Source of the DNA: an uncultured Kordia sp.
GTDB taxonomy: Bacteria > Bacteroidota > Bacteroidia > Flavobacteriales > Flavobacteriaceae
Reading direction: 5' to 3'
Assembly: GCF_947496985.1 (NCBI RefSeq)
Contig: NZ_CANMEZ010000001.1
Coordinates: 930,001 to 994,000, forward strand
Length of the DNA: 64,000 nt
Positions within the stretch are counted from its first letter, which is position 1. Each line of letters begins with the position of its first letter. The notes beneath the pieces are model-generated. The model was not told the origin of the DNA and ran no database searches. It worked only from the letters and a program-made list of their open reading frames with translations. Positions 1-64,000 of the stretch are shown here, piece after piece. A program made the translations under genes and the position numbers.

Positions 1-282
1 TCATTACAAAACAAAGACATTTTAAAATTCTTTCACGATTCTACCTGGAATGTTATTGGATTAGAAATGGAAGGAGCACATTATCAAAAAGCAATTCAAT
101 CTGCTTCAAAAATTAGAAGTAGTATCAACGAAGATGTAAAAGTTAGATATGCATATTACGCTTCTGATAACCCGCTAGAAACTGGGAGTACATTAGCTTC
201 TGGAGGATTAGGGACAACAGGTGTAAAGCCAACATATTTAATTACAAGAAAAATTTTAGAACAACTATTTAACAACAAATAA
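1..282 (+). CDS. C-terminal fragment of an unidentified protein, possibly nucleoside-phosphorylase-like
   Basis: The reading frame is open from base 1 to the stop at 280-282, so this is the last 93 residues of a gene that begins upstream; the ATG at 67 is most likely internal. The fragment contains GLEMEGA and, about 30 residues later, YYASDNPLE. This spacing resembles the Glu (MEGA/MExA) and catalytic Asp (VSD) motifs of the nucleoside phosphorylase/nucleosidase superfamily, but that is inference from two short motifs. It ends 7 bp before the Wzz-like gene, so it is probably in the same transcript. I do not recognise the full family. Confidence 0.6.
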   Translation, partial: SLQNKDILKFFHDSTWNVIGLEMEGAHYQKAIQSASKIRSSINEDVKVRYAYYASDNPLETGSTLASGGLGTTGVKPTYLITRKILEQLFNNK

Positions 283-289
283 AAAGGAA

Positions 290-1369
290 ATGAGCGAGAA
301 TGTTCAAAACAACCCTGAAACGTCCCCCAAATCTCATAACGAAGTAGATTTAGGAGAGTTATTTAGAATGATTGGAAATGCCATTAATAAGCTTTTCAGG
401 TTTATAAGAAATATACTTCTAATAGTATTTGACCTTATCATTAAGGTTTTAATAATAATTAGAATTCATATCATAAAATTTACAATCGCAGGAGTTTTAA
501 GTCTTGTTATCGGATGGTTTATAGATTCTAAAAAACCTCCAATATATTCATCTAGTATGGTTGTTAACACCAACTATGGAAGTTCAAGACAATTTTACTC
601 AAATATCCGTTACTATAATAACTTGGCTGAGGATGGTAAATCTGAAACATTAGCTAAGATTTTTGGTATTGATGAAGATGAAGCCAAAACATTAGCGGGG
701 TTTTATATTGAGCCCAGTGTTACTGAAAATGATATATTAAAGTCGTACAATGAGTTTATGGTGCAGGCAGATACTGCTATTGTTAAAGATCAAATTGACT
801 TTGAAAAATATAAAAGAAGTATTGACCCTTTAGATTACAAATCACACAAAGTAATCATTGCATCTCTTCAGCAGGACATCTTTAGAGAATTACAAGATAG
901 TTTAATTACTCATAATGTTGAAAACGAATACGTTAGAAGGTTTAAGGATATCCGATTACGTAATATTGATGCGGAAGAAAAAATGTTAGAAAAACGAATG
1001 GTGATAGTAGATACACTTCGTAATGTATACAACAAATCCATTCTCAGTGAATCGCAAAAAACGAGTTCTTCTCAGACAAACATCCAATTGTCTTCGAGCA
1101 CTGTAAAAACAAATGAAATTGAACTTTTTGATTTAGATGAGAAAATCTCTCAAAAAATACTTGAATTAAAAGAGAAAAAAGAATTTGGAGTAAATACTGT
1201 GGAAGTGTTAAATGACTTTACGCCAGGATCTGAAGTCAAAAGATTTTTCGATAGGTTTATTTTCAAAGTGCCAGCAATCATATTAACATTACTATTACTA
1301 TTTATATTAGTAAGAGAGCTAAATAGATATTTAAATACTTACGAAGAAAAGAAACGATTAAATGTCTAA
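290..1369 (+). CDS. Wzz-like chain-length determinant / LPS biosynthesis membrane protein
   Basis: This 359-residue inner-membrane protein has the Wzz-family layout: a hydrophobic N-terminal stretch (about residues 41-78), a long polar region rich in charged helices (80-320), and a C-terminal membrane segment (about 326-342). Proteins of this type set the modal length of Wzy-made polysaccharide. There is no C-terminal tyrosine-kinase domain, so it is of the LPS type rather than the fused Wzc type. It has an AAGGA-like ribosome site just before ATG 290 and overlaps rmlB by 8 bp, which places it at the head of the sugar-nucleotide genes. The family match rests on topology and context rather than on strong motifs. 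Confidence 0.7.
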   Translation: MSENVQNNPETSPKSHNEVDLGELFRMIGNAINKLFRFIRNILLIVFDLIIKVLIIIRIHIIKFTIAGVLSLVIGWFIDSKKPPIYSSSMVVNTNYGSSRQFYSNIRYYNNLAEDGKSETLAKIFGIDEDEAKTLAGFYIEPSVTENDILKSYNEFMVQADTAIVKDQIDFEKYKRSIDPLDYKSHKVIIASLQQDIFRELQDSLITHNVENEYVRRFKDIRLRNIDAEEKMLEKRMVIVDTLRNVYNKSILSESQKTSSSQTNIQLSSSTVKTNEIELFDLDEKISQKILELKEKKEFGVNTVEVLNDFTPGSEVKRFFDRFIFKVPAIILTLLLLFILVRELNRYLNTYEEKKRLNV

Positions 1370-2378
1370 AAACTTTGTACTCATAACAGGAGGAGCAGGT
1401 TTTATAGGTTCCAACTATATTCCATATTTTTTGGAAGAATATCAAGATACGGTAGTTGTAAATCTTGATAAACTCACATATGCGGGAAATGTGGCAAACC
1501 TTTCAGAAGTACATAATAATGCAAATTACATATTTGTAGAAGGTGATATTTGTGATAGAAAATTAATAGAAGAATTGTTTGAGAAATACAATTTCAAAGG
1601 AGTCATTCACTTTGCAGCAGAATCGCATGTAGATAACTCTATCAAAAACCCGGATGCATTTATTCAAACTAATATTTTTGGAACATTCAACCTACTTGAT
1701 GTCGCTAAAAAACATTGGATGGATGGGCCAAATCAAATAAAAGTAGGGTGCGAAAATTGCCGATTCCATCACATATCAACAGATGAGGTTTATGGAACTT
1801 TAGGAGAAACGGGCTTATTTACAGAAAGCACTTCGTATGCACCAAATAGCCCATACAGTGCTTCTAAAGCATCATCTGATTTTATTGTACGTAGTTATTT
1901 CCATACGTATGGAATGAATGTGGTAACAACAAACTGTTCTAATAATTACGGACCAAAACAACATGATGAAAAATTGATTCCAACCATCATCCGAAAAGCA
2001 ATTGCTGGAGAGAATATTCCAATCTATGGAGATGGAACAAATATTCGTGATTGGTTATATGTGTTAGATCATTGTAAAGGAATTGATTTGGTATATCAAA
2101 CAGGGAAAACAGGAGAAACATACAACATTGGTGGTCGAAATGAACGCAACAATGTGTATATTGCAAATACAATATGTGAATTGTTAGACAAATTGCATCC
2201 AAAAGCAAAGTCGCACAAAGAACAAATCACGTTTGTTTCTGACAGACCAGGACATGATTTTAGATATGCTATCGATGCGAGCAAAATAGAAAATGAACTC
2301 GGATGGAAAGCTGAAGAAAATTTTGAATCTGGTATTGTGAAAACTGTACAATGGTATTTGGATAAATACACAAAATAG
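1362..2378 (+). CDS. rfbB: dTDP-glucose 4,6-dehydratase
   Basis: This enzyme converts dTDP-glucose to dTDP-4-keto-6-deoxyglucose, the second step of dTDP-L-rhamnose synthesis. It is a cytosolic extended short-chain dehydrogenase. The NAD-binding GGAGFIGS lies at residues 10-17, the dehydratase-specific Thr-Asp-Glu triad at 140-142, and the YxxxK catalytic pair at Tyr165/Lys169. At 338 residues it has the usual family length. The start overlaps the end of the Wzz-like gene by 8 bp. It is followed by rmlA, rmlC and rmlD, giving a complete rhamnose set in the order B-A-C-D. Confidence 0.96.
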   Translation: MSKNFVLITGGAGFIGSNYIPYFLEEYQDTVVVNLDKLTYAGNVANLSEVHNNANYIFVEGDICDRKLIEELFEKYNFKGVIHFAAESHVDNSIKNPDAFIQTNIFGTFNLLDVAKKHWMDGPNQIKVGCENCRFHHISTDEVYGTLGETGLFTESTSYAPNSPYSASKASSDFIVRSYFHTYGMNVVTTNCSNNYGPKQHDEKLIPTIIRKAIAGENIPIYGDGTNIRDWLYVLDHCKGIDLVYQTGKTGETYNIGGRNERNNVYIANTICELLDKLHPKAKSHKEQITFVSDRPGHDFRYAIDASKIENELGWKAEENFESGIVKTVQWYLDKYTK

Positions 2379-2405
2379 TTAAAAATAAAAACGAAGCTTA
2401 ACCAA

Positions 2406-3263
2406 ATGAAAGGAATAGTATTAGCAGGAGGATCAGGAACACGATTGCATCCACTTACCTTAGCCGTAAGTAAGCAATTGATGCCTGTGTATGACAAACC
2501 GATGATATACTATCCAATCTCAACGCTGATAAGTGCAGGAATTCGTGAAATATTAATTATTTCAACGCCGCAAGATTTGCCTTTATTCCAAAAACTACTA
2601 GGCGATGGGGAAAAATTTGGCTGTGAATTTCATTACGAAGTACAAGCAGCACCAAATGGTTTAGCAGAAGCATTCATTATAGGAGCAACATTTATCGGAA
2701 ATGATAAAGTAGCACTTATATTAGGCGATAATATATTTTACGGATCTGGTTTAGCAACGCTGTTACAGGCAAATAATAATCCGGAAGGAGGAATTATTTA
2801 TGCTTATCATGTGCATGATCCAGAACGTTATGGTGTTGTAGAGTTTGATAAAGAAGGAAATGCAATTTCTATAGAAGAAAAGCCAGCTGCTCCAAAATCA
2901 AACTATGCAGTTCCAGGAATCTATTTCTATGATAATGAAGTCGTAGAAATTGCAAAAAACATAAAACCAAGTGGACGTGGCGAACTCGAAATTACAGATG
3001 TAAATCGCGTTTATCTTGAAAAAGGAAAACTAAGTGTAAGTATCCTTGATAGAGGAACAGCTTGGTTAGATACAGGAACATTCAACTCATTAATGCAAGC
3101 TTCACAATTTGTGCAAGTCATAGAAGAGCGCCAAGGATTAAAAATTGGAGCTATTGAAGAAGCTGCGTACAGAATGGGATTCATAAGTAAAGAACAATTA
3201 GATGAACTTGCAAAACCACTATTAAAAAGCGGTTATGGAAAACATCTCATAGAAATACAATAA
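2406..3263 (+). CDS. rfbA: glucose-1-phosphate thymidylyltransferase
   Basis: This enzyme catalyses the first step of dTDP-L-rhamnose synthesis, glucose-1-phosphate plus dTTP to dTDP-glucose. The nucleotidyltransferase signature [11 protein letters not shown] starts at residue 8, the metal-binding LGDNIFYG follows near residue 108, and EEKP and WLDTGT motifs are also present. Its 285 residues match the short RmlA form. It lies 27 bp after rmlB and 4 bp before rmlC, so all four rhamnose genes are probably co-transcribed. End-product inhibition by dTDP-rhamnose is known for this family; nothing in the DNA here shows transcriptional control. Confidence 0.96.
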
Positions 3264-3267
3264 TATC

Positions 3268-3801
3268 TTGAACATTACATATACACCATTAGCGGGCTGT
3301 TTTGTTATAGAACCTCAAATATTTGGGGATACTAGAGGGAGTTTTATGGAAACTTATAACAAGCAAAAGTTTCCTGCTGATGTACATTTTGTACAAGACA
3401 ATCAATCAACTTCTCAAAAAGGAGTGTTGCGCGGATTACACTTTCAAAAAGGTGATCACAGCCAAGCAAAATTGGTGCGTGTTATTAAAGGAGAAGTGTT
3501 AGATGTAGCTGTAGATATTAGACCAGATTCTACAACATTTGGACAGCATTTTTCTATTGTTTTAAATGATAAAAACAACAAGCAACTTTTTGTTCCTAGA
3601 GGGTTTGCACATGGCTTTATTGTATTAAAAGATGATACTATTTTTGCCTACAAATGTGATAACTTTTATAATAAAGAATCAGAATCAGGAATTATATATA
3701 ATGATCCCGATATTGCCATAGATTGGATGCTTTCGGAAGATGAAATTTTACTTTCTGATAAAGATAAAATACTTCCCAATTTGAAAACTCTAACGCTATG
3801 A
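3268..3801 (+). CDS. rfbC: dTDP-4-dehydrorhamnose 3,5-epimerase (TTG start)
   Basis: This is a cupin-fold RmlC epimerase of 177 residues that acts on dTDP-4-keto-6-deoxyglucose. The family's RGLHFQ with the catalytic base His58 is present, as are FVPRGFAHGF (about 108-117) and the aromatic-rich segment that follows. I chose the TTG at 3268 because the translation from it aligns with the normal RmlC N-terminus. The next Met lies inside the conserved core (FMETYN), so an ATG start would delete the first strands. It sits 4 bp after rmlA and overlaps rmlD by 4 bp (ATGA). Confidence 0.94.
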   Translation: MNITYTPLAGCFVIEPQIFGDTRGSFMETYNKQKFPADVHFVQDNQSTSQKGVLRGLHFQKGDHSQAKLVRVIKGEVLDVAVDIRPDSTTFGQHFSIVLNDKNNKQLFVPRGFAHGFIVLKDDTIFAYKCDNFYNKESESGIIYNDPDIAIDWMLSEDEILLSDKDKILPNLKTLTL

Positions 3802-4661
3802 AAACGGTTTTAGTTACAGGAGCTAATGGTCAGTTGGGAAAATGTATTCAAAAAATACACAAAAACTATCCTGAATTTTCATTTTACTTTAAAAGCTCTC
3901 AGCAATTAGATATCACTAATCAGGAAAGAGTTTCTCACTATTTTGCCAAAAACAATATAGATTATTGCATTAACTGTGCTGCTTATACCAATGTTGAATT
4001 GGCAGAAACAGAACAGGAAAAAGCATACCTTGTCAACGCGGAAGCAGTCAAAAACTTGGCAATTATATGCAAAAAAAGCAATACAACGCTTATTCATGTG
4101 TCTACTGATTATGTTTTTGATGGAACTAGCATAAAGCCATATACAGAAGAAGATACTACAAATCCAATTAGTATATATGGCGCATCAAAAAGACAGGGAG
4201 AAATTTACATAGAAGAACACTTAACAACATATTTTATCCTCAGAACCTCTTGGTTGTACTCTGAATTTGGTAAAAACTTTTACAAAACCATATTACAAAA
4301 AGCCGCCGAAAAAGCAAATCTTACCATTACCACAGAGCAAACAGGAACCCCAACCAATGCAAATGATTTAGCAGATTCAATACTAGAAATCCTGACTAAA
4401 AATCATACAGAATATGGAATTTATAATTTTAGTAATGAAGGAAAAGCTACTTGGTATGATTTCGCACGCGAAATTATAAGCAATATGAAGCTTTCCGAAG
4501 AAAAACAACCTGTATTACAAGAAATAGCTTCGTACAAAACCAAAGCTGAAAGACCAGTATATAGTGTGTTGAATAAAACAAAAATTAAAAGAATTAAAAA
4601 AGACATTCCTGAATGGAAAGCAAGTCTTAAAAATTTAATGCTCAAACATAAAATTACTTAA
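3798..4661 (+). CDS. rfbD: dTDP-4-dehydrorhamnose reductase
   Basis: This is the last enzyme of dTDP-L-rhamnose synthesis and reduces the 4-keto group with NAD(P)H. The nucleotide-binding motif GANGQLG lies at residues 8-14, the conserved NCAAYTNVELAE at about 59-70, VSTDYVFDG at about 101-109, and the catalytic Tyr127/Lys131 in YGASK. Its 287 residues fit the family. The 4 bp overlap with rmlC suggests translational coupling. The sulfate-metabolism genes begin 13 bp downstream, so no obvious transcription break separates the two pathways. Confidence 0.95.
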   Translation: MKTVLVTGANGQLGKCIQKIHKNYPEFSFYFKSSQQLDITNQERVSHYFAKNNIDYCINCAAYTNVELAETEQEKAYLVNAEAVKNLAIICKKSNTTLIHVSTDYVFDGTSIKPYTEEDTTNPISIYGASKRQGEIYIEEHLTTYFILRTSWLYSEFGKNFYKTILQKAAEKANLTITTEQTGTPTNANDLADSILEILTKNHTEYGIYNFSNEGKATWYDFAREIISNMKLSEEKQPVLQEIASYKTKAERPVYSVLNKTKIKRIKKDIPEWKASLKNLMLKHKIT

Positions 4662-4674
4662 ATTACCATATACC

Positions 4675-5484
4675 ATGAATAAAAATGAAGAACTAGAAAT
4701 CGCTATACAAGCAGCATTAGATGCAGGAAGTGAAATCATGAAAATATATGAGAAGGTTGATTTGGAGGTTGAAATAAAAAGTGACAATTCTCCATTAACC
4801 ATTGCTGATAAAACTGCAAATACGGTTATTAATGGGTACCTTAAAAATACAAGTATACCTATCATTAGCGAAGAAAATAAAGTAATATCCTTTGAAGAAC
4901 GTAAAAACTGGAATCAATGTTGGATTGTAGATCCATTAGACGGAACAAAAGAATTTATTAAGCGAAATGGTGAATTTACGGTTAATATAGCGCTTATAGA
5001 AAACGGAAAACCAAAAATAGGAGTTATCTATGCACCTGTGAAAAAAGATCTTTATTACGCTGTTGTAGAAGAAAACAAAGCATTTAAAGCTTCTGTTGAA
5101 GAACACAATACATCACTTAAAGAAGTATTTGATATTGCGAAAGAAATTGCGCCAAGTAAGGAGGAGGAAACTATAAAAGTAGTGGGAAGCAGATCTCACA
5201 TGAATCAAGAAACGCAAGATTTTATCAGTCAACTAAAAGAAAAACATCCTGAAGCAACTGTTGAGGTAATCTCAAAAGGAAGTTCGCTTAAATTCTGTTT
5301 AGTAGCCGAAGGAGAAGCGCATTACTATCCAAGATATGCACCAACAATGGAATGGGATACAGCTGCTGGGCAAGCAATATGTGAAGCTGTAAACTTAGAG
5401 GTAATTTCTCAAGCAACAAATGCACCGTTGCTTTACAACAGAGAAAATCTATTAAACTCTTGGTTTCTTGTTGCTAAAAACTAA
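4675..5484 (+). CDS. cysQ: 3'(2'),5'-bisphosphate nucleotidase (PAP phosphatase)
   Basis: This Mg-dependent phosphatase of the inositol monophosphatase superfamily hydrolyses PAP to AMP. PAP is the product left when PAPS donates sulfate. The motifs are clear: SEEN (about 65-68), DPLDGTKEF (86-94) for metal binding, and EWDTAAGQ (226-233). Its 269 residues agree with CysQ. It begins a sulfate block with cysC, cysD and cysN. With a sulfotransferase gene about 24 kb downstream in the same locus, its likely job is clearing PAP produced by polysaccharide sulfation. Confidence 0.93.
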   Translation: MNKNEELEIAIQAALDAGSEIMKIYEKVDLEVEIKSDNSPLTIADKTANTVINGYLKNTSIPIISEENKVISFEERKNWNQCWIVDPLDGTKEFIKRNGEFTVNIALIENGKPKIGVIYAPVKKDLYYAVVEENKAFKASVEEHNTSLKEVFDIAKEIAPSKEEETIKVVGSRSHMNQETQDFISQLKEKHPEATVEVISKGSSLKFCLVAEGEAHYYPRYAPTMEWDTAAGQAICEAVNLEVISQATNAPLLYNRENLLNSWFLVAKN

Positions 5485-5487
5485 CAT

Positions 5488-5943
5488 ATGGCAGCCTTCA
5501 AAAAATCATCGCACATACGTAGCGTTTTAAAAGGAATCTCATGGAGAATCATTGCTACAATGGATACAATTTTGGTTGTACTTGCCATTACATGCCTATT
5601 GGGAGAATGTAGTTTAGAAAACGCCATAAAAATTGGAGCTTTTGAATTCTTACTAAAGCTAGCTATATATTATGTGCATGAACGATCTTGGTTAAAAATA
5701 TTAGGAAAACAAGCAACGGAAACCAAAGAAATACTCTACAAAACAATTTCTTGGCGGATAATTGCCACTACAGCAACATTCATTATTTCAGGAATTATTT
5801 TAGATGCTTTTGATGAAGTGGCTTTGTATATTGCACTAACGGAGTCATTTACAAAATTCATTTTATATTATTTTCACGAAAAAATATGGTTAAAATTACC
5901 ATTAGGGAAAATTCGAAACTTTTTCTTTAAAAAATATAGATAG
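5488..5943 (+). CDS. DUF2061 membrane protein with two repeats
   Basis: This small integral membrane protein of 151 residues is built from two copies of the DUF2061 unit. Each starts with a (K)xISWRIIAT motif (residues about 17-25 and 87-95) and contains two hydrophobic helices ending near a Tyr-rich Y(Y)xHE stretch (YYVHERSW, YYFHEKIW). The molecular function is not known. Members are often found beside cysC/cysD/cysN in sulfate-activation clusters, as here between cysQ and cysC, which suggests a role in sulfate uptake or PAPS handling. That role is inference from context. Confidence 0.85.
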   Translation: MAAFKKSSHIRSVLKGISWRIIATMDTILVVLAITCLLGECSLENAIKIGAFEFLLKLAIYYVHERSWLKILGKQATETKEILYKTISWRIIATTATFIISGIILDAFDEVALYIALTESFTKFILYYFHEKIWLKLPLGKIRNFFFKKYR

Positions 5944-5945
5944 TT

Positions 5946-6542
5946 ATGAAGGAGAATATAATCTCATACGAATTCAAAATAGCGAAGGAAGAACGTCAAA
6001 AACGTAACAAGCATAACTCATTTTTACTTTGGTTTACAGGACTTTCAGGCTCTGGAAAATCTACCATAGCCAATGCTGTAGAGCAAGAGTTGCATAAAAT
6101 GGGAATTCAAACCTATATACTTGATGGTGATAACATAAGAAAAGGGCTTAATAAAGACCTAACATTTGCGCCAGAAGATCGTACCGAAAACATTAGGAGA
6201 ATTGCCGAAGTAGCAAATCTTTTTGTGGATGCAGGAATGGTTGTATTAGCTTCCTTCATATCACCGTATAAAAAAGATAGAGAAAATGTCAAAAGTATTG
6301 TTAAAGATATTAACTTTGTCGAGATTTTTGTGAACACAGATGTAGAAGAATGTGAGCGTAGAGATGTAAAAGGTCTTTACAAAAAAGCACGAGAAGGTAA
6401 AATATTAAATATGACAGGAATTTCGGCGCCGTATGAAGCACCAGAAAACCCTGATATAGAAATACTAACAACGCAAGAGTCTATAGAAGAGGCTATGAGC
6501 AAAGTTATAAAGCACATTAAGCCAAAATTACAGATCAAGTAA
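5946..6542 (+). CDS. cysC: adenylyl-sulfate kinase
   Basis: APS kinase phosphorylates adenylyl sulfate at the 3' position to give PAPS, the universal sulfate donor. The P-loop GLSGSGKST is at residues 32-40, followed by the DGDNIRKGLN substrate loop and RTENIRRIAEVA, both diagnostic for the family. At 198 residues it is a stand-alone kinase, not fused to CysN. It starts 2 bp after the DUF2061 gene and ends 7 bp before cysD, so it is part of a tight operon. Reductive cysteine synthesis would also use CysH and CysI, but neither is in this window. Confidence 0.96.
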   Translation: MKENIISYEFKIAKEERQKRNKHNSFLLWFTGLSGSGKSTIANAVEQELHKMGIQTYILDGDNIRKGLNKDLTFAPEDRTENIRRIAEVANLFVDAGMVVLASFISPYKKDRENVKSIVKDINFVEIFVNTDVEECERRDVKGLYKKAREGKILNMTGISAPYEAPENPDIEILTTQESIEEAMSKVIKHIKPKLQIK

Positions 6543-6549
6543 ACGAACT

Positions 6550-7455
6550 ATGAGCAAGTATTATTTAAATTATTTGGATGAATTAGAATCAGAAGCAATA
6601 TTTATCCTGAGAGAAGTTTGGGCTCAATTCCAAAATCCGGTAATTCTTTTTTCTGGAGGAAAAGATTCCATTTTAGTAACCCATTTGGCTAAAAAAGCTT
6701 TTTACCCTTCAAAAATTCCTTTTCCATTAATGCACGTGGATACAGGACATAACTTTCCTGAAACAATTCAATTTAGAGATGATATTATTGAAGAACTTGG
6801 TGTAAAGCTTATTGTAGGTTCTGTTCAAGAATCAATCAATGAAGGAAGAGTTGCTGAAGAAAAAGGAAAAAATGCTACTCGTAATGCGTTGCAAATTACA
6901 ACACTTTTAGATGCTATTGAAAGCAATAAAATAGACTGTGCTATTGGTGGAGGAAGAAGAGATGAAGAAAAGGCTAGAGCGAAAGAACGTTTCTTTTCTC
7001 ATCGTGATGATTTTGGACAATGGGATCCAAAAAATCAACGCCCAGAATTATGGAATATCTTTAATGGAAGACACTTTGAAGGTGAACATTTCAGAGCATT
7101 CCCAATCAGTAACTGGACAGAAATGGATGTTTGGAATTATATAAAGCGCGAAAATATTGCAATCCCATCTTTATATTATGCACATGAGCGTGAAGTAGTT
7201 TGGAGACAAGATTCATGGATTCCTAACTCGGAATTCTTAGTCTTAGAAGACCACGAAGAAATAGTAACAAAAAAGATTCGTTTTAGAACACTTGGAGATA
7301 TTACAATTACTGGAGGTATCGAATCTGATGCGGATACACTAGAAAAAATAGCAGAGGAAGTTTCAGGAATGCGTCAAACAGAAAGAGGAAACAGAAGTGA
7401 TGACAAACGTTCCGAATCTGCTATGGAAGACAGAAAACGTCAAGGATATTTTTAA
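6550..7455 (+). CDS. cysD: sulfate adenylyltransferase subunit 2
   Basis: This is the small, catalytic subunit of ATP sulfurylase, which joins sulfate to ATP to form APS. The PP-loop SGGKDS is at residues 35-40, and the family signature with LMHVDTGHNFPE follows. The C-terminus has the typical basic tail ending in RKRQGYF. Its 301 residues match CysD. The partner subunit CysN is not the next gene: two O-acyltransferase genes lie between them, which is unusual because cysD and cysN are normally adjacent. Confidence 0.97.
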   Translation: MSKYYLNYLDELESEAIFILREVWAQFQNPVILFSGGKDSILVTHLAKKAFYPSKIPFPLMHVDTGHNFPETIQFRDDIIEELGVKLIVGSVQESINEGRVAEEKGKNATRNALQITTLLDAIESNKIDCAIGGGRRDEEKARAKERFFSHRDDFGQWDPKNQRPELWNIFNGRHFEGEHFRAFPISNWTEMDVWNYIKRENIAIPSLYYAHEREVVWRQDSWIPNSEFLVLEDHEEIVTKKIRFRTLGDITITGGIESDADTLEKIAEEVSGMRQTERGNRSDDKRSESAMEDRKRQGYF

Positions 7456-7467
7456 TAGAAATAATAT

Positions 7468-8916
7468 ATGTTATTTAATTCTATAGATTTTGCTGTTTTT
7501 TTTCCAATAGTAATCGCATTATATTGGTTATTAGCGAAAAATATACCCGTACGGAATATTTTCTTATTGCTTACGAGTTATCTTTTTTATGGCTGGTGGG
7601 ACTATCGCTTTTTATCTCTAATAGCATTGAGCTCTATTGTAGACTATGTTTTAGGTCAACAGATACATAAAGCATCGGAAAAATCCAAGAAAAAACTATA
7701 CCTCATACTTAGCTTATGTGTCAATTTAGGATTATTAGTATATTTTAAATATGCGAACTTCTTTATAGAAACTTTTGTTGACGCATTCTCTTTATTTGGA
7801 AGTACAATAGAAGCCAGTACACTTAATATTATTTTGCCAGTTGGAATTAGCTTCTACACGTTTCAAACATTGAGTTATACTATTGATGTATACAAAGGAA
7901 AACTAGAGCCAACAAAAAATATTATTAACTTTTTTGCCTTTGTAAGTTTCTTTCCTCAACTTGTTGCAGGACCTATTGAAAGAGCAAGTCATTTATTACC
8001 TCAATTTTCGGTAAAGCATAAATTTTCTTATACGTTGTTCAAAAGTGGTATGCTACTTATGGCGTTTGGACTTTTTAAGAAAATGGTTATTGCAGATAGA
8101 CTTTCTGTATATGTAAATGAAGTATTCAATAACCCTACGGAATATGGCGGAATAGAAATTATTATAGGAACTATCTTTTTTGCTTTTCAAATTTATTGTG
8201 ATTTTTCAGGATATTCTGATATTGCTATAGGGATTGCAAGAACTATGGGGTTTGATTTAATGAAGAATTTTGATAGTCCTTACTTCTCTAAATCAATTAC
8301 CGAATTTTGGCGTAGATGGCATATTTCCTTATCTACTTGGTTTAGAGATTATGTATACATTCCTTTAGGAGGTAGTAAAAAAGGATCTATAAGAACCTAT
8401 GCAAACTTATTTATTGTTTTTGTAGTCAGTGGACTATGGCATGGTGCAGCTATGACTTTTATAATATGGGGTGTTATTCATGGATTTGTAATCGTCTTTG
8501 AAAAAGCATCAATGTCTTTTAGACAAAAGATATATAAAGGTTTAGGACTTGATAAAAAAGTATTTTCAAACAGACTATTTTTTGGTATCATTACATTTAT
8601 TATTGTATGTTTTGCATGGATTTTCTTTAGAGCAAATTCACTAAATGATGCAATAACACTCATAAGTAATATGTTTACTGTAGAAGCAGTACATAATATT
8701 TATGAAATAGGTTGGAACAGATTGGAGTTTGATATAGCTATCCTAAGTATTGTAGCGTTGCTATCTCTTGAATATATAAACTCTAAAAAGAATTTATATA
8801 AACTCTTCAATCGTCAAAGTTATGCTTTTAGATGGGTATCTTATGTAGTAATGATTTTAGTTATTTTGGTATACCGATCAGTAACAGTGGGAGATTTTAT
8901 TTATTTTCAATTTTAG
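7468..8916 (+). CDS. MBOAT-family O-acyltransferase (AlgI/DltB-like)
   Basis: This polytopic membrane enzyme of 482 residues moves acyl groups, most often acetyl, across the inner membrane for transfer to exported sugars. The MBOAT hallmarks are present: FWRRWHISLSTWFRDYVYIPLGG (281-302, the His285 motif) and SGLWHGA with the conserved active-site His325. About ten or more hydrophobic segments can be seen. The next gene encodes an SGNH-type protein, the usual extracytoplasmic partner of AlgI-like acyltransferases. Both sit between cysD and cysN, which suggests the same glycan is sulfated and O-acylated. The acyl donor and target sugar cannot be read from the sequence. Confidence 0.92.
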   Translation: MLFNSIDFAVFFPIVIALYWLLAKNIPVRNIFLLLTSYLFYGWWDYRFLSLIALSSIVDYVLGQQIHKASEKSKKKLYLILSLCVNLGLLVYFKYANFFIETFVDAFSLFGSTIEASTLNIILPVGISFYTFQTLSYTIDVYKGKLEPTKNIINFFAFVSFFPQLVAGPIERASHLLPQFSVKHKFSYTLFKSGMLLMAFGLFKKMVIADRLSVYVNEVFNNPTEYGGIEIIIGTIFFAFQIYCDFSGYSDIAIGIARTMGFDLMKNFDSPYFSKSITEFWRRWHISLSTWFRDYVYIPLGGSKKGSIRTYANLFIVFVVSGLWHGAAMTFIIWGVIHGFVIVFEKASMSFRQKIYKGLGLDKKVFSNRLFFGIITFIIVCFAWIFFRANSLNDAITLISNMFTVEAVHNIYEIGWNRLEFDIAILSIVALLSLEYINSKKNLYKLFNRQSYAFRWVSYVVMILVILVYRSVTVGDFIYFQF

Positions 8917-8926
8917 ATGATATCGT

Positions 8927-10258
8927 ATGAAAAATATTAAAAAAATATTGGTCTTTATCTTCGTATTAGCAATCTCATTTTTGATTGTTAAAGCCATCTA
9001 TGATATTGATAATCCTAATAAGAAATACAAAATAGCCAACAATGAAAAATACGATGTTGTAAACCTTGGAACTTCTCACGGGTATAGTTTTACCTATGGT
9101 TTCTATGGAATTAATGGAAGACGATTCAATAGAGGAGGAAACACGCTTTATTACGATTTACAGATATACAAAGAAATACGTGAAAGCTTAAATGAAAATG
9201 CATTGGTTTTTATTCCAATCTCTTACTTTTCATTTGGTCAAGCGGAAAATGGAGGAAGTAAAGAAGGAGCTCAGGGTACAAATACATTTGTAGATGAATT
9301 TTATTATAGACTGCCTCCTCAGGCGATAAAAGATTACAGTGTTTCCAAACACTTAGACTTAATAACTACAACCTTAAGAGCTAATGTTTCTAAAGTATTT
9401 TCAAGGGAGCTTAAATATCGAAATTATACACCGTCTTCTTTTAATTATAAAGCATATTTGAATAAAAGTTATAAGGAAAAAAATGCTAAAAGTATCAACC
9501 TTAAAAATCATGGAGTCAATAGAGCTAAATATCATAAAAAAGAAGCTGTTTATATTGAAGATGATAGAAACATTGAGTATCTGAAAATGCTTATTAAAGA
9601 AATAAAAAAAGACAATTGTAAGCCAATAATTATACTAACACCATACCATTCTGAATATAATAAGCATTTTGACGCTTCATGGAGAAATAAATATGTTCTT
9701 GATAAAATTGATGAAGCTGCTAAAAATGAAAATGTAGATATTTTAGATTATTCGAATGATCCACGTTTTTCAAAAAACAAGAAATATTTTAAAAATACGG
9801 ATCACTTAAATGCTAAAGGACGTATAGAATTTACAAAAACACTGTTCAAAGATTTAGAAAAAGATGAAATTATAGATCGAAATTATCATAAAATTCGTTC
9901 AGTAACTAAATTTGAGAATAAAAAAATAACAGAAAACTTGCTCCTCAAAAACCTTGAGGTAATTCAGGATACAAAAGCAATTTATTTTATGTTTCATTAT
10001 GAGGGTGATATGAAAAATATAACCAAAGAAGCATTAGTATTTCATCTTAAAGGAGAAAACAATAAAAAAGTATTAGTAACTAATAAAAAGATAAAGGATA
10101 AAAGAAACATCAATAATACTATAGTTTTTAGTATTCCTATAGAGAAATTTAAAGAAACTAATAAAATAAAATTTAATTTGATGATTCCAAGAAATAAAAA
10201 GGCAGTAATTTTATCGGATATATTTGAGTTCGATAAAACAGAGCTAAATCTAAATTAA
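8927..10258 (+). CDS. membrane-anchored SGNH-like protein, partner of the MBOAT acyltransferase
   Basis: The 443-residue protein starts with one hydrophobic anchor (about 7-23), leaving the rest outside the cytoplasm. The first block NLGTSHG carries the candidate nucleophile Ser50, and the last block NTDHLNAKG supplies Asp292 and His293, giving an SGNH hydrolase/transferase pattern like AlgJ/AlgX-type proteins. About 140 extra residues follow the SGNH core, rich in Lys and beta-strand-like, and may bind the glycan. It lies 10 bp after the MBOAT gene and 5 bp before cysN. I infer that it completes O-acylation of the polysaccharide; the family assignment is by motif only. Confidence 0.75.
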   Translation: MKNIKKILVFIFVLAISFLIVKAIYDIDNPNKKYKIANNEKYDVVNLGTSHGYSFTYGFYGINGRRFNRGGNTLYYDLQIYKEIRESLNENALVFIPISYFSFGQAENGGSKEGAQGTNTFVDEFYYRLPPQAIKDYSVSKHLDLITTTLRANVSKVFSRELKYRNYTPSSFNYKAYLNKSYKEKNAKSINLKNHGVNRAKYHKKEAVYIEDDRNIEYLKMLIKEIKKDNCKPIIILTPYHSEYNKHFDASWRNKYVLDKIDEAAKNENVDILDYSNDPRFSKNKKYFKNTDHLNAKGRIEFTKTLFKDLEKDEIIDRNYHKIRSVTKFENKKITENLLLKNLEVIQDTKAIYFMFHYEGDMKNITKEALVFHLKGENNKKVLVTNKKIKDKRNINNTIVFSIPIEKFKETNKIKFNLMIPRNKKAVILSDIFEFDKTELNLN

Positions 10259-10263
10259 AATAT

Positions 10264-11517
10264 ATGTTAGATAACAACCAATTATTACGTTTTACAACTG
10301 CAGGTAGTGTAGATGACGGGAAAAGTACCTTAATTGGACGATTGCTTTACGATTCAAAATCTATTTTTGAAGATCAATTACAAGCAATTGAAAATACAAG
10401 CAAGAAAAAAGGACACGAAGGTGTAGATTTAGCCTTATTCACAGATGGGTTAAAGGATGAAAGAGAACAAGGTATTACCATTGATGTAGCCTACAGATAT
10501 TTTACAACACCAAAACGAAAGTTTATCATTGCAGATACACCTGGGCACATTCAATATACTAGAAACATGGTTACAGGAGCTTCTACAGCAAATGCAGCTA
10601 TTATTTTGGTTGATGCACGTCATGGAGTTATAGAGCAAACTAAAAGACACTCGTTTATAGCGTCATTATTGCAAATACCACATATTATTGTGTGTATTAA
10701 TAAGATGGATTTAGTTGAGTTTAAGGAAGAAAAGTATAATGAAATCATTGCGCAATTTGAAGAATTCTCTTCTAAACTACTCGTAAAAGATATACGATTT
10801 ATTCCTATTAGTGCGTTATTAGGAGATAATGTTGTAAATAGATCTAAAAATATGGAATGGTATCAAGGTGCACCATTATTACACACCTTAGAAACAATGC
10901 ATATTAGTAGTGATATAAACAAAGTTGATGCGCGTTTTCCTGTACAAACAGTATTGCGTCCTCAATCTGAATCGCATAGAGACTACAGAGGATATGCAGG
11001 AAGAGTAGCTAGTGGAATATTTAGAAAAGGAGATGAGGTAACTATCTTGCCTTCTGGGTTTTCTTCTAAAATAAAATCTATTGATACGTTAAACGAAGAA
11101 AAAGAACAAGCATACGCACCAATGTCTGTTTCTATCACATTACAAGATGATATTGATATCAGCCGTGGAGATATGATTGTAAAATCAAACAATAAACCAG
11201 AAGTCTCTCAAGATGTTGATGTAATGATTTGTTGGTTAAACGATCAACCAGCGAAGCCAAGAGCTAAATATTTTATCAGACATACATCTAATGAGCAAAA
11301 GGCAATGATAAAAGAAATTGTCTACAAAATAGATATCAATAGTTTTAATCGTGATACTGACGATAAAAGCTTAAATATGAATGATATTGGAAGAATAAAA
11401 ATACGAACTACCAAACCATTAATGATAGACGCATACAGGCAAAATAGAACTACAGGAAGTATCATTTTAATAGATGAAACAACAAACGAAACTGTAGCTG
11501 CTGGTATGATCATATAA
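10264..11517 (+). CDS. cysN: sulfate adenylyltransferase subunit 1 (GTPase)
   Basis: This GTP-hydrolysing regulatory subunit of ATP sulfurylase drives APS formation by CysD. Elongation-factor-like G motifs are present: GSVDDGKST at 14-22, DTPGH at 91-95, and NKMD near 146. Beta-barrel domains II and III follow. At 417 residues it lacks the fused C-terminal APS kinase seen in NodQ-type proteins, consistent with the separate cysC upstream. The gene is parted from cysD by the acyltransferase pair but is clearly in the same operon, starting 5 bp after the SGNH gene. Confidence 0.96.
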   Translation: MLDNNQLLRFTTAGSVDDGKSTLIGRLLYDSKSIFEDQLQAIENTSKKKGHEGVDLALFTDGLKDEREQGITIDVAYRYFTTPKRKFIIADTPGHIQYTRNMVTGASTANAAIILVDARHGVIEQTKRHSFIASLLQIPHIIVCINKMDLVEFKEEKYNEIIAQFEEFSSKLLVKDIRFIPISALLGDNVVNRSKNMEWYQGAPLLHTLETMHISSDINKVDARFPVQTVLRPQSESHRDYRGYAGRVASGIFRKGDEVTILPSGFSSKIKSIDTLNEEKEQAYAPMSVSITLQDDIDISRGDMIVKSNNKPEVSQDVDVMICWLNDQPAKPRAKYFIRHTSNEQKAMIKEIVYKIDINSFNRDTDDKSLNMNDIGRIKIRTTKPLMIDAYRQNRTTGSIILIDETTNETVAAGMII

Positions 11518-11548
11518 AATATCAATTAAACTATAAAAACGAAATGTA

Positions 11549-12109
11549 ATGAAAACATTAACTAGACTTTTCTTCTCTTTATGTATTATAACTACGATGG
11601 TTTCTTGTGGTGGTGAGGAAAAGAAAACACCAGCCGAAACTAAGCCAGTTGAGGAGAAAAAAGTAGAAGTAAAAAAAGAACGAGAAGGAATCAAAATTAC
11701 AATGGACTTTCAAACAGATCAAGACGATACTTTTTCTGGAAAGTATGTTAGAATGGAAGATAAAAACCAATTGATTAATTATGAAATTACACAAAAGGTT
11801 AACACTAAAAATGCTCCTGTAACATTACATTTTGATGCTTTTAAAGACTTAGATCCTGAGATTATTCAAATTGGTTTAGGGAATAAAAAAGTGAAAAAGG
11901 TAATTATTGATAAAGTTACATTATCATACAATGGTACCGAAATAGTAGTTTTGGGAAAAGACTTAAAAAGATATTTTGTAATCAATAAATTTGCGGATTT
12001 TGATCCTGAGACACAAACGATTACAACAAAAAAAGTTGGTGGCAGACACGTGCCAGTTCTTATTTTCAAAAAACCATTTCTAAATAAACTTTTGGATTTA
12101 GTAGAATAA
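11549..12109 (+). CDS. predicted lipoprotein of unknown function
   Basis: The 186-residue product has a lipoprotein signal peptide (charged start, hydrophobic 7-17) with lipobox VSC and acylated Cys20, followed by GGEE. A Lys/Glu/Pro-rich linker (about 24-47) comes next, then a roughly 140-residue domain with alternating beta-strand patterning. I recognise no family. Its position between cysN and the O-antigen ligase suggests it is an envelope accessory of the polysaccharide system, but nothing in the sequence proves that. It starts 31 bp after cysN. Confidence 0.8.
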   Translation: MKTLTRLFFSLCIITTMVSCGGEEKKTPAETKPVEEKKVEVKKEREGIKITMDFQTDQDDTFSGKYVRMEDKNQLINYEITQKVNTKNAPVTLHFDAFKDLDPEIIQIGLGNKKVKKVIIDKVTLSYNGTEIVVLGKDLKRYFVINKFADFDPETQTITTKKVGGRHVPVLIFKKPFLNKLLDLVE

Positions 12110-12132
12110 ACCAATCCTTTTAGAAGATAAAA

Positions 12133-13410
12133 ATGTCTTACAAATTACATGTTTTAAATTATGTAAAGGAGAATAATGATATTAAATACAGATTGATACT
12201 GCTGACACTATTTGCTTTTTTTATGCCAATAAGTCAAAAAATATCAACTATATTAATCATTGTTAATATTGTATTCGCATTAAAAGATATCAAAAAAATA
12301 AACAATAGAAATATTGTTTATTTTTTTCTTTTTTTCGGACTTTACTTCCTGTATGCAATAGCGTACTATAGAGACAATTTTGAATTTGGGGTACATATGT
12401 TTGAGCAAAAAGCCTCTTTTGCGGCATTTCCCTTAATTATCTTTACATTAAAAAAAGATCAAAGATATATTACAACTATCCTAAAAGCTTTTGTTGTAGG
12501 TAGTGTTATCGCATATGTCTTGGCAATAATAAACGCTTTTTGGAGTGCAATTGACTTTACAACGTTTACGTTCAACTTTGTACACGAAACTGCGCAAGAC
12601 AAAGATGTGTTGTCATACTTTCCCTTGCAAACCAATTACTTCTTAGGAAATTACTTTTCCTTTAGCATGCAATCTTCTATTTTGGCACTATACTTTGTGT
12701 TTTCTATAGGTATTATGCATTTTTATAAAACATTGTTTAGTAAAAAATTTAGGATTATAACTTCTATACTTTTAGCGCTTGGTGTAATTCAGTTATTTAG
12801 CTTAATGGGCGTATTGTCACTTATAGTACTTGCGTTTTATGTACTATTTCTAAACAATAAAAAAACCTTCTATATACTTATTGCAAGTATTGGAATCGTA
12901 GGAGTTATTGTAAATAAAACTCGTATTGTAAAAATAGTTACTTCATCTGCAGAAGAGCGAAAAGAAGAATTAATAAAACTAAACGAGCGTGCTATCATTT
13001 GGAGTACGGCAGTACAGGTAATATCTGAAAGTCCTGTAACTGGTTCAGGAATTAGAAAAGCACAACAAAAACTAAACAAGTTATATCCCAAAGGAGGAGA
13101 TTTTGGAGAGCGATCACAGCTAAAAAATTTGCATGCGCACAACACTTTTTTACAAACCTTCTTGGAAACAGGAATCATTGGATTAGGAATTTTACTAAGC
13201 TTCTTCTTTTTATTAATTAAGAAAATTAGAAAATCTACAAATGCAATAACAAAGCATATTTCAGTAGTCTTTATTGTATTAATATTTCTCAATTTTTTAA
13301 GTGAAAGTGTCTTTAATATTTATGTGGGAATATCGTTTTTCATGTTTTTTTATTGTTTATTTACTCTTTTCAAAGAAGATGAAAAAGTAATCGCTCAAGA
13401 GTTAGTATAA
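12133..13410 (+). CDS. O-antigen ligase / Wzy-C family membrane protein
   Basis: This 425-residue polytopic inner-membrane protein has a large periplasmic loop ending in the hallmark NLHAHNTFLQTFLETGIIGL (from residue 332, with His334 and His336). The motif typifies the Wzy_C family of O-antigen ligases (WaaL) and some polymerases. WaaL transfers undecaprenyl-linked polymer to lipid A-core, while Wzy polymerises repeat units; a separate Wzy-like gene follows, so ligase is the more likely role here. It is followed 15 bp later by the flippase gene. Assignment to ligase rather than polymerase is inference. Confidence 0.8.
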   Translation: MSYKLHVLNYVKENNDIKYRLILLTLFAFFMPISQKISTILIIVNIVFALKDIKKINNRNIVYFFLFFGLYFLYAIAYYRDNFEFGVHMFEQKASFAAFPLIIFTLKKDQRYITTILKAFVVGSVIAYVLAIINAFWSAIDFTTFTFNFVHETAQDKDVLSYFPLQTNYFLGNYFSFSMQSSILALYFVFSIGIMHFYKTLFSKKFRIITSILLALGVIQLFSLMGVLSLIVLAFYVLFLNNKKTFYILIASIGIVGVIVNKTRIVKIVTSSAEERKEELIKLNERAIIWSTAVQVISESPVTGSGIRKAQQKLNKLYPKGGDFGERSQLKNLHAHNTFLQTFLETGIIGLGILLSFFFLLIKKIRKSTNAITKHISVVFIVLIFLNFLSESVFNIYVGISFFMFFYCLFTLFKEDEKVIAQELV

Positions 13411-13425
13411 AATTAAGAATGAAGT

Positions 13426-14769
13426 ATGAAGCTGATAGAACAAGTAAAAAAAACAATATTAAACAAGCTATTCTTTAGTAGTGCTATAAGTACTGTATAT
13501 TCCGTTATTGGAATTCTATTTTCTATTATTACACTTTCCATATTGGTAAATTATCTTGGAGATACCAAATACGGTATTTGGATTACAATTTACTCTATTT
13601 CAGCTTGGATATCTTTCCTTGATGGAGGTTTTGGAAATGGACTTCGAAATGAACTTGCAAAAGATCTTGCAAAAGACGACTTTATATCTGCGAAAAAAAA
13701 TATTACGACCGCTTACATATCTATTTCTTTTTTTCTATTAGGAATATTACTCATATACATTCCACTACACTTTTTAGTAGACTGGAATGAATTATTTGTA
13801 GAAGGAAACGTCAATTATACACTCTTTGTGCTGTTTATATTTTCATTTTTCATTCTTCAGATGATAGTGAAGCTCATATCAAAAGTGTTATTTGCGTTTA
13901 ACAAGGCTAGTTTTAGTTTTCTAATTCCTACAGTGTGTAATTTTCTAATACTAGCATCAATAGCTACAGTAAATTACTTAGGCGTAGAAAACGATTTATG
14001 GGCTATAGGAATGGTATACTCCTTAATTCCAATCCTTATCTTTCTTGGTTTTACGGTTTGGTTTTTTGGTTTTGTAAAGCCAGAATTTACACCAAAACTA
14101 AAGCACTTTGATAAAAAATATATAAATAAATTGCTTTCAAAAGGAGGGAAGTTCTTTTTAATACAGATTAATGTTGCTTTCATTCAGGCTGTAATTCCTT
14201 TTTTAATAACAACATGGTTTGCACCTGAATTCACAACAAACTATCACATATCATTACGATACTACAGCCTTATAGTTGTATTATTAAACATTGTATTACA
14301 AAACTTATGGACGCCTATCACAAAAACATATGTAGCAGAAAACATTCAAAAACTAAATAAATTTGTAAAAATAAAAGTTGTTATTACACTTATATTTATA
14401 TTCGGTTTATTTATTATGTGGCTACTATCTCATTTTGTATATAGAATTTGGATTGGCGAAGATGTAGAAATTCCAAACTATATCAATAACCTAACAGCAT
14501 TATATGTATTATCACTTGTATTATCAAGGCCAATAGGGAATTACTTAAGTGCAATAAATAAACTAAACATACTGGTATTATTATCTACACTAACTATTAT
14601 AACTTTTTTACCTTTGTCTTATGTGTGTGTAAAAATATATGGGATGGGAATTAAAACATTAATCCTTATTCCTTCCATCATAATGACAACACATTTGTTA
14701 TTTACATTCTATCAACTTTTCTTTATAATAAAGAAATTAAATCGTGCTACAGAAAATGCTGAAAATTAA
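13426..14769 (+). CDS. Wzx-like oligosaccharide flippase
   Basis: The 447-residue protein has about twelve hydrophobic helices and an N-terminal segment (YSVIGILFSIITLSILVNYL, about 25-44) typical of polysaccharide_synt/MATE-fold flippases. Wzx proteins turn undecaprenyl-diphosphate-linked repeat units to the periplasmic face. The short motif DGGFGNGLRNELAKDLA after helix 2 is common in this group. The gene lies directly between the ligase-like and polymerase-like genes, and its end overlaps the start of the latter. The sequence does not show which repeat unit it moves. Confidence 0.85.
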   Translation: MKLIEQVKKTILNKLFFSSAISTVYSVIGILFSIITLSILVNYLGDTKYGIWITIYSISAWISFLDGGFGNGLRNELAKDLAKDDFISAKKNITTAYISISFFLLGILLIYIPLHFLVDWNELFVEGNVNYTLFVLFIFSFFILQMIVKLISKVLFAFNKASFSFLIPTVCNFLILASIATVNYLGVENDLWAIGMVYSLIPILIFLGFTVWFFGFVKPEFTPKLKHFDKKYINKLLSKGGKFFLIQINVAFIQAVIPFLITTWFAPEFTTNYHISLRYYSLIVVLLNIVLQNLWTPITKTYVAENIQKLNKFVKIKVVITLIFIFGLFIMWLLSHFVYRIWIGEDVEIPNYINNLTALYVLSLVLSRPIGNYLSAINKLNILVLLSTLTIITFLPLSYVCVKIYGMGIKTLILIPSIIMTTHLLFTFYQLFFIIKKLNRATENAEN

Positions 14770-15940
14770 TCAAAAAAGTATTTTCGGTCTTATTTTCCTA
14801 TTAATGGTATTTTTACCTAATGGGAAACTATTGTACGTTTCTCAAATATTATTTACTTTGCTAGCGGTGTTTTTGGGAAGGAATGAGCTTCGCTTACATA
14901 AAGCATTTGGAGAATATAAATTATTAGTCATAACTTCCATGTTTGTTACCTTTGTGTATACCATAATAATAGGTAATGGGTTGTATGTTAGTTCTTTAGT
15001 GAAAATGATAAACATTGCCATTCTCATTATATTTTTTCCACTCATAAATGGCTATGAATTTAAAGACAGACTTATTGTCTTTTCGGTATCTTTAATACTA
15101 TTCTCGCAACTTGCATTTATATTCAATATACAATCTGTAACCAGTTTTATAGATGCTTATTACTCTTCTGAAAACTTTAGAAATTGGGGAGAAATTGTGC
15201 TTCAAAATGATACACTTGGTAACCGATCCATCTTCGATTTAAGATTTGGAGGTGTATTTAGAAATCCAAACCAATGCGGTAGAATGCTTACGCTAATGTT
15301 AATTGTGTATTTACAAGGGAAGAAAAAGCTTGTCAAAAAACATTATCTATCATTATTAATTATCTTATGTTCTATAGTCCTTACAGGAAGTAGAACTACA
15401 ATGATAATCTTCGTGTTACTGATTTCCTATTTCTTCCTAAAAGAAGTAAAGATCAAGAAAAAACATCTATACACAGGAATATCCGTAGCGTTAATATTGG
15501 TGATATTTTTAGGCTATAAATTCAATTCTAGAATTTTCTACCTATTGTCTTCCACTACTGCTGCTAATGAACCAGGAAGTTTAGCGGTAAAATATATATT
15601 TCTATGGCATTACATAGCGGATACATTTGTCAATAACATTTTAAACTTAATCTTCGGAACCTTTAATATTGATGATATTGATATACATGTAGAAGGGTTA
15701 AAAATATATAAATTTGATGCAGGAGTAGGATATTTACTCCATGCTTTTGGATTATTAGGACTCTTTTCATTGCTCATCTTTTTTTTACAAATGTTTGTAA
15801 GAGCTTCAAGATCTACAAAATTGTTCTTTATCTTAACTATTTGGGTAATAACAAGTACCATACTAACAAATCTTAGATTCTCCTTTCTATTTATGTTCAT
15901 GTTTGGGAATTATTATAAATTAAAAGAAAGCACGGAATGA
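14756..15940 (+). CDS. O-antigen polymerase (Wzy-like)
   Basis: This polytopic membrane protein of about 394 residues has ten or more hydrophobic helices. GGVFRNPNQCGRML and TGSRTTMI resemble the conserved Arg-containing periplasmic loops of Wzy polymerases and O-antigen ligases. Wzy joins flipped repeat units in the periplasm. I prefer the ATG at 14756; an in-frame GTG at 14744 would add four residues. Either start overlaps the flippase gene (14 or 26 bp). The stop overlaps the GNAT gene by 4 bp. Confidence 0.75.
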   Translation: MLKINQKSIFGLIFLLMVFLPNGKLLYVSQILFTLLAVFLGRNELRLHKAFGEYKLLVITSMFVTFVYTIIIGNGLYVSSLVKMINIAILIIFFPLINGYEFKDRLIVFSVSLILFSQLAFIFNIQSVTSFIDAYYSSENFRNWGEIVLQNDTLGNRSIFDLRFGGVFRNPNQCGRMLTLMLIVYLQGKKKLVKKHYLSLLIILCSIVLTGSRTTMIIFVLLISYFFLKEVKIKKKHLYTGISVALILVIFLGYKFNSRIFYLLSSTTAANEPGSLAVKYIFLWHYIADTFVNNILNLIFGTFNIDDIDIHVEGLKIYKFDAGVGYLLHAFGLLGLFSLLIFFLQMFVRASRSTKLFFILTIWVITSTILTNLRFSFLFMFMFGNYYKLKESTE

Positions 15941-16926
15941 GCACACAGCCTAAAGCTATAGAAATAAGAGATTTTAAAGAACTCAAGGATGACGCACATA
16001 TTTTGAGTTTTTTAGAAGGAAGGAAAAATGCGCATAAACTTTCTGCCTTGGAAAGTAAAGAGTGGTTTCTATGGAAGTTTTGTAACAGTCCATATGGTAC
16101 TTCGTTGATGTCTTGTGCTTATGATGAAGAAAAAAGAAAAATAGCAGGAAGTAACTTTTATGGAATTTTAAAAAGAAAACATAAAGATCAAGAGCTCTTG
16201 TCAGTACTTCCCTATGAGGCATTTGTAGATCCCGAATATCAAGGAATGGGGGTTTTTAAAAAAATGATTCTATTTGGAGAAGAATATGCTAAAAAAGAAG
16301 GTGTGCAAGTAATGTTGGCTTTTCCAAATACAAGTAGTTTAAAAGGATTTATTAGAAGAGGTTGGACACAAGTTGAAAATCCAGTAGCTTATCTTACAAA
16401 AATTCAATTAAAAGTATCTACTCTTGTAAATATGCTTGATATTAAAAAAGCATTTGTGCATAATCCGTCTACAAGAAAAAACACATTTGAGTTTACCGAC
16501 TTGTCAGAATCTATATTTACCGATCAAATTTATGGTATTTGGACGAAAGTATACCTTGAATGGAGATTTAATGAAAACCCAGCAGGAGAATATGCGCATA
16601 CAACTCATAATGACTGTTCAGCATTAGCACGTATAGGACGAAGAGGAAAACTAAAAGAAGCGCAAATTCTATTTGTTGATAAAAAAGGTGGTGAAATTTC
16701 TAAAAAAGAAATAAAAGTACTCATCAAAAATATTAAAAAACAAACGAACGCTAACATCATAAGTTTTCCGATGTCTTCTTTTCACCCGTTATATGGTTAC
16801 GTAACATCTCTTGGGTTTATAAACTTAAAATCTAAAACGAATTTCACCTATAAAATTATAGATGAAAAACTAGAAGGGACAACTCCAAAATTTGCACTAT
16901 CAGGATTAGATTTTCATACATATTAA
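15937..16926 (+). CDS. GNAT-family N-acetyltransferase
   Basis: The 329-residue protein has an N-terminal GNAT fold. The segment PYEAFVDPEYQGMGVFKKM contains a Gln/Gly-x-Gly acetyl-CoA loop (QGMGVF, near residue 104), and SLKGFIRRGW near 130 is the usual closing helix. The C-terminal half (about 160-329) may be a second, degenerate GNAT-like domain. The substrate is unknown. It overlaps the upstream polymerase gene by 4 bp and is the last gene before a 410 bp gap, so it closes the first part of the locus. Acetylation of an amino sugar is plausible but not shown. Confidence 0.75.
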   Translation: MSTQPKAIEIRDFKELKDDAHILSFLEGRKNAHKLSALESKEWFLWKFCNSPYGTSLMSCAYDEEKRKIAGSNFYGILKRKHKDQELLSVLPYEAFVDPEYQGMGVFKKMILFGEEYAKKEGVQVMLAFPNTSSLKGFIRRGWTQVENPVAYLTKIQLKVSTLVNMLDIKKAFVHNPSTRKNTFEFTDLSESIFTDQIYGIWTKVYLEWRFNENPAGEYAHTTHNDCSALARIGRRGKLKEAQILFVDKKGGEISKKEIKVLIKNIKKQTNANIISFPMSSFHPLYGYVTSLGFINLKSKTNFTYKIIDEKLEGTTPKFALSGLDFHTY

Positions 16927-17336
16927 GTAAAAAATAAAGAGATTAAAGTGCTGAAATTCAGTAATTATACAATATTTTTTTGAAGTGTAAAATACTTTAT
17001 GTGAAACTGAAAATCATTCAAAATACAGTAATTACAGCTTTAAAAGTGCTCAGATATATATTTTTTTAATTAAAAATTGAGAAGAATGATAGAATAAAGC
17101 AGTTCTGAAATTTTCGAAAAATGCTTAAAACACCTATTAAATAGGTGATTACACGTCTAAAATCTACTTTAAAAGCCTTCGTTTAATCTCAAAAAAAAAT
17201 GATAATAAAAAAAATATTATGTTCAAAAGATTATACCAATCATTTTTAGCAAAAGAAGTTATTTATTCTTTACTTTGTCCTCTGTAAAAAACACAGTTTT
17301 TAGAACACAATTTAAAAACAAAAATAAACTGCTTTT
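16927..17336 (+). other. 410 bp intergenic region with palindromes
   Basis: I see no convincing gene in this AT-rich stretch, the longest gene-free interval in the locus. It contains CTGAAATTCAG (16951-16961), a short palindrome. It also has a perfect 7 bp stem with a 3 nt loop, CACCTAT-TAA-ATAGGTG, at 17131-17147. AAAGTGCT and CAGTAATTA each occur twice. TTACTTTG at 17270-17277 is a near match to the TAnnTTTG -7 element and could serve the next gene, but no -33 TTG is properly spaced. A new transcript probably starts here. Confidence 0.5.
17131..17147. repeat. perfect inverted repeat (hairpin or operator)
   Basis: CACCTAT-TAA-ATAGGTG forms a 7 bp perfect stem. No T-run follows it on the plus strand. 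On the minus strand it would be followed by TTTTAAGCATTTTT, which looks terminator-like, but no minus-strand gene needs one. A protein-binding site upstream of the second polysaccharide block is an alternative reading. Confidence 0.45.
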
Positions 17337-18650
17337 ATGATAGATGTAAAAGAATATTCAATTGCTGTAATTGGATTAGGTTATGTAGGTTTACCACTTG
17401 CTGTGGAATTTGGGAAAAAATACAAAACAATAGGTTTTGATATCCAAAAAGAAAGAATAGAAGAGCTAAATGCCTTTAATGATAAAACGCTAGAAGTAGC
17501 AAATTCAGAATTGGAAAAAGTTATTGTTTCAAAAGAAATCATAAACACAAATCAAAATACTGGATTATACTGTACGGACAAACGTGAAGAAATTGCAAAT
17601 TGTAACGTATTTATAATTACAGTTCCAACGCCAACAGACAAACACAACAGACCTGTATTAACACCACTTGTAAAAGCAAGTGAAAGTGTTGGTCAAGTGC
17701 TAAAGAAAGGTGATATTGTAGTATATGAATCTACAGTCTACCCTGGAGCAACGGAAGAAGAGTGCGTTCCTGTTTTAGAAAAAATCTCTGGTTTAAAATT
17801 CAATGAAGATTTTTATGCAGGATACTCGCCAGAACGTATCAATCCAGGAGATAAGAAGCATACGGTAACTAAAATTCGAAAAGTAACCAGCGGTTCTACA
17901 CCAGAAATCGCAGAAGTTGTTGACGGAATATATAATTCAGTAATTGAAGCAGGAACTTTTAAAGCATCTACTATCAAAGTAGCAGAAGCTGCAAAAGTTA
18001 TTGAAAACTCACAACGTGATATTAATATTGCTTTTGTAAATGAACTAAGTAAAATATTCAATCGCTTGGATATTGATACAATGGAAGTGTTAGAAGCTGC
18101 TAGAACTAAATGGAATTTCTTGCCATTTACACCAGGATTGGTTGGTGGACATTGTATTGGAGTTGATCCATATTACTTAGCGCAAAAAGCACAAGAAGTA
18201 GGCTATCATCCAGAAATAATCTTAGCAGGTCGTAGATTAAACGATACCATGGGGATTTACATAGCAACTGAGGTCATAAAAAATATGATTAAAAAAGATA
18301 TGAAAATTGCAGGATCTAAAATCCTAATGCTTGGAATTACATTTAAAGAAAACTGTCCTGATATACGAAACTCAAAGGCTATTGATATATATAGAGAACT
18401 CATCACATACGATGCTAATGTAGATGTGTATGATCCATGGGCAAATGCAGAAGAAGTAAAGCATGAATACGATCTTCCGTTAATTACCGACAAAAAAGTA
18501 TTACTTCAAAATAAATACGACGGTATAATATTAGCAGTGGCACATAAAGAATTTTTAGGTTTAGACTTAAATACAATCAAAAAGCCAACATCATTAGTAT
18601 ATGATGTGAAAAGCTTTTTACCAAAAGACAAAGTAGACGCAAGATTATAA
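17337..18650 (+). CDS. tviB: UDP-N-acetyl-hexosamine 6-dehydrogenase (WbpO/TviB type)
   Basis: This nucleotide-sugar dehydrogenase oxidises the C6 hydroxyl of a UDP-HexNAc to a uronic acid in two NAD-dependent steps. The Rossmann motif GLGYVGLP is at 13-20, and the catalytic Cys273 sits in GGHCIGVDPYYL. The wording of YSPERINPGD and TKWNFLPFTPGLVGGH matches the TviB/WbpO group that makes UDP-GalNAcA or UDP-GlcNAcA rather than the UDP-glucose group. The 437 residues fit. The next gene is its usual partner, a WbpP/TviC C4-epimerase. It is the first gene after the 410 bp gap. Confidence 0.9.
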   Translation: MIDVKEYSIAVIGLGYVGLPLAVEFGKKYKTIGFDIQKERIEELNAFNDKTLEVANSELEKVIVSKEIINTNQNTGLYCTDKREEIANCNVFIITVPTPTDKHNRPVLTPLVKASESVGQVLKKGDIVVYESTVYPGATEEECVPVLEKISGLKFNEDFYAGYSPERINPGDKKHTVTKIRKVTSGSTPEIAEVVDGIYNSVIEAGTFKASTIKVAEAAKVIENSQRDINIAFVNELSKIFNRLDIDTMEVLEAARTKWNFLPFTPGLVGGHCIGVDPYYLAQKAQEVGYHPEIILAGRRLNDTMGIYIATEVIKNMIKKDMKIAGSKILMLGITFKENCPDIRNSKAIDIYRELITYDANVDVYDPWANAEEVKHEYDLPLITDKKVLLQNKYDGIILAVAHKEFLGLDLNTIKKPTSLVYDVKSFLPKDKVDARL

Positions 18651-18665
18651 TAAAAAAGAAACTAA

Positions 18666-19634
18666 ATGTATCAGAATCCTTTTCACAAAGAAGATTTAAG
18701 TAATTATAACTTTCTAATAACTGGAGGAGCCGGATTTATAGGTTCTAACATTGTGGAGTATTTACTAAAATACAATGCAAAAAAAGTAAGGGTATTGGAT
18801 AATCTATCCAATGGTTACTATGAAAACATAGAAAAATATGTAGGACTTCCAAACTTCGAATTTATAGAAGGAGATATCAGAGATGTTGAAACCTGTAAAA
18901 AAGCGCTAGAAGGAATTGATTATGTAAGTCACCAAGCTGCCTTAGGATCTGTGCCAAGATCTATAAAAGACCCTATCACTTCCAATGCAGTTAATATTTC
19001 AGGATTCTTAAATATGCTTACGGCAGTTAAGGACAATGGAAACATCAAACGTATGGTCTATGCAGCAAGTTCTTCAACTTATGGAGATAGTAAGGCATTG
19101 CCAAAAGTAGAAGGGAATGAAGGAAATCCATTATCTCCGTATGCGGTAACAAAATTGGTAAATGAAGTATATGCAGATGTATATAGTAAAGTATATAATT
19201 TACATACAGTAGGACTTCGTTACTTTAATGTTTTTGGTCCTAACCAAAGTCCAGACAACCCATATGCGGCAGTAATTCCAATATTTGTAAAAGCAGCGCA
19301 AGAAAAAAGAACACCAATCATCAATGGTGATGGAGAAACGTCTAGAGACTTTACCTTTGTTGAAAATGCAGTGCAAGCAAATGTGAAAGCAATGCTAAAT
19401 ACACCAGAAATAACACAACATGAAGTAGTGAATATTGCCTTTGGTGAAAGGGCTACACTAAATGAATTATGGAAATACATTTGTGACAGAGCAGGAATAG
19501 AAATCAAACCAAACTACGGTCCAGAGAGAGCTGGCGATGTAAAACACAGTTTGGCTGATATTTCTAAAGCAGGAAATCTATTTGGATACAAACCTGAATG
19601 GAGCTTACAAAAAGGAATTACAACATTGATATAA
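18666..19634 (+). CDS. tviC: UDP-N-acetylglucosamine 4-epimerase (WbpP/TviC type)
   Basis: This extended SDR enzyme interconverts UDP-GlcNAc and UDP-GalNAc (or their uronates). GGAGFIGS is at 20-27, the Ser cluster AASSSTYGDS at 133-142, and the catalytic pair Tyr159/Lys163 in YAVTK. The N-terminal extension before the Rossmann motif is normal for WbpP. The protein ends at SLQKGITTLI, 322 residues, roughly 15-20 short of typical members, whose final helix usually contains a Trp-Tyr. The missing tail lies outside the active site, so activity may remain. It pairs with the dehydrogenase 15 bp upstream. Confidence 0.88.
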   Translation: MYQNPFHKEDLSNYNFLITGGAGFIGSNIVEYLLKYNAKKVRVLDNLSNGYYENIEKYVGLPNFEFIEGDIRDVETCKKALEGIDYVSHQAALGSVPRSIKDPITSNAVNISGFLNMLTAVKDNGNIKRMVYAASSSTYGDSKALPKVEGNEGNPLSPYAVTKLVNEVYADVYSKVYNLHTVGLRYFNVFGPNQSPDNPYAAVIPIFVKAAQEKRTPIINGDGETSRDFTFVENAVQANVKAMLNTPEITQHEVVNIAFGERATLNELWKYICDRAGIEIKPNYGPERAGDVKHSLADISKAGNLFGYKPEWSLQKGITTLI

Positions 19635-19641
19635 AATTTGA

Positions 19642-20508
19642 ATGCAATACACTGAGACATACAGTAAAGTCCTAAAATGGAGAGGTGGAACCGCTAGGAG
19701 ACTTCTAAGGGACTCTGTCTTGAGGTTAAAATCAATGTCATCAAATGTAGACAAGAAATTTAAGGGAATTCAATTTCTGTACTTTCATTACATCTATGAT
19801 GATGAAATGAAAAATGCTGAAAAAATTATTCAGTGGATTGCCGAAAATTTCAAAGTAATTAGCTATTCAGAAGCAATACAAAGATTACTAGACGACAATA
19901 TTGATGACTACTACATTTGTTTTAGTAGTGACGATGGACTCAAAAGTAATATGATTGCATCAAAAATATTTAAAAAGTACAATATCAGTTGCTGTTTCTT
20001 TATCAATCCAGCAACGATAGAAAATAGAGAACTTGCTTATCAGAATAAAATATGTACAGAACGATTAGGAATTCCTTTAACGGATTTCTTAACTTGGGAA
20101 GATGTAGGTACATTACTAGCTGAAGGACATGAAATAGGAAATCATTCGTATGATCATCAAATATTGGGCGATTTAAATGAAGATGAATTTGAAGAAGATC
20201 TCAAAAAAAGCACTAAAATATTAAAAGAGAAAATAGGAGAAGTAAAACATTTTGCATTCCCTAGGGGGCAATTTAATTTCTTTAAAGCAGCGTACAAAAA
20301 AATGACACACGCGCATGGATATACATCTTGTGCTACTGCAGAAAGAGGTTGTCATATTGCATTAGATACACCTATATCTCTCAATGAATTATCTGTAAGG
20401 AGAGATGTAGTTGTGTTTAAAGAGCCATTAGCCTTTGTAAAATATTTTATGCAAAAATCGCAGCAAACAAGTTCAACAAAAAATTCATATTGGATCGATA
20501 ACCAATAA
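19642..20508 (+). CDS. polysaccharide deacetylase (NodB-like)
   Basis: This 288-residue carbohydrate esterase of the CE4/NodB-homology type removes N- or O-acetyl groups from sugars. The first motif is FSSDDG (Asp97-Asp98; the usual form is TFDDG) and the metal-binding HSYDH gives His168 and His172. Gly-His-Glu-Ile-Gly-Asn-His precedes it in the standard way. No signal peptide is visible, so it may act on a lipid-linked intermediate at the cytoplasmic face. It sits between the UDP-HexNAcA enzymes and the AsnB-like gene, 7 bp after the epimerase. Confidence 0.85.
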   Translation: MQYTETYSKVLKWRGGTARRLLRDSVLRLKSMSSNVDKKFKGIQFLYFHYIYDDEMKNAEKIIQWIAENFKVISYSEAIQRLLDDNIDDYYICFSSDDGLKSNMIASKIFKKYNISCCFFINPATIENRELAYQNKICTERLGIPLTDFLTWEDVGTLLAEGHEIGNHSYDHQILGDLNEDEFEEDLKKSTKILKEKIGEVKHFAFPRGQFNFFKAAYKKMTHAHGYTSCATAERGCHIALDTPISLNELSVRRDVVVFKEPLAFVKYFMQKSQQTSSTKNSYWIDNQ

Positions 20509-20578
20509 AGTATTTCGGTGTAAAAACATGTGAAGTATTTTGAATCTCACAAAGTGAGTAAATTTTAGTGTAAAAATT
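20509..20578 (+). other. 70 bp spacer with a direct repeat and a small hairpin
   Basis: The segment at 20512-20532 (ATTTcgGTGTAAAAAcATGTG) recurs in similar form just before the asnB-like start at about 20561-20583 (ATTTTaGTGTAAAAAttATGTG), as if the translation-start region had been duplicated. Between them lies a 5 bp hairpin, CTCAC-AAA-GTGAG, at 20546-20558. No T-run follows, so it is a poor terminator. The function is unknown. Confidence 0.45.
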
Positions 20579-22375
20579 ATGTGTGGAATTTTAGGAAGCA
20601 ATACTGAAATTAGTGAAAGTGACTTTCATAAAGTATTAAAAACACTAGACAGAAGAGGTCCAGATATACAATCTGCCAAAAAAACGGATACCTTTTACTT
20701 TGGGCATACTAGATTGGCAATTGTTGATTTGGATGAAAGATCAAACCAGCCTTTTTTCTATGCACATGAAGGCAAAGAAATAACACTTACATTCAACGGA
20801 GAAATTTATAATTTCTTATCTGTAAAATCAGAATTAGAAGCTCTAAACTTTCAATTTACAACCTCTAGTGATACAGAAGTGGTTGCTGCAGCATATTTAG
20901 CTTGGGGAAAAGCTTCTTTTGATAAATTTGAAGGAATGTGGGCGTTGGCAGTCTATGAAGAAGATACCAAAAAAATCATATTCTCTAGAGACAGAGTTGG
21001 TAAAAAACCACTCTACATATTTGATAAAGAAAACGGAGAAATCTCTTTCTCTTCTGCTCTGAAATCAATAAAAGAAATACATCATTCGATAAAATTTCAA
21101 TTAAATCAAGAAGCAATCTCTTTATACTTTGCACTTGGGTTTGTGCCAGGAAAACATTCCATATACAAAGATATTTACAAAGTAAGAGCGGGAGAAATTA
21201 TTGAATACAGTTATGAAGCCGGAAAAGGATACTTCTACGAAAACAATAACTTTAGTAGCTATAGTGGAAAAAGCGATCCTAAAAGAACTGTAAAAAGTCA
21301 CATTGAAGAAGCTGTAAAAAACAGAATGATCAGTGATGTTCCGTATTGTACGCTACTAAGTAGTGGAGTAGACAGTAGTATTGTTACCTACTACTCCAAA
21401 AAACACAATCCTACAATAGAAGCGTTTACTGTTGGGTTCAACGATCCGAAACTAAACGAATTAGAAGGAGCGCGAAAAATAGCCAAACGAATCGGTGTAA
21501 AACTAAACGAATTATACCTTGATGATGCTGATATAGAAGAAGCGTTTCTAGAATACTACAATGCATATGAAGAACCTTTTGCAGATTACAGCGGAATTCC
21601 AACATTGGCACTATTCAAAAAAATAGGAAAACATTACAGACTCGCATTTACAGGAGATGGTGGAGATGAACTATTCTTCGGATATCCTCACTATTGGAAA
21701 AAATATGTATTGTATAAACTCAATAGAATACAGCGCATACTACCGTTTATCAAAAATATGGCTCCTGCCAAAATCAGAAACATAATCAGCTGCAAAAAAG
21801 AAGCATTTGAATCAGAATATCTAAAACTAAATTTCTGTGTAACAGAAAGCTCTGAAAACTATATAAATATGGTATTCTCTGAGGTCTTAAAAACGGACAA
21901 AAACTTTATGCGTGCTACCATTGAGTACGATAGAAAGCTGAACAACTTACCCGATAAATATTTGGTAAAAGTAGACAGAGCATCTATGGCATACAGTGTT
22001 GAAGTACGTTCTCCGTTAATGGATGAAAGGCTAAAAAAGAAAACACAAAAAACATCTTTGTGGAAAATATTTACACCATTTTCACTAAAACTATACCTAA
22101 AGCTTAAATACATTAAACTATTTGGTTTAAACTATCTTTTCGCGAAGAAAAAAGGATTTACACCGCCTGTAGTACAACTCATAAACAATGCATTTTCCGA
22201 AAATGAATATGCTCAGTTTTTAAAAATCATAAAAACGCATCACCAAGAAGTATTCGCTTACTTTGAAAACATTTCATTTAACAAACTCAAAAATAGAAAA
22301 CTGCAATATCAACGTGTATACTTTTTCTATGAATGGTTAAAATCTCAAAAGTATGATGAAGCGACTAATAATTGA
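20579..22375 (+). CDS. asnB: asparagine synthase-like glutamine amidotransferase
   Basis: The 598-residue protein has an N-terminal Ntn glutaminase domain beginning Met-Cys-Gly-Ile, with Cys2 as nucleophile, and a C-terminal AsnB synthetase domain with the ATP pyrophosphatase loop SGVDSS at 262-267. AsnB homologues in O-antigen loci (WbpS type) are known to amidate hexuronic acids. The UDP-GalNAcA-type genes directly upstream make uronamide formation the most likely role here. Housekeeping asparagine synthesis is the alternative. The start is fixed by the obligatory Cys2. Confidence 0.88.
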   Translation: MCGILGSNTEISESDFHKVLKTLDRRGPDIQSAKKTDTFYFGHTRLAIVDLDERSNQPFFYAHEGKEITLTFNGEIYNFLSVKSELEALNFQFTTSSDTEVVAAAYLAWGKASFDKFEGMWALAVYEEDTKKIIFSRDRVGKKPLYIFDKENGEISFSSALKSIKEIHHSIKFQLNQEAISLYFALGFVPGKHSIYKDIYKVRAGEIIEYSYEAGKGYFYENNNFSSYSGKSDPKRTVKSHIEEAVKNRMISDVPYCTLLSSGVDSSIVTYYSKKHNPTIEAFTVGFNDPKLNELEGARKIAKRIGVKLNELYLDDADIEEAFLEYYNAYEEPFADYSGIPTLALFKKIGKHYRLAFTGDGGDELFFGYPHYWKKYVLYKLNRIQRILPFIKNMAPAKIRNIISCKKEAFESEYLKLNFCVTESSENYINMVFSEVLKTDKNFMRATIEYDRKLNNLPDKYLVKVDRASMAYSVEVRSPLMDERLKKKTQKTSLWKIFTPFSLKLYLKLKYIKLFGLNYLFAKKKGFTPPVVQLINNAFSENEYAQFLKIIKTHHQEVFAYFENISFNKLKNRKLQYQRVYFFYEWLKSQKYDEATNN

Positions 22376-23504
22376 TGGATCTAACCTAAGATCTGGTGGT
22401 GGTGTAACGCATATCACAGAAATTTTAAACAACATTAGTGACGAAAAACAAGCGTTTGATGAGGTTGTGTTATTTAGTAATCACAATACGCTTGGAAAAA
22501 TACAAGAACGTCCTTGGTTAAAAAAAGAATCGCATCCATGGCTCAACAAAGGCTTATTGCACATTACCATGTGGAAAAAAACAAAGCTAAAATCGTTTCT
22601 AAAAGAAGAGCAAAAAAATAACAACTCACTACTATTTACACCACCAGGAACCTACACAGGTTTTTTTAGACCTTATGTTGGAATGAGTAGAAACATGTTA
22701 ATTTTTGACAGTACAGAAAGTGATAGATACGGTTTCTCTTGGATGAAATTTAAATTTTGGTTGCTAAGAAAAGAGCAAACAAAATCATTTGAAAACTCTA
22801 AACAAGTCATCTTTATTTCAAAATATGCAAAAAAAACGGCTCAGAAATTCTTAAAAAAAGACATCTCAAATGCTCCAATCATTCATCATGGAGTAAACAA
22901 GAAATTTGTTGAAAAGCCAAAAGCTCAAAAACCGATTACAGACTACAAAGAATCACCTTTCAAGCTGCTGTATATTTCTCCTATTACAGTATATAAACAT
23001 CATGTTCCACTCATAAAAGCAGTGAAAAAATTACATGAAGAAGGCTATCCAATTCAATTAGATTTAGTTGGTGGAAGCTATGCAAAAAGCCTAAAAGCCT
23101 TCAATGAAGAGTGCAATTCTGACAGCAGCTACCAAAAAATTGTAAAATATCATGGGAAAGTTGCATATGATACCATAGAAAACTTTTATAAAACCTCAGA
23201 TGCGTTTATATTTGCATCAACTTGTGAGAACATGCCAAATATATTAATAGAGGCAATGTCTGCAGGTTTACCTGTCATGTGTTCTAATTTTAACCCAATG
23301 CCAGAATTTTTAGGAACTAGCCATCCTTTCTATTTTGACCCGACAGAAGAAAAAGAAGCATACAACAAGTTAAAAAAGTTTATAGACTCTCCCGAATCAA
23401 GATATAGCTCAGCACAAGCGTCTTTTGCTAAAACTCAGGAATACAACTGGGTAAAATGCGCAGAAGAAACATTCGAATGTTTAATTTCAACACTAAAACA
23501 ATAG
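22353..23504 (+). CDS. glycosyltransferase family 4
   Basis: This 383-residue GT-B fold glycosyltransferase is probably a cytosolic enzyme working on the lipid-linked repeat unit. The N-terminus has DGSNLRSGGGVTHI, a donor-domain Gly-rich entry. The C-terminal domain has LLYISPITVYKHH and the retaining-GT4 signature CENMPNILIEAMSAGLPV (about residues 290-307), with the two conserved Glu residues. It overlaps the asnB-like gene by 23 bp; the second ATG (22356) is an equally good start. Donor and acceptor cannot be deduced; GalNAcA or its amide is possible from position. Confidence 0.85.
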   Translation: MMKRLIIDGSNLRSGGGVTHITEILNNISDEKQAFDEVVLFSNHNTLGKIQERPWLKKESHPWLNKGLLHITMWKKTKLKSFLKEEQKNNNSLLFTPPGTYTGFFRPYVGMSRNMLIFDSTESDRYGFSWMKFKFWLLRKEQTKSFENSKQVIFISKYAKKTAQKFLKKDISNAPIIHHGVNKKFVEKPKAQKPITDYKESPFKLLYISPITVYKHHVPLIKAVKKLHEEGYPIQLDLVGGSYAKSLKAFNEECNSDSSYQKIVKYHGKVAYDTIENFYKTSDAFIFASTCENMPNILIEAMSAGLPVMCSNFNPMPEFLGTSHPFYFDPTEEKEAYNKLKKFIDSPESRYSSAQASFAKTQEYNWVKCAEETFECLISTLKQ

Positions 23505-23508
23505 TACA

Positions 23509-24516
23509 TTGAGTAGTTTTAAAAATAAAATTCTGTTAATAACGGGCGGTACTGGTTCCTTTGGAAACGCAGTATTGAATCGTTTTGTAAATTCTGATAT
23601 CAAAGAAATTAGAATCTTTTCAAGAGATGAAAAAAAACAGGACGATCTCAGACGTAGATTGGCAAATCCAAAAGTTAAATTCTATATTGGTGATGTAAGG
23701 GACTATCGTTCTGTAGAAACAGCGGTTAGAGGTGTGGATTATATCTATCATGCTGCAGCATTAAAACAAGTGCCATCATGTGAGTTTTTCCCAGTAGAAG
23801 CGGTAAAAACAAATGTGCTTGGAACTGAAAATGTATTAGAGGCTGCCATCAATCACAATGTAAAAAGTGTAGTGGTATTAAGTACAGACAAAGCAGTATA
23901 CCCAATCAATGCTATGGGAATCTCAAAGGCAATGATGGAAAAAGTATTAGTGGCTAAATCTAGAAATGCAGGAAACACAGTAATCTCAGGAACACGCTAT
24001 GGAAATGTAATGGCTTCAAGAGGATCCGTAATTCCTTTATTTGTAGATCAAATAAAGCAAGGAAAAGATCTTACACTTACAGATCCAAAAATGACACGTT
24101 TCATGATGACATTAGAAGATGCTGTAGACTTAGTTCTTTTTGCTTTTAACAATGCAGAACCCGGAGATATGTTTGTGCAAAAAGCACCTGCTGCAACTGT
24201 AGAAACATTAGCAAAAGCACTATTGGAAATGTATGGAAGTCCTAATAAGGCGATAGTGATTGGAACTAGACACGGAGAAAAATTATACGAATCACTGCTT
24301 ACTAGAGAAGAAAAGGTAAAAGCAGAAGACATGGGAGACTACTATAGAATTCCTGCAGATAACAGAGACTTAAATTATGCAAACTTCTTCTCTGAAGGAG
24401 AAATAGATATGAATAAAGTAGAGGACTATCATTCTCATAATACGGAGCGTTTAGACGTGGAAGGAATGAAAAAATTGTTACTAAAGCTAGATAGCATTCG
24501 CGAAGATCTTCAATAA
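23509..24516 (+). CDS. UDP-N-acetylglucosamine 4,6-dehydratase/5-epimerase (CapE/FnlA/WbjB type; TTG start)
   Basis: This is the first enzyme of UDP-N-acetyl-L-fucosamine synthesis. The Rossmann motif GGTGSFGN is at 13-20, and STDKAVYPINAMGISK places the Met136/Lys140 pair characteristic of this short dehydratase group, in which Met replaces the usual Tyr. Its 335 residues match CapE/WbjB rather than the long membrane-bound CapD forms. The TTG at 23509 is needed because the Rossmann fold begins only eight residues in. It is followed by the cupin, CapF-like and CapG-like genes, making a complete FucNAc set. Confidence 0.92.
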   Translation: MSSFKNKILLITGGTGSFGNAVLNRFVNSDIKEIRIFSRDEKKQDDLRRRLANPKVKFYIGDVRDYRSVETAVRGVDYIYHAAALKQVPSCEFFPVEAVKTNVLGTENVLEAAINHNVKSVVVLSTDKAVYPINAMGISKAMMEKVLVAKSRNAGNTVISGTRYGNVMASRGSVIPLFVDQIKQGKDLTLTDPKMTRFMMTLEDAVDLVLFAFNNAEPGDMFVQKAPAATVETLAKALLEMYGSPNKAIVIGTRHGEKLYESLLTREEKVKAEDMGDYYRIPADNRDLNYANFFSEGEIDMNKVEDYHSHNTERLDVEGMKKLLLKLDSIREDLQ

Positions 24517-24522
24517 TAAAAA

Positions 24523-24963
24523 ATGCAAACAGTACAAAAGCCCATACTAATTCAAGGCGGAAGTCATATTGACGAACGTGGACGTCTCGATTTTATGAAC
24601 GACTTCAATTTGTCTGACATCAAACGAATGTACATGACTACACATTACAATACAAATGTAATAAGAGCTTGGCAAGGTCATAAAATTGAAAGTAGATGGT
24701 TTTATTGTACGCAAGGAGCATTTACAGTAAAATTAGTTCAGGTTGATGATTGGGAAAACCCATCAAGTGATTTAAAAGTATTCACTTTTGAACTTGAAGA
24801 AGAAAAGCCACAAGTGTTATACATTCCTAATGGATATGTAAACGGATTTAAAGCAACAAAAGAAAACTCTAAATTAATGATACTGGCAGATTACGGATTG
24901 AATGAAATAGAAAATGACGCCGTACGATTTGATCAAAATAAATGGACAACATGGGACAACTAA
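24523..24963 (+). CDS. cupin-fold sugar isomerase/epimerase-like protein
   Basis: This 146-residue RmlC/WxcM-like cupin has the opening GGSHIDERGRLDFMNDF, which parallels the RmlC N-terminus (FxDxRG), and a later IPNGYVNGF that matches the RmlC VPxGFAHGF position. RmlC-like and WxcM/FdtA-like cupins epimerise or isomerise nucleotide keto-sugars. It sits between the CapE- and CapF-like genes and overlaps the latter. It may assist the C3/C5 epimerisations of the FucNAc route or act on another keto-sugar. Specific activity is not known; the position loosely recalls the WbuC cupin of E. coli fnl clusters. Confidence 0.75.
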   Translation: MQTVQKPILIQGGSHIDERGRLDFMNDFNLSDIKRMYMTTHYNTNVIRAWQGHKIESRWFYCTQGAFTVKLVQVDDWENPSSDLKVFTFELEEEKPQVLYIPNGYVNGFKATKENSKLMILADYGLNEIENDAVRFDQNKWTTWDN

Positions 24964-26084
24964 TTAAAGTTGGAATTACAGGGCAAAATGGTTTCATGGG
25001 AGGCCATCTGTATAACTTTCTAGGAACCAAAGAAGAAGAGATTGAAAGAATTGCATTTCAAAGAGATTTCTTTACTAGTGAAAACGATTTACAACAATTT
25101 GTAAAATCATGTGATGTTATTGTGCACATTGCGGCAATGAATAGACATGAAGATCAACAAGTAATCTATGATACGAATGTAGCATTAGTGCAAAAGTTGA
25201 TAGATGCTTGTAAAACAACAGAAGCAGTACCAAAAATCATCTTCTCTTCATCTACACAAGAAGAACGAGACAATCTTTACGGACAATCCAAAAGAGATGG
25301 AAGAAAACTATTAGAAGACTGGGCAACAGCATACAACGGAGCTGTAGCGTCGTTAATAATTCCAAATGTTTTTGGACCTTTTGGAAAACCATTCTATAAC
25401 TCTTTCATTGCAACATTTTCACATCAAATTGTGCAAGGAGAACAACCAACTGTAATCAACGACAGTACAGTAAACTTAATTTACATCAACGAGTTATCGC
25501 AAGCATTTTATGATGAAATCATAAAAGAAAATGCTGAAAACATACAATCATACACAGTACCACATACATCGTCGCGTAAAGTATCAGAAATCTTAGGATT
25601 ACTAAAAGATTTCAAAACACAATACGTTGATAATGGACAAGTACCTAAAGTAGATTTAAATTCATTTGAATTAGATTTATTTAATACGTTTACGAGTTTT
25701 ATCCCAAAAAATTATTTCCCAAGAAAATTTACAAAACATACAGACAATCGTGGTGCATTTGTAGAAATCATGCGTGCAGGTTCTGCAGGGCAATCGTCTT
25801 ACTCAACAACAGTTCCTGGGATTACACGTGGAAATCACTATCATACACGAAAAGTAGAACGCTTTGCTGTCATTAGCGGGAAAGCATCTATTCAACTCAG
25901 AAAAATAGATTCAGATGAAGTATTTGAATACATTTTAGACGGTTCAGAGCCAGCTTATGTAGATATGCCAATTTGGTACACTCACAATATCACCAACATT
26001 GGTGACACCGAATTAATAACGTTATTTTGGATTAACGAACCATACAATCCAGAAGATGCAGATACCTATTTTGTAAAAGTATAA
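24951..26084 (+). CDS. CapF-like UDP-keto-6-deoxyhexosamine reductase/epimerase (FnlB/WbjC)
   Basis: This bifunctional enzyme is the second step of UDP-L-FucNAc synthesis. The N-terminal SDR domain has TGQNGFMGGH near residue 10 and Tyr-x-x-x-Lys in LYGQSKRDG. The C-terminal cupin domain (about 260-377) has GNHYHTRKVERFAVISG with metal-binding His residues and Glu. This fusion of reductase and cupin is diagnostic for CapF. I prefer the ATG at 24951 (377 residues); an in-frame ATG at 24942 adds three residues. Either way it overlaps the upstream cupin gene. Confidence 0.91.
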   Translation: MGQLIKVGITGQNGFMGGHLYNFLGTKEEEIERIAFQRDFFTSENDLQQFVKSCDVIVHIAAMNRHEDQQVIYDTNVALVQKLIDACKTTEAVPKIIFSSSTQEERDNLYGQSKRDGRKLLEDWATAYNGAVASLIIPNVFGPFGKPFYNSFIATFSHQIVQGEQPTVINDSTVNLIYINELSQAFYDEIIKENAENIQSYTVPHTSSRKVSEILGLLKDFKTQYVDNGQVPKVDLNSFELDLFNTFTSFIPKNYFPRKFTKHTDNRGAFVEIMRAGSAGQSSYSTTVPGITRGNHYHTRKVERFAVISGKASIQLRKIDSDEVFEYILDGSEPAYVDMPIWYTHNITNIGDTELITLFWINEPYNPEDADTYFVKV

Positions 26085-26094
26085 TAACGATACA

Positions 26095-27231
26095 ATGAAG
26101 AAATTAAAAGTAGTAACAGTTGTAGGAACACGACCAGAAATTATTCGATTATCGTGTACACTTATTGCATTAGATAAAAATGATGCCATAGAACATATTT
26201 TAGTTCATACAGGGCAAAACTATGACTATGAGTTAAATGAAATATTCTTTGAGGATTTAGGGTTAAGAAAACCTGATTATTTCCTTGAAGCTGCAGGAAA
26301 AAATGCTACAGAAACTGTTGGAAACATTCTTATAAAAATTGATCCAATCTTAGAGCAAGAAAATCCAGATGCATTTTTAGTATTAGGAGATACAAACTCT
26401 TGTTTATGTGCTATTCCAGCCAAAAAACGTAAAATTCCTGTATTCCATATGGAAGCTGGAAACCGTTGCTTTGATCAGCGTGTACCAGAAGAAACTAACC
26501 GTAAAATTGTAGATCACGTATCAGATATCAATCTTACATATAGTAGCATTGCTCGCGAATACTTATTAAGAGAAGGTTTGTCTCCTGATAGAGTAATCAA
26601 AACCGGAAGCCCAATGTATGAAGTACTTCATAAGTTCTTATCAAAAATTGAAGCTTCAGATGTATTAGACAAATTAGGATTAGAAAAACATAAATTCTTT
26701 GTGGTATCATCGCACAGAGAAGAAAACATAAGCAATCCAAAAAACTTTAAAGGATTGATAGATTCTTTAAATCTAATAGCGGAAAAATACGATTATCCAA
26801 TCATTGTTTCTACACATCCAAGAACGCGAAACATGTTGAACAGTAAAGACATGAAAACGCACAAAAACATTCAATTCTTAAAACCACTTGGATTTTCGGA
26901 TTACAACGCTTTGCAAATGCATTCGTTTGCAGTGCTATCTGATTCAGGAACTATTTCAGAAGAATCGTCTATTTTAAACTTTCATGCATTAAACATTAGA
27001 GAAGCGCATGAACGTCCAGAAGCTATGGAAGAAGCATCTGTAATGATGGTAGGATTAAATCCAGAACGCATCATGCAAGGATTAGCAGCAGTAAGTGTTC
27101 AGGAAAGAAGTCCAAAAAGAAACTTTAGAGAAGTATATGACTACTCTATGCCAAATGTGAGTGAAAAAATGGTGAGAATCATATTATCATATACCGACTA
27201 CGTTAACAGAGTTGTATGGTCTAAATACTAG
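26095..27231 (+). CDS. wecB: UDP-N-acetyl-hexosamine 2-epimerase, non-hydrolysing (CapG/FnlC/WbjD)
   Basis: This 378-residue member of the WecB family has GTRPEIIRLS at 11-20, HTGQNYDYEL, LGDTNSC, HMEAGNR and SDSGTISEES, all expected catalytic or UDP-binding motifs. The family epimerises C2 of UDP-HexNAc. Directly after CapE- and CapF-like genes, its substrate is most likely UDP-N-acetyl-L-pneumosamine, giving UDP-N-acetyl-L-fucosamine, rather than UDP-GlcNAc. The symbol wecB names the family. It is 10 bp from the CapF gene and ends 7 bp before the ATG of the WbuB-like gene. Confidence 0.9.
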   Translation: MKKLKVVTVVGTRPEIIRLSCTLIALDKNDAIEHILVHTGQNYDYELNEIFFEDLGLRKPDYFLEAAGKNATETVGNILIKIDPILEQENPDAFLVLGDTNSCLCAIPAKKRKIPVFHMEAGNRCFDQRVPEETNRKIVDHVSDINLTYSSIAREYLLREGLSPDRVIKTGSPMYEVLHKFLSKIEASDVLDKLGLEKHKFFVVSSHREENISNPKNFKGLIDSLNLIAEKYDYPIIVSTHPRTRNMLNSKDMKTHKNIQFLKPLGFSDYNALQMHSFAVLSDSGTISEESSILNFHALNIREAHERPEAMEEASVMMVGLNPERIMQGLAAVSVQERSPKRNFREVYDYSMPNVSEKMVRIILSYTDYVNRVVWSKY

Positions 27232-27238
27232 TATTAGT

Positions 27239-28462
27239 ATGAGAATTGTAATTATAAAACAACTATTTAACCCAGAGCCAACGGCAAAAAGTTTAGACTT
27301 TGCTAAAGAACTTGTTGCCAGAGGTCATGATGTGGAAGTACTTACAGGCTTTCCATCGTATCCTATTGGGAAAATATACGACGGCTACAAACAACGGTTT
27401 TACAAAAGGGAAAAAATGGAAGGTATCGATATTATTCGTGTGCCTATCTATCCTGACCATAGTGCTTCTGGGCTCAAACGTTTTTTTCATTACATTTCCT
27501 ATGCTTTATCAGCTACGTTTATTGGGTTATTCTTAATAAAAAAACCAGATGTTGCTTTTGTATATCAAGGAGCAATTCCTGTGGCAATTCCTGCTATAAT
27601 TCTTAAAAAAATTAGAAAAGTCCCTTTTCTATACGATATTAATGATTTGTGGCCAGAAACAGTTGCTGCTTCAGGAATGTTAGGGAGTAAAAGAGGGCTG
27701 AAAATTATTAATAAGTGGTGTAATATGAACTACAGAAATGCTAGTTTTATTACAGTTGCCACACCAGGATTTCAAAAAAGCTTAATAGAAAAAGGAGTTC
27801 CAAAAGAAAAACTAGAAATAGTATCAAACTGGAGTAGAGATAAAATTTCTACAGAAGAACTTCCAGCTGCACTAAAGAAGCAATACTTTAAGAAAGAAAA
27901 AATCAATATTCTATACGCTGGTAACTTAGGAATAGTACAATCATTACAAACGATCTTAAAAACAGCAAAAAGCTTACAAGAACAAGGATTGACTAAAATT
28001 CAGTTTTTATTCCTTGGAGGAGGTGCTGATGAAGAAAACTTAAAGCAATATGCTGCGGATGAGTTGCTTAAAAATGTAACGTTTATTCCAAGAGTTGCTT
28101 CTGAAGAAGTAAGTAAATATTTAAATGCAGGAGATTTTTTATTAGTTCACCTAAAAAAGGATAAACTATTTGAGATTACAATTCCTTCTAAAATATTAGC
28201 CTATCTAAAATCAGGAAAACCTATTCTGATGGGCTTACGCGGAGATGCAGCCGATATTTTAAATGCTGCGAACGCAGGATTTACTTTTGAACCAGACAAC
28301 AGTGATGATTTAGAAGAAAAAATAAAACAAATGATCGCACTTGATGCGGAAAAAATAGCTGAAATGGGAACCAATGGAAAGGTGCATTATGAAGAAAACC
28401 TATCTATTATTTCCAGTGTAGATAAAATAGAACGAAATTTGTTAAAAATTGCAAGAAAATAA
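27239..28462 (+). CDS. WbuB-like glycosyltransferase (probable L-FucNAc transferase)
   Basis: This 407-residue GT4 enzyme has the N-terminal pattern NPEPTAKSLDFAKELVARGH and LTGFPSYP, which typifies the WbuB/WbjE group. These transfer L-fucosamine and follow fnlABC or capEFG genes in many clusters. The C-terminal half has YAGNLGIVQSLQTIL and the donor-binding IPSKILAYLKSGKPIL. I use the ATG at 27239; an in-frame TTG at 27212 would overlap the upstream gene and add nine residues with no similarity to the family start. The genes immediately upstream make its presumed donor. Confidence 0.87.
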   Translation: MRIVIIKQLFNPEPTAKSLDFAKELVARGHDVEVLTGFPSYPIGKIYDGYKQRFYKREKMEGIDIIRVPIYPDHSASGLKRFFHYISYALSATFIGLFLIKKPDVAFVYQGAIPVAIPAIILKKIRKVPFLYDINDLWPETVAASGMLGSKRGLKIINKWCNMNYRNASFITVATPGFQKSLIEKGVPKEKLEIVSNWSRDKISTEELPAALKKQYFKKEKINILYAGNLGIVQSLQTILKTAKSLQEQGLTKIQFLFLGGGADEENLKQYAADELLKNVTFIPRVASEEVSKYLNAGDFLLVHLKKDKLFEITIPSKILAYLKSGKPILMGLRGDAADILNAANAGFTFEPDNSDDLEEKIKQMIALDAEKIAEMGTNGKVHYEENLSIISSVDKIERNLLKIARK

Positions 28463-28463
28463 G

Positions 28464-29321
28464 ATGAACTATACACCGGTAATTATTATAGGAGCAGGAA
28501 GATCGGGAACGAATATGTTGAGAGATATTATTACGTCAATTCCAAAATTTGAAACATGGGATTGTGACGAAATAAACCCTATATGGCGTTATGGAAATAG
28601 AGATTTTGAAACAGATGTATTGTTACCAGAACACGCGTCTGAAAAAACAAAAAAATACATTCGAAAAAGATTTCAGCAATTACAAAAAAGTACAAAAGCG
28701 GACTTTGTTGTCGAAAAAACATGTGCCAATTCACTACGATTAGGATTTGTATATGAAATATTTCCTGAAGCTAAATACATTATTATCAACAGAGATGGAC
28801 GTGATGTAGTGCCAAGTGCTATGAAAAGATGGGGTTCTAGCTTTGAGCTAAAATATACCCTCAAAAAATTACGATACGTACCTTGGATTGATTTTACATA
28901 TCATGTATGGAAATTTGGAAAGAATAGAATCAAAAAATTCTTTACAAAAACAGAAAGCCTATCTTTTTGGGGACCTGTATACAAAGGTATTGACAAAGAT
29001 GTGGCAAATCACTCACTAATGGAAGTATGTGCCAAGCAGTGGCAAACTTGTGCCGAGCATACCATAAAAGACAGAGTTTCGGTTCCTGCCGAAAATATCT
29101 TTGATGTAAAATATGAAGAATTTGTAACAAATCCTGTAAAAGCAATGGAAGAACTCGCTTCATTTTTTAATATCACAATGACCAAAGAGCAGGTAAAAGA
29201 TTTGGTTAAAAATGTGTCAAGTAGAAGTATCGGAACACATAAAAAAAGCTTTTCAGTAGAAGAACAAGCACTATTGAATACAATGTTAACCGAAACATTA
29301 GTAAAACTTAATTATAAGTAA
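28464..29321 (+). CDS. PAPS-dependent sulfotransferase
   Basis: This 285-residue cytosolic enzyme of the carbohydrate sulfotransferase type moves sulfate from PAPS to a sugar. The 5'-phosphosulfate loop GAGRSGTNML is at residues 10-19 and the 3'-phosphate motif NRDGRDVVPSAMKRW at 109-123, with Arg110 and Ser118. An in-frame TTG at 28449 is rejected because the ATG at 28464 places the P-loop at the normal distance from the N-terminus. It lies between the WbuB-like and PglC-like genes. Together with cysC, cysD, cysN and cysQ upstream it strongly suggests a sulfated polysaccharide. Confidence 0.88.
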   Translation: MNYTPVIIIGAGRSGTNMLRDIITSIPKFETWDCDEINPIWRYGNRDFETDVLLPEHASEKTKKYIRKRFQQLQKSTKADFVVEKTCANSLRLGFVYEIFPEAKYIIINRDGRDVVPSAMKRWGSSFELKYTLKKLRYVPWIDFTYHVWKFGKNRIKKFFTKTESLSFWGPVYKGIDKDVANHSLMEVCAKQWQTCAEHTIKDRVSVPAENIFDVKYEEFVTNPVKAMEELASFFNITMTKEQVKDLVKNVSSRSIGTHKKSFSVEEQALLNTMLTETLVKLNYK

Positions 29322-29322
29322 A

Positions 29323-29916
29323 GTGACGAAGAGCGATAAAATCATAAAAAGATTATTTGACCTAGTAATGTCTACAATAGGATTATTACTATTTGGTTGG
29401 TTAATTGTGTTATCAGCAATTATAGCTCGATTTGATACAAAACTAAGTGGTTTCTTCAAACAAAAACGAGTTGGGCAAGACGGAAAAATATTTGAAGTTT
29501 TCAAACTGAGAAGTATGAAAAATGTTGCTGGAGTTGTTACTACGGTGTCTACGGATAAAGACCCTAGAATTACCAAAATGGGAAGATTTTGGAGAAAAAC
29601 AAAAATTGATGAATTGCCACAATTGATCAATGTGTTTTTAGGACAAATGAGTTTTGTAGGCCCAAGACCTGATGTGCCTGGATTTGCTGATAAATTAGAA
29701 GGTGAAGACCGAATTATTTTGAGCATCAAACCAGGAATTACAGGACCAGCTTCAATTCACTTTAAAAACGAAGAAGAAATTCTTGCACAACAAGAAGATC
29801 CTGAAGCCTATAATAGAAATGTTATCTGGCCTAAAAAAGTAGCGCTTAACAAAGCGTATATAAAAGAGTTTAGCGTCCTAAAGGATGTTAAATATATTTT
29901 TAAGACAATATTTTAA
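29323..29916 (+). CDS. PglC-like initiating phosphoglycosyl transferase (GTG start)
   Basis: The 197-residue monotopic membrane enzyme transfers a sugar-1-phosphate from a UDP-sugar to undecaprenyl phosphate and starts repeat-unit assembly. It has one N-terminal re-entrant hydrophobic segment (about 10-33), FKQKRVGQDG, FKLRSM, KIDELPQLINVFLGQMSFVGPRP (about 85-108) and a C-terminal catalytic core. It is the small form without the extra four-helix domain of WcaJ. The GTG at 29323 is chosen because the next ATG lies inside the membrane segment. The sulfotransferase gene ends 1 bp upstream and a PglE-like gene follows 3 bp downstream. Confidence 0.9.
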   Translation: MTKSDKIIKRLFDLVMSTIGLLLFGWLIVLSAIIARFDTKLSGFFKQKRVGQDGKIFEVFKLRSMKNVAGVVTTVSTDKDPRITKMGRFWRKTKIDELPQLINVFLGQMSFVGPRPDVPGFADKLEGEDRIILSIKPGITGPASIHFKNEEEILAQQEDPEAYNRNVIWPKKVALNKAYIKEFSVLKDVKYIFKTIF

Positions 29917-29919
29917 ACT

Positions 29920-31068
29920 ATGAAATCAAAAATTTGGCTTTCATCTCCTCATATGGGAGGAAACGAACTTACCTATATTCAAGAAGCTTTTGATACAAAT
30001 TGGATAGCGCCGTTAGGTCCTAATGTATATGGATTTGAGAAAGATTTGGAAACCTATCTAGGTGAAGATTCACATATAGCATGTTTAGCTTCAGGAACTG
30101 CAGCTATTCACTTAGCGTTAGTAGAATTGGGTGTTACACACGGTGATTTAGTACTTTGTCAAAGTTTTACTTTCTGTGGATCTGCAAATCCTATTGTTTA
30201 CGCAGGAGCTACACCTGTATTTGTAGACAGTGAAGAAACTACATGGAACATGTCTCCTGAATATTTAGAAATTGCTATAAAAGAAAGCATTTCAAAAGGA
30301 AAAAAACCAAAGGCAATACTAATGGTTCATTTGTATGGAATGCCAGCAAAAATTGATGAACTTTTAAAAATTGCCAATGCTTATGAAATTCCAATCATAG
30401 AAGACGCAGCAGAAGCATTAGGATCTACTTACAAAGGACAAAAATGTGGAACATTTGGTGCATATTCAATACTATCTTTTAATGGAAACAAAATCATTAC
30501 TACTTCTGGTGGAGGTGCTTTAGTCTGTAGAAATGAAGAACAGAAAAAAAGAACGGTATTTTTAGCTACACAAGCTAGGGATAACGCTCCGCACTATCAA
30601 CATACAGAAATAGGATATAACTACAGAATGAGTAACATTGTCGCTGGAATAGGAAGAGGGCAAATGGAAGTCTTAGATAAGCATGTAGGATATCGTAGAG
30701 ACGTAAATCAAATGTATGCTGAACTTTTTAAAGATGTAGAAGGGATAACTTTATTACAAGAATCTTCGGATGATTATTTTTCAAATCATTGGTTAAGTTC
30801 TATTAGGGTTAATGCAAATAAAACAGGGTTTACTAGAGAAGAATTCCGATTGGCATTGCTTGAAGAAAACATAGAATCTAGACCTTTGTGGAAGCCGATG
30901 CATTTACAACCAGTTTTTGAAAAATGTGACTTTTATGGAGAAGGAATCTGTGAAAAGTTATTTGATTCAGGTTTGTGTTTGCCTTCAGGTTCAAACCTTA
31001 CAATTGAAGAAAAAAACCGTATTAAAGAAGTTATCAGAGCTTTTCTAGCATTAAAAGAAATAAATTAA
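29920..31068 (+). CDS. DegT/DnrJ/EryC1/StrS-family sugar aminotransferase (PglE-like)
   Basis: This PLP-dependent enzyme of 382 residues aminates a nucleotide-linked 4-keto sugar, using glutamate as amine donor. The cofactor lysine is Lys191 in LSFNGNKIITTSGGGAL, preceded by EDAAEALGS at about 161-169. The GNELTYIQEAFDTNWIAPLGP opening is typical of the PglE/bacillosamine branch. With the PglC-like gene before it and the PglF-like gene after it, the set resembles the bacillosamine route. The PglD acetyltransferase normally needed for the final step is not in this window. Confidence 0.9.
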   Translation: MKSKIWLSSPHMGGNELTYIQEAFDTNWIAPLGPNVYGFEKDLETYLGEDSHIACLASGTAAIHLALVELGVTHGDLVLCQSFTFCGSANPIVYAGATPVFVDSEETTWNMSPEYLEIAIKESISKGKKPKAILMVHLYGMPAKIDELLKIANAYEIPIIEDAAEALGSTYKGQKCGTFGAYSILSFNGNKIITTSGGGALVCRNEEQKKRTVFLATQARDNAPHYQHTEIGYNYRMSNIVAGIGRGQMEVLDKHVGYRRDVNQMYAELFKDVEGITLLQESSDDYFSNHWLSSIRVNANKTGFTREEFRLALLEENIESRPLWKPMHLQPVFEKCDFYGEGICEKLFDSGLCLPSGSNLTIEEKNRIKEVIRAFLALKEIN

Positions 31069-31110
31069 GTAATTTGTGTCATTAAATAAAGAATTTGTTT
31101 TTTTGAGAAG

Positions 31111-33105
31111 ATGAAGTTAGTGAATTCAAGAAGCATAAAATTAGCCCTAAGACAAGTTTTAAAATCAAGCAAAAAACGTATTGATTTTAAGAACATAGGA
31201 TATCTACCTAGATGGCTTATCTTGTGTTTTGACATGTTTATTTGTTGTGTAGCATTGTTGCTTACAAGTACTATTGTAAACAATATCAATATTAGTGATT
31301 TAAATACGCATACACCATCAGCATTTTTTGGACTTGCACCAAGAGCTGGTTTAATATTAATAACCAACTTGTTGTTCTTTATTTTCTTTAGAACATACGC
31401 CGGACTTATTCGTCACTCAACCTTTATCGATGCTATTAAGTTTTTCCTTGCTTCATTAGCCACACTTATTACATTGTTGGTAGTGAATTATTCGCATCTA
31501 ATTATCAATGGTGATCCGTTATTTTTAACACCAAAACTATTCATCTACTTTGTGATGTCATTCTCGTTTCTATTACTCTTCAGAGTATTAGTAAAACAAG
31601 TATTTGAAGCATATTTTGATTATGCTGCCAAAGAAGATCAAATCACGGTTATGATTTATGGAATAGATTCTAACGCGATTGCAATTTCAAATGCACTTAA
31701 GGTAGAACGTCCAATGCGTTACAAATTGATCGGTTTCATTGATAAAAAAGGAAAAAATCAAAGTAAAGAAATATTAGGATTACCTATTGTACATCTCAAA
31801 AGAAAGCTTTCTGTAATTCTACGCGCACATGGTGCTAATGCTATTATACTAGCAGACAAATCTATTACACAGGAAGAACGTATTAAAATTGTAGATGAAT
31901 GCTTAGAGCATAACATTAAAGTATTTAGAGCGCCAATTGTTTCCGATATGGAAGACAAAGAAAATGTAAATGTTGCGCAACAAATTCAAAATGTACAAAT
32001 TGAAGATTTACTCGAAAGAGAGCCTATTGTGCTGAACAATAAACTGATTGCAAAAGAATTATACAACAGAAGAATATTAGTAACAGGTGGTGCAGGGTCT
32101 ATAGGAAGTGAAATAGCACGACAAGTTGCCAATTACAAACCAGAAAAACTCATCATTGTTGATCAGGCAGAAACTCCTTTGTATCAAATACAAATGGAAA
32201 TCAAATCTAAATTCCCTGAGCTGGATTTTGAAGCAGTTATTGCTGATGTACGTCATAGAGATAAACTAGATAATATCTTTGAGCAGTATAAACCACAAGT
32301 TGTATATCACGCAGCAGCATATAAACACGTTCCATTGATGGAGGACAACCCATCGCAAGCCATTTTTGTAAATGTAATGGGAACCAAAAATGTTGCAGAT
32401 ACAGCATTAAAACACAAAACAGATAAATTTGTATTGGTTTCTACAGACAAAGCTGTAAACCCAAGTAATGTAATGGGAGCTTCCAAGCGAATTGCAGAAA
32501 TATATGTGCAAACTTTACAAGAGGCGTTCAAGAATGACAATCGTTATGTTACAAACTATGTAACCACACGGTTTGGAAATGTATTAGGTTCTAATGGTTC
32601 TGTAGTTCCATTATTCAAACGTCAAATTTCTGAAGGTGGACCATTAACCATTACGCATCCAGATATCATACGATATTTTATGACCATTCCTGAAGCTTGT
32701 CAGCTAGTATTAGAAGCTGGAGCTATGGGTAATGGAGGAGAAATATACATATTTGATATGGGAGAAGCTGTAAAGATTATTGACCTTGCTAAAAAGATAA
32801 TTAGACTAGCAGGATTTGTTCCTAACAAAGACATTGATATCAAAATCATAGGATTGCGTCCAGGTGAAAAATTATATGAAGAGTTATTAAACGATAAATC
32901 GACCACACTCCCAACATATAATGAAAAAATCATGATTGCACGTGGAGAACAGTATGATTATGAGAAAATTAATAACAACATAAAAGAATTAATTGACGCT
33001 GCGGCACTTTACAATAAATTAGAAGTTGTAAAGCGAATGAAAGAACTGGTTCCTGAATATAAAAGTATGAACTCGTCGTATGAGAAATTAGACTATCAAA
33101 AATAA
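31111..33105 (+). CDS. membrane-bound UDP-sugar 4,6-dehydratase (PglF/WbpM/CapD family)
   Basis: This 664-residue protein has four N-terminal membrane helices (about 33-165), a first nucleotide-binding-like domain (175-280), and a C-terminal SDR domain with GGAGSIGSE at 326-334 and STDKAVNPSNVMGASK, in which Met replaces Tyr. It dehydrates UDP-GlcNAc to the 4-keto-6-deoxy sugar, the substrate for the aminotransferase just upstream. The length and layout match WbpM/PglF. A 42 bp AT-rich spacer precedes it. It is followed 9 bp later by a membrane protein. Confidence 0.93.
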   Translation: MKLVNSRSIKLALRQVLKSSKKRIDFKNIGYLPRWLILCFDMFICCVALLLTSTIVNNINISDLNTHTPSAFFGLAPRAGLILITNLLFFIFFRTYAGLIRHSTFIDAIKFFLASLATLITLLVVNYSHLIINGDPLFLTPKLFIYFVMSFSFLLLFRVLVKQVFEAYFDYAAKEDQITVMIYGIDSNAIAISNALKVERPMRYKLIGFIDKKGKNQSKEILGLPIVHLKRKLSVILRAHGANAIILADKSITQEERIKIVDECLEHNIKVFRAPIVSDMEDKENVNVAQQIQNVQIEDLLEREPIVLNNKLIAKELYNRRILVTGGAGSIGSEIARQVANYKPEKLIIVDQAETPLYQIQMEIKSKFPELDFEAVIADVRHRDKLDNIFEQYKPQVVYHAAAYKHVPLMEDNPSQAIFVNVMGTKNVADTALKHKTDKFVLVSTDKAVNPSNVMGASKRIAEIYVQTLQEAFKNDNRYVTNYVTTRFGNVLGSNGSVVPLFKRQISEGGPLTITHPDIIRYFMTIPEACQLVLEAGAMGNGGEIYIFDMGEAVKIIDLAKKIIRLAGFVPNKDIDIKIIGLRPGEKLYEELLNDKSTTLPTYNEKIMIARGEQYDYEKINNNIKELIDAAALYNKLEVVKRMKELVPEYKSMNSSYEKLDYQK

Positions 33106-33114
33106 AAGAAGTTG

Positions 33115-34311
33115 ATGATAGGGAAAGCAGTCAAATTTTTTTCTGAGATAAAACTTGCTACAGTCTTTTACTTTTTATTGGTAGCAGAACTGTTTTCTAA
33201 TTTTATAATGAATATCCTATATATTAATAATGCGCAAACCAGCATTAGGATATCATCAATCATTAACATACTGCTTCAAATTTTTATCATAGCAGTTATA
33301 CTAAAAAACATAAAACACGTAAAAAAAGTAAACCTGCTTTTTCCTGCGCTATTAGTTGTTGGGTTTTTTATAGGACAATTGGCGCTAAGTACTTCTGATA
33401 TATATGCCACTAGTTTTAAGGAAAACTTATATAGTTCAAACCTATATACGCTAAATGGATACTTATATATCTTTATCTATATCATTGCATATCGTTTTAT
33501 AAAAGACAAAAAACACTTTGTAGATAGGGTTTACAAAATGATTGAATACGTTCTCGTTTTTAATGCAATCTTTGTTGTAATAGGATTAATTTTCGATCTA
33601 AACTATTTTAAATCATATCCATATACGGGAAGGTTTGGTTATGATGGGCTCTTCTTTACTAGAGCATACCTGTCATATTTATACATGTTTATAATAGTGC
33701 TTCAATACAAAAAATTCATTGTAACAAAACAATATGGAAAACTAGCATTTTTTGTAATTCTGGCATTAATATTAGGAAAGAAATCAATGTATCTATTTCT
33801 AATATTCATGGTGCTACTGCATATATTTTATATAAGTAAGAGCAAAATACTAAAAACAGTTTTTGGATTGGGTATTGCAAGTATTGTCATTTTTGGAAAA
33901 TCAATCTTGGTTTTAGTCGTAAAAAGAATGCCCTTCTGGAATAGAGTTTACGAAGAAAGCGGATTATTATCTGTAATATTTTCATATAGAAATAATACGG
34001 TGGAGCGTTTAAGTACCTTTATTACTGAAGAATGGAATATTCTAAATTATATCTTTGGAGGAGTCGATTTTAGTAATTATCATACAGAAATGGAATTAGT
34101 AGATGTCTTCTCTTTTTTTGGTATATTTGGGCTTGGATTATATATCCTTTTTTTTAAGAAAATTATTCTAAAAAATTTAGGACTATTAGATAAACTATTA
34201 ATGTTAATGATTTTCTTAACATCAAGTATATCTTCAAATTTATTACTCAGTGTTAATGTAATGATATTTTTATTTCTATTAACAGAACACATTAAACTAA
34301 AAAATACATGA
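33115..34311 (+). CDS. polytopic membrane protein, second Wzy-polymerase candidate
   Basis: The 398-residue protein has about ten to twelve hydrophobic helices and little else. The central loop FKSYPYTGRFGYDGLFFTRAYLSYLYMF and the following LILGKKSMYLFLIF echo the gene order and motifs (Arg-rich loop, then GKKS/T) of Wzy-type polymerases. I cannot confirm the family from motifs alone. I use the ATG at 33115; a TTG directly before it is less likely. The stop overlaps the UDP-glucose dehydrogenase start by 4 bp, so it is firmly inside the operon. Confidence 0.65.
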   Translation: MIGKAVKFFSEIKLATVFYFLLVAELFSNFIMNILYINNAQTSIRISSIINILLQIFIIAVILKNIKHVKKVNLLFPALLVVGFFIGQLALSTSDIYATSFKENLYSSNLYTLNGYLYIFIYIIAYRFIKDKKHFVDRVYKMIEYVLVFNAIFVVIGLIFDLNYFKSYPYTGRFGYDGLFFTRAYLSYLYMFIIVLQYKKFIVTKQYGKLAFFVILALILGKKSMYLFLIFMVLLHIFYISKSKILKTVFGLGIASIVIFGKSILVLVVKRMPFWNRVYEESGLLSVIFSYRNNTVERLSTFITEEWNILNYIFGGVDFSNYHTEMELVDVFSFFGIFGLGLYILFFKKIILKNLGLLDKLLMLMIFLTSSISSNLLLSVNVMIFLFLLTEHIKLKNT

Positions 34312-35618
34312 AAATAACTGTTGTAGGAACAGGATATGTAGGACTAGTCACAGGAACGTGCTTAGCTGAAACAGGAAATGATGTACTTTGTGTAGATATT
34401 GATAAGCATAAAGTGGAACGCATGCAAAATAGAGAAGTTCCCATCTACGAACCACATTTAGACATACTCTTTGAACGAAACATAAATGCTGGACGTTTAA
34501 AATTTACAACTTCATTACAAGAAGGACTTGCACACGGACAAATTATATTTTTAGCATTACCAACTCCAGAAGACGAAGACGGATCTGCTGATTTATCGTA
34601 TGTATTAGGTGTTGCAGATAATATTGGTAAACTAATGACAGAATACCGTGTCATAGTTGATAAAAGTACAGTGCCAGTAGGAACAGCAGAAAAAGTAACG
34701 GCTGTTATCGCACAACATGCAACTGTAGACTTTGACGTAGTATCAAATCCAGAATTTTTACGTGAAGGATTTGCTGTAGATGATTTCATGAAGCCTGAAC
34801 GTATTGTTGTTGGTTCAAGTTCAGAAAGAGCTACGCAACTAATGCAACGTTTATACAAACCATTTGTACGTTCTGGAAATCCAATACTAATTATGGATGA
34901 AAAGTCTGCAGAGCTTACCAAATACGCTTCAAACTCTTTCTTAGCAGCAAAAATTACATTCATGAACGAGATTGCAAACTTTTGTGAAAAAGTAGGAGCA
35001 GACGTTGATAAAGTACGTATAGGTATGGGAACCGATTCACGTATTGGAAAACGTTTCCTATTTCCAGGAATTGGCTATGGAGGTTCATGCTTTCCAAAAG
35101 ATGTAAAAGCGTTACACAAATCTGGAAAAGACAACAATTATAACTTTCAAATATTAGATGCAGTTATCAATGTAAATGATAAACAAAAAACAGCATTAAT
35201 ACCAAAAGTAGTTTCACACTTAGGTGAAGATTTATCTGGAAAAACAATCGCCCTATGGGGATTAGCATTTAAACCAGAAACTGACGACATTCGTGAGGCA
35301 CCATCGTTATATATCATTGATGAATTACTATCTAGAGGCGCTACCATAAAAGCGTTTGATCCGGAAGCAATGGACAATGTAAAAGCAAAACTTGGTGATA
35401 AGTTAACATATGCAAATAGCATGTACGAAGCCATTGCAAATACAGATGCTTTGATTATTTGTACGGAATGGAGCATCTTTAGAACACCAAATTTCAAAAA
35501 ACTAAGAGAAAATCTAAATCAACCCATTATCTTTGACGGAAGAAACTTATATGATGTAGCTGATATGGAAAAAGAAGGATTTACATATTTTTCTATAGGT
35601 AGAAAAGAAGTTTTATAA
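34308..35618 (+). CDS. ugd: UDP-glucose 6-dehydrogenase
   Basis: This enzyme oxidises UDP-glucose to UDP-glucuronic acid with two NAD. The Rossmann motif [10 protein letters not shown] is at 7-16, [19 protein letters not shown] at 147-165, and the nucleophile Cys261 in [10 protein letters not shown]. Its 436 residues fit the family. The motif set clearly differs from the TviB-type dehydrogenase at 17337-18650, so the two enzymes serve different sugars. The product feeds the UDP-glucuronate decarboxylase encoded 22 bp downstream. Confidence 0.95.
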
Positions 35619-35640
35619 AGCTAACACAACCAACAATACG

Positions 35641-36627
35641 ATGAAACGAATTCTAATTACGGGAGCAGCCGGATTTATAGGTTCACACTTATGTGATCGC
35701 TTCATAAACGAAGGATATCACGTTATAGGAATGGACAATCTTATTACGGGCGACATTCGTAACATAGAACACTTATTCCATCTAAAAGAATTTCAGTTTT
35801 ACCATCACGATGTTACAAAATTTGTACACGTACCAGGAAAACTAGATTATATATTACACTTTGCTTCTCCAGCAAGCCCAATAGACTATCTTAAAATCCC
35901 GATTCAAACCTTAAAAGTAGGATCACTAGGAACGCATAACTTATTAGGCTTAGCCAAAGAAAAAAAAGCACGTATTTTAATTGCTTCTACATCGGAAGTA
36001 TACGGAGATCCTTTAGTACATCCACAACACGAAGAATATTACGGAAATGTAAATACAATTGGTCCACGTGGTGTATATGACGAAGCAAAACGCTTTCAAG
36101 AATCTATTACCATGGCGTATCATAGGTTTCACGGTTTAGAAACACGTATTGTTCGTATTTTTAATACCTACGGACCACGAATGCGATTAAATGATGGACG
36201 TGTAATCCCTGCGTTTATTGGACAGGCATTGCGTGGAGAAGATTTAACGGTTTTTGGCGATGGAACTCAAACGCGTTCTTTCTGCTACATTACAGATCAA
36301 GTAGAAGGAATATATAAGTTATTAATGAGTGATTATGTAGAGCCAATAAACATTGGGAATCCGCATGAAATTACCATTGGGAACTTTGCCGAAGAAATCA
36401 TAAAACTTACAGGAACCTCACAAAAAGTAATCTACAAAGAATTACCTGTAGACGATCCGTTACAACGAAAACCAGACATTCGCAAAGCAAAAGAAATTTT
36501 GAATTGGGAACCAAAAGTAAATCGTAGCGAAGGCATGAAAAAAACCTACGACTACTTCAAAGCACTACCAGAAAAGGAACTCTTCAAAAAAGAGCATAAA
36601 GATTTTTCAACGTACACAAGAATGTAA
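35641..36627 (+). CDS. UDP-glucuronate decarboxylase (UDP-xylose synthase)
   Basis: This SDR enzyme converts UDP-glucuronate to UDP-xylose through a 4-keto intermediate. GAAGFIGSH is at 8-16, [11 protein letters not shown] at 31-41, [10 protein letters not shown] at about 115-124, and the catalytic Tyr146/Lys150 in [24 protein letters not shown] is characteristic of the UXS group and separates it from the epimerases. The 328 residues are normal for bacterial UXS. It directly follows its substrate-producing enzyme, Ugd, so a xylose-containing glycan is likely, although no dedicated xylosyltransferase can be named. Confidence 0.93.
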
Positions 36628-36630
36628 CAA

Positions 36631-38037
36631 ATGCATATTAGAGGAAGATATTCGTGGCTATTAAGACCATTTTTTGTGGTATTTGATTTGTGTGTCATCA
36701 ATATCTTTGTCTTCTTATTTTTCAATTTTAACGATCAAGATTTATACTTTTTTGACAATACATTTTGGAATAATAAGCACTTGCTATTCATTTTGTATAC
36801 AATTGTTTTTTGGCCATTATCATCCTTCTTTTTAAAGTTTTATAACGTATACCGTTTTACGTCGGTTCCACATATTTTATCCTTACTCATTAAACAATTA
36901 TTAGCATACACTTTAATCATGTATGCGTTTATTGGAATATTTAGAAGTATTGATGTTCAGGCATTTGTAACATTTAAATACTTAATGGTAAGTTTCGGAA
37001 TCATTGGTTTGGGTAAAATTATTGGGTATTACGGGTTAAAAAAATATCGTTCTGTTTTAGATGGAAACATTCGTCGTGTCATTATCATAGGTAAAAATTC
37101 AGGCGCACAAGAATTAGAACGACTATTTAAAAACAACAAAGAGTTAGGGTACAAGTTATTAGCGCTGTTTAGTAATAAACAAGATGAAGGCATTACAGGA
37201 ACAATAGAAGATAGTTTTCAGTACATTGAAGAAGAAGAAGGAATAGATGAAATATACTGTGCTATTGACGAACTTACCGAAAAAGACGTAAACGATTATG
37301 TGAAATACGCAAGTATGAACAGAATCAACATCAAATTTATTCCAAATACCAAAAAGCTATTTTCTAAGCGACTCAAAACGGATTACTACAATTATTTGCC
37401 TGTACTTTCCATTCAGGAAGTTGCACTCAACAACAATTTGAATCGATTCATAAAACGTGCATTTGACATTGTATTTTCATTATTGATTATCATCTTTTTT
37501 CTATCATGGTTTATTCCATTGATTGCGATATTAATCAAGTTAGAATCAAAAGGACCTGTTTTTTATAAACACATTCGAAACGGAATCAATTATAAAGAAT
37601 TTACCTGTTACAAATTTCGTTCGTTAGCACATAATACAGATACAAATTACGAACATGTAAAAGAACAAGATTCTCGTGTAACAAAAATTGGGCGTTTTAT
37701 CCGTAAAACGAGTGTTGACGAACTGCCACAGTTTTTTAACGTACTAAAAGGAGACATGTCTGTAGTTGGTCCAAGACCACATATGATTCCATATACAAAA
37801 GCATACGCTAAAAAAATTGACAAATATAACTTCGTATTTCGTCACAGTGTAAAACCAGGTATTTCAGGTTTGGCACAAGTAAAAGGGTACAGAGGTGAAA
37901 TAAAAAACGATGAAGACATTATCAATCGTGTCAAATATGATATCTTTTATATTGAAAATTGGTCGTTATTCTTAGACATTAAAATTATCTTTGAAACCAT
38001 CGTTAACATTCTGAAAGGAGAAAAAAAGGCATACTAA
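36631..38037 (+). CDS. WcaJ-like undecaprenyl-phosphate sugar phosphotransferase
   Basis: The 468-residue polyisoprenyl-phosphate hexose-1-phosphate transferase has four N-terminal membrane helices (about 12-130), a soluble Rossmann-like domain (145-240), a further hydrophobic segment (about 276-300) and the C-terminal catalytic domain. The latter has GPVFYKHIRNG, CYKFRSL, KIGRFIRKTSVDELPQFFNV and VVGPRP. This is the long WcaJ form, which usually loads glucose- or galactose-1-phosphate. It is the second initiating transferase of the locus beside the small PglC-like one. It starts 3 bp after the UDP-xylose synthase gene. Confidence 0.92.
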   Translation: MHIRGRYSWLLRPFFVVFDLCVINIFVFLFFNFNDQDLYFFDNTFWNNKHLLFILYTIVFWPLSSFFLKFYNVYRFTSVPHILSLLIKQLLAYTLIMYAFIGIFRSIDVQAFVTFKYLMVSFGIIGLGKIIGYYGLKKYRSVLDGNIRRVIIIGKNSGAQELERLFKNNKELGYKLLALFSNKQDEGITGTIEDSFQYIEEEEGIDEIYCAIDELTEKDVNDYVKYASMNRINIKFIPNTKKLFSKRLKTDYYNYLPVLSIQEVALNNNLNRFIKRAFDIVFSLLIIIFFLSWFIPLIAILIKLESKGPVFYKHIRNGINYKEFTCYKFRSLAHNTDTNYEHVKEQDSRVTKIGRFIRKTSVDELPQFFNVLKGDMSVVGPRPHMIPYTKAYAKKIDKYNFVFRHSVKPGISGLAQVKGYRGEIKNDEDIINRVKYDIFYIENWSLFLDIKIIFETIVNILKGEKKAY

Positions 38038-38041
38038 AATT

Positions 38042-38812
38042 ATGCAGCAGCCATTAGTTTCTGTCATTACGCCAACATACAATGCTGAGTTGTTTATTAA
38101 AGAAACAATAGAATCGGTTCGTGCACAAACGTATAACAATTGGGAATTAATATTGGTAGATGATGCTTCAAAAGATACCACAGTTTCCATTCTTAAAAAA
38201 TATACCGAAGAAGACATTAGAATTAAATTTCATGTGCTAGAAAAGAATTCGGGAGCAGCCATTGCACGAAATACAGCTATAGAAAAAGCTACTGGAAGTT
38301 ACATAGCCTTTTTAGATGCCGATGACTTATGGATGCCTGAAAAGCTTTCTAAACAAATTGCATTTATGCAAAAAGAAAACATTCAAGTATGTTTTGCTAG
38401 CTATGAATTAATGAATGAAGTCGGTAAATCATTGGGAAAAAAGGTAAACGCATTGCCAAAAGTAAATTTCTCCAAAATGCTCAAAAGTAATTACATTGGA
38501 AACCTTACGGGAATTTACAATGCAACAACGCTTGGAAAAGTATACATGCCAAACATTCGTAAGCGACAAGATTGGGCTTTATGGCTTACACTGATTAAAA
38601 AAGTAGAATTTGCATACAGTATTTCAGAGCCGTTAGCAAAATATCGGGTGCGTGAAGATTCAATTTCATCCAATAAACTAAATTTATTAAAATACAATTA
38701 TACTATTTACAGAAAGGCACTTAAATTTGGGGCTTTCAAATCGAGTTTATATTTAATTCGATTTTTAATAGAACATTTCTTTATAAAACCACAACAAACA
38801 ACACAACTATGA
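38042..38812 (+). CDS. glycosyltransferase family 2
   Basis: This 256-residue GT-A fold inverting glycosyltransferase has the N-terminal SVITPTYNAE (7-16), ILVDDASKDT (37-46) and the metal/nucleotide DxD region FLDADDLW (90-97). A QDWALW-type acceptor motif (RQDWALWL) follows near residue 180. It probably adds a sugar to the product of the WcaJ-like enzyme encoded just upstream. Donor specificity is not readable. Its last codons overlap purD by 4 bp, which makes it the final glycan gene of the locus. Confidence 0.9.
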   Translation: MQQPLVSVITPTYNAELFIKETIESVRAQTYNNWELILVDDASKDTTVSILKKYTEEDIRIKFHVLEKNSGAAIARNTAIEKATGSYIAFLDADDLWMPEKLSKQIAFMQKENIQVCFASYELMNEVGKSLGKKVNALPKVNFSKMLKSNYIGNLTGIYNATTLGKVYMPNIRKRQDWALWLTLIKKVEFAYSISEPLAKYRVREDSISSNKLNLLKYNYTIYRKALKFGAFKSSLYLIRFLIEHFFIKPQQTTQL

Positions 38813-40080
38813 ACATTCTTGTTTTAGGATCAGGCGGAAGAGAACACACATTAACTTGGAAATTAGCGCAAAGTCCATTGTTAAAAAATCTGTATGTAGC
38901 ACCAGGAAACGCAGGAACAGCAACCATTGCAAACAATATAGCAATGAATGTAAACGATTTTGAAGCAATTGGTAAATTCTCAAAAGAAAACAATATTGAT
39001 ATCGTAGTGGTAGGTCCTGAAGATCCGTTAGTAAACGGAATTCACGATTATTTTCTAAATGATGAAGCATTAAAGGAAATTCATGTAATTGGTCCACAAA
39101 AAAAGGCTGCAGAATTAGAAGGAAGTAAAGAATTTGCCAAAAAATTTATGATGCGTCATAACATTCCAACGGCAGCTTACCAAAGTTTTACCAAAGATAC
39201 GGTAGAAGCAGGTTGCGAATTTCTAACAACACTCAATGCACCATATGTATTAAAAGCAGATGGTTTGGCAGCGGGAAAAGGTGTATTAATCATAAAAGAT
39301 TTAAAAGAAGCGCAAGATTCGCTTAGAGAAATGTTGATAGATGCAAAATTCGGTGATGCCAGTACAAAAGTGGTAATTGAAGAATTCTTAGACGGAATAG
39401 AGCTTAGTTGTTTTGTGTTGACAGATGGAAAAAACTACGTAACGCTTCCAACGGCAAAAGATTACAAGCGCATCGGAGAAGGAGATACAGGGTTGAATAC
39501 AGGAGGAATGGGCGCAGTATCACCAGTACCGTTTGCAGATGCTGAATTTTTAGAAAAAGTAGAAACTCGCATTATAAAACCAACAATAGATGGTTTTCAA
39601 AAAGACAACTTACCCTATAAAGGATTTGTTTTTATTGGATTGATTAAAGTTGGAAACGATCCATTTGTAATAGAGTACAACGTACGTTTGGGAGATCCGG
39701 AAACGGAAGTTGTCATTCCTCGTTTAGAAGTCGATTTAGTAGAACTATTTCAAGCAGTAGGAAATCAAAAACTTGATGAGGTTTCATTACAAATAAAATC
39801 AGCAGCAGCAACGACAATCATGGTTGTCTCTGGTGGATATCCGGAAGCGTATGAAAAAGGAAAAGAAATTACAGGAATAGAAACAATTGAAGATTCTATT
39901 GTATTTCATGCAGGAACAAAGCTAAATGATGGAAAAGTGCTTACCAATGGAGGAAGAGTTATTGCAATAACATCACACGCTGACACGTACGAAGAAGCCA
40001 TAAAAAAGTCTTATCAAAGCATAAACAAGTTACATTTTGATAAGATGTATTATAGAAAAGATATTGGTTTTGACTTATAA
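38809..40080 (+). CDS. purD: phosphoribosylamine-glycine ligase
   Basis: GARS catalyses the second step of purine synthesis, ATP-dependent joining of glycine to phosphoribosylamine. The 423-residue protein starts with LVLGSGGREHTLTWKL, the classical PurD N-terminus. ATP-grasp motifs include LKADGLAAGKGV (about residues 147-158), TGGMGAVSP and EYNVRLGDPETE. The 4 bp overlap with the glycosyltransferase gene is odd, as a housekeeping gene appears translationally coupled to the polysaccharide operon. At its other end it overlaps the convergent small membrane protein gene by 6 bp. Confidence 0.96.
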   Translation: MNILVLGSGGREHTLTWKLAQSPLLKNLYVAPGNAGTATIANNIAMNVNDFEAIGKFSKENNIDIVVVGPEDPLVNGIHDYFLNDEALKEIHVIGPQKKAAELEGSKEFAKKFMMRHNIPTAAYQSFTKDTVEAGCEFLTTLNAPYVLKADGLAAGKGVLIIKDLKEAQDSLREMLIDAKFGDASTKVVIEEFLDGIELSCFVLTDGKNYVTLPTAKDYKRIGEGDTGLNTGGMGAVSPVPFADAEFLEKVETRIIKPTIDGFQKDNLPYKGFVFIGLIKVGNDPFVIEYNVRLGDPETEVVIPRLEVDLVELFQAVGNQKLDEVSLQIKSAAATTIMVVSGGYPEAYEKGKEITGIETIEDSIVFHAGTKLNDGKVLTNGGRVIAITSHADTYEEAIKKSYQSINKLHFDKMYYRKDIGFDL

Positions 40081-40302
40081 ATAAGAATGAGCCGTAACCT
40101 CTTTGCTTTCTTCGTTGTTATCGTTGAATTTTTTCAATTGTAAAACCCAGTAAATCATAGCTGCGGCTCCAACAATCATAAAAAGCCAGTTCATTCCGTT
40201 TGCAAGAAACCAACTCGTTAGTTCTGTTTCACGTAAAGATTCAAATGGAGCGAGAAGTGTGTTTTCAGAAAAGCTAGCGATTCCTTCAAAAAAATTTTTC
40301 AT
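40075..40302 (-). CDS. small single-pass membrane protein (DUF6341-like)
   Basis: The 75-residue product has one clear transmembrane helix (about residues 37-54, MNWLFMIVGAAAMIYWVL), an N-terminal amphipathic part and an acidic/polar tail. Small proteins of this kind near purD and DUF6427-like genes recur in flavobacteria and have been called DUF6341; this is recollection, not a search result. The gene is supported by a good promoter on its own strand (TTG-N19-TATTTTTG, 40329-40358). Its end overlaps purD by 6 bp. Function unknown. Confidence 0.75.
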   Translation of the reverse strand: MKNFFEGIASFSENTLLAPFESLRETELTSWFLANGMNWLFMIVGAAAMIYWVLQLKKFNDNNEESKEVTAHSYL

Positions 40303-40328
40303 GGATAAATCTTTATTATATTATAGTG

Positions 40329-40358
40329 CAAAAATATAAAAACCTCAAATGATAACAA
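40329..40358 (-). promoter_or_regulatory. predicted Bacteroidota-type promoter
   Basis: On the minus strand a -33 TTG (40356-40358) and a -7 TATTTTTG (40329-40336, matching TAnnTTTG) are separated by exactly 19 bp. The predicted start point is about 20 bp before the ATG of the small membrane protein. The -33 element lies inside the first codons of the divergent DUF6427-like gene. Confidence 0.65.
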
Positions 40359-41272
40359 GCGTTTTTGGGAAATCAAAACCAATAAATTTTATTCTCTGTT
40401 CGGGAATTGTCTTAATTTACTTCGTAATATACTTGTTTTCAGGCGATAAGGAGGTGGGTGTAGACATGTTGACTTTGCAGGTTCCTATATTATTTTTATT
40501 GCTATTTTCTTTATTTATGGTAGATTTCATCGTAAAAAAGAACGATCTCACGCAACAAAACGATTATGCGTTGCTAATTGTTACGTTATTTATAGGTTTC
40601 TTTCCAAACATATTTGAGCATCTAACTATTGTTTTCATTCATGTATTTCTATTACTTGCGTTTAGAAGAGTTATAAGTTTACGATCCTTGCACAGTGTCA
40701 AACAGAAACTATTTGATGCTTCCATGTATATAACCATTGCATTATTATTTGATTCTTGGATTGTTTTGTATCTTCTTATTGTATATATAGGAATCATATT
40801 ATATGTATCTAGTGATTACCGAAATTGGTTAGTACCATTTGTTGGGTTCTTTAGTATTACAATCATATATCTTTCCTACATATACTTTACAGATAAAAAC
40901 ATACTTACAAACCCACTTTTTCAATTTGACCTAAAAATTGAGTATCCATTGGAAAATTATAAGCAGATAGCGCTTCATTCACTAATTACCTTACTCTTTT
41001 GTATTAATATTGTAATCTTTTTTCTAAAAATTAAAACGTATTCTTCCCAAAAAAGAAATTCTTTTTTATTAACTAATGTGCTGTTTTTTATAGGTATTAC
41101 CTATATACTATTCGCCAAAAATAATACTTACAATACAGAGATATTACTACTATTTCCATTAGGTATTTCAACGGCCAATGTCCTTGAAAATATAGAAAAC
41201 AAAAGGATAGGCAATATTTTACTCGTTTTACTAATGATTGTTAGTTTTGGGTTTAATTTTTATCTGAAATAA
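40349..41272 (+). CDS. polytopic membrane protein (DUF6427-like)
   Basis: This 307-residue inner-membrane protein has about eight to nine hydrophobic helices and short loops; the C-terminus ends within a helix. The beginning MITSVFGKSKPINF and the overall pattern resemble the flavobacterial family I know as DUF6427, usually near the small DUF6341-like gene. No function is known and no enzyme motif is visible. It is divergent from the small protein gene, with 46 bp between starts, and is closed by a terminator hairpin at 41279-41304. Confidence 0.75.
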   Translation: MITSVFGKSKPINFILCSGIVLIYFVIYLFSGDKEVGVDMLTLQVPILFLLLFSLFMVDFIVKKNDLTQQNDYALLIVTLFIGFFPNIFEHLTIVFIHVFLLLAFRRVISLRSLHSVKQKLFDASMYITIALLFDSWIVLYLLIVYIGIILYVSSDYRNWLVPFVGFFSITIIYLSYIYFTDKNILTNPLFQFDLKIEYPLENYKQIALHSLITLLFCINIVIFFLKIKTYSSQKRNSFLLTNVLFFIGITYILFAKNNTYNTEILLLFPLGISTANVLENIENKRIGNILLVLLMIVSFGFNFYLK

Positions 41273-41278
41273 ACATGT

Positions 41279-41304
41279 AAACCGTAACATTGATACGGTT
41301 TTTA
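41279..41304 (+). terminator. intrinsic terminator after the DUF6427-like gene
   Basis: The stem AAACCGTA/TACGGTTT is a perfect 8 bp pairing with a 7 nt loop, and its right arm runs into TTTTT. It lies 7 bp after the stop codon. Confidence 0.75.
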
Positions 41305-41409
41305 CCTACAAAATTGTAAGAAAAGTATTTCTTATTGTGCTTTTTCTCGATTTTAATGACGTTTTGTCTAAAAGAAAACGCGTTGTCTGCTTTTTAGAAT
41401 TTTTCCAAA

Positions 41410-41417
41410 TATTTTTG
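41410..41417 (+). promoter_or_regulatory. candidate -7 promoter element for the giant repeat protein
   Basis: TATTTTTG matches the Bacteroidota -7 consensus TAnnTTTG. A TTG at 41383-41385 is 24 bp upstream, slightly wider than the usual spacing. A transcript from here would have an untranslated leader of roughly 90 bp before ATG 41513. The rest of the 240 bp gap shows nothing else I can name. Confidence 0.4.
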
Positions 41418-41512
41418 TGTTCGAGAATTAAGCCGCTCACCCCAAACTTATTATTAATTTTTCTATTTATATCAAAATGGTCATATATAAATAGTAACTA
41501 AACAGCAAATCA

Positions 41513-44500
41513 ATGAAGACTAAAATTACTCTTTTGGTCCTAACAGCCTTATTAGGACTGACGAATGTTTTCGCAAACTCAATGCCCACAAGCGAAAATG
41601 TCGTCGAGAATGAAATCATGACTACTGGTGATAATTCAATTATCATTTCAGCAGGAAAAAGGATTTACACACTCGACATGAACACGTACCAAGCTACGTT
41701 GTTGGCAACATCACCTTACGTAAATGAAATTAACTCCATCGCTAGTGATAACAGAACAGGATGGGTTTTTTACGTTTCTAACCATATCTCTAGTTACAAC
41801 TGGACAATTTATGGTTACAATGTGTATACAAATACACACAAAAATTTTGGATCAGTTAGACATTTCTTTACACAAACTGGTCACGCGTACTCTTCTAGAG
41901 GTTTAGCTTCTGGTGGAGCAACGTTCTACAACGGGAAATTATATTTCGCAATGGAATATCCTGTTAGATGCTACTATCACAGAGATGGTGGTAGAGGAAA
42001 TGCTACTAATGCCAACCCAAAAGATGAGTTAATTAATAACCCAAGATCGTTAGGAACAGTGACGTTTGGAACAATTACTAACTCGCCAGTTACGGTTACA
42101 AGAGGCATAGGAACAGAAGCTGATGAAACACAAGATAATGGAGGAAGAAGTGGAAACGGAGAAGCTCCTGCTGATTTCGTTGTATTAGACACTGACGAAG
42201 CAAACATCATTAATGATAATGTAAGTGATTACATTCCAGAAGAAGAATTACCATCAGAAGATGGTTCTACAAATGATGATGGTTTACAACAAAGAGGTTA
42301 CTCTGCAGAATCTTACTCTTACAACTACTATAATAGTTCATATAACAACAATATGTATTTGTTGGAGATTTCTTTTAATGGATTATCTGACGCTTCAGGA
42401 CAAACAGCAGCTGTATCTAACGGAACACCTGTTTATGACAACTGGTGGTATTCTAGTTTCCTTTACAAAGGAGAACTAGGAGATATCGTTGTTGATGACA
42501 ATGGTCAACTATATGCAGCTACTTCTTACCAAGTACAAGCATACAACTTCAATAGCAACAGATATGACTGGGCTAACAACGAAGATATTTATGCTCAAAT
42601 GGCAAAAGATAAGAATAGCGCTCTTCAGTTATTAAAGAACAAGAAAGTATATTCTTCTTATTACTATCATGGTTGCCCGCAAAACTCGTACACTGTAAAA
42701 AGTTATGTGCAAAGTTATACAGCACCATCAAGTTTAAGAACATACAACAATATTCAATTAGGATCATTAAATGAAATTAGTGGTTTAAATAGTAGTGATG
42801 TTGGTCAAATTACAGATGCATCTGATTACATTAGATTAACACCACCTGTATCATACAAGATAAAAGGTACTGTATTTGATGACAATGATGAAGACGGTAA
42901 TTTCGATAGCTCTACAGATGGTAGATTAGAAAACGTTGTTGTAACATTATACGCTGATAACAATGCGGATGGTTTGTTAGATAGTGGAGACACGGTAATC
43001 AATACAAGAAATACAAATGCAAACGGATGGTATTCATTTAATAATGTTCAAACGGCTAACACAATAGTAGCTGTAACACGCCCTTCTGATTCAAACACAA
43101 TTACATACACAGCAACGACTCCAGAAGTTGTAGCTGTAACAGGTTCTACAAATGACGTAAGAGTTGATTTTGGAATCAATAAAGAGTTAATCCTTGTTAA
43201 TTACGACATCTTCGGAACTGTTTATGATGATAACAATGAAAATGCTTCATTAGAAAATGGAGAAGCAGGATTAGATAATGTAACATTAACATTATATGCT
43301 GATAACAACGCTGACGGTATTTTAGACAGTGGAGATTCAGTAATCACTACAACTGTTTCTGGAACTGACGGATCATATAGCTTTATTCACGTATGTATTC
43401 AAAATACAATTGTTGCAGTAACAGTACCAACAAACAATGGAAACTTTACATACACATTAACAACAGCAGGAACACAAGCTATTGATTCTATCAATACAAA
43501 TGTAAATGATGTTGATTTTGGAATCAACCAAGAGCAAGTAATCAATTACAATATCTCAGGAACTGTATTTGATGATGACAATGCAAACGGAGTAAATGAT
43601 ACAGAAACTGGATTAGATGCAGTAACGGTAACATTATATGCAGATGTTAACAATGATGGAGCTTTAGATGCTGGAGATACGGTAATCTCATCAACAAATA
43701 CAGCTGCAGGAGCATATAGCTTTGCTAACATTACTGTAGAAAATACAATTGTTGCGGTAACAGTACCAGGAGACACTTCAGATTTTACATATACATTAAC
43801 AACAGCAGGAACATTGGCTGCTAGTTCAACAACTGCAGATGTAAACGGATTAGACTTCGGAATCAACCAAGTACAAGTAATCGATTACAATATCTCAGGA
43901 ACTGTATTTGATGATGACAATGGAAACGGAGTAAATGATACAGAAGCTGGATTAGATGCAGTAACTGTAACATTATATGCAGATGTTAACAACGATGGAG
44001 CTTTAGATGCTGGAGATACAGTAATCACTTCTACAAACACAGGAGTTAACGGGGCATATAACTTTGTTAACATTACTGTAGAAAATACAGTAGTTGCAGT
44101 AACAGTACCAACAAACACTGCAAACTTTACATACGCATTAACAACAGCAGGAACGTTAGCTGCTAGTTCAACAACTGCAGATGTAAACGGATTAGATTTC
44201 GGAATCAATCAAGTGCAAGTTATTGACTATAACATTTCAGGAAATGTATATGATGATAACGACGAAAGTGGAGCACAAGATGTTGGAGAAGATAACTTAG
44301 AAGCTATCACAGTAACATTATATGCTGATAACAATAATAACGGAATTGTTGATGCAGGAGATACAGTAATTGCTACTGATACATCTGCAGCAGTAGATGG
44401 AACATATAATTTCTCAAATGTAACTGTACAAAATACAGTAGTTGCAGTAACAGTACCAGGAAACACTCCTGATTTTACATACACATTAACAACTGCGGGA

Positions 44501-47500
44501 GAACTAAACACAAGTTCTACAATTACAGATGTAACTGGAATTAACTTTGGAATCAACCAAGTACAAGTTATTGACTATAACATTTCAGGAAATGTATATG
44601 ACGATAACGACGAAAGTGGAGCACAAGATGTTGGAGAAGATAACTTAGAAGCTATCACAGTAACATTATATGCTGATGCAAATGCAAACGGAATTGTTGA
44701 TGCTGGAGATACGGTAATTACTAGTGCTATATCTGCAATAGACGGAACATATAGTTTCTCAAATGTAACAGTTCAAAATACAGTAGTTGCAGTAACAGTA
44801 CCAACAAACACTGGAGACTTTACATACACATTAACAACTGCTGGAGAATTAAATACAAGCTCTACAATTACAGATGTAACAGGAATTAACTTTGGAATTA
44901 ACGAAGTACAAATTATTGATTACACTATTTCAGGAACTGTATTTGATGATAATAACGAAAATGGAGTACAAGATGCTGGAGACGGTGTTTTAGACGGAAT
45001 TAACGTTACATTATATGCAGATAACAATGCTGACGGTGTATTAGATGTTGCTGATACTACATTAACATCAACTACAACTGCAGTAGACGGAACATATAGC
45101 TTTACAAACATTACAACAGCGAATGTACTTGCAGTAGTTACTACTCCGGGAAATACAACTACATTTACATATGTATTAACAACATCTAATACACAAGCGG
45201 CTGCTTCAACAACTGCAGACGTAACTGGATTAGATTTTGGAATCAATGAAGTAAAAGTAATCAACTATGATATCTCAGGAACTGTATTTGATGATAACGA
45301 TGGAGATGGTATCAAAGGAGTTGGAGAAGGTTCTGTAGGACCTGTAACAGTAACATTATATGCTGATAACAATAATAACGGAATTGTTGATGCTGGAGAT
45401 ACTGTAATCGAAACAACAGTAACGAACTCAATGAGTGGTAACTACAACTTTATAAATGTAGTAGTGGAAAACACAATAGTATCAGTAACTGTACCAACAG
45501 ATACAGCAGCATTTACATATACACTTACAACTCCAGGGTCACAAGACACTACTTCAGTTCTTACTGATGTAACAGGAGTTGATTTTGGAATCGATAGAGT
45601 TCAAGTTATTAACTATAACATTTCAGGAACTGTATTTGATGATGATAACGAAAATGGAACATTAGATTCAGCTGAAAACTTCTTAAGAGGTGTAACAGTA
45701 ACATTATATGCTGATACTGACAACAACGGAAGAGTTGGGTCAGTTGATACAGTAATTGCTACAACTTCTTCTGCAAGTGACGGAACATACGGTTTCGCTG
45801 CGGTAACAGAGCCTAACACGTTAGTAGCTGTAACAGTACCAACAGATAATACATCATTCACATATGTATTAACTTCAGCAGCTACAGTAGTAACAGATTC
45901 TACAATTGCTGATGTAACAGATGTTAACTTTGGAATCAACCGTAACATAGCTGTTAACTACAATATTGACGGATTTGTTTGGGATGATGATAACGAGGAT
46001 GGAGCTCCAGATACAACTGTAGAAGGTTTCTTAGAAAACGTAACAGTAACATTATATGCTGATAACGATAACAATGGAAGAGTTGGATCGGCAGATACAG
46101 TAATTAGTTCAACTACAACTGCTGTAGACGGAACTTATAGTTTCGTAAACGTAACGGAAGCTGCTACCTTAGTTCAAGTTCAAGTACCTGGTAACACAAC
46201 GGATTATGTATACACATTAACTACAGGAAGACAATTTGTTACTAACTCTGTAAATACAGATGTAACAGGAATCAACTTCGGAATCAACCAACAAGCTGCA
46301 ACATACTCAATCGCAGGAGTTGTATTTGATGATGATAATGAAAATGGACTTAGAGATTCAGAAGGTGGTCTTTCTAACATACCAGTTAGATTATACGAAG
46401 ATTTAAACCAAAATGGAAGAATCGATAGAGGTGAGCCTTTATTATTAGAAACTGTAACTGATAGAAATGGTAACTACCAATTCGTAGGTTTAACAGATAT
46501 ATTTGTTGTAATACAAGCAGCTGTACCAGCAAGAACTCCTACATTCCAGTACACACCAACAACACCAGTAAGTGTAGGTTTAAGTTCAGGAATATCAACA
46601 ACTGTTAACTTCGGAATTAACAGAGAATTAATAGTTCTTTATAACATTAGCGGACTTGTTTGGGATGATGACAATGCTGACCAAGTAAAAGATCCTGCAG
46701 AATTAGTATTAAGTAACATTAACGTAACACTTTACGAGGATACAAATGCAAACGGAATTGTTGATGCTGGAGAAAATGCTATCGTAACAGTACCAACATC
46801 TTCTACAGGAACGTACACGTTCACTGGAGTAAATGTATCAAGTGTAGTTGTTGAGCCAGTATTACCATCTAATGGGACATATACTACACCAGGAACAATA
46901 GCAATTACAAGTGTAAACAATGATATTACAAATGCTAACTTCGGAATCGATATCACAGCAAACTTATTCCAAGTAACAGGAGTTATATTTGATGATGATA
47001 ACAGAAACGGAGTTGCTGATCCAGGTGAAGGTTCTATTAACGGATTAACTATCGAAATCTATGTTGATACTGACGGTTCAGGAACATTTGATTCTAACTT
47101 AGATGCATTAGTTGCCTTTACACAATCGTCTAACGGAATATTCGATTTTGCAAACCCTAACTATGTTGTAAATGATGTGCCAGATGAGCAAGTATTTATT
47201 AGAGTTGTAATTCCTGCTGGAAATCCACCTTTATTAACTTATACGCCAACATTCGATCCAGATTCAGGAACTGTTAACCCTGATGGTATATTCCCAACAA
47301 TTATGACGGGTAATATTTCAGGAGTAAACTTCGGAATTGACGTAATTGACTTTATCGGAACACCAAGAAATGCATCAATGGATACAGGATTAATCACTAA
47401 TGATGAAAATGTATTAAACACAACTGCTGAGCCAGTAGATGTATCTTCAAGATTAAGACTATATCCAAACCCAACTGTAAGAGAAATCAGAATCAATTCT

Positions 47501-47686
47501 GAAGAGTTCTTAGGAGATGTTACTGTTGAAATATACAATGACAGAGGATATAAAGTAATGACTACAACAGCTAGTTCTTTCGGAGGAGAGTTGAAAGTAG
47601 ACGTACAGAGATTACGACCAGGAATGTATTATGCAAAATTCGGGTCTAGAAATAAAGTTGCAAATAAGAAGTTTGTAAAAAGATAA
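41513..47686 (+). CDS. giant secreted SdrD-B repeat protein with T9SS sorting domain
   Basis: This 2057-residue secreted protein starts with a signal peptide (MKTKITLLVLTALLGLTNVFA). The N-terminal region (about 24-445) has beta-propeller-like strands and an acidic Asn/Asp/Ser-rich stretch. From residue 448 there are 13 tandem SdrD-B-like units of about 109-116 residues. Each opens with Y(N)ISGTVFDDDNENG and ends with GxNFGIN. Asp-rich DDDNxNG and LYADxNxNGxxDxGD motifs suggest calcium binding. The C-terminus (1980-2057) is a type A T9SS sorting domain with LYPNP, ending KKFVKR. It probably reaches the cell surface as a stalk-like adhesin. Confidence 0.92.
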   Translation: MKTKITLLVLTALLGLTNVFANSMPTSENVVENEIMTTGDNSIIISAGKRIYTLDMNTYQATLLATSPYVNEINSIASDNRTGWVFYVSNHISSYNWTIYGYNVYTNTHKNFGSVRHFFTQTGHAYSSRGLASGGATFYNGKLYFAMEYPVRCYYHRDGGRGNATNANPKDELINNPRSLGTVTFGTITNSPVTVTRGIGTEADETQDNGGRSGNGEAPADFVVLDTDEANIINDNVSDYIPEEELPSEDGSTNDDGLQQRGYSAESYSYNYYNSSYNNNMYLLEISFNGLSDASGQTAAVSNGTPVYDNWWYSSFLYKGELGDIVVDDNGQLYAATSYQVQAYNFNSNRYDWANNEDIYAQMAKDKNSALQLLKNKKVYSSYYYHGCPQNSYTVKSYVQSYTAPSSLRTYNNIQLGSLNEISGLNSSDVGQITDASDYIRLTPPVSYKIKGTVFDDNDEDGNFDSSTDGRLENVVVTLYADNNADGLLDSGDTVINTRNTNANGWYSFNNVQTANTIVAVTRPSDSNTITYTATTPEVVAVTGSTNDVRVDFGINKELILVNYDIFGTVYDDNNENASLENGEAGLDNVTLTLYADNNADGILDSGDSVITTTVSGTDGSYSFIHVCIQNTIVAVTVPTNNGNFTYTLTTAGTQAIDSINTNVNDVDFGINQEQVINYNISGTVFDDDNANGVNDTETGLDAVTVTLYADVNNDGALDAGDTVISSTNTAAGAYSFANITVENTIVAVTVPGDTSDFTYTLTTAGTLAASSTTADVNGLDFGINQVQVIDYNISGTVFDDDNGNGVNDTEAGLDAVTVTLYADVNNDGALDAGDTVITSTNTGVNGAYNFVNITVENTVVAVTVPTNTANFTYALTTAGTLAASSTTADVNGLDFGINQVQVIDYNISGNVYDDNDESGAQDVGEDNLEAITVTLYADNNNNGIVDAGDTVIATDTSAAVDGTYNFSNVTVQNTVVAVTVPGNTPDFTYTLTTAGELNTSSTITDVTGINFGINQVQVIDYNISGNVYDDNDESGAQDVGEDNLEAITVTLYADANANGIVDAGDTVITSAISAIDGTYSFSNVTVQNTVVAVTVPTNTGDFTYTLTTAGELNTSSTITDVTGINFGINEVQIIDYTISGTVFDDNNENGVQDAGDGVLDGINVTLYADNNADGVLDVADTTLTSTTTAVDGTYSFTNITTANVLAVVTTPGNTTTFTYVLTTSNTQAAASTTADVTGLDFGINEVKVINYDISGTVFDDNDGDGIKGVGEGSVGPVTVTLYADNNNNGIVDAGDTVIETTVTNSMSGNYNFINVVVENTIVSVTVPTDTAAFTYTLTTPGSQDTTSVLTDVTGVDFGIDRVQVINYNISGTVFDDDNENGTLDSAENFLRGVTVTLYADTDNNGRVGSVDTVIATTSSASDGTYGFAAVTEPNTLVAVTVPTDNTSFTYVLTSAATVVTDSTIADVTDVNFGINRNIAVNYNIDGFVWDDDNEDGAPDTTVEGFLENVTVTLYADNDNNGRVGSADTVISSTTTAVDGTYSFVNVTEAATLVQVQVPGNTTDYVYTLTTGRQFVTNSVNTDVTGINFGINQQAATYSIAGVVFDDDNENGLRDSEGGLSNIPVRLYEDLNQNGRIDRGEPLLLETVTDRNGNYQFVGLTDIFVVIQAAVPARTPTFQYTPTTPVSVGLSSGISTTVNFGINRELIVLYNISGLVWDDDNADQVKDPAELVLSNINVTLYEDTNANGIVDAGENAIVTVPTSSTGTYTFTGVNVSSVVVEPVLPSNGTYTTPGTIAITSVNNDITNANFGIDITANLFQVTGVIFDDDNRNGVADPGEGSINGLTIEIYVDTDGSGTFDSNLDALVAFTQSSNGIFDFANPNYVVNDVPDEQVFIRVVIPAGNPPLLTYTPTFDPDSGTVNPDGIFPTIMTGNISGVNFGIDVIDFIGTPRNASMDTGLITNDENVLNTTAEPVDVSSRLRLYPNPTVREIRINSEEFLGDVTVEIYNDRGYKVMTTTASSFGGELKVDVQRLRPGMYYAKFGSRNKVANKKFVKR
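42854..47341 (+). repeat. array of 13 tandem SdrD-B-like coding repeats
   Basis: Units begin at 42854, 43202, 43547, 43886, 44228, 44576, 44921, 45266, 45614, 45959, 46304, 46640 and 46967, with lengths from 327 to 348 bp, all multiples of three. Units 3 and 4, and units 5 and 6, are nearly identical at the DNA level over long stretches, whereas the outer units (1, 12, 13) have diverged. This suggests recent duplication in the middle of the array and potential for copy-number change. Confidence 0.9.
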
Positions 47687-47712
47687 TTAATTGCAATCCC
47701 CAACCTCAAAGA

Positions 47713-47739
47713 AAAGCCGCTGTAAAGCGGCTTTTTTTA
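47713..47739 (+). terminator. strong intrinsic terminator
   Basis: AAAGCCGCT-GTAA-AGCGGCTTT is a perfect 9 bp stem with a 4 nt loop, followed by a T-run. It begins 27 bp after the stop of the giant repeat protein and ends its transcript. The hairpin is unusually GC-rich for this region. Confidence 0.9.
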
Positions 47740-47892
47740 TGAGTAAAACTCAATTTTAAGGAGTCTGTAAAATGCGCTTAATATCGTAAGTTGAAGGAAT
47801 GATGTAAAAAGAGAATTCTTTAATCAAATAGAACTTCAAAGCATCTCAAAAGACGCCTGTTCTTATTTCCTATACTAAATGAAATATTAGCG

Positions 47893-47900
47893 TATATTTG
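47893..47900 (+). promoter_or_regulatory. -7 promoter element of the DUF4254/GT9 operon
   Basis: TATATTTG matches TAnnTTTG exactly and lies 18 bp before ATG 47919. A TTG -33 element is not visible at the standard spacing. The element overlaps the alternative TTG start at 47898, which argues that translation begins at the ATG. Confidence 0.55.
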
Positions 47901-47918
47901 CATCAAAATACAAGAATT

Positions 47919-48524
47919 ATGTTTAGTGATCTGGCAAATAAAATATTCCAAGAAAGCATTGAAAAATATCACGTTATCGATACTGTTGATCAATCGTTTG
48001 AAAATCCATATGCAAAAGATAAGGTAGAACATCTATTATATAGAAAAAACTGGATTGATACGGTTCAATGGCATTATGAAGACATAATTAGAGATCCAAA
48101 TATTGATCCTGTTGCAGCACTAAAACTAAAGCGTGACATTGATGCTTCCAACCAAGATAGAACTGATACTGTAGAATATATTGATAGCTACTTTCTTCAA
48201 AAATATAATAATGTAAGTGTAAAAGAAAACGCTACAATCAACTCTGAGAGTCCAGCTTGGGCACTTGATCGTTTGTCAATTCTTGCTTTAAAAATATATC
48301 ATATGCAGGAAGAAGCAGAACGTACAGATGCTTCTGATGCACACAGAACTAAATGTCAAGACAAGTTAAATATCTTACTAGAACAACGCGTGGATCTTTC
48401 TACAGCAATAAATCAATTGATTTCAGATATCGAAAACGGTGATAAATACATGAAAGTCTATAAGCAGATGAAAATGTACAACGACGACGATTTAAATCCA
48501 GTATTATATAACAAAAACAAATAA
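47919..48524 (+). CDS. DUF4254 protein
   Basis: This 201-residue, mostly alpha-helical soluble protein has the family signature near residues 113-130: SESPAWALDRLSILALKIYH (the usual form is ETPGxxxDRLSIL). Other helices carry the conserved WHYED and KRxIDxSNQxRxDxVExID patterns. Function is unknown, but in Bacteroidota it typically stands beside a GT9 gene, as here, so a role in LPS core or surface glycan assembly is inferred. The ATG at 47919 is chosen over an in-frame TTG at 47898 that lies inside the promoter. Confidence 0.88.
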   Translation: MFSDLANKIFQESIEKYHVIDTVDQSFENPYAKDKVEHLLYRKNWIDTVQWHYEDIIRDPNIDPVAALKLKRDIDASNQDRTDTVEYIDSYFLQKYNNVSVKENATINSESPAWALDRLSILALKIYHMQEEAERTDASDAHRTKCQDKLNILLEQRVDLSTAINQLISDIENGDKYMKVYKQMKMYNDDDLNPVLYNKNK

Positions 48525-48552
48525 TATACGTCTCAAAGAAGCAAAGCATCTC

Positions 48553-49596
48553 ATGATGACTGAACAATCTTCGAAACACATTCTAGTCATACGTCTCTCT
48601 GCAATGGGAGACGTTGCTATGACTGTACCAGTTATCAAAGCTATGATTCGTAGCTATCCAGCGGTAAAAATAACCGTTGTGTCAAGAGCATTTCTAAAAC
48701 CTATATTTGAAAACATTCCAAACGTATCTTTTTACACAGCAGATGTAAAAGGAAAACACAAAGGTATTTTAGGTCTTTACAAACTATACAAAGAATTAAA
48801 AGCATTGCGAATAGATGTTGTCGCGGATCTTCACAATGTATTGCGATCAAAAATTTTAGGAATCTATTTTAAAATTGGTGGCTATAAAGTCAGTAAAATA
48901 GATAAAGGAAGAGCTGGCAAAAAAGCATTAACACGTACAAAAGACAAAGTATTCAAGCAGCTCAAGACGACACATGAACGTTATGCTGATGTTTTTAAAG
49001 AAATTGGATATGATGTTCTACTTGTCAAAGAAGATGTATTAGCGCAGCGCGAATTAACTCAGAAAATAACAATATTCACAGGTCAAGATCAAAAAAAATG
49101 GATTGGTATTGCACCTTTTGCAGCCTTTGCAGGGAAAACCTATCCTTTTGAGCTAATAGAAAAAGTGATTGCTAAACTAAGTGAAACCAATCAATATAAA
49201 ATTATTCTATTTGGTGGACCAGCAGACAAGAAGCAATTAGCTACATTAGAAAACAAATATGAGCAAGTAATCAATTGTGCTGGTTTATTTTCTTTCAAGG
49301 AAGAACTAGCGCTTATTTCAAACTTAGATTTAATGCTTTCTATGGATTCCGGAAATGCACATTTAGCAGCTATGTTTGGGCGCAAAGTAATTACTATCTG
49401 GGGAATAACGCATCCATACGCAGGATTCTATCCATACGGACAACCAATAGAAAATGCTCTTCTAGCTGACAAAGAAAAATATCCACTATTACCAACATCT
49501 ATCTATGGAAATAAATTTCCAGAAGGCTATGAAAACGTAATGCAAACAATTACACCAATAGCAGTTTTTGATAAAATAGTAAAGGTGATAGAATAA
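48553..49596 (+). CDS. glycosyltransferase family 9 (heptosyltransferase-like)
   Basis: This 347-residue GT-B enzyme starts its core with HILVIRLSAMGDVAMTVP (the RLSxxGDV motif of LPS heptosyltransferases), followed by VADLHNVLRS. In the C-terminal domain are ILFGGPADK and LDLMLSMDSGNAHLAAMFGR (about 256-275) for nucleotide-sugar binding. It probably extends the LPS core. It lies 28 bp after the DUF4254 gene, giving a standard two-gene unit. A second ATG at 48556 is an equivalent start. The unit ends at the hairpin at 49626-49656. Confidence 0.9.
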   Translation: MMTEQSSKHILVIRLSAMGDVAMTVPVIKAMIRSYPAVKITVVSRAFLKPIFENIPNVSFYTADVKGKHKGILGLYKLYKELKALRIDVVADLHNVLRSKILGIYFKIGGYKVSKIDKGRAGKKALTRTKDKVFKQLKTTHERYADVFKEIGYDVLLVKEDVLAQRELTQKITIFTGQDQKKWIGIAPFAAFAGKTYPFELIEKVIAKLSETNQYKIILFGGPADKKQLATLENKYEQVINCAGLFSFKEELALISNLDLMLSMDSGNAHLAAMFGRKVITIWGITHPYAGFYPYGQPIENALLADKEKYPLLPTSIYGNKFPEGYENVMQTITPIAVFDKIVKVIE

Positions 49597-49625
49597 GTTA
49601 TAAGATGGAAACCACTCAAAAAAAC

Positions 49626-49660
49626 AAACCCCGAAAAACAATGTTATTCGGGGTTTTTAT
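49626..49660. terminator. terminator between convergent genes
   Basis: AAACCCCGAA pairs perfectly with TTCGGGGTTT (10 bp stem, 11 nt loop), followed by TT and AT-rich sequence on the plus strand. It sits between the GT9 gene (+) and the ferredoxin reductase gene (-). The minus side has a weaker T-tract (GGTTTGTTTT), so it may serve both. Confidence 0.8.
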
Positions 49661-49683
49661 ATATCTTTTAAAACCTATTTAAA

Positions 49684-50724
49684 TTAAATATCGTCAAAAT
49701 CAACAGCAATTGTTGTCGTTGTTGGATGTGCCTGACATGCTAACACCATTCCTTCTTCCAACTCGCTATCCGTTAAAATCTGATTCTTTTCCATAATAGC
49801 TTTTCCTTCGGTAACTTTGCAAATACAACTACTACAAATTCCACCTTGGCACGAGTACGGTGCGTCAATTTTTTGCTTTAAAGCAGCATCTAAAATTGTT
49901 TCGCTGGCGTCCATTTCAAATGTAAAATCTTCATCATCAACCGTAATAGAAATTGTTGATTTTCCTGTAACAGCTTCTGCATCTTCGTTTGTTTCTGAAG
50001 AAGCGGTAAACAATTCAAAGTGAATTGAGTCTTCTATAGCGCCATTATTTTTTAACGTATCACAAACAGTATTAATCATCGCTTCTGGTCCGCAAATATA
50101 ATGCTGACTAAAATCAACTTCCTCCATTTGATTCTTCACAACATAATTCACTGCTGCAGTATCAATTCGTCCAGACAATGCGTTTTCTTCACGTGATTGA
50201 CTGTAGGCAAACTTCAAATAAAAATTAGGGTACTTTGCTGCCAACGCAACCAATTCATCATGGAAAATAGTTTCTTCTACAGACTTATTACCGTATAAAA
50301 GCGCTACCGTATTTCCATAATCCAATGCAGTTTTTAAAATGCTCATAATTGGTGTAATTCCGCTTCCGGCTGCAAACAATGCAACAGCTCCTTTATGAGA
50401 AGAAGGTGTGTAAACAAACTTTCCTTCTGGCGGATGCACTTCTAAAACGGTTCCTGCTGTCAACTCTTTATTGGCGTAAGTTGAAAATGTTCCGTCGGTT
50501 ACTTCCTTAATAGCAACTTTTACAACATTCTCTTTTGGAGTAGAACATAAAGAATAAGCTCTCCTGACTTCTTCTCCATTTATAGTTTTCTTAATCGTAA
50601 TATACTGTCCTGACTTAAATGAAAATTCAGGTTCCAATGCTGTAGGGATAGCAAACTCTACGCTTACTGCGCTTGGTGTCTCTCTATGAATATGACGTAC
50701 TTCTAACTGACGAAAATCTGACAT
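49684..50724 (-). CDS. 2Fe-2S ferredoxin-NADP reductase (PaaE-like)
   Basis: This 346-residue flavo-iron-sulfur oxidoreductase has three domains. The FAD-binding barrel has RRAYSLCSTP, the NADP domain has AAGSGITPIMSIL, and the C-terminal plant-type ferredoxin has CQGGICSSCICKV plus a later Cys (LACQAHP), giving the four cluster ligands. It resembles PaaE, the reductase of the phenylacetyl-CoA epoxidase, but no paa genes are nearby, so its partner is unknown. The ATG at 50724 is chosen over a TTG at 50775 because a -7 element (TATTTTTG, minus strand) covers the latter. Confidence 0.9.
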   Translation of the reverse strand: MSDFRQLEVRHIHRETPSAVSVEFAIPTALEPEFSFKSGQYITIKKTINGEEVRRAYSLCSTPKENVVKVAIKEVTDGTFSTYANKELTAGTVLEVHPPEGKFVYTPSSHKGAVALFAAGSGITPIMSILKTALDYGNTVALLYGNKSVEETIFHDELVALAAKYPNFYLKFAYSQSREENALSGRIDTAAVNYVVKNQMEEVDFSQHYICGPEAMINTVCDTLKNNGAIEDSIHFELFTASSETNEDAEAVTGKSTISITVDDEDFTFEMDASETILDAALKQKIDAPYSCQGGICSSCICKVTEGKAIMEKNQILTDSELEEGMVLACQAHPTTTTIAVDFDDI

Positions 50725-50772
50725 TATGTAATCTATTTTGATAAAAATGATCGCAAATTGCGAATAATTGTG

Positions 50773-50780
50773 CAAAAATA
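50773..50780 (-). promoter_or_regulatory. -7 promoter element of the ferredoxin reductase gene
   Basis: Read on the minus strand the bases are TATTTTTG, an exact TAnnTTTG match, 48 bp upstream of ATG 50724. No well-spaced -33 TTG is visible. Confidence 0.5.
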
Positions 50781-50833
50781 AACAAACAAATAAGGCTTTT
50801 AAAGGGATTTTATAACAAATTATACCTAAAAAA

Positions 50834-50845
50834 CTTATGCATAAG
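50834..50845. promoter_or_regulatory. 12 bp perfect palindrome, candidate PadR operator
   Basis: CTTATGCATAAG is a perfect palindrome. It ends 12 bp before the -7 element of the padR-like gene, so it covers the -33 region of that promoter. It also lies in the shared divergent region with the ferredoxin reductase gene. A dimeric PadR protein binding here would repress its own operon. Binding by PadR is inference. Confidence 0.5.
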
Positions 50846-50857
50846 AAAATTATGTAT

Positions 50858-50865
50858 TATATTTG
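50858..50865 (+). promoter_or_regulatory. -7 promoter element of the padR operon
   Basis: TATATTTG matches TAnnTTTG exactly and lies 16 bp before ATG 50882. The position expected for the -33 element is occupied by the palindrome at 50834-50845. Confidence 0.6.
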
Positions 50866-50881
50866 AACAACAAATTACGCC

Positions 50882-51220
50882 ATGGGAAACTCAAAATTAT
50901 ACAAAGGAAGCCTACATACCATCATTTTAAAACTCTTGGAAGAGAACGGAAAAATGTATGGATATGAAATCACACAAAAAGTAAAAGAAATTACTAATGG
51001 AGAGCTAAATATTACAGAAGGCGCTTTATATCCTGCTTTGCACAAACTTGAAGCGGAAGATTTGTTAGATGTTGAAGTTGCCAAAGTGGACAATCGCTTG
51101 CGTAAATATTACAAGCTTACAGAAAAAGGAAGCAAAGAAACAGTAAACAAACTGAAAGAACTAGAAAATTACATTCGCAATATGCAAGTATTGGTAAATC
51201 CGAATTGGAGTATAGAATAA
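50882..51220 (+). CDS. PadR-family transcriptional regulator
   Basis: The 112-residue winged-helix DNA-binding protein has the PadR pattern: LHTIILKLLEENGKMYGYEITQKVKE (about 8-33), EGALYPALHKLEAEDLL (recognition helix, about 43-60) and RKYYKLTEKG in the wing (about 74-83). It belongs to the short PadR group that usually represses adjacent transporter genes. It is first in an apparent operon with four membrane sensor-like proteins and an ABC transporter. A perfect palindrome in its promoter is a likely autoregulatory site. Confidence 0.93.
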   Translation: MGNSKLYKGSLHTIILKLLEENGKMYGYEITQKVKEITNGELNITEGALYPALHKLEAEDLLDVEVAKVDNRLRKYYKLTEKGSKETVNKLKELENYIRNMQVLVNPNWSIE

Positions 51221-51274
51221 AGTATTGTTTCTTAAATCTAAAAAAGCAGATTAATAAACAATAGAGTGAACACT

Positions 51275-52006
51275 ATGAAACTTACAACAGCACAAATACA
51301 AACTATTGACGAATATTTACAACGAAGTGGTGTAACATATTGGGATGTTCGTGTGGAACTTTTAGATCATTTTATAGAAGCTGTTGAAGCTAAACTGACA
51401 ACAACAACACTTTCTTTTGATGAAGCACTCATGGAAGTAACCATTGCTTTTGGAAACGACATTCAAGAACGCCACCTAATAAATAGTGATAGAACAGAAG
51501 TGATTTTCTCTGGAATATTCTCAAACAATAAAGGCTTTAAAGAAGTAGAAGAAGAAAAACGCAAACAAAACCGAAAACAATACCTAAAGTTGTTGGTGAA
51601 ACAAGTCAAAGAAAACTTTACTCGGTTACAATTCTATGCAGACTATATATGCTTTGCACTTATGGTGTACATTACGTTTCAATACTATACAAAATTGGGT
51701 TTTGTAGCAGTTGGAATATGGCTTACAGTAGATATTTTTAGAACACTCATGGTTGTTGGGAAATACCAAAAATTTACAAGAGATTCACTTCGAGGAGAAA
51801 TGAGTTCAAAAGTAATATCTGTGTTTTTAGGTATTACCATCAATATGTTCGGATTTATCTTCGCAGCTCGTGGATTGGAAGCTAAACAACTATTTTGGGT
51901 AATGTTATCTATAATATTGTTTTACCCTGTAATAAAAGCTAGCTTGTCAATTCACAAAAAAATATTCAATGAATATAAAAAATACAAAGAAATTGTTTCA
52001 GTATAA
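51275..52006 (+). CDS. HAAS-like helical domain plus membrane protein, paralogue 1 of 4
   Basis: The 243-residue protein has a cytosolic N-terminal helical domain (about 1-65) with the pattern QIxxIDEYLxxSGVxYWDVRxELLDH, then SFDEALxxxxxxFGNDI. This is close to the HAAS/permease-prefix arrangement (ELxDH ... G/SxxEAxxxAxxxFGxP) known to accompany PadR regulators. A charged linker rich in Lys/Arg follows, then four to five membrane helices (about 118-230). The ATG at 51275 aligns with its paralogues; a GTG at 51266 does not. I infer a membrane sensor that may interact with PadR. No enzyme motif is seen. Confidence 0.75.
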   Translation: MKLTTAQIQTIDEYLQRSGVTYWDVRVELLDHFIEAVEAKLTTTTLSFDEALMEVTIAFGNDIQERHLINSDRTEVIFSGIFSNNKGFKEVEEEKRKQNRKQYLKLLVKQVKENFTRLQFYADYICFALMVYITFQYYTKLGFVAVGIWLTVDIFRTLMVVGKYQKFTRDSLRGEMSSKVISVFLGITINMFGFIFAARGLEAKQLFWVMLSIILFYPVIKASLSIHKKIFNEYKKYKEIVSV

Positions 52007-52021
52007 TACGTAGCAAAACTT

Positions 52022-52747
52022 ATGAAATTAACTCAAGAAGAAATACGATACATTGATGAATATTTGCAGCAAAGTGGTGTGCAATTTTGGGATGTACGTT
52101 TGGAAATATTAGATCATGTTGCAACAGGCGTAGAAGAAAAAATGACGCATGAGTCTATGAGTTTTGAAGAAGCGTTAGAAGCAATAACCATTTCTTTTGG
52201 GAATGAAATCAGACAAGGATACATTTTAAACAAAAACAATGCAAAATGGATTCCTGCCGGAACATTCTCTGATGGAGAAGGATTTAAAAAATTACAACGC
52301 GAAAAGCAAAAACAAATAGGTAAAAAACATACAAAAGCATACTTTAGACAATTGGGAAACCTATTGGTTTCACTCAAGTTCTACATAGAACTTACATTGC
52401 TAATTTTACTCATGATTGTGTTTTCTGAATATTCTGAAAAATGGGCGTTAGGTGTAGGATTTATCTATTTATTCTATCCATTTCTAATCATTATATACAA
52501 GTTTATCAAAGGAGTAATTCCTAAAAAATCATTACATATCAATATGTCTATGATGGGACTAATTGGATGGATTCACTTATTAAGCTTTTTTCCAAATGTA
52601 TATGAAATGATATATGATGAAAAAGTAAGCTTTCAGCTATTTGCTGGATTCTTAATTTTGATGTTTCCTTTAATAAAAGCAGGATTTATGCGATACGATA
52701 AAGTATGTGAAGAATATAAAGAATACTATGATTTAGTAACTAACTAA
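52022..52747 (+). CDS. HAAS-like helical domain plus membrane protein, paralogue 2 of 4
   Basis: This 241-residue protein is clearly homologous to its upstream neighbour over the full length. It shows IRYIDEYLQQSGVQFWDVRLEILDH, then SFEEALEAITISFGNEI, the basic linker EGFKKLQREKQKQIGK, and four membrane helices (about 118-225). The two genes are 15 bp apart. The conserved N-terminus against drifting membrane helices suggests the soluble domain is the functional contact. Function is not known; a signalling or anti-regulator role with PadR is inference. Confidence 0.75.
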   Translation: MKLTQEEIRYIDEYLQQSGVQFWDVRLEILDHVATGVEEKMTHESMSFEEALEAITISFGNEIRQGYILNKNNAKWIPAGTFSDGEGFKKLQREKQKQIGKKHTKAYFRQLGNLLVSLKFYIELTLLILLMIVFSEYSEKWALGVGFIYLFYPFLIIIYKFIKGVIPKKSLHINMSMMGLIGWIHLLSFFPNVYEMIYDEKVSFQLFAGFLILMFPLIKAGFMRYDKVCEEYKEYYDLVTN

Positions 52748-52774
52748 GTCATGCCATAGAATTGTAAAAGAAAA

Positions 52775-53488
52775 ATGAAATTGACAAAACAGCAAATACA
52801 ATATATAGATAGTTATCTAAGCATTAGCGGTATTTCCTATTTAGACTTGCGAATGGAACTTTTAGATCATTTTGTATTGGCTACTGAAGATGAAATGATA
52901 AATGCAAATGTTGATTTTGAAGAAGCATTAAAAATGGTAGCGCTAAGTTTTGGAAACAAAATAAGTTCAAAGTATGTGCTAGACAAAAAAGAATGGAAAT
53001 GGAAAATAGAAGAAAACAAGCAAACAAATGAAGGTTTTCAAAAACTCATAAAAGAAAAAAGAAAGCAAATTCATTGGAGTCAACAACGGGAACTTTTCAA
53101 AATTGCGCTGAGTTTTTTAATAAAAACACCAAAAAACATCATTGCTTTTGGAATCATATTTTGTCTTTATTTTGCAACAACAACACTAGATTTTGCAACC
53201 ATAAAGTTATTACTATTGTTTAGTGTAGCAATACCACAAATTGCGCAATTCTTCTTTCATTTTAAAAAATATAAAAAAATGATTTCTGGAGAAAATGTGC
53301 TAAGTGTCATGGCATTACCATCCTTGTTCTTATATATGTTCTCCGTAGTAGATGAAATTTTGTTTGAAAATCAATGGTTGTTATTAACATATTGGCTTTT
53401 TGCATTAGTGCTTAACATTTCAGGATTAATAACAATAAGTAATATTAGAAAACGACTTGTTTCACAATACAAACTCTTAACTACATAA
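52775..53488 (+). CDS. HAAS-like helical domain plus membrane protein, paralogue 3 of 4
   Basis: This 237-residue protein is the third copy, with IQYIDSYLSISGISYLDLRMELLDH at residues 7-31, then DFEEALKMVALSFGNKI and the linker EGFQKLIKEKRKQIHW. Four or five hydrophobic helices follow (about 110-228). Similarity to copies 1 and 2 is obvious in the soluble part and weaker in the membrane part. It lies 27 bp after copy 2. No function is known. Confidence 0.74.
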   Translation: MKLTKQQIQYIDSYLSISGISYLDLRMELLDHFVLATEDEMINANVDFEEALKMVALSFGNKISSKYVLDKKEWKWKIEENKQTNEGFQKLIKEKRKQIHWSQQRELFKIALSFLIKTPKNIIAFGIIFCLYFATTTLDFATIKLLLLFSVAIPQIAQFFFHFKKYKKMISGENVLSVMALPSLFLYMFSVVDEILFENQWLLLTYWLFALVLNISGLITISNIRKRLVSQYKLLTT

Positions 53489-53534
53489 CAATTAAATATT
53501 TGTATCAGTATATAAATAATTGTAAAAGAAAACG

Positions 53535-54230
53535 ATGAAATTATCAACAACGCAAATAGAACAATTATATAAATTTACCCGTGATCATTACGTGGAACAT
53601 TATGATTTACAAACCGAATTAGTAGATCATTTAGCAAACGGGATTGAAAAACGATGGGAAAACAATCCAAAACTATCTTTTGAAGATGCATTAAACGCAG
53701 AGTTCAAAGAGTTTGGGATCTTCGGTTTTAGCGATATTATAGAAAAGCATACGTCGGCAATTTCAAAACGCTACCTTAAAATCATTTTTCGCTTCATGCG
53801 TGAATACATTAAGCTTCCAAAAATCATAGGAACATTATGTGCAGTATCATTGCTATTTTATTTCATAAGATACGTTTCATTCAGTGAATGGGTTATAGGT
53901 TTTGCATACTTTGGCTTCTTTCTATATTTAACAATACTAACGTTTAAAGAAAAAAGAAAATACAATACAAAAGCAAAGAAAACAGGTAAGCGTTGGAAAT
54001 TAGAGGAAATGATTTACAACACAGGATATGGTTGGTTTTCTGTACTAAATCTTTTTCAAATAATGTATCATTTAGATGTTTTAATATCAGACAATTACAT
54101 AGTGCAAATGCTAACAGCTATGATATTAGTCTTTGTGATGTTATTCACGTATATTAGTGTAAATGTATTGCCCGAAAAAGCAGAAGAATTGCTACGTGAA
54201 GCTTATCCTGAATACGAACTTTCAGTGTAA
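53535..54230 (+). CDS. HAAS-like helical domain plus membrane protein, divergent paralogue 4 of 4
   Basis: This 231-residue protein is the most divergent of the four. The soluble domain keeps the skeleton (IEQLYKFTRDHYVEHYDLQTELVDHL ... SFEDALNAEFKEFGIFGF), but the SGV and FGN motifs are altered. Four membrane helices follow (about 100-222), with a basic KEKRKYNTKAKKTGKRW loop between pairs. It lies 46 bp after copy 3 and 61 bp before the permease gene. It may be specialised for the ABC transporter; this is inference. Confidence 0.72.
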   Translation: MKLSTTQIEQLYKFTRDHYVEHYDLQTELVDHLANGIEKRWENNPKLSFEDALNAEFKEFGIFGFSDIIEKHTSAISKRYLKIIFRFMREYIKLPKIIGTLCAVSLLFYFIRYVSFSEWVIGFAYFGFFLYLTILTFKEKRKYNTKAKKTGKRWKLEEMIYNTGYGWFSVLNLFQIMYHLDVLISDNYIVQMLTAMILVFVMLFTYISVNVLPEKAEELLREAYPEYELSV

Positions 54231-54291
54231 GAGTGTAACAAAATTGAAAAACTGACACTAACTACATGTTAACCCAATCCAATAAAACACA

Positions 54292-55776
54292 ATGGTCAAA
54301 AAATTTCTAAGTCTACAGTGGAAAGAATTCTTTAGATCTTCCGCTTTTCAAAAAGGAATCGCCATCAAAATATTACTCGTATTAGCTGCCTTGTACTTTG
54401 GTGGTTGTGCTTTAGTATTAGGAGTAGGACTCTTTTTTATAGTGAAAAAAATGGTTCCAGGTATTGATCCAATGCAAACGGTAAACAACTTTCTTATCTT
54501 TTGGTTCCTCATGGACTTAATCATTCGATACTTCATGCAGCAAATGCCTGTCATGAATATAAAACCGTTAATGATTATTCCTGTCAAGAAAAAAAATATC
54601 ATTCATTTCCTACTCGGAAAAACAACGGTTTCTTTTTTCAATATTCTACCGTTATTCATGTTTATTCCGTTTAGTATTGTACTACTATTTCAAAACTCAG
54701 ATTTTCAGTACTCAGGATTAAATGTATTTGCTTGGGTTGTTTCGGTAGTTGCTATTACGCAAGCATTAAACTTCTTAAACATACTCGTTAACAAAAGTAA
54801 TACGGTATTTTACATTACATTAGGACTATTAGCGGCTTGTGGAGCTTTAGAATATTTTGAAATTTACAAAGTATCAGAATTCTTTGGAGTAATCTTTAAT
54901 GCACTATACAATCAACCATATTTAGTAGTCATTCCTGTTGCATTGGCATGTTTTCTATACTACTTAAATTTTGATTACTTAAACAAGCGTTTCTATTTAG
55001 ATGGTGCAATTTCTAAAGAAATAAAGGAAGTAAAAACGTCAGATCTTTCATGGTTAGATCGTTTTGGGAAACTGGCAACATTCCTAAAAAATGATGTGCG
55101 AATGATTTCTAGAAACAAAAGGCCACGACAAGTAATATTTATGTCAGGAATGTTTTTATTCTACGGACTCATCTTTTTTACGCAAGATATTTATCGTGAT
55201 ATGCCAGCGATGTTAGCATTTGCTTCGTTATTTATTACAGCAGGTTTTCTATTCTCGTTTGGACAAATGGTGCCTTCGTGGGATAGTGAATATTACAAAA
55301 TGATGATGAGTCAAAACATTCCATACAGGCAATACCTAGAATCAAAATGGTATCTAATGGTATTGGCGGTATTAATCTCATTCATACTCAGTACGCCATA
55401 CATTTACTTTGGTTGGGACATTTTTGGAATGATAGCCGCAGGCGCATCATTCAATATCGGAATCAACTCGTTTGTAACACTATTTGGTGGTGCACTTAAT
55501 AGAGTTCCGATAGAATTAAACGCAAAAGCAAAAGCGTTTAGTAATACACAAGGATTCAATCCAACTCAATTACTAGTAGCATTGCCAAAACTGCTATTAC
55601 CTGTATTGTTATTGTATGTTCCATACTTATTATTCGATTTAACAACAGGAATTATTTGCTTAGGAGCAAGCGGAATTATTGGGTTACTATTTAAGAATTT
55701 CTTCTTAAACAAAATTGAAAAAGTATATCAAAAAGGAAAGTATAAAACCATTTCAGCTTTTGGCGAAAAAAAATAA
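54292..55776 (+). CDS. ABC-2-type transporter permease (DUF5687-like)
   Basis: This 494-residue polytopic membrane protein has about ten to twelve helices. The cytosolic N-terminal start (LSLQWKEFFRSSAFQKG) is typical of ABC-2 permeases, and a central cytoplasmic region (about 230-280, with KNDVRMISRNKRPRQ) is followed by further helices. I associate it with the flavobacterial DUF5687 family. The next gene, 18 bp downstream, encodes the matching ATPase, so the two form an exporter. The substrate is unknown. Context with PadR suggests inducible export of a toxic or signalling compound. Confidence 0.83.
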   Translation: MVKKFLSLQWKEFFRSSAFQKGIAIKILLVLAALYFGGCALVLGVGLFFIVKKMVPGIDPMQTVNNFLIFWFLMDLIIRYFMQQMPVMNIKPLMIIPVKKKNIIHFLLGKTTVSFFNILPLFMFIPFSIVLLFQNSDFQYSGLNVFAWVVSVVAITQALNFLNILVNKSNTVFYITLGLLAACGALEYFEIYKVSEFFGVIFNALYNQPYLVVIPVALACFLYYLNFDYLNKRFYLDGAISKEIKEVKTSDLSWLDRFGKLATFLKNDVRMISRNKRPRQVIFMSGMFLFYGLIFFTQDIYRDMPAMLAFASLFITAGFLFSFGQMVPSWDSEYYKMMMSQNIPYRQYLESKWYLMVLAVLISFILSTPYIYFGWDIFGMIAAGASFNIGINSFVTLFGGALNRVPIELNAKAKAFSNTQGFNPTQLLVALPKLLLPVLLLYVPYLLFDLTTGIICLGASGIIGLLFKNFFLNKIEKVYQKGKYKTISAFGEKK

Positions 55777-55794
55777 TCTATTAAAACGACACAC

Positions 55795-56490
55795 ATGATT
55801 GCAATATATGATATCTCAAAAACGTACGGATCAAATACCGTACTCAAAATAGGTAAACTAGACATACCAAAAGGACAAAGTTTTGGATTGGTAGGAAACA
55901 ATGGAGCAGGAAAAACAACATTATTCAGTTTATTACTTGATTTAATTCAGCCGTCAAGCGGATATATCAAAAATAATGGAATAAAAGTACACGAAAGCGA
56001 AGAGTGGAAACCGTTCACGTCGTCATTTATTGATGAAAGTTTTCTAATTGGCTATTTGACTGCAGAAGAATATTTTTACTTCATAGGTGAGCTAAGAGGG
56101 CAAAACAAATCGGATGTTGATCAACTATTGTCACAATTTGAAGATTTCTTTCACGGAGAAATTCTAAACCAAAAAAAATACTTGCGAGATTTAAGTAAAG
56201 GAAACCAAAAAAAGGCTGGAATTGTTGCTTCTTTCATTGGAAATCCGGAAGTAATCATCCTAGATGAGCCGTTCGCAAATCTAGATCCTACAACGCAAAT
56301 TCGTTTAAAAGGAATCATTAAGAAACTAGCAGAAGATCAAAACGTAACGGTTTTAGTATCAAGTCACGATTTAATGCATGTAACGGAAGTTTCAGACCGA
56401 ATCGTAGTACTCAACAAAGGTGAAGTTGTAAAAGATATTGAAACTTCTGAAGAAACACTTAAAGAATTAGAAATGTTCTTTGCTGGATAA
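55795..56490 (+). CDS. ABC transporter ATP-binding protein
   Basis: The 231-residue nucleotide-binding subunit has Walker A GNNGAGKTT (about 35-43), a signature RDLSKGNQKKAGI (about 133-145), Walker B VIILDEPFANLDP (about 154-166) and the switch His in SSHD (about 190-193). The signature LSKGNQ, in place of LSGGQ, is common in ABC-2-type exporters. It pairs with the permease encoded just upstream and closes the PadR operon. A long terminator hairpin follows at 56512-56560. Confidence 0.95.
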   Translation: MIAIYDISKTYGSNTVLKIGKLDIPKGQSFGLVGNNGAGKTTLFSLLLDLIQPSSGYIKNNGIKVHESEEWKPFTSSFIDESFLIGYLTAEEYFYFIGELRGQNKSDVDQLLSQFEDFFHGEILNQKKYLRDLSKGNQKKAGIVASFIGNPEVIILDEPFANLDPTTQIRLKGIIKKLAEDQNVTVLVSSHDLMHVTEVSDRIVVLNKGEVVKDIETSEETLKELEMFFAG

Positions 56491-56511
56491 GAAGAAAAAC
56501 AACCGTAATGG

Positions 56512-56560
56512 AAAGGATAGTAGGTATGTAAATTCAAACATATGCTTACTATCCTTTTTT
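56512..56560 (+). terminator. intrinsic terminator of the padR-ABC operon
   Basis: AAAGGATAGTA (56512-56522) pairs perfectly over 11 bp with TACTATCCTTT (56547-56557), followed by a T-run. An inner TATGT/ACATA pairing extends the hairpin. It begins 22 bp after the ATPase stop. Confidence 0.85.
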
Positions 56561-56672
56561 AATTTAAAAACCTTTTAAGTCACAGGATTAGCTAGCTTTA
56601 AATTTATTCATTTCAATATTTGTAAGTTAATATTTTAGGCAAAATAAAGATTGACTTACTTTTAATAGAAAA

Positions 56673-56703
56673 TGACACATATTTACAATTTTTTGACACA
56701 TAT
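56673..56703 (+). repeat. two direct repeats spaced by 21 bp
   Basis: TGACACATAT occurs at 56673-56682 and again at 56694-56703. The similarity continues imperfectly (TTACAATT against GTAACATT). The 21 bp period equals two DNA helix turns, as expected for a regulator binding one face. They lie 84-114 bp upstream of the giant protein start. Confidence 0.5.
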
Positions 56704-56729
56704 GTAACATTAAATTTTTTGATAAAATT

Positions 56730-56750
56730 CCGAAAATAATATATTTTCGG
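56730..56750. repeat. hairpin upstream of the giant protein
   Basis: CCGAAAAT-AATAT-ATTTTCGG is a perfect 8 bp stem, 37 bp before ATG 56787. It has no T-run, so it is more likely an operator or leader stem than a terminator. Confidence 0.45.
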
Positions 56751-56786
56751 GCAAAAATATCCCCTAAGTTAAATCCTATTTATGTC

Positions 56787-59700
56787 ATGAAAAAACGCCC
56801 CTACTTTCATGCAGTTACTGCGTGTGAATTATTGCAAAGACAGCTATATTTATTAATTTTTAGCCTGCTATTTCTTAACATTTCTTATGCTCAAACAACA
56901 ATTGCGCAACAGCAATTTAACAACGGAAGTGCTACGGCTCAGATTCTAATTGCTGATCAAAATACCACAACCAATGTTACCGTTCATCAGGGAACAGATA
57001 ATTGGGATTATACAGCCACATCTACCAATGGGCAAATTAGAGTTGTAAATTCAATAATAACAACTCCAGCGTCAGCTGATTATTGCTTGGAATTTAAAAA
57101 TTATTGGGATAATGCGCCAAACATTGTATTAGCACAACAAGACATTAGCATATACAATAGTGTTACCTTTTCCATAGCGTACCATTCACTTGGAGATCCT
57201 GAAAATAATGAAGACTTATGGTTAGATTATTCTTACTATGAATCAGGTGCTTGGGTTAATAATACGGTTCAACTTATAGATGGAGCAAATGATACTTCAG
57301 ATGCATTAGCATTTGGAACCAATGGTGTACAAACAAATCCTTACACAGTACCTATTCCGGATGCTGCAACCGCTTTTACAGCAACAATTCGTTGTACATT
57401 TCAAAATGCAGCTGGAGGAAATGATAATTATTACATAGACGATTTAACTTTAGAAGGAATTTTAGCAGTAACTCCTCCACAGGCATTCTGTAACGACATT
57501 GTAATTTCACTGGATGCTTTTGATACTGCAACTATTACAACTGCAGATATTGACAACGGATCTACGGTAGATTCTGGAGTTCCAATGTTGTCACTTGATA
57601 AAACAAATTTTACCTGTTTAGATCTTGGAGCAAATACGGTAACGCTGACAGTGGAAGATAGTTATGGTTTAACGGATACTTGTACTGCAACTGTTACGGT
57701 AAATGCTTATACTGGAGCTTTGATGGCGCCTACATTGCCAAATGTTAATGCGTATTGTGATTATACAGCGGCAGCAGTTAGTTCTTCGTATCAATGTAGA
57801 ACCATTACACCAACAACAAGTGATCCTGTTTCTTTTTCTACAGCAGGAAGCTATACAATTGATTGGCTATACTATGATTCCGTAACTGGAAATTCAGCAA
57901 TAGCAACTGAAAATATTACTATTAGTGGATTAATAGCACCAACGAACATAGCAACCAGTGCGCTGGAAGCTACAACAGCCACCATAACTTGGGATGCACT
58001 TGCAGGAATAACTTCCTATGAAGTTCAATATCGTGAAGTTGGTAGTACAGATTGGATTACGCTACTGGCACCTTCAAATTCATTAAATCTTACGGGATTA
58101 AGCTCTAATACAGATTATGAATTAGAAGTGAGTTCTATATGTAATGGAGGTAATTCTGCTTTTTCAAGCACCTTCAACTTTACAACAACAGATCATGCAT
58201 ACTGCACACCTGTAGTAACTAATTTAAGTGCAGCACACTATATAAATAGAGTTCGTTTTGGATCACAAGCACAAAACATAGACAACTCTTCTGGATATGA
58301 CAATGGTTATGGAGATTATACTGCTAGCATTGCAGATGTTAACATAGGAAGTACAGAAACGATACGAATAGATGTAAACAAAGATCAAAACTGGATGCAA
58401 GTAGGTTTTGCAGTTTGGATTGATTTAAATAATGATGGTGATTTTACAGACACAGGAGAAGATATTTGGTTTCAGGGAGGAACAGGAACAGCCGGAACAG
58501 TAGCAGGAAACTCTGTGTCAGCCAATTTTACCATTCCTACTTCAGCGGTAGCTGGACAAACAAGAATGCGTGTAGCGTTTAGAAATTGGTGGCATCCAAC
58601 AGATCCATGTGATGGAGATTTTAATGGAAATTTGGGGGAATTTGAAGATTATTCTATAAACCTTATTATTGATCCAGCTTCTCCGGGAGAAATTTCTATT
58701 TCAGGAAATGGAAACATAATTAACGATGGTGCAGGATTAGGGGATGCTGATACAGAAAACGAAACAGACTTTGCTGTATATGATATTTATGAAGGAACAA
58801 TTACAAATGTATATACCATTAGTAACAATGGAGGACTCGATCTAAATTTAGTCGGAACTCCAGTAGTTCAAATTTCAGGAAGTACTGATTTCTCGGTTAC
58901 ACAACCTGCAGATACAGTATTGAGCATAGGGGAAAGTACAACATTTACGATCAGTTATGATCCTTCAACAATTGCCGTACATCAGGCAACCATAACTATA
59001 GGAAACGATGATAGTGATGAAAATCCATATACATTTGTTGTAAGAGGAGAAGGTGTGCAGACATTTCCTGATACGGATGGAGATGGTATTACTGATAATG
59101 TAGATATTGATGATGACAATGATGGAATTATAGATACGTTAGAAAATTCAGCTTGTGGAAGCGCTTTAAATGCAACACAAACAGAAGTTGTGTTTCTGAA
59201 TGAAACTTTCGGTTCTAATGCAGCAACACGTGTAGAAATTGACGCGTTTACTATTGGAGTGCAAACGACATATTGTTATGAAAATGGAGCGGGAACTGCT
59301 TGCCCTACAGCTTTTAATCCAACAAGTTTAAACGATGGAGAATATACAGTATACCATCAAATAGCAAATGGAGATGGAGTAGATCAGACGCCTACAGATG
59401 ACATTGCACAATGGGCTGATAATTATTGGTATACTGGAGATGATCATACGCCTGGTGATGTAGATGGAAGAATGGCAATATTTAATGCAGATGAAGATCC
59501 GGGAATCTTTTTTGAAGCAAATATTGTAGGAGTAACACCAAATGTGCCTATTACCTATGGGTTTTCAGCTTTAAATATTGATAGAACTGATGCCATTGAT
59601 ATTGCAACCCGATTACGTCCGGAAGTGCAAATATTAGTTTTTGATCCTAATGGAAATCAAATTGCAACGGCTACTTCGGGGTTAATTCCGCCAACGTCTC

Positions 59701-62700
59701 CAGCAGGAGATTGGGTTGAGGTAAGCGCTACTTTTACAACCACATTTACGCAATTTACAGTACAACTTGTAAATAATCAATTAGGAGGTATCGGAAATGA
59801 CTTAGCTATTGATGATATCTTCGTAAAACAACAACTATGCGATTCCGATGGAGATGGAATTGCGGATACAGTTGATTTAGATAACGATAATGATGGAATT
59901 CCTAACATCGTTGAATTAAACCTGCCAGACAATGACAAAGATGCTACATTATTTAATGATACAGTAGTTCCTTGGGCAGATACCAATAACAATGGTATGC
60001 ATGACTTATATGAAAGCATTACGCTATTAGATTCTGATTTAGATGGAACGCCTGATTATATAGATCTTGATAGTGATAACGACGGAATTTTTGACAGTGA
60101 AGAATATGATGGTTTTGGAGATGTAGATGTAAGTGGAAATGGTGTTGGTGAAGGTACAGATGTAGATGATAAAGATCCAGCAACTGAGCCAGATGGAGAT
60201 GGAATCCTTCCAATGATGGACTTAAATGATGATGGAGTCGGAAACGATCACGGAAGTGCAAACTATCCAACACCAGCAGATAGTGACTTTGATGGAATTC
60301 CTGATTATTTAGATGTTGATAGTAATGATGCTACAAACAATCCTTCTAACGGAACCGACATAAGCGCTACAATTTATGCACATTTAGATGCAGACAATGA
60401 TGGTGAAATTGATGGTGCAGCAGATATAGATGGCGATGGTATTTTAGATGCTTTTGATACAGATACAGCTTCTTACGGATCACCAAGAGATATCGATGAC
60501 AAATACACACTTTTCTTTGATGGAAGAAATGATTATGTGGAAGATAGCAATGTTATAAGTGCTGGAGATGCTTCATTGATGGCATTCGTAAGAATAACTG
60601 GAGCTAATGCAACCAGCTCAACACGTGTGGTAGTTGGGCAGCAAAACTTCTATATTACTGTAAATACAGACAATACTGTAAGTGTTTCTTTAAACGGAGC
60701 TACAATTGTAACTTCTTCAACAAGAATTAGAGATGGAATTTGGACGCATTTGGCAGTTGTGACATCTTCTGTTGGTAAAACAGCACTCTTTATCAATGGA
60801 GAACAAGATGGGTCGTCTGCATTAGGAGGAGTAAATTCGGATACTTCTGGATTAACTATTGGAAGAGAGCCAGCAAGTGATACTAATTACTTTGCAGGGG
60901 AAATAGATGAAGTTAGAGTATTTAACAAAGCGTTGGAGACAAATGAACTACAACGTATGATCTATCAAGAATTAGACGACACAAATAGCTTTGATAGCGG
61001 AACAATTATTCCATATGATATTTCTACTTCATTAGGAACATCGCTATTAAAATACTACAAAATGGATACATTTAAAGATGATATCCTTGATGATAAAACT
61101 ACTGTTACTGTTGATGAAAATACAGGTGCTAGAATTTATAACATCAAAAATATTTATCCACAAACAGCGCCATTACCATACGAAACACAAGCAGATGGCG
61201 ATTGGACAACAACAGGAACATGGTTGCACGGTGATGTGTGGGATATCACAAGCACAGCAGTAAATAAAGATTGGTCAATAGTGCATGTAAAACATAATAT
61301 AAATACTTCAGATACCCATAAAGGAATCGGTTTAGTAGTTGATGACGGTGTAAAACTTCAAGTAACAAGCGATGTTGAGCTACAGAATTCATGGTACTTA
61401 AACCTTAATGGAGCAATAGATTTACAGGGAGAAGCGCAATTAGTACAAACAGAAACAAGTACCATTGTTGCTGGTGCAAATGCAAGTCTTGAAAGAGATC
61501 AGCAAGGAACAAGAAATCTGTACACGTACAACTATTGGTCATCACCTGTACATACGACAAATCCTGATGCTGCTATTGACGGAGACGAATCGTATACCTT
61601 ACAAGGTGTTCTTATGGATGGAACTGACCCAAGTAATCCGGAAGCTATCAATTTCATTGGTGGACTCAATGGGAATGGTGCTACAACGCCAATTCAAGTA
61701 GCTGAGTATTGGGTTTGGAAATTTGTAAATGGATTAGATGGTGAATATTCACTTTGGCAACATGTACAAAGTACAGGAAATCTATTAGTAGGAGAAGGAT
61801 ACACCTTAAAAGGACCATCAACAGATCCAATTGCAAACGAACAAAACTATGTATTCAGAGGTGTTCCAAATAACGGAACCATTTCCTTAGGAATTAATGG
61901 AGGAAACGATTATTTAGTTGGAAATCCATATCCGTCAGCAATAGATGCAAACGAACTTATCAACGATAATACACATCTTAGTGGAACACTATATTTTTGG
62001 GAGCATTATGGCGGTAACTCACACGTATATGTACAATATCAAGGTGGTTACGGACTTTACAACCTTTCAGGGGGAACTACGGCTATTGCACTTGTAGGGA
62101 TAGATCCAGGAGGAACTGCCTTAAAAACACCAAGAAGATACATTCCTGTAAGTCAGGGATTCTTTGTCGTAGCAGATACAGATGGTCAGGTAACTTTTGA
62201 AAACGATCAAAGAATATTTGTAACGGAAGCAGGAAACACAAATTCATGGTTCTACAGAAATGGAAATCCGGAAGATGATACTACTACAACAAATCAAAAC
62301 CCAGACATTCCAGAAGATTTGCGTCCTAAATATAGAATCAAATACAACTCTCCGGTAGGATACGAACGTCACTTACTACTAACAGTAGATGAAAACGCAA
62401 GTCCGGATTTTGATTGGGGATACGATGGAGAAATGATTGAAGACAATCCGGAAGATATGACCTGGGCATTCAATAATTCAACCTATGTGATTCAAGGAAT
62501 TGATGAGGTCACTGAAAGTACTGTATTGCCTTTAAATGTTAGAACTGCAGTTGGTGGAATTATAGAAATAAGTATTCAAGAATTAGAAAACGTACCTGAT
62601 GATGTAAATATATATGTAGAAGATACATACAATAGTACATTTCATAATTTACGAAATGGAAATTTCATGATAAATGTAGATGCAGGTTTACTTGAAGATC

Positions 62701-62996
62701 GCTTTAGAATTACCTTTGCTGAAAATTCATTATCGGTAGATGAATTCGAAATAGCGGAAGATATCATCGTTCATTACAATAATAATGATGATACACTAAT
62801 CATCAAAAATCCAAAAAGACATGCATTAGATGGATTAAAAATTCACAATCTACTAGGGCAATCCGTATTTGCAGACAAACTAAACACAACATTAGCAGAG
62901 ATAAAAATTCCCGTATCACTTAAAACAGGAGTGTATATTTTTACCATTGAAACCCAAAAAGCAAGTATCACAAAAAAGCAAATTATAAATAACTAA
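56787..62996 (+). CDS. giant multidomain T9SS-secreted protein (FN3, GEVED, thrombospondin-3, LamG-like)
   Basis: This 2069-residue secreted protein has a signal peptide with a long N-region (cleavage after SYAQ, near residue 36). Domains, in order: jelly-roll-like (40-225), a Cys-containing HYR-like unit (230-310), FN3 (about 384-469), GEVED (471-628, with VWIDLNNDGDF), an ASH/choice-of-anchor-like domain (631-755), thrombospondin-3 calcium repeats (DxDxDGIxDxxDxDxDxDG, about 762-790 and 1018-1231), a LamG-like domain (about 1238-1388, FDGRNDYVE and WTHLAVV), a large beta-rich region, and a C-terminal T9SS sorting domain (about 1991-2069). It is probably a surface adhesin or glycan-binding protein. 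Confidence 0.9.
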   Translation: MKKRPYFHAVTACELLQRQLYLLIFSLLFLNISYAQTTIAQQQFNNGSATAQILIADQNTTTNVTVHQGTDNWDYTATSTNGQIRVVNSIITTPASADYCLEFKNYWDNAPNIVLAQQDISIYNSVTFSIAYHSLGDPENNEDLWLDYSYYESGAWVNNTVQLIDGANDTSDALAFGTNGVQTNPYTVPIPDAATAFTATIRCTFQNAAGGNDNYYIDDLTLEGILAVTPPQAFCNDIVISLDAFDTATITTADIDNGSTVDSGVPMLSLDKTNFTCLDLGANTVTLTVEDSYGLTDTCTATVTVNAYTGALMAPTLPNVNAYCDYTAAAVSSSYQCRTITPTTSDPVSFSTAGSYTIDWLYYDSVTGNSAIATENITISGLIAPTNIATSALEATTATITWDALAGITSYEVQYREVGSTDWITLLAPSNSLNLTGLSSNTDYELEVSSICNGGNSAFSSTFNFTTTDHAYCTPVVTNLSAAHYINRVRFGSQAQNIDNSSGYDNGYGDYTASIADVNIGSTETIRIDVNKDQNWMQVGFAVWIDLNNDGDFTDTGEDIWFQGGTGTAGTVAGNSVSANFTIPTSAVAGQTRMRVAFRNWWHPTDPCDGDFNGNLGEFEDYSINLIIDPASPGEISISGNGNIINDGAGLGDADTENETDFAVYDIYEGTITNVYTISNNGGLDLNLVGTPVVQISGSTDFSVTQPADTVLSIGESTTFTISYDPSTIAVHQATITIGNDDSDENPYTFVVRGEGVQTFPDTDGDGITDNVDIDDDNDGIIDTLENSACGSALNATQTEVVFLNETFGSNAATRVEIDAFTIGVQTTYCYENGAGTACPTAFNPTSLNDGEYTVYHQIANGDGVDQTPTDDIAQWADNYWYTGDDHTPGDVDGRMAIFNADEDPGIFFEANIVGVTPNVPITYGFSALNIDRTDAIDIATRLRPEVQILVFDPNGNQIATATSGLIPPTSPAGDWVEVSATFTTTFTQFTVQLVNNQLGGIGNDLAIDDIFVKQQLCDSDGDGIADTVDLDNDNDGIPNIVELNLPDNDKDATLFNDTVVPWADTNNNGMHDLYESITLLDSDLDGTPDYIDLDSDNDGIFDSEEYDGFGDVDVSGNGVGEGTDVDDKDPATEPDGDGILPMMDLNDDGVGNDHGSANYPTPADSDFDGIPDYLDVDSNDATNNPSNGTDISATIYAHLDADNDGEIDGAADIDGDGILDAFDTDTASYGSPRDIDDKYTLFFDGRNDYVEDSNVISAGDASLMAFVRITGANATSSTRVVVGQQNFYITVNTDNTVSVSLNGATIVTSSTRIRDGIWTHLAVVTSSVGKTALFINGEQDGSSALGGVNSDTSGLTIGREPASDTNYFAGEIDEVRVFNKALETNELQRMIYQELDDTNSFDSGTIIPYDISTSLGTSLLKYYKMDTFKDDILDDKTTVTVDENTGARIYNIKNIYPQTAPLPYETQADGDWTTTGTWLHGDVWDITSTAVNKDWSIVHVKHNINTSDTHKGIGLVVDDGVKLQVTSDVELQNSWYLNLNGAIDLQGEAQLVQTETSTIVAGANASLERDQQGTRNLYTYNYWSSPVHTTNPDAAIDGDESYTLQGVLMDGTDPSNPEAINFIGGLNGNGATTPIQVAEYWVWKFVNGLDGEYSLWQHVQSTGNLLVGEGYTLKGPSTDPIANEQNYVFRGVPNNGTISLGINGGNDYLVGNPYPSAIDANELINDNTHLSGTLYFWEHYGGNSHVYVQYQGGYGLYNLSGGTTAIALVGIDPGGTALKTPRRYIPVSQGFFVVADTDGQVTFENDQRIFVTEAGNTNSWFYRNGNPEDDTTTTNQNPDIPEDLRPKYRIKYNSPVGYERHLLLTVDENASPDFDWGYDGEMIEDNPEDMTWAFNNSTYVIQGIDEVTESTVLPLNVRTAVGGIIEISIQELENVPDDVNIYVEDTYNSTFHNLRNGNFMINVDAGLLEDRFRITFAENSLSVDEFEIAEDIIVHYNNNDDTLIIKNPKRHALDGLKIHNLLGQSVFADKLNTTLAEIKIPVSLKTGVYIFTIETQKASITKKQIINN

Positions 62997-63031
62997 ACAA
63001 CAAACTCAAATTTTTTAAACCCTACTTATAT

Positions 63032-64000
63032 ATGTATAAAAAATTACTCTTACTTGCATGGCTATGCACATCTTTTAGCTATGCACAAGGTCCCATGACG
63101 CCGCTTCCAAGTGCTGTAACTTCGGGAACAGACTGGAATACATCTACTTTAACAGCAGATTTTGCTTTCGATTTCCCATGGGAAATCACCTATGGGCCAG
63201 ATGATAATCTATGGATTACAGAACGTGTTGGAGAAAAAATTGTTCGTATCGGAACCAATGGAGGCGCTATCACAACACTAATTGACTTAAGTAGCAAAGT
63301 AGTCAATGCAAAACAAGGTGGTTTGATGGGAATGGCGATTCATCCGGCATTATATGCAGATATTACAACAACAACGAACAACTATGTATATGCTGCATAT
63401 ACCTATAATGATAGCGGTTTAAAAGTACGTTTAGTGCGTTTGGTATACAACAATGCTGCCGGAACGCTTACAGAAGATACATCACTTGATACAAATGGTA
63501 CTATCTTAGAAGGGTTGCCAGGAAGTGCTGATCATAACTCTGGACGACTCATCATAGGGCCAGATTTAAAAATATATTACACTATTGGTGATCAGGGAGC
63601 AAACCAATTTGACAATGCGTGTGATCCTATATTATCACAAGTGCTACCAACATCTCCAACGGATTATGCTAACTATCCGGGAAAAACACTTCGTATCAAT
63701 TTAGACGGAACTATTCCAACAGACAATCCTGTATTTAACAATGTGCAAAGTCACGTATATACATACGGACATAGAAATGCACAGGGAATCATCTTTGCGC
63801 AGGACGGAACGTTATACAACTCAGAACATGGCGCTAAAGTTGATGATGAAATTAACATCATAGAAGAAGGAAAAAACTATGGTTGGCCGCAAATCGCAGG
63901 ATATTATGATAACATGGCATACACATACTGTAACTGGTCTTCATTAGGAGGCGCTTGTAATGCAGGTAGTTTTAGTGATCATAACTGTCCGGTTGGCGCA
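63032..64000 (+). CDS. secreted PQQ-dependent sugar dehydrogenase, N-terminal part
   Basis: The frame opens at ATG 63032 and is still open at the window end (323 residues seen). A signal peptide is visible (MYKKLLLLAWLCTSFSYAQ). The beta-propeller of soluble glucose/sorbosone dehydrogenases is recognised by WEITYGPDDNLWITER, ADHNSGRLIIGPDLKIYYTIGD (a variant of the HxGGxLxFGPDG motif), VYTYGHRNAQGI and EHGAKVDDEINIIEEGKNYGWP. These proteins oxidise sugars with PQQ or act as related binding proteins. It starts 35 bp after the giant T9SS protein, so the two may be co-transcribed. A T9SS domain, if any, lies beyond the window. Confidence 0.9.
   Translation, partial: MYKKLLLLAWLCTSFSYAQGPMTPLPSAVTSGTDWNTSTLTADFAFDFPWEITYGPDDNLWITERVGEKIVRIGTNGGAITTLIDLSSKVVNAKQGGLMGMAIHPALYADITTTTNNYVYAAYTYNDSGLKVRLVRLVYNNAAGTLTEDTSLDTNGTILEGLPGSADHNSGRLIIGPDLKIYYTIGDQGANQFDNACDPILSQVLPTSPTDYANYPGKTLRINLDGTIPTDNPVFNNVQSHVYTYGHRNAQGIIFAQDGTLYNSEHGAKVDDEINIIEEGKNYGWPQIAGYYDNMAYTYCNWSSLGGACNAGSFSDHNCPVGA

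Follow-up and report, generated by a model that had tools for sequence, protein, structure and literature searches.

The window, i.e., the whole 64,000-nucleotide stretch of DNA from an uncultured Kordia sp. that was analysed, carries on its + strand a run that was taken as 37 genes (290-40080), with gaps of at most 70 bases and the single exception of 410 bases at 16927-17336. The rml genes lie directly upstream of cysQ, at a distance of 13 bases, and the order after rmlBACD is cysQ-DUF2061-cysC-cysD-(MBOAT-SGNH)-cysN, while the gene of a PAPS-type sulfotransferase lies on the same strand, 17 kb downstream of cysN. The features are as follows (the gene names used for 17337..28462 are our own labels, taken from Pfam matches):

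1362..4661, + strand: rmlB, rmlA, rmlC and rmlD, dTDP-rhamnose synthesis (Pfam GDP_Man_Dehyd, NTP_transferase, dTDP_sugar_isom, RmlD_sub_bind)
4675-5484, + strand: cysQ, 3'(2'),5'-bisphosphate nucleotidase for PAP removal (TIGR01331, 253 bits, cut-off 228.8; DPLDGT motif)
5488-5943, + strand: DUF2061 membrane protein (PF09834, 6.1e-29, in two stretches)
5946-6542, + strand: cysC, APS kinase, APS to PAPS (TIGR00455, 262 bits; P-loop GLSGSGKS, ISPY)
6550-7455, + strand: cysD, ATP sulfurylase small subunit, class B by tree (TIGR02039, 411 bits, cut-off 396.6)
7468-8916, + strand: MBOAT O-acyltransferase (PF03062, 1.9e-34)
8927-10258, + strand: SGNH/DltD-like MBOAT partner (GTSH ... DHLN motifs found by eye; no Pfam family)
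10264-11517, + strand: cysN, ATP sulfurylase large subunit, GTPase (TIGR02034, 568 bits; GSVDDGKS, DTPGH, NKMD motifs)
12133-13410, + strand: first Wzy_C protein (PF04932)
13426-14769, + strand: 447-aa protein between the two Wzy_C proteins (no Pfam family matched)
14744-15940, + strand: second Wzy_C protein (PF04932 at the cut-off, 31.8 vs 31.7 bits)
17337..28462, + strand: sugar and assembly genes (Pfam: UDP-sugar dehydrogenase, epimerase, deacetylase, asnB-like, glycosyltransferases, capD/capF/wecB-like)
28464-29321, + strand: predicted PAPS sulfotransferase (ORF 28449-29321, ATG at 28464; PF13469, PF00685, motifs, fold)
29323..40080, + strand: end of the run, with sugar-phosphate transferases (29323, 36631), aminotransferase, capD-like gene, second UDP-sugar dehydrogenase, glycosyltransferase and purD (Pfam)

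The original prediction placed the cys genes after the rml genes and a sulfotransferase later on the same strand, and these positions were borne out, with curated cut-offs passed by cysQ, cysC, cysD, cysN and DUF2061. All five genes of the proposed cysQ-DUF2061-cysC-cysD-cysN block are present, but the MBOAT/SGNH pair between cysD and cysN had been overlooked, and the flippase proposed at 13426-14769 found no support in Pfam. CysC, CysN, CysD and CysQ retain the motifs expected of active enzymes. The DUF2061 domain is located beside cysH, too, in several relatives. Homologues of the MBOAT protein are located after cysN in the regions L061, L123 and L153, and the SGNH-like protein is 23% identical to the protein next after MBOAT in L123; its structure model (pLDDT 43) is too low in confidence for use.

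Profile, motifs and fold all indicate that the product of 28464-29321 is a PAPS sulfotransferase. It matches PF13469 (1.1e-23, 85 bits, cut-off 27) and PF00685 (1.5e-12, 48 bits, cut-off 22), and no other protein with a match to either family was found genome-wide. Both putative PAPS motifs can be recognized, GAGRSGTNML and NRDGRDVVPS, which we take to be the 5'-phosphosulfate-binding P-loop and the 3'-phosphate-binding R...S element, respectively; across an alignment of 28 sequences, R115 and S123 are conserved to 90% or more. The model of the protein (pLDDT 73.5, pTM 0.74) was used in a Foldseek search, in which the 50 matches listed, out of 134 with E<=0.001, are all sulfotransferase-fold proteins with query TM-scores of 0.36-0.53; the top one is a tyrosylprotein sulfotransferase (5.6e-08), and mycobacterial STF9 and heparan sulfotransferases are also among the 50. 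A plasmid search with the sulfotransferase gave two matches, both distant. Since the protein is only 11-23% identical to the sulfotransferases of 27 relatives in the alignment, its acceptor is not readable from the sequence, and some lipid, protein or small molecule might be sulfated in place of a polysaccharide, the more so as the solved structures closest in fold, with TM-scores of only about 0.5, are of enzymes that modify protein tyrosine. However, the likeness to tyrosylprotein sulfotransferase is weak in sequence (E 0.016), the gene is flanked by glycosyltransferase and sugar-phosphate transferase genes within a run of sugar-nucleotide genes, and relatives carry varied sulfotransferases near the same cys block, so that a non-polysaccharide target seems improbable.

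The rest of the genome was searched, as the original prediction had suggested, and another contig was found to carry a 204-aa CysH and a sulfite-reductase-type protein, together with siroheme and homocysteine/methionine genes. The claim that cysH and cysI are absent thus holds within the window, where the genome-wide PF01507 and PF01077 searches matched CysD alone, but fails for the genome. In the genome searches CysD and CysC turned up only in the window and Sat not at all, so that the idea of a second cysDN or of a Sat elsewhere was rejected, and no cysDN stands between cysH and SIR. The PF03567 profile gave 0 matches on the same genome, as it did on the controls, so that this result does not speak for absence of the family. 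With CysDN as the sole ATP sulfurylase detected and CysH and sulfite reductase present elsewhere, the word "dedicated", which had been applied to this PAPS supply, is too strong; a cysH-SIR locus without its own cysDN, in a genome with a single detected ATP sulfurylase, indicates that cysteine synthesis probably uses the glycan-locus CysDN as well.

The synteny comparison, also suggested at the outset, was extended to a survey of Flavobacteriaceae. CysC was found in 113 of 249 genomes, PF13469 in 95 and both in 91 (Fisher test, p 5e-41, uncorrected for relatedness), so that PF13469 stands without CysC in four genomes and CysC without a PF13469 match in 22 of its 113. Among the matches listed, 48 of 147 PF13469 places lie within 30 kb of cysC (43 of 79 genomes, counting genomes with a listed CysC), and none of 26 lies within 50 kb of a class A cysD, with one within 100 kb, in a count that used 64, not all, of the class A-range cysD places listed. 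The CysDN proteins form two separate lineages, i.e., cysH-cysDN-SIR (class A) and cysQ-DUF2061-cysCDN (class B), the latter mostly next to glycan genes. The window CysD belongs to class B in the tree, whereas class A CysD proteins, 58-61% identical to it, lie across a 100/99 branch, in a tree for which the program issued a long-branch warning for some rows.

A glycan marker within 6 kb was found in 68 of 95 class B regions (cysC beside cysD), leaving 27 without one, vs none of 19 cysH-linked class A regions, and the class B block adjoins glycan genes in many genera. It is present, for example, in Bizionia algoritergicola (L123) and Psychroserpens luteolus (L115). A sulfotransferase was detected in only 29 of the 95 class B regions, a lower bound, on regions most of which span about 10 kb each side. 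A sulfotransferase profile was built from 31 seeds with a single round of extension. The class B count varies with the rule applied (95 cysD copies; 96 and the window in the tree; 95 regions in the marker count), and the region panels are non-random, as some were chosen by score class and L114-L193 are the best 80 of 588 by similarity to the window CysD. The recurrence of the block with glycan genes, and of the link between CysC and sulfotransferases, agrees with the original claim that a set making PAPS, using it and clearing PAP is encoded in the glycan locus, for which profiles, motifs and fold also speak.

It may be argued that the cys genes are ordinary sulfate-assimilation genes that lie in the glycan locus by chance, next to an unrelated or inactive sulfotransferase. 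The single copies of CysD and CysC, the missing Sat and the presence of CysH with sulfite reductase on another contig all favour such a reading. However, class A relatives for which the search gave no CysC manage with cysH-cysDN-SIR, thus it is hard to see what part CysC and CysQ would play in cysteine synthesis; the sulfotransferase retains what appear to be its cofactor motifs and fold; and both the glycan neighbourhood and the co-occurrence of CysC with sulfotransferases recur across genomes. Moreover, ten Flavobacteriaceae genomes retain CysC and a single PF01507 (PAPS_reduct) match, in the score range of CysD, with PF13469 in eight of the ten. Weight was placed only on such genomes with one PF01507 match: among 78 "B-only" genomes, a class that is a reading of PF01507 score ranges among the matches listed, the CysH search (P0006) left 22 without a match at E<=1e-10, but 20 of those 22 hold at least one further PF01507 match, perhaps a divergent CysH. 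The original prediction had counted it against itself if these were the only cysDN genes and needed simply for cysteine synthesis; the former is what was found, and the latter is at odds with the sulfotransferase, with the relatives and with the ten genomes, hence cysteine synthesis as the sole role was rejected as unlikely. The opposite extreme, in which the CysDN of the glycan locus supplies only sulfation and the sulfur of cysteine has a different source, is suggested by the same ten genomes and by the same-genus genome G152, which has neither PF01507 nor PF13469 matches, so that sulfate assimilation may be dispensable in the genus, but it was likewise rejected, with little chance left to it, since the genome of the window keeps CysH, the sulfite-reductase-type protein, siroheme and homocysteine/methionine genes together, a set that would be of no use if neither APS nor PAPS were made.

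The reading that is preferred, with a probability of roughly 0.78, is that the locus directs the synthesis of a sulfated surface polysaccharide and that its CysDN is shared with cysteine synthesis, because PAPS genes and a sulfotransferase stand within a surface-polysaccharide run and the glycan predicted from them would probably carry sulfate. Against it speak the 17 kb between cysN and the sulfotransferase gene, the low identity of the latter's product to the sulfotransferases of relatives, the class B regions in which a glycan marker or a sulfotransferase was not detected, the CysC genomes without PF13469 and the four with PF13469 but no CysC. CysDN would convert sulfate and ATP into APS, which CysC would phosphorylate to PAPS; the sulfotransferase would then transfer sulfate to a sugar or glycan intermediate built by the neighbouring genes, and the PAP released would be destroyed by CysQ. 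APS for cysteine synthesis would probably come from the same CysDN, and the MBOAT/SGNH pair would probably add O-acyl groups to this glycan.

Discussion of marine flavobacteria usually centres on their role as consumers and degraders of sulfated polysaccharides, those of algae included. One mat study reports that a sulfotransferase gene was lacking in all its Bacteroidetes genomes (PMC9723792). With PF13469 in 95 of 249 Flavobacteriaceae genomes, 91 of them with CysC, many members of the family are candidate producers of sulfated glycans, for which the cysQ-DUF2061-cysC-cysD-cysN block may serve as a simple marker. It may tentatively be proposed, with more doubt than confidence, that in much of the family the glycan-linked PAPS module became the sole ATP sulfurylase and the older cysDN of the cysH-SIR locus was lost. 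Since the CysH proteins concerned may accept APS itself for reduction, with no iron-sulfur cluster involved, CysC would be the branch point of one APS pool, on which both surface-glycan sulfation and cysteine synthesis would draw. A shared ATP sulfurylase would offer a clean test of how sulfate is split between cysteine and the surface glycan. In the literature searched, no description was found of the spread of the module in Flavobacteriaceae or of a shared ATP sulfurylase.

Among known systems, the class A locus of Flavobacteriaceae (cysH-cysD-cysN-SIR-cobA-cysG-trxB-like) has the same two ATP-sulfurylase subunits as the window, and the remainder of such a locus is kept in the genome of the window at L010. 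However, class A loci contain no cysC, no cysQ and no glycan neighbours, all of which the window block has, and the window has neither a cysDN flanked by cysH and SIR nor a class A CysD. A sulfated O-polysaccharide is reportedly made by Arenibacter, for which the literature search gave no confirmation. Sulfated exopolysaccharides or O-antigens had been called rarely described in bacteria outside a few marine groups and nodulation factors, which is only partly right, as gene clusters with solved sulfated capsules have been published (PMC11641403, PMC11766843). Vibrio sp. KMM 8419 has a capsule proven by NMR to be sulfated, and its cluster contains, like the window, cysN, cysD, cysC, sulfotransferase, rml and acyltransferase genes; the phyla differ, the cysNDC genes of the Vibrio cluster are second copies, whereas no others than those of the window were found in its genome, and an ABC (kps) exporter is described there in place of assembly genes that include Wzy_C proteins (PMC11641403). 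The presence of second copies beside the assimilatory ones is inessential to this kind of cluster. In Cobetia marina KMM 1449, the cluster of a structure-solved sulfated capsule, which contains sulfated rhamnose, shares cysN/cysC, cysD, cysQ, a sulfotransferase and the dTDP-rhamnose pathway with the window, but cysN/C is fused, a sulfate permease lies in the operon that joins the cys genes to the glycan cluster, the transporter is of the kps type and, in the cluster as described, there is no DUF2061 (PMC11766843). PAPS genes and a sulfotransferase within a glycan cluster are thus a published hallmark of sulfated capsules in Vibrio and Cobetia, and the window, with cysC, cysD and cysN at 5946-11517 and the sulfotransferase gene at 28464-29321, presents an arrangement that is known in kind.

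The window (contig 1, bases 930001-994000), part of a 5.48 Mb genome that is split into 61 contigs and 99.98% complete, carries a run of 37 plus-strand genes (290-40080), whose intergenic gaps are at most 70 bases with a single exception of 410 bases.

Gene order in the plus-strand run
First gene, +, 359-aa protein without a Pfam family
Second to fifth genes, +, rmlB, rmlA, rmlC, rmlD
4675-5484, +, cysQ
5488-5943, +, DUF2061 membrane protein
5946-6542, +, cysC
6550-7455, +, cysD
After cysD, +, MBOAT, then SGNH-like protein
10264-11517, +, cysN
After cysN, +, small lipoprotein-like protein
Next, +, two Wzy_C proteins flanking an unassigned 447-aa protein
Next, +, sugar dehydrogenases, epimerases, deacetylase, glycosyltransferases, capD/capF/wecB-like genes
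28464-29321, +, sulfotransferase
Downstream, +, sugar-phosphate transferase and more sugar genes, purD last

The cys genes score above the curated NCBIfam cut-offs and keep their motifs, and together with profile matches and gene order this confirmed that they and the sulfotransferase belong to a strand run of glycan genes. Among the best 80 of 588 loci, the window CysD is closest (96-95%) to those of Algicola sp. (MAG), Psychroserpens luteolus, Winogradskyella sp. (MAG) and Saonia flava. The window also encodes a pair of giant proteins that look secreted (41513-47686 and 56787-62996), each with a Por_Secre_tail match (type IX sorting): one of 2057 aa with 13 SdrD_B stretches, the other of 2069 aa with Laminin_G_3, fn3 and GEVED domains.

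The sulfotransferase ORF (290 aa) matched PF13469 at 1.1e-23 and PF00685 at 1.5e-12 in the Pfam search, and contains both a P-loop and an R...S motif. Its AlphaFold2 model (pLDDT 73.5, from an input alignment of 28 sequences) gave 134 Foldseek matches in the PDB at E<=0.001; the best 50 of these 134 were all sulfotransferase-fold proteins (query TM-scores 0.36-0.53), with tyrosylprotein sulfotransferases at the top and both heparan sulfotransferases and mycobacterial STF9 further down. Since the best PDB match by sequence reached only E 0.016, the acceptor is not readable.

The original prediction held that this PAPS supply is dedicated to the glycan and noted no cysH or cysI in the window; for the whole genome a dedicated supply is not supported, and a CysH is present. 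Genome-wide searches found one CysD, one CysC, no Sat (PF01747), hence no ATP sulfurylase besides the window cysDN and no second cysND, and a single PF13469/PF00685 protein, the window sulfotransferase. Beyond CysD, PF01507 matched two further proteins, CysH (contig 2) and DndC (contig 1), and PF01077 matched a NirA/Sir-type protein adjoining CysH, with siroheme genes and a thioredoxin-reductase-like protein downstream and homoserine/methionine genes on the upstream side; it reaches no sulfite-reductase cut-off, and 'SIR' is a label from gene context. A pathway reducing to sulfide thus appears to be encoded. Since reduction genes are present and the sole detected ATP sulfurylase lies in the window, its CysDN is probably shared, serving both the cysteine route and sulfation. 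The DndC belongs to a DNA phosphorothioation system (L012:5260-6597, minus strand; TIGR03183, 402 bits) about 16 kb past the window end on the same contig.

PF01507 was searched in 249 family genomes, 20 regions were fetched from each of two score classes, and region genes were typed by blastp against proteins of the window and of its genome's cysH-SIR locus (L010). In class A, cysD stood together with cysH in 19 of 20 regions, typically as cysH-cysD-cysN-SIR-cobA-cysG-trxB-like; class B, the window's type, reads cysQ-DUF2061-cysC-cysD-cysN or a variant. After extension by 80 named loci (the best 80 of 588 by likeness to the window CysD), the panel held 95 cysD copies with cysC and without cysH. 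At least 80% identity to the window CysD was seen in 68 of these 95, and 48 of those 68 kept the exact order cysQ-DUF2061-cysC-cysD-cysN. In a tree of 122 CysD proteins one branch (support 100/99) parted 19 A from 97 B rows, six rows falling in neither. Glycan marker genes lay within 6 kb in 68/95 B regions, whereas none of the 19 A regions had them, and rmlC or rmlD was immediately upstream of cysQ in 10 B regions (rmlD in the window). At the cysH-SIR locus of the window's genome the cysDN seen in class A genomes at this position is missing, cysH and SIR being 244 bases apart; cysD/cysN was not found within the flank of about 1.5 kb at 30 CysH loci (the window's genome and 29 genomes read as class B only).

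In Salegentibacter agarivorans (L152) two class B blocks lie close together, on either side of epimerase and UDP-sugar dehydrogenase genes. DUF2061 proteins occur in the PAPS block and also adjoin cysH in several relatives (loci observed: L071, L081, L196, L198, L202, L203, L206, L207, L209, L218), which may point to a broader role in activating sulfate or taking it up. The 2.8 kb between the window's cysD and cysN is occupied by the MBOAT and SGNH-like genes, and across the 94 panel copies for which this distance was measured the maximum is 935 bases. L061 and L123 (the latter from Bizionia algoritergicola) each have an MBOAT homologue directly 3' of cysN, and the protein encoded next shows SGNH-like motifs on inspection by eye; in L153 a homologue is two genes further on. 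The pair is probably an accessory O-acylation module moving along with the cys block.

CC and CxxC pairs are the mark of iron-sulfur APS reductases. The CysH of the window's genome (L010:10584-11198, minus strand; 204 aa, C-terminus ECGLHS) lacks both. Class A loci of four family genomes (G017, G033, G041, G045) encode CysH proteins with 64-66% identity to it, and because these genomes have zero CysC matches, their CysH must take APS, unless an undetected enzyme supplies PAPS. If the window genome's CysH does likewise, CysC and CysQ would serve the glycan only, with CysDN shared. CysH was surveyed for the pairs in class A loci L064-L083 and in CysH loci L194-L223; three class A loci (L065, L081, L083) have them. 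Pair-less CysH in class A genomes without detected CysC suggests APS reduction lacking an iron-sulfur cluster.

Across the 249 genomes CysC (at least 161 bits) was found in 113 and PF13469 in 95: both in 91, PF13469 alone in 4, CysC alone in 22 and neither in 132 (Fisher p 5e-41, which ignores relatedness). Where CysC was listed for a genome, 48 of the 147 listed PF13469 places lay within 30 kb of it (in 43 of 79 genomes); 30 kb on both sides together make up about 1.7% of a genome of 3.6 Mb. From the PF01507 matches listed, 64 class A cysD places were taken; of 26 listed PF13469 places in genomes with such a cysD, none lay within 50 kb of it and 1 within 100 kb. In ten genomes, selected by reading the result tables, CysC is accompanied by just one PF01507 match, which scores in the CysD range (G007, G024, G038, G039, G069, G072, G106, G141, G239, G242); judged by these profiles, their PAPS is not used by any PF01507-detectable CysH. 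PF13469 is present in eight, marginally in G239. In G152, of the window's genus (4.7 Mb, 99% complete), PF01507 and PF13469 gave no match and PF01583 only a marginal one; CysD, CysH, CysC and sulfotransferase seem jointly absent.

The glycan of the window locus is likely sulfated, and in this part the original prediction is supported, while a dedicated supply is not, its ATP sulfurylase being the only one found and CysH with the NirA/Sir-type protein lying elsewhere. No description of this module in Flavobacteriaceae was recognised among the literature matches listed, by titles and abstract starts, with subscription journals thinly covered; we found no account of the class B block across the family or of its acting as the sole ATP sulfurylase. 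A sulfation cluster of this kind is already known. Vibrio sp. KMM 8419 has a sulfated capsule solved by NMR and a cluster holding second copies of cysC, cysN and cysD with three sulfotransferase genes (PMC11641403), Pontiella is another reported producer (PMC7356697), and in Cobetia marina KMM 1449 the capsule contains sulfated rhamnose and its cluster carries cysN/cysC, cysD and cysQ (PMC11766843).
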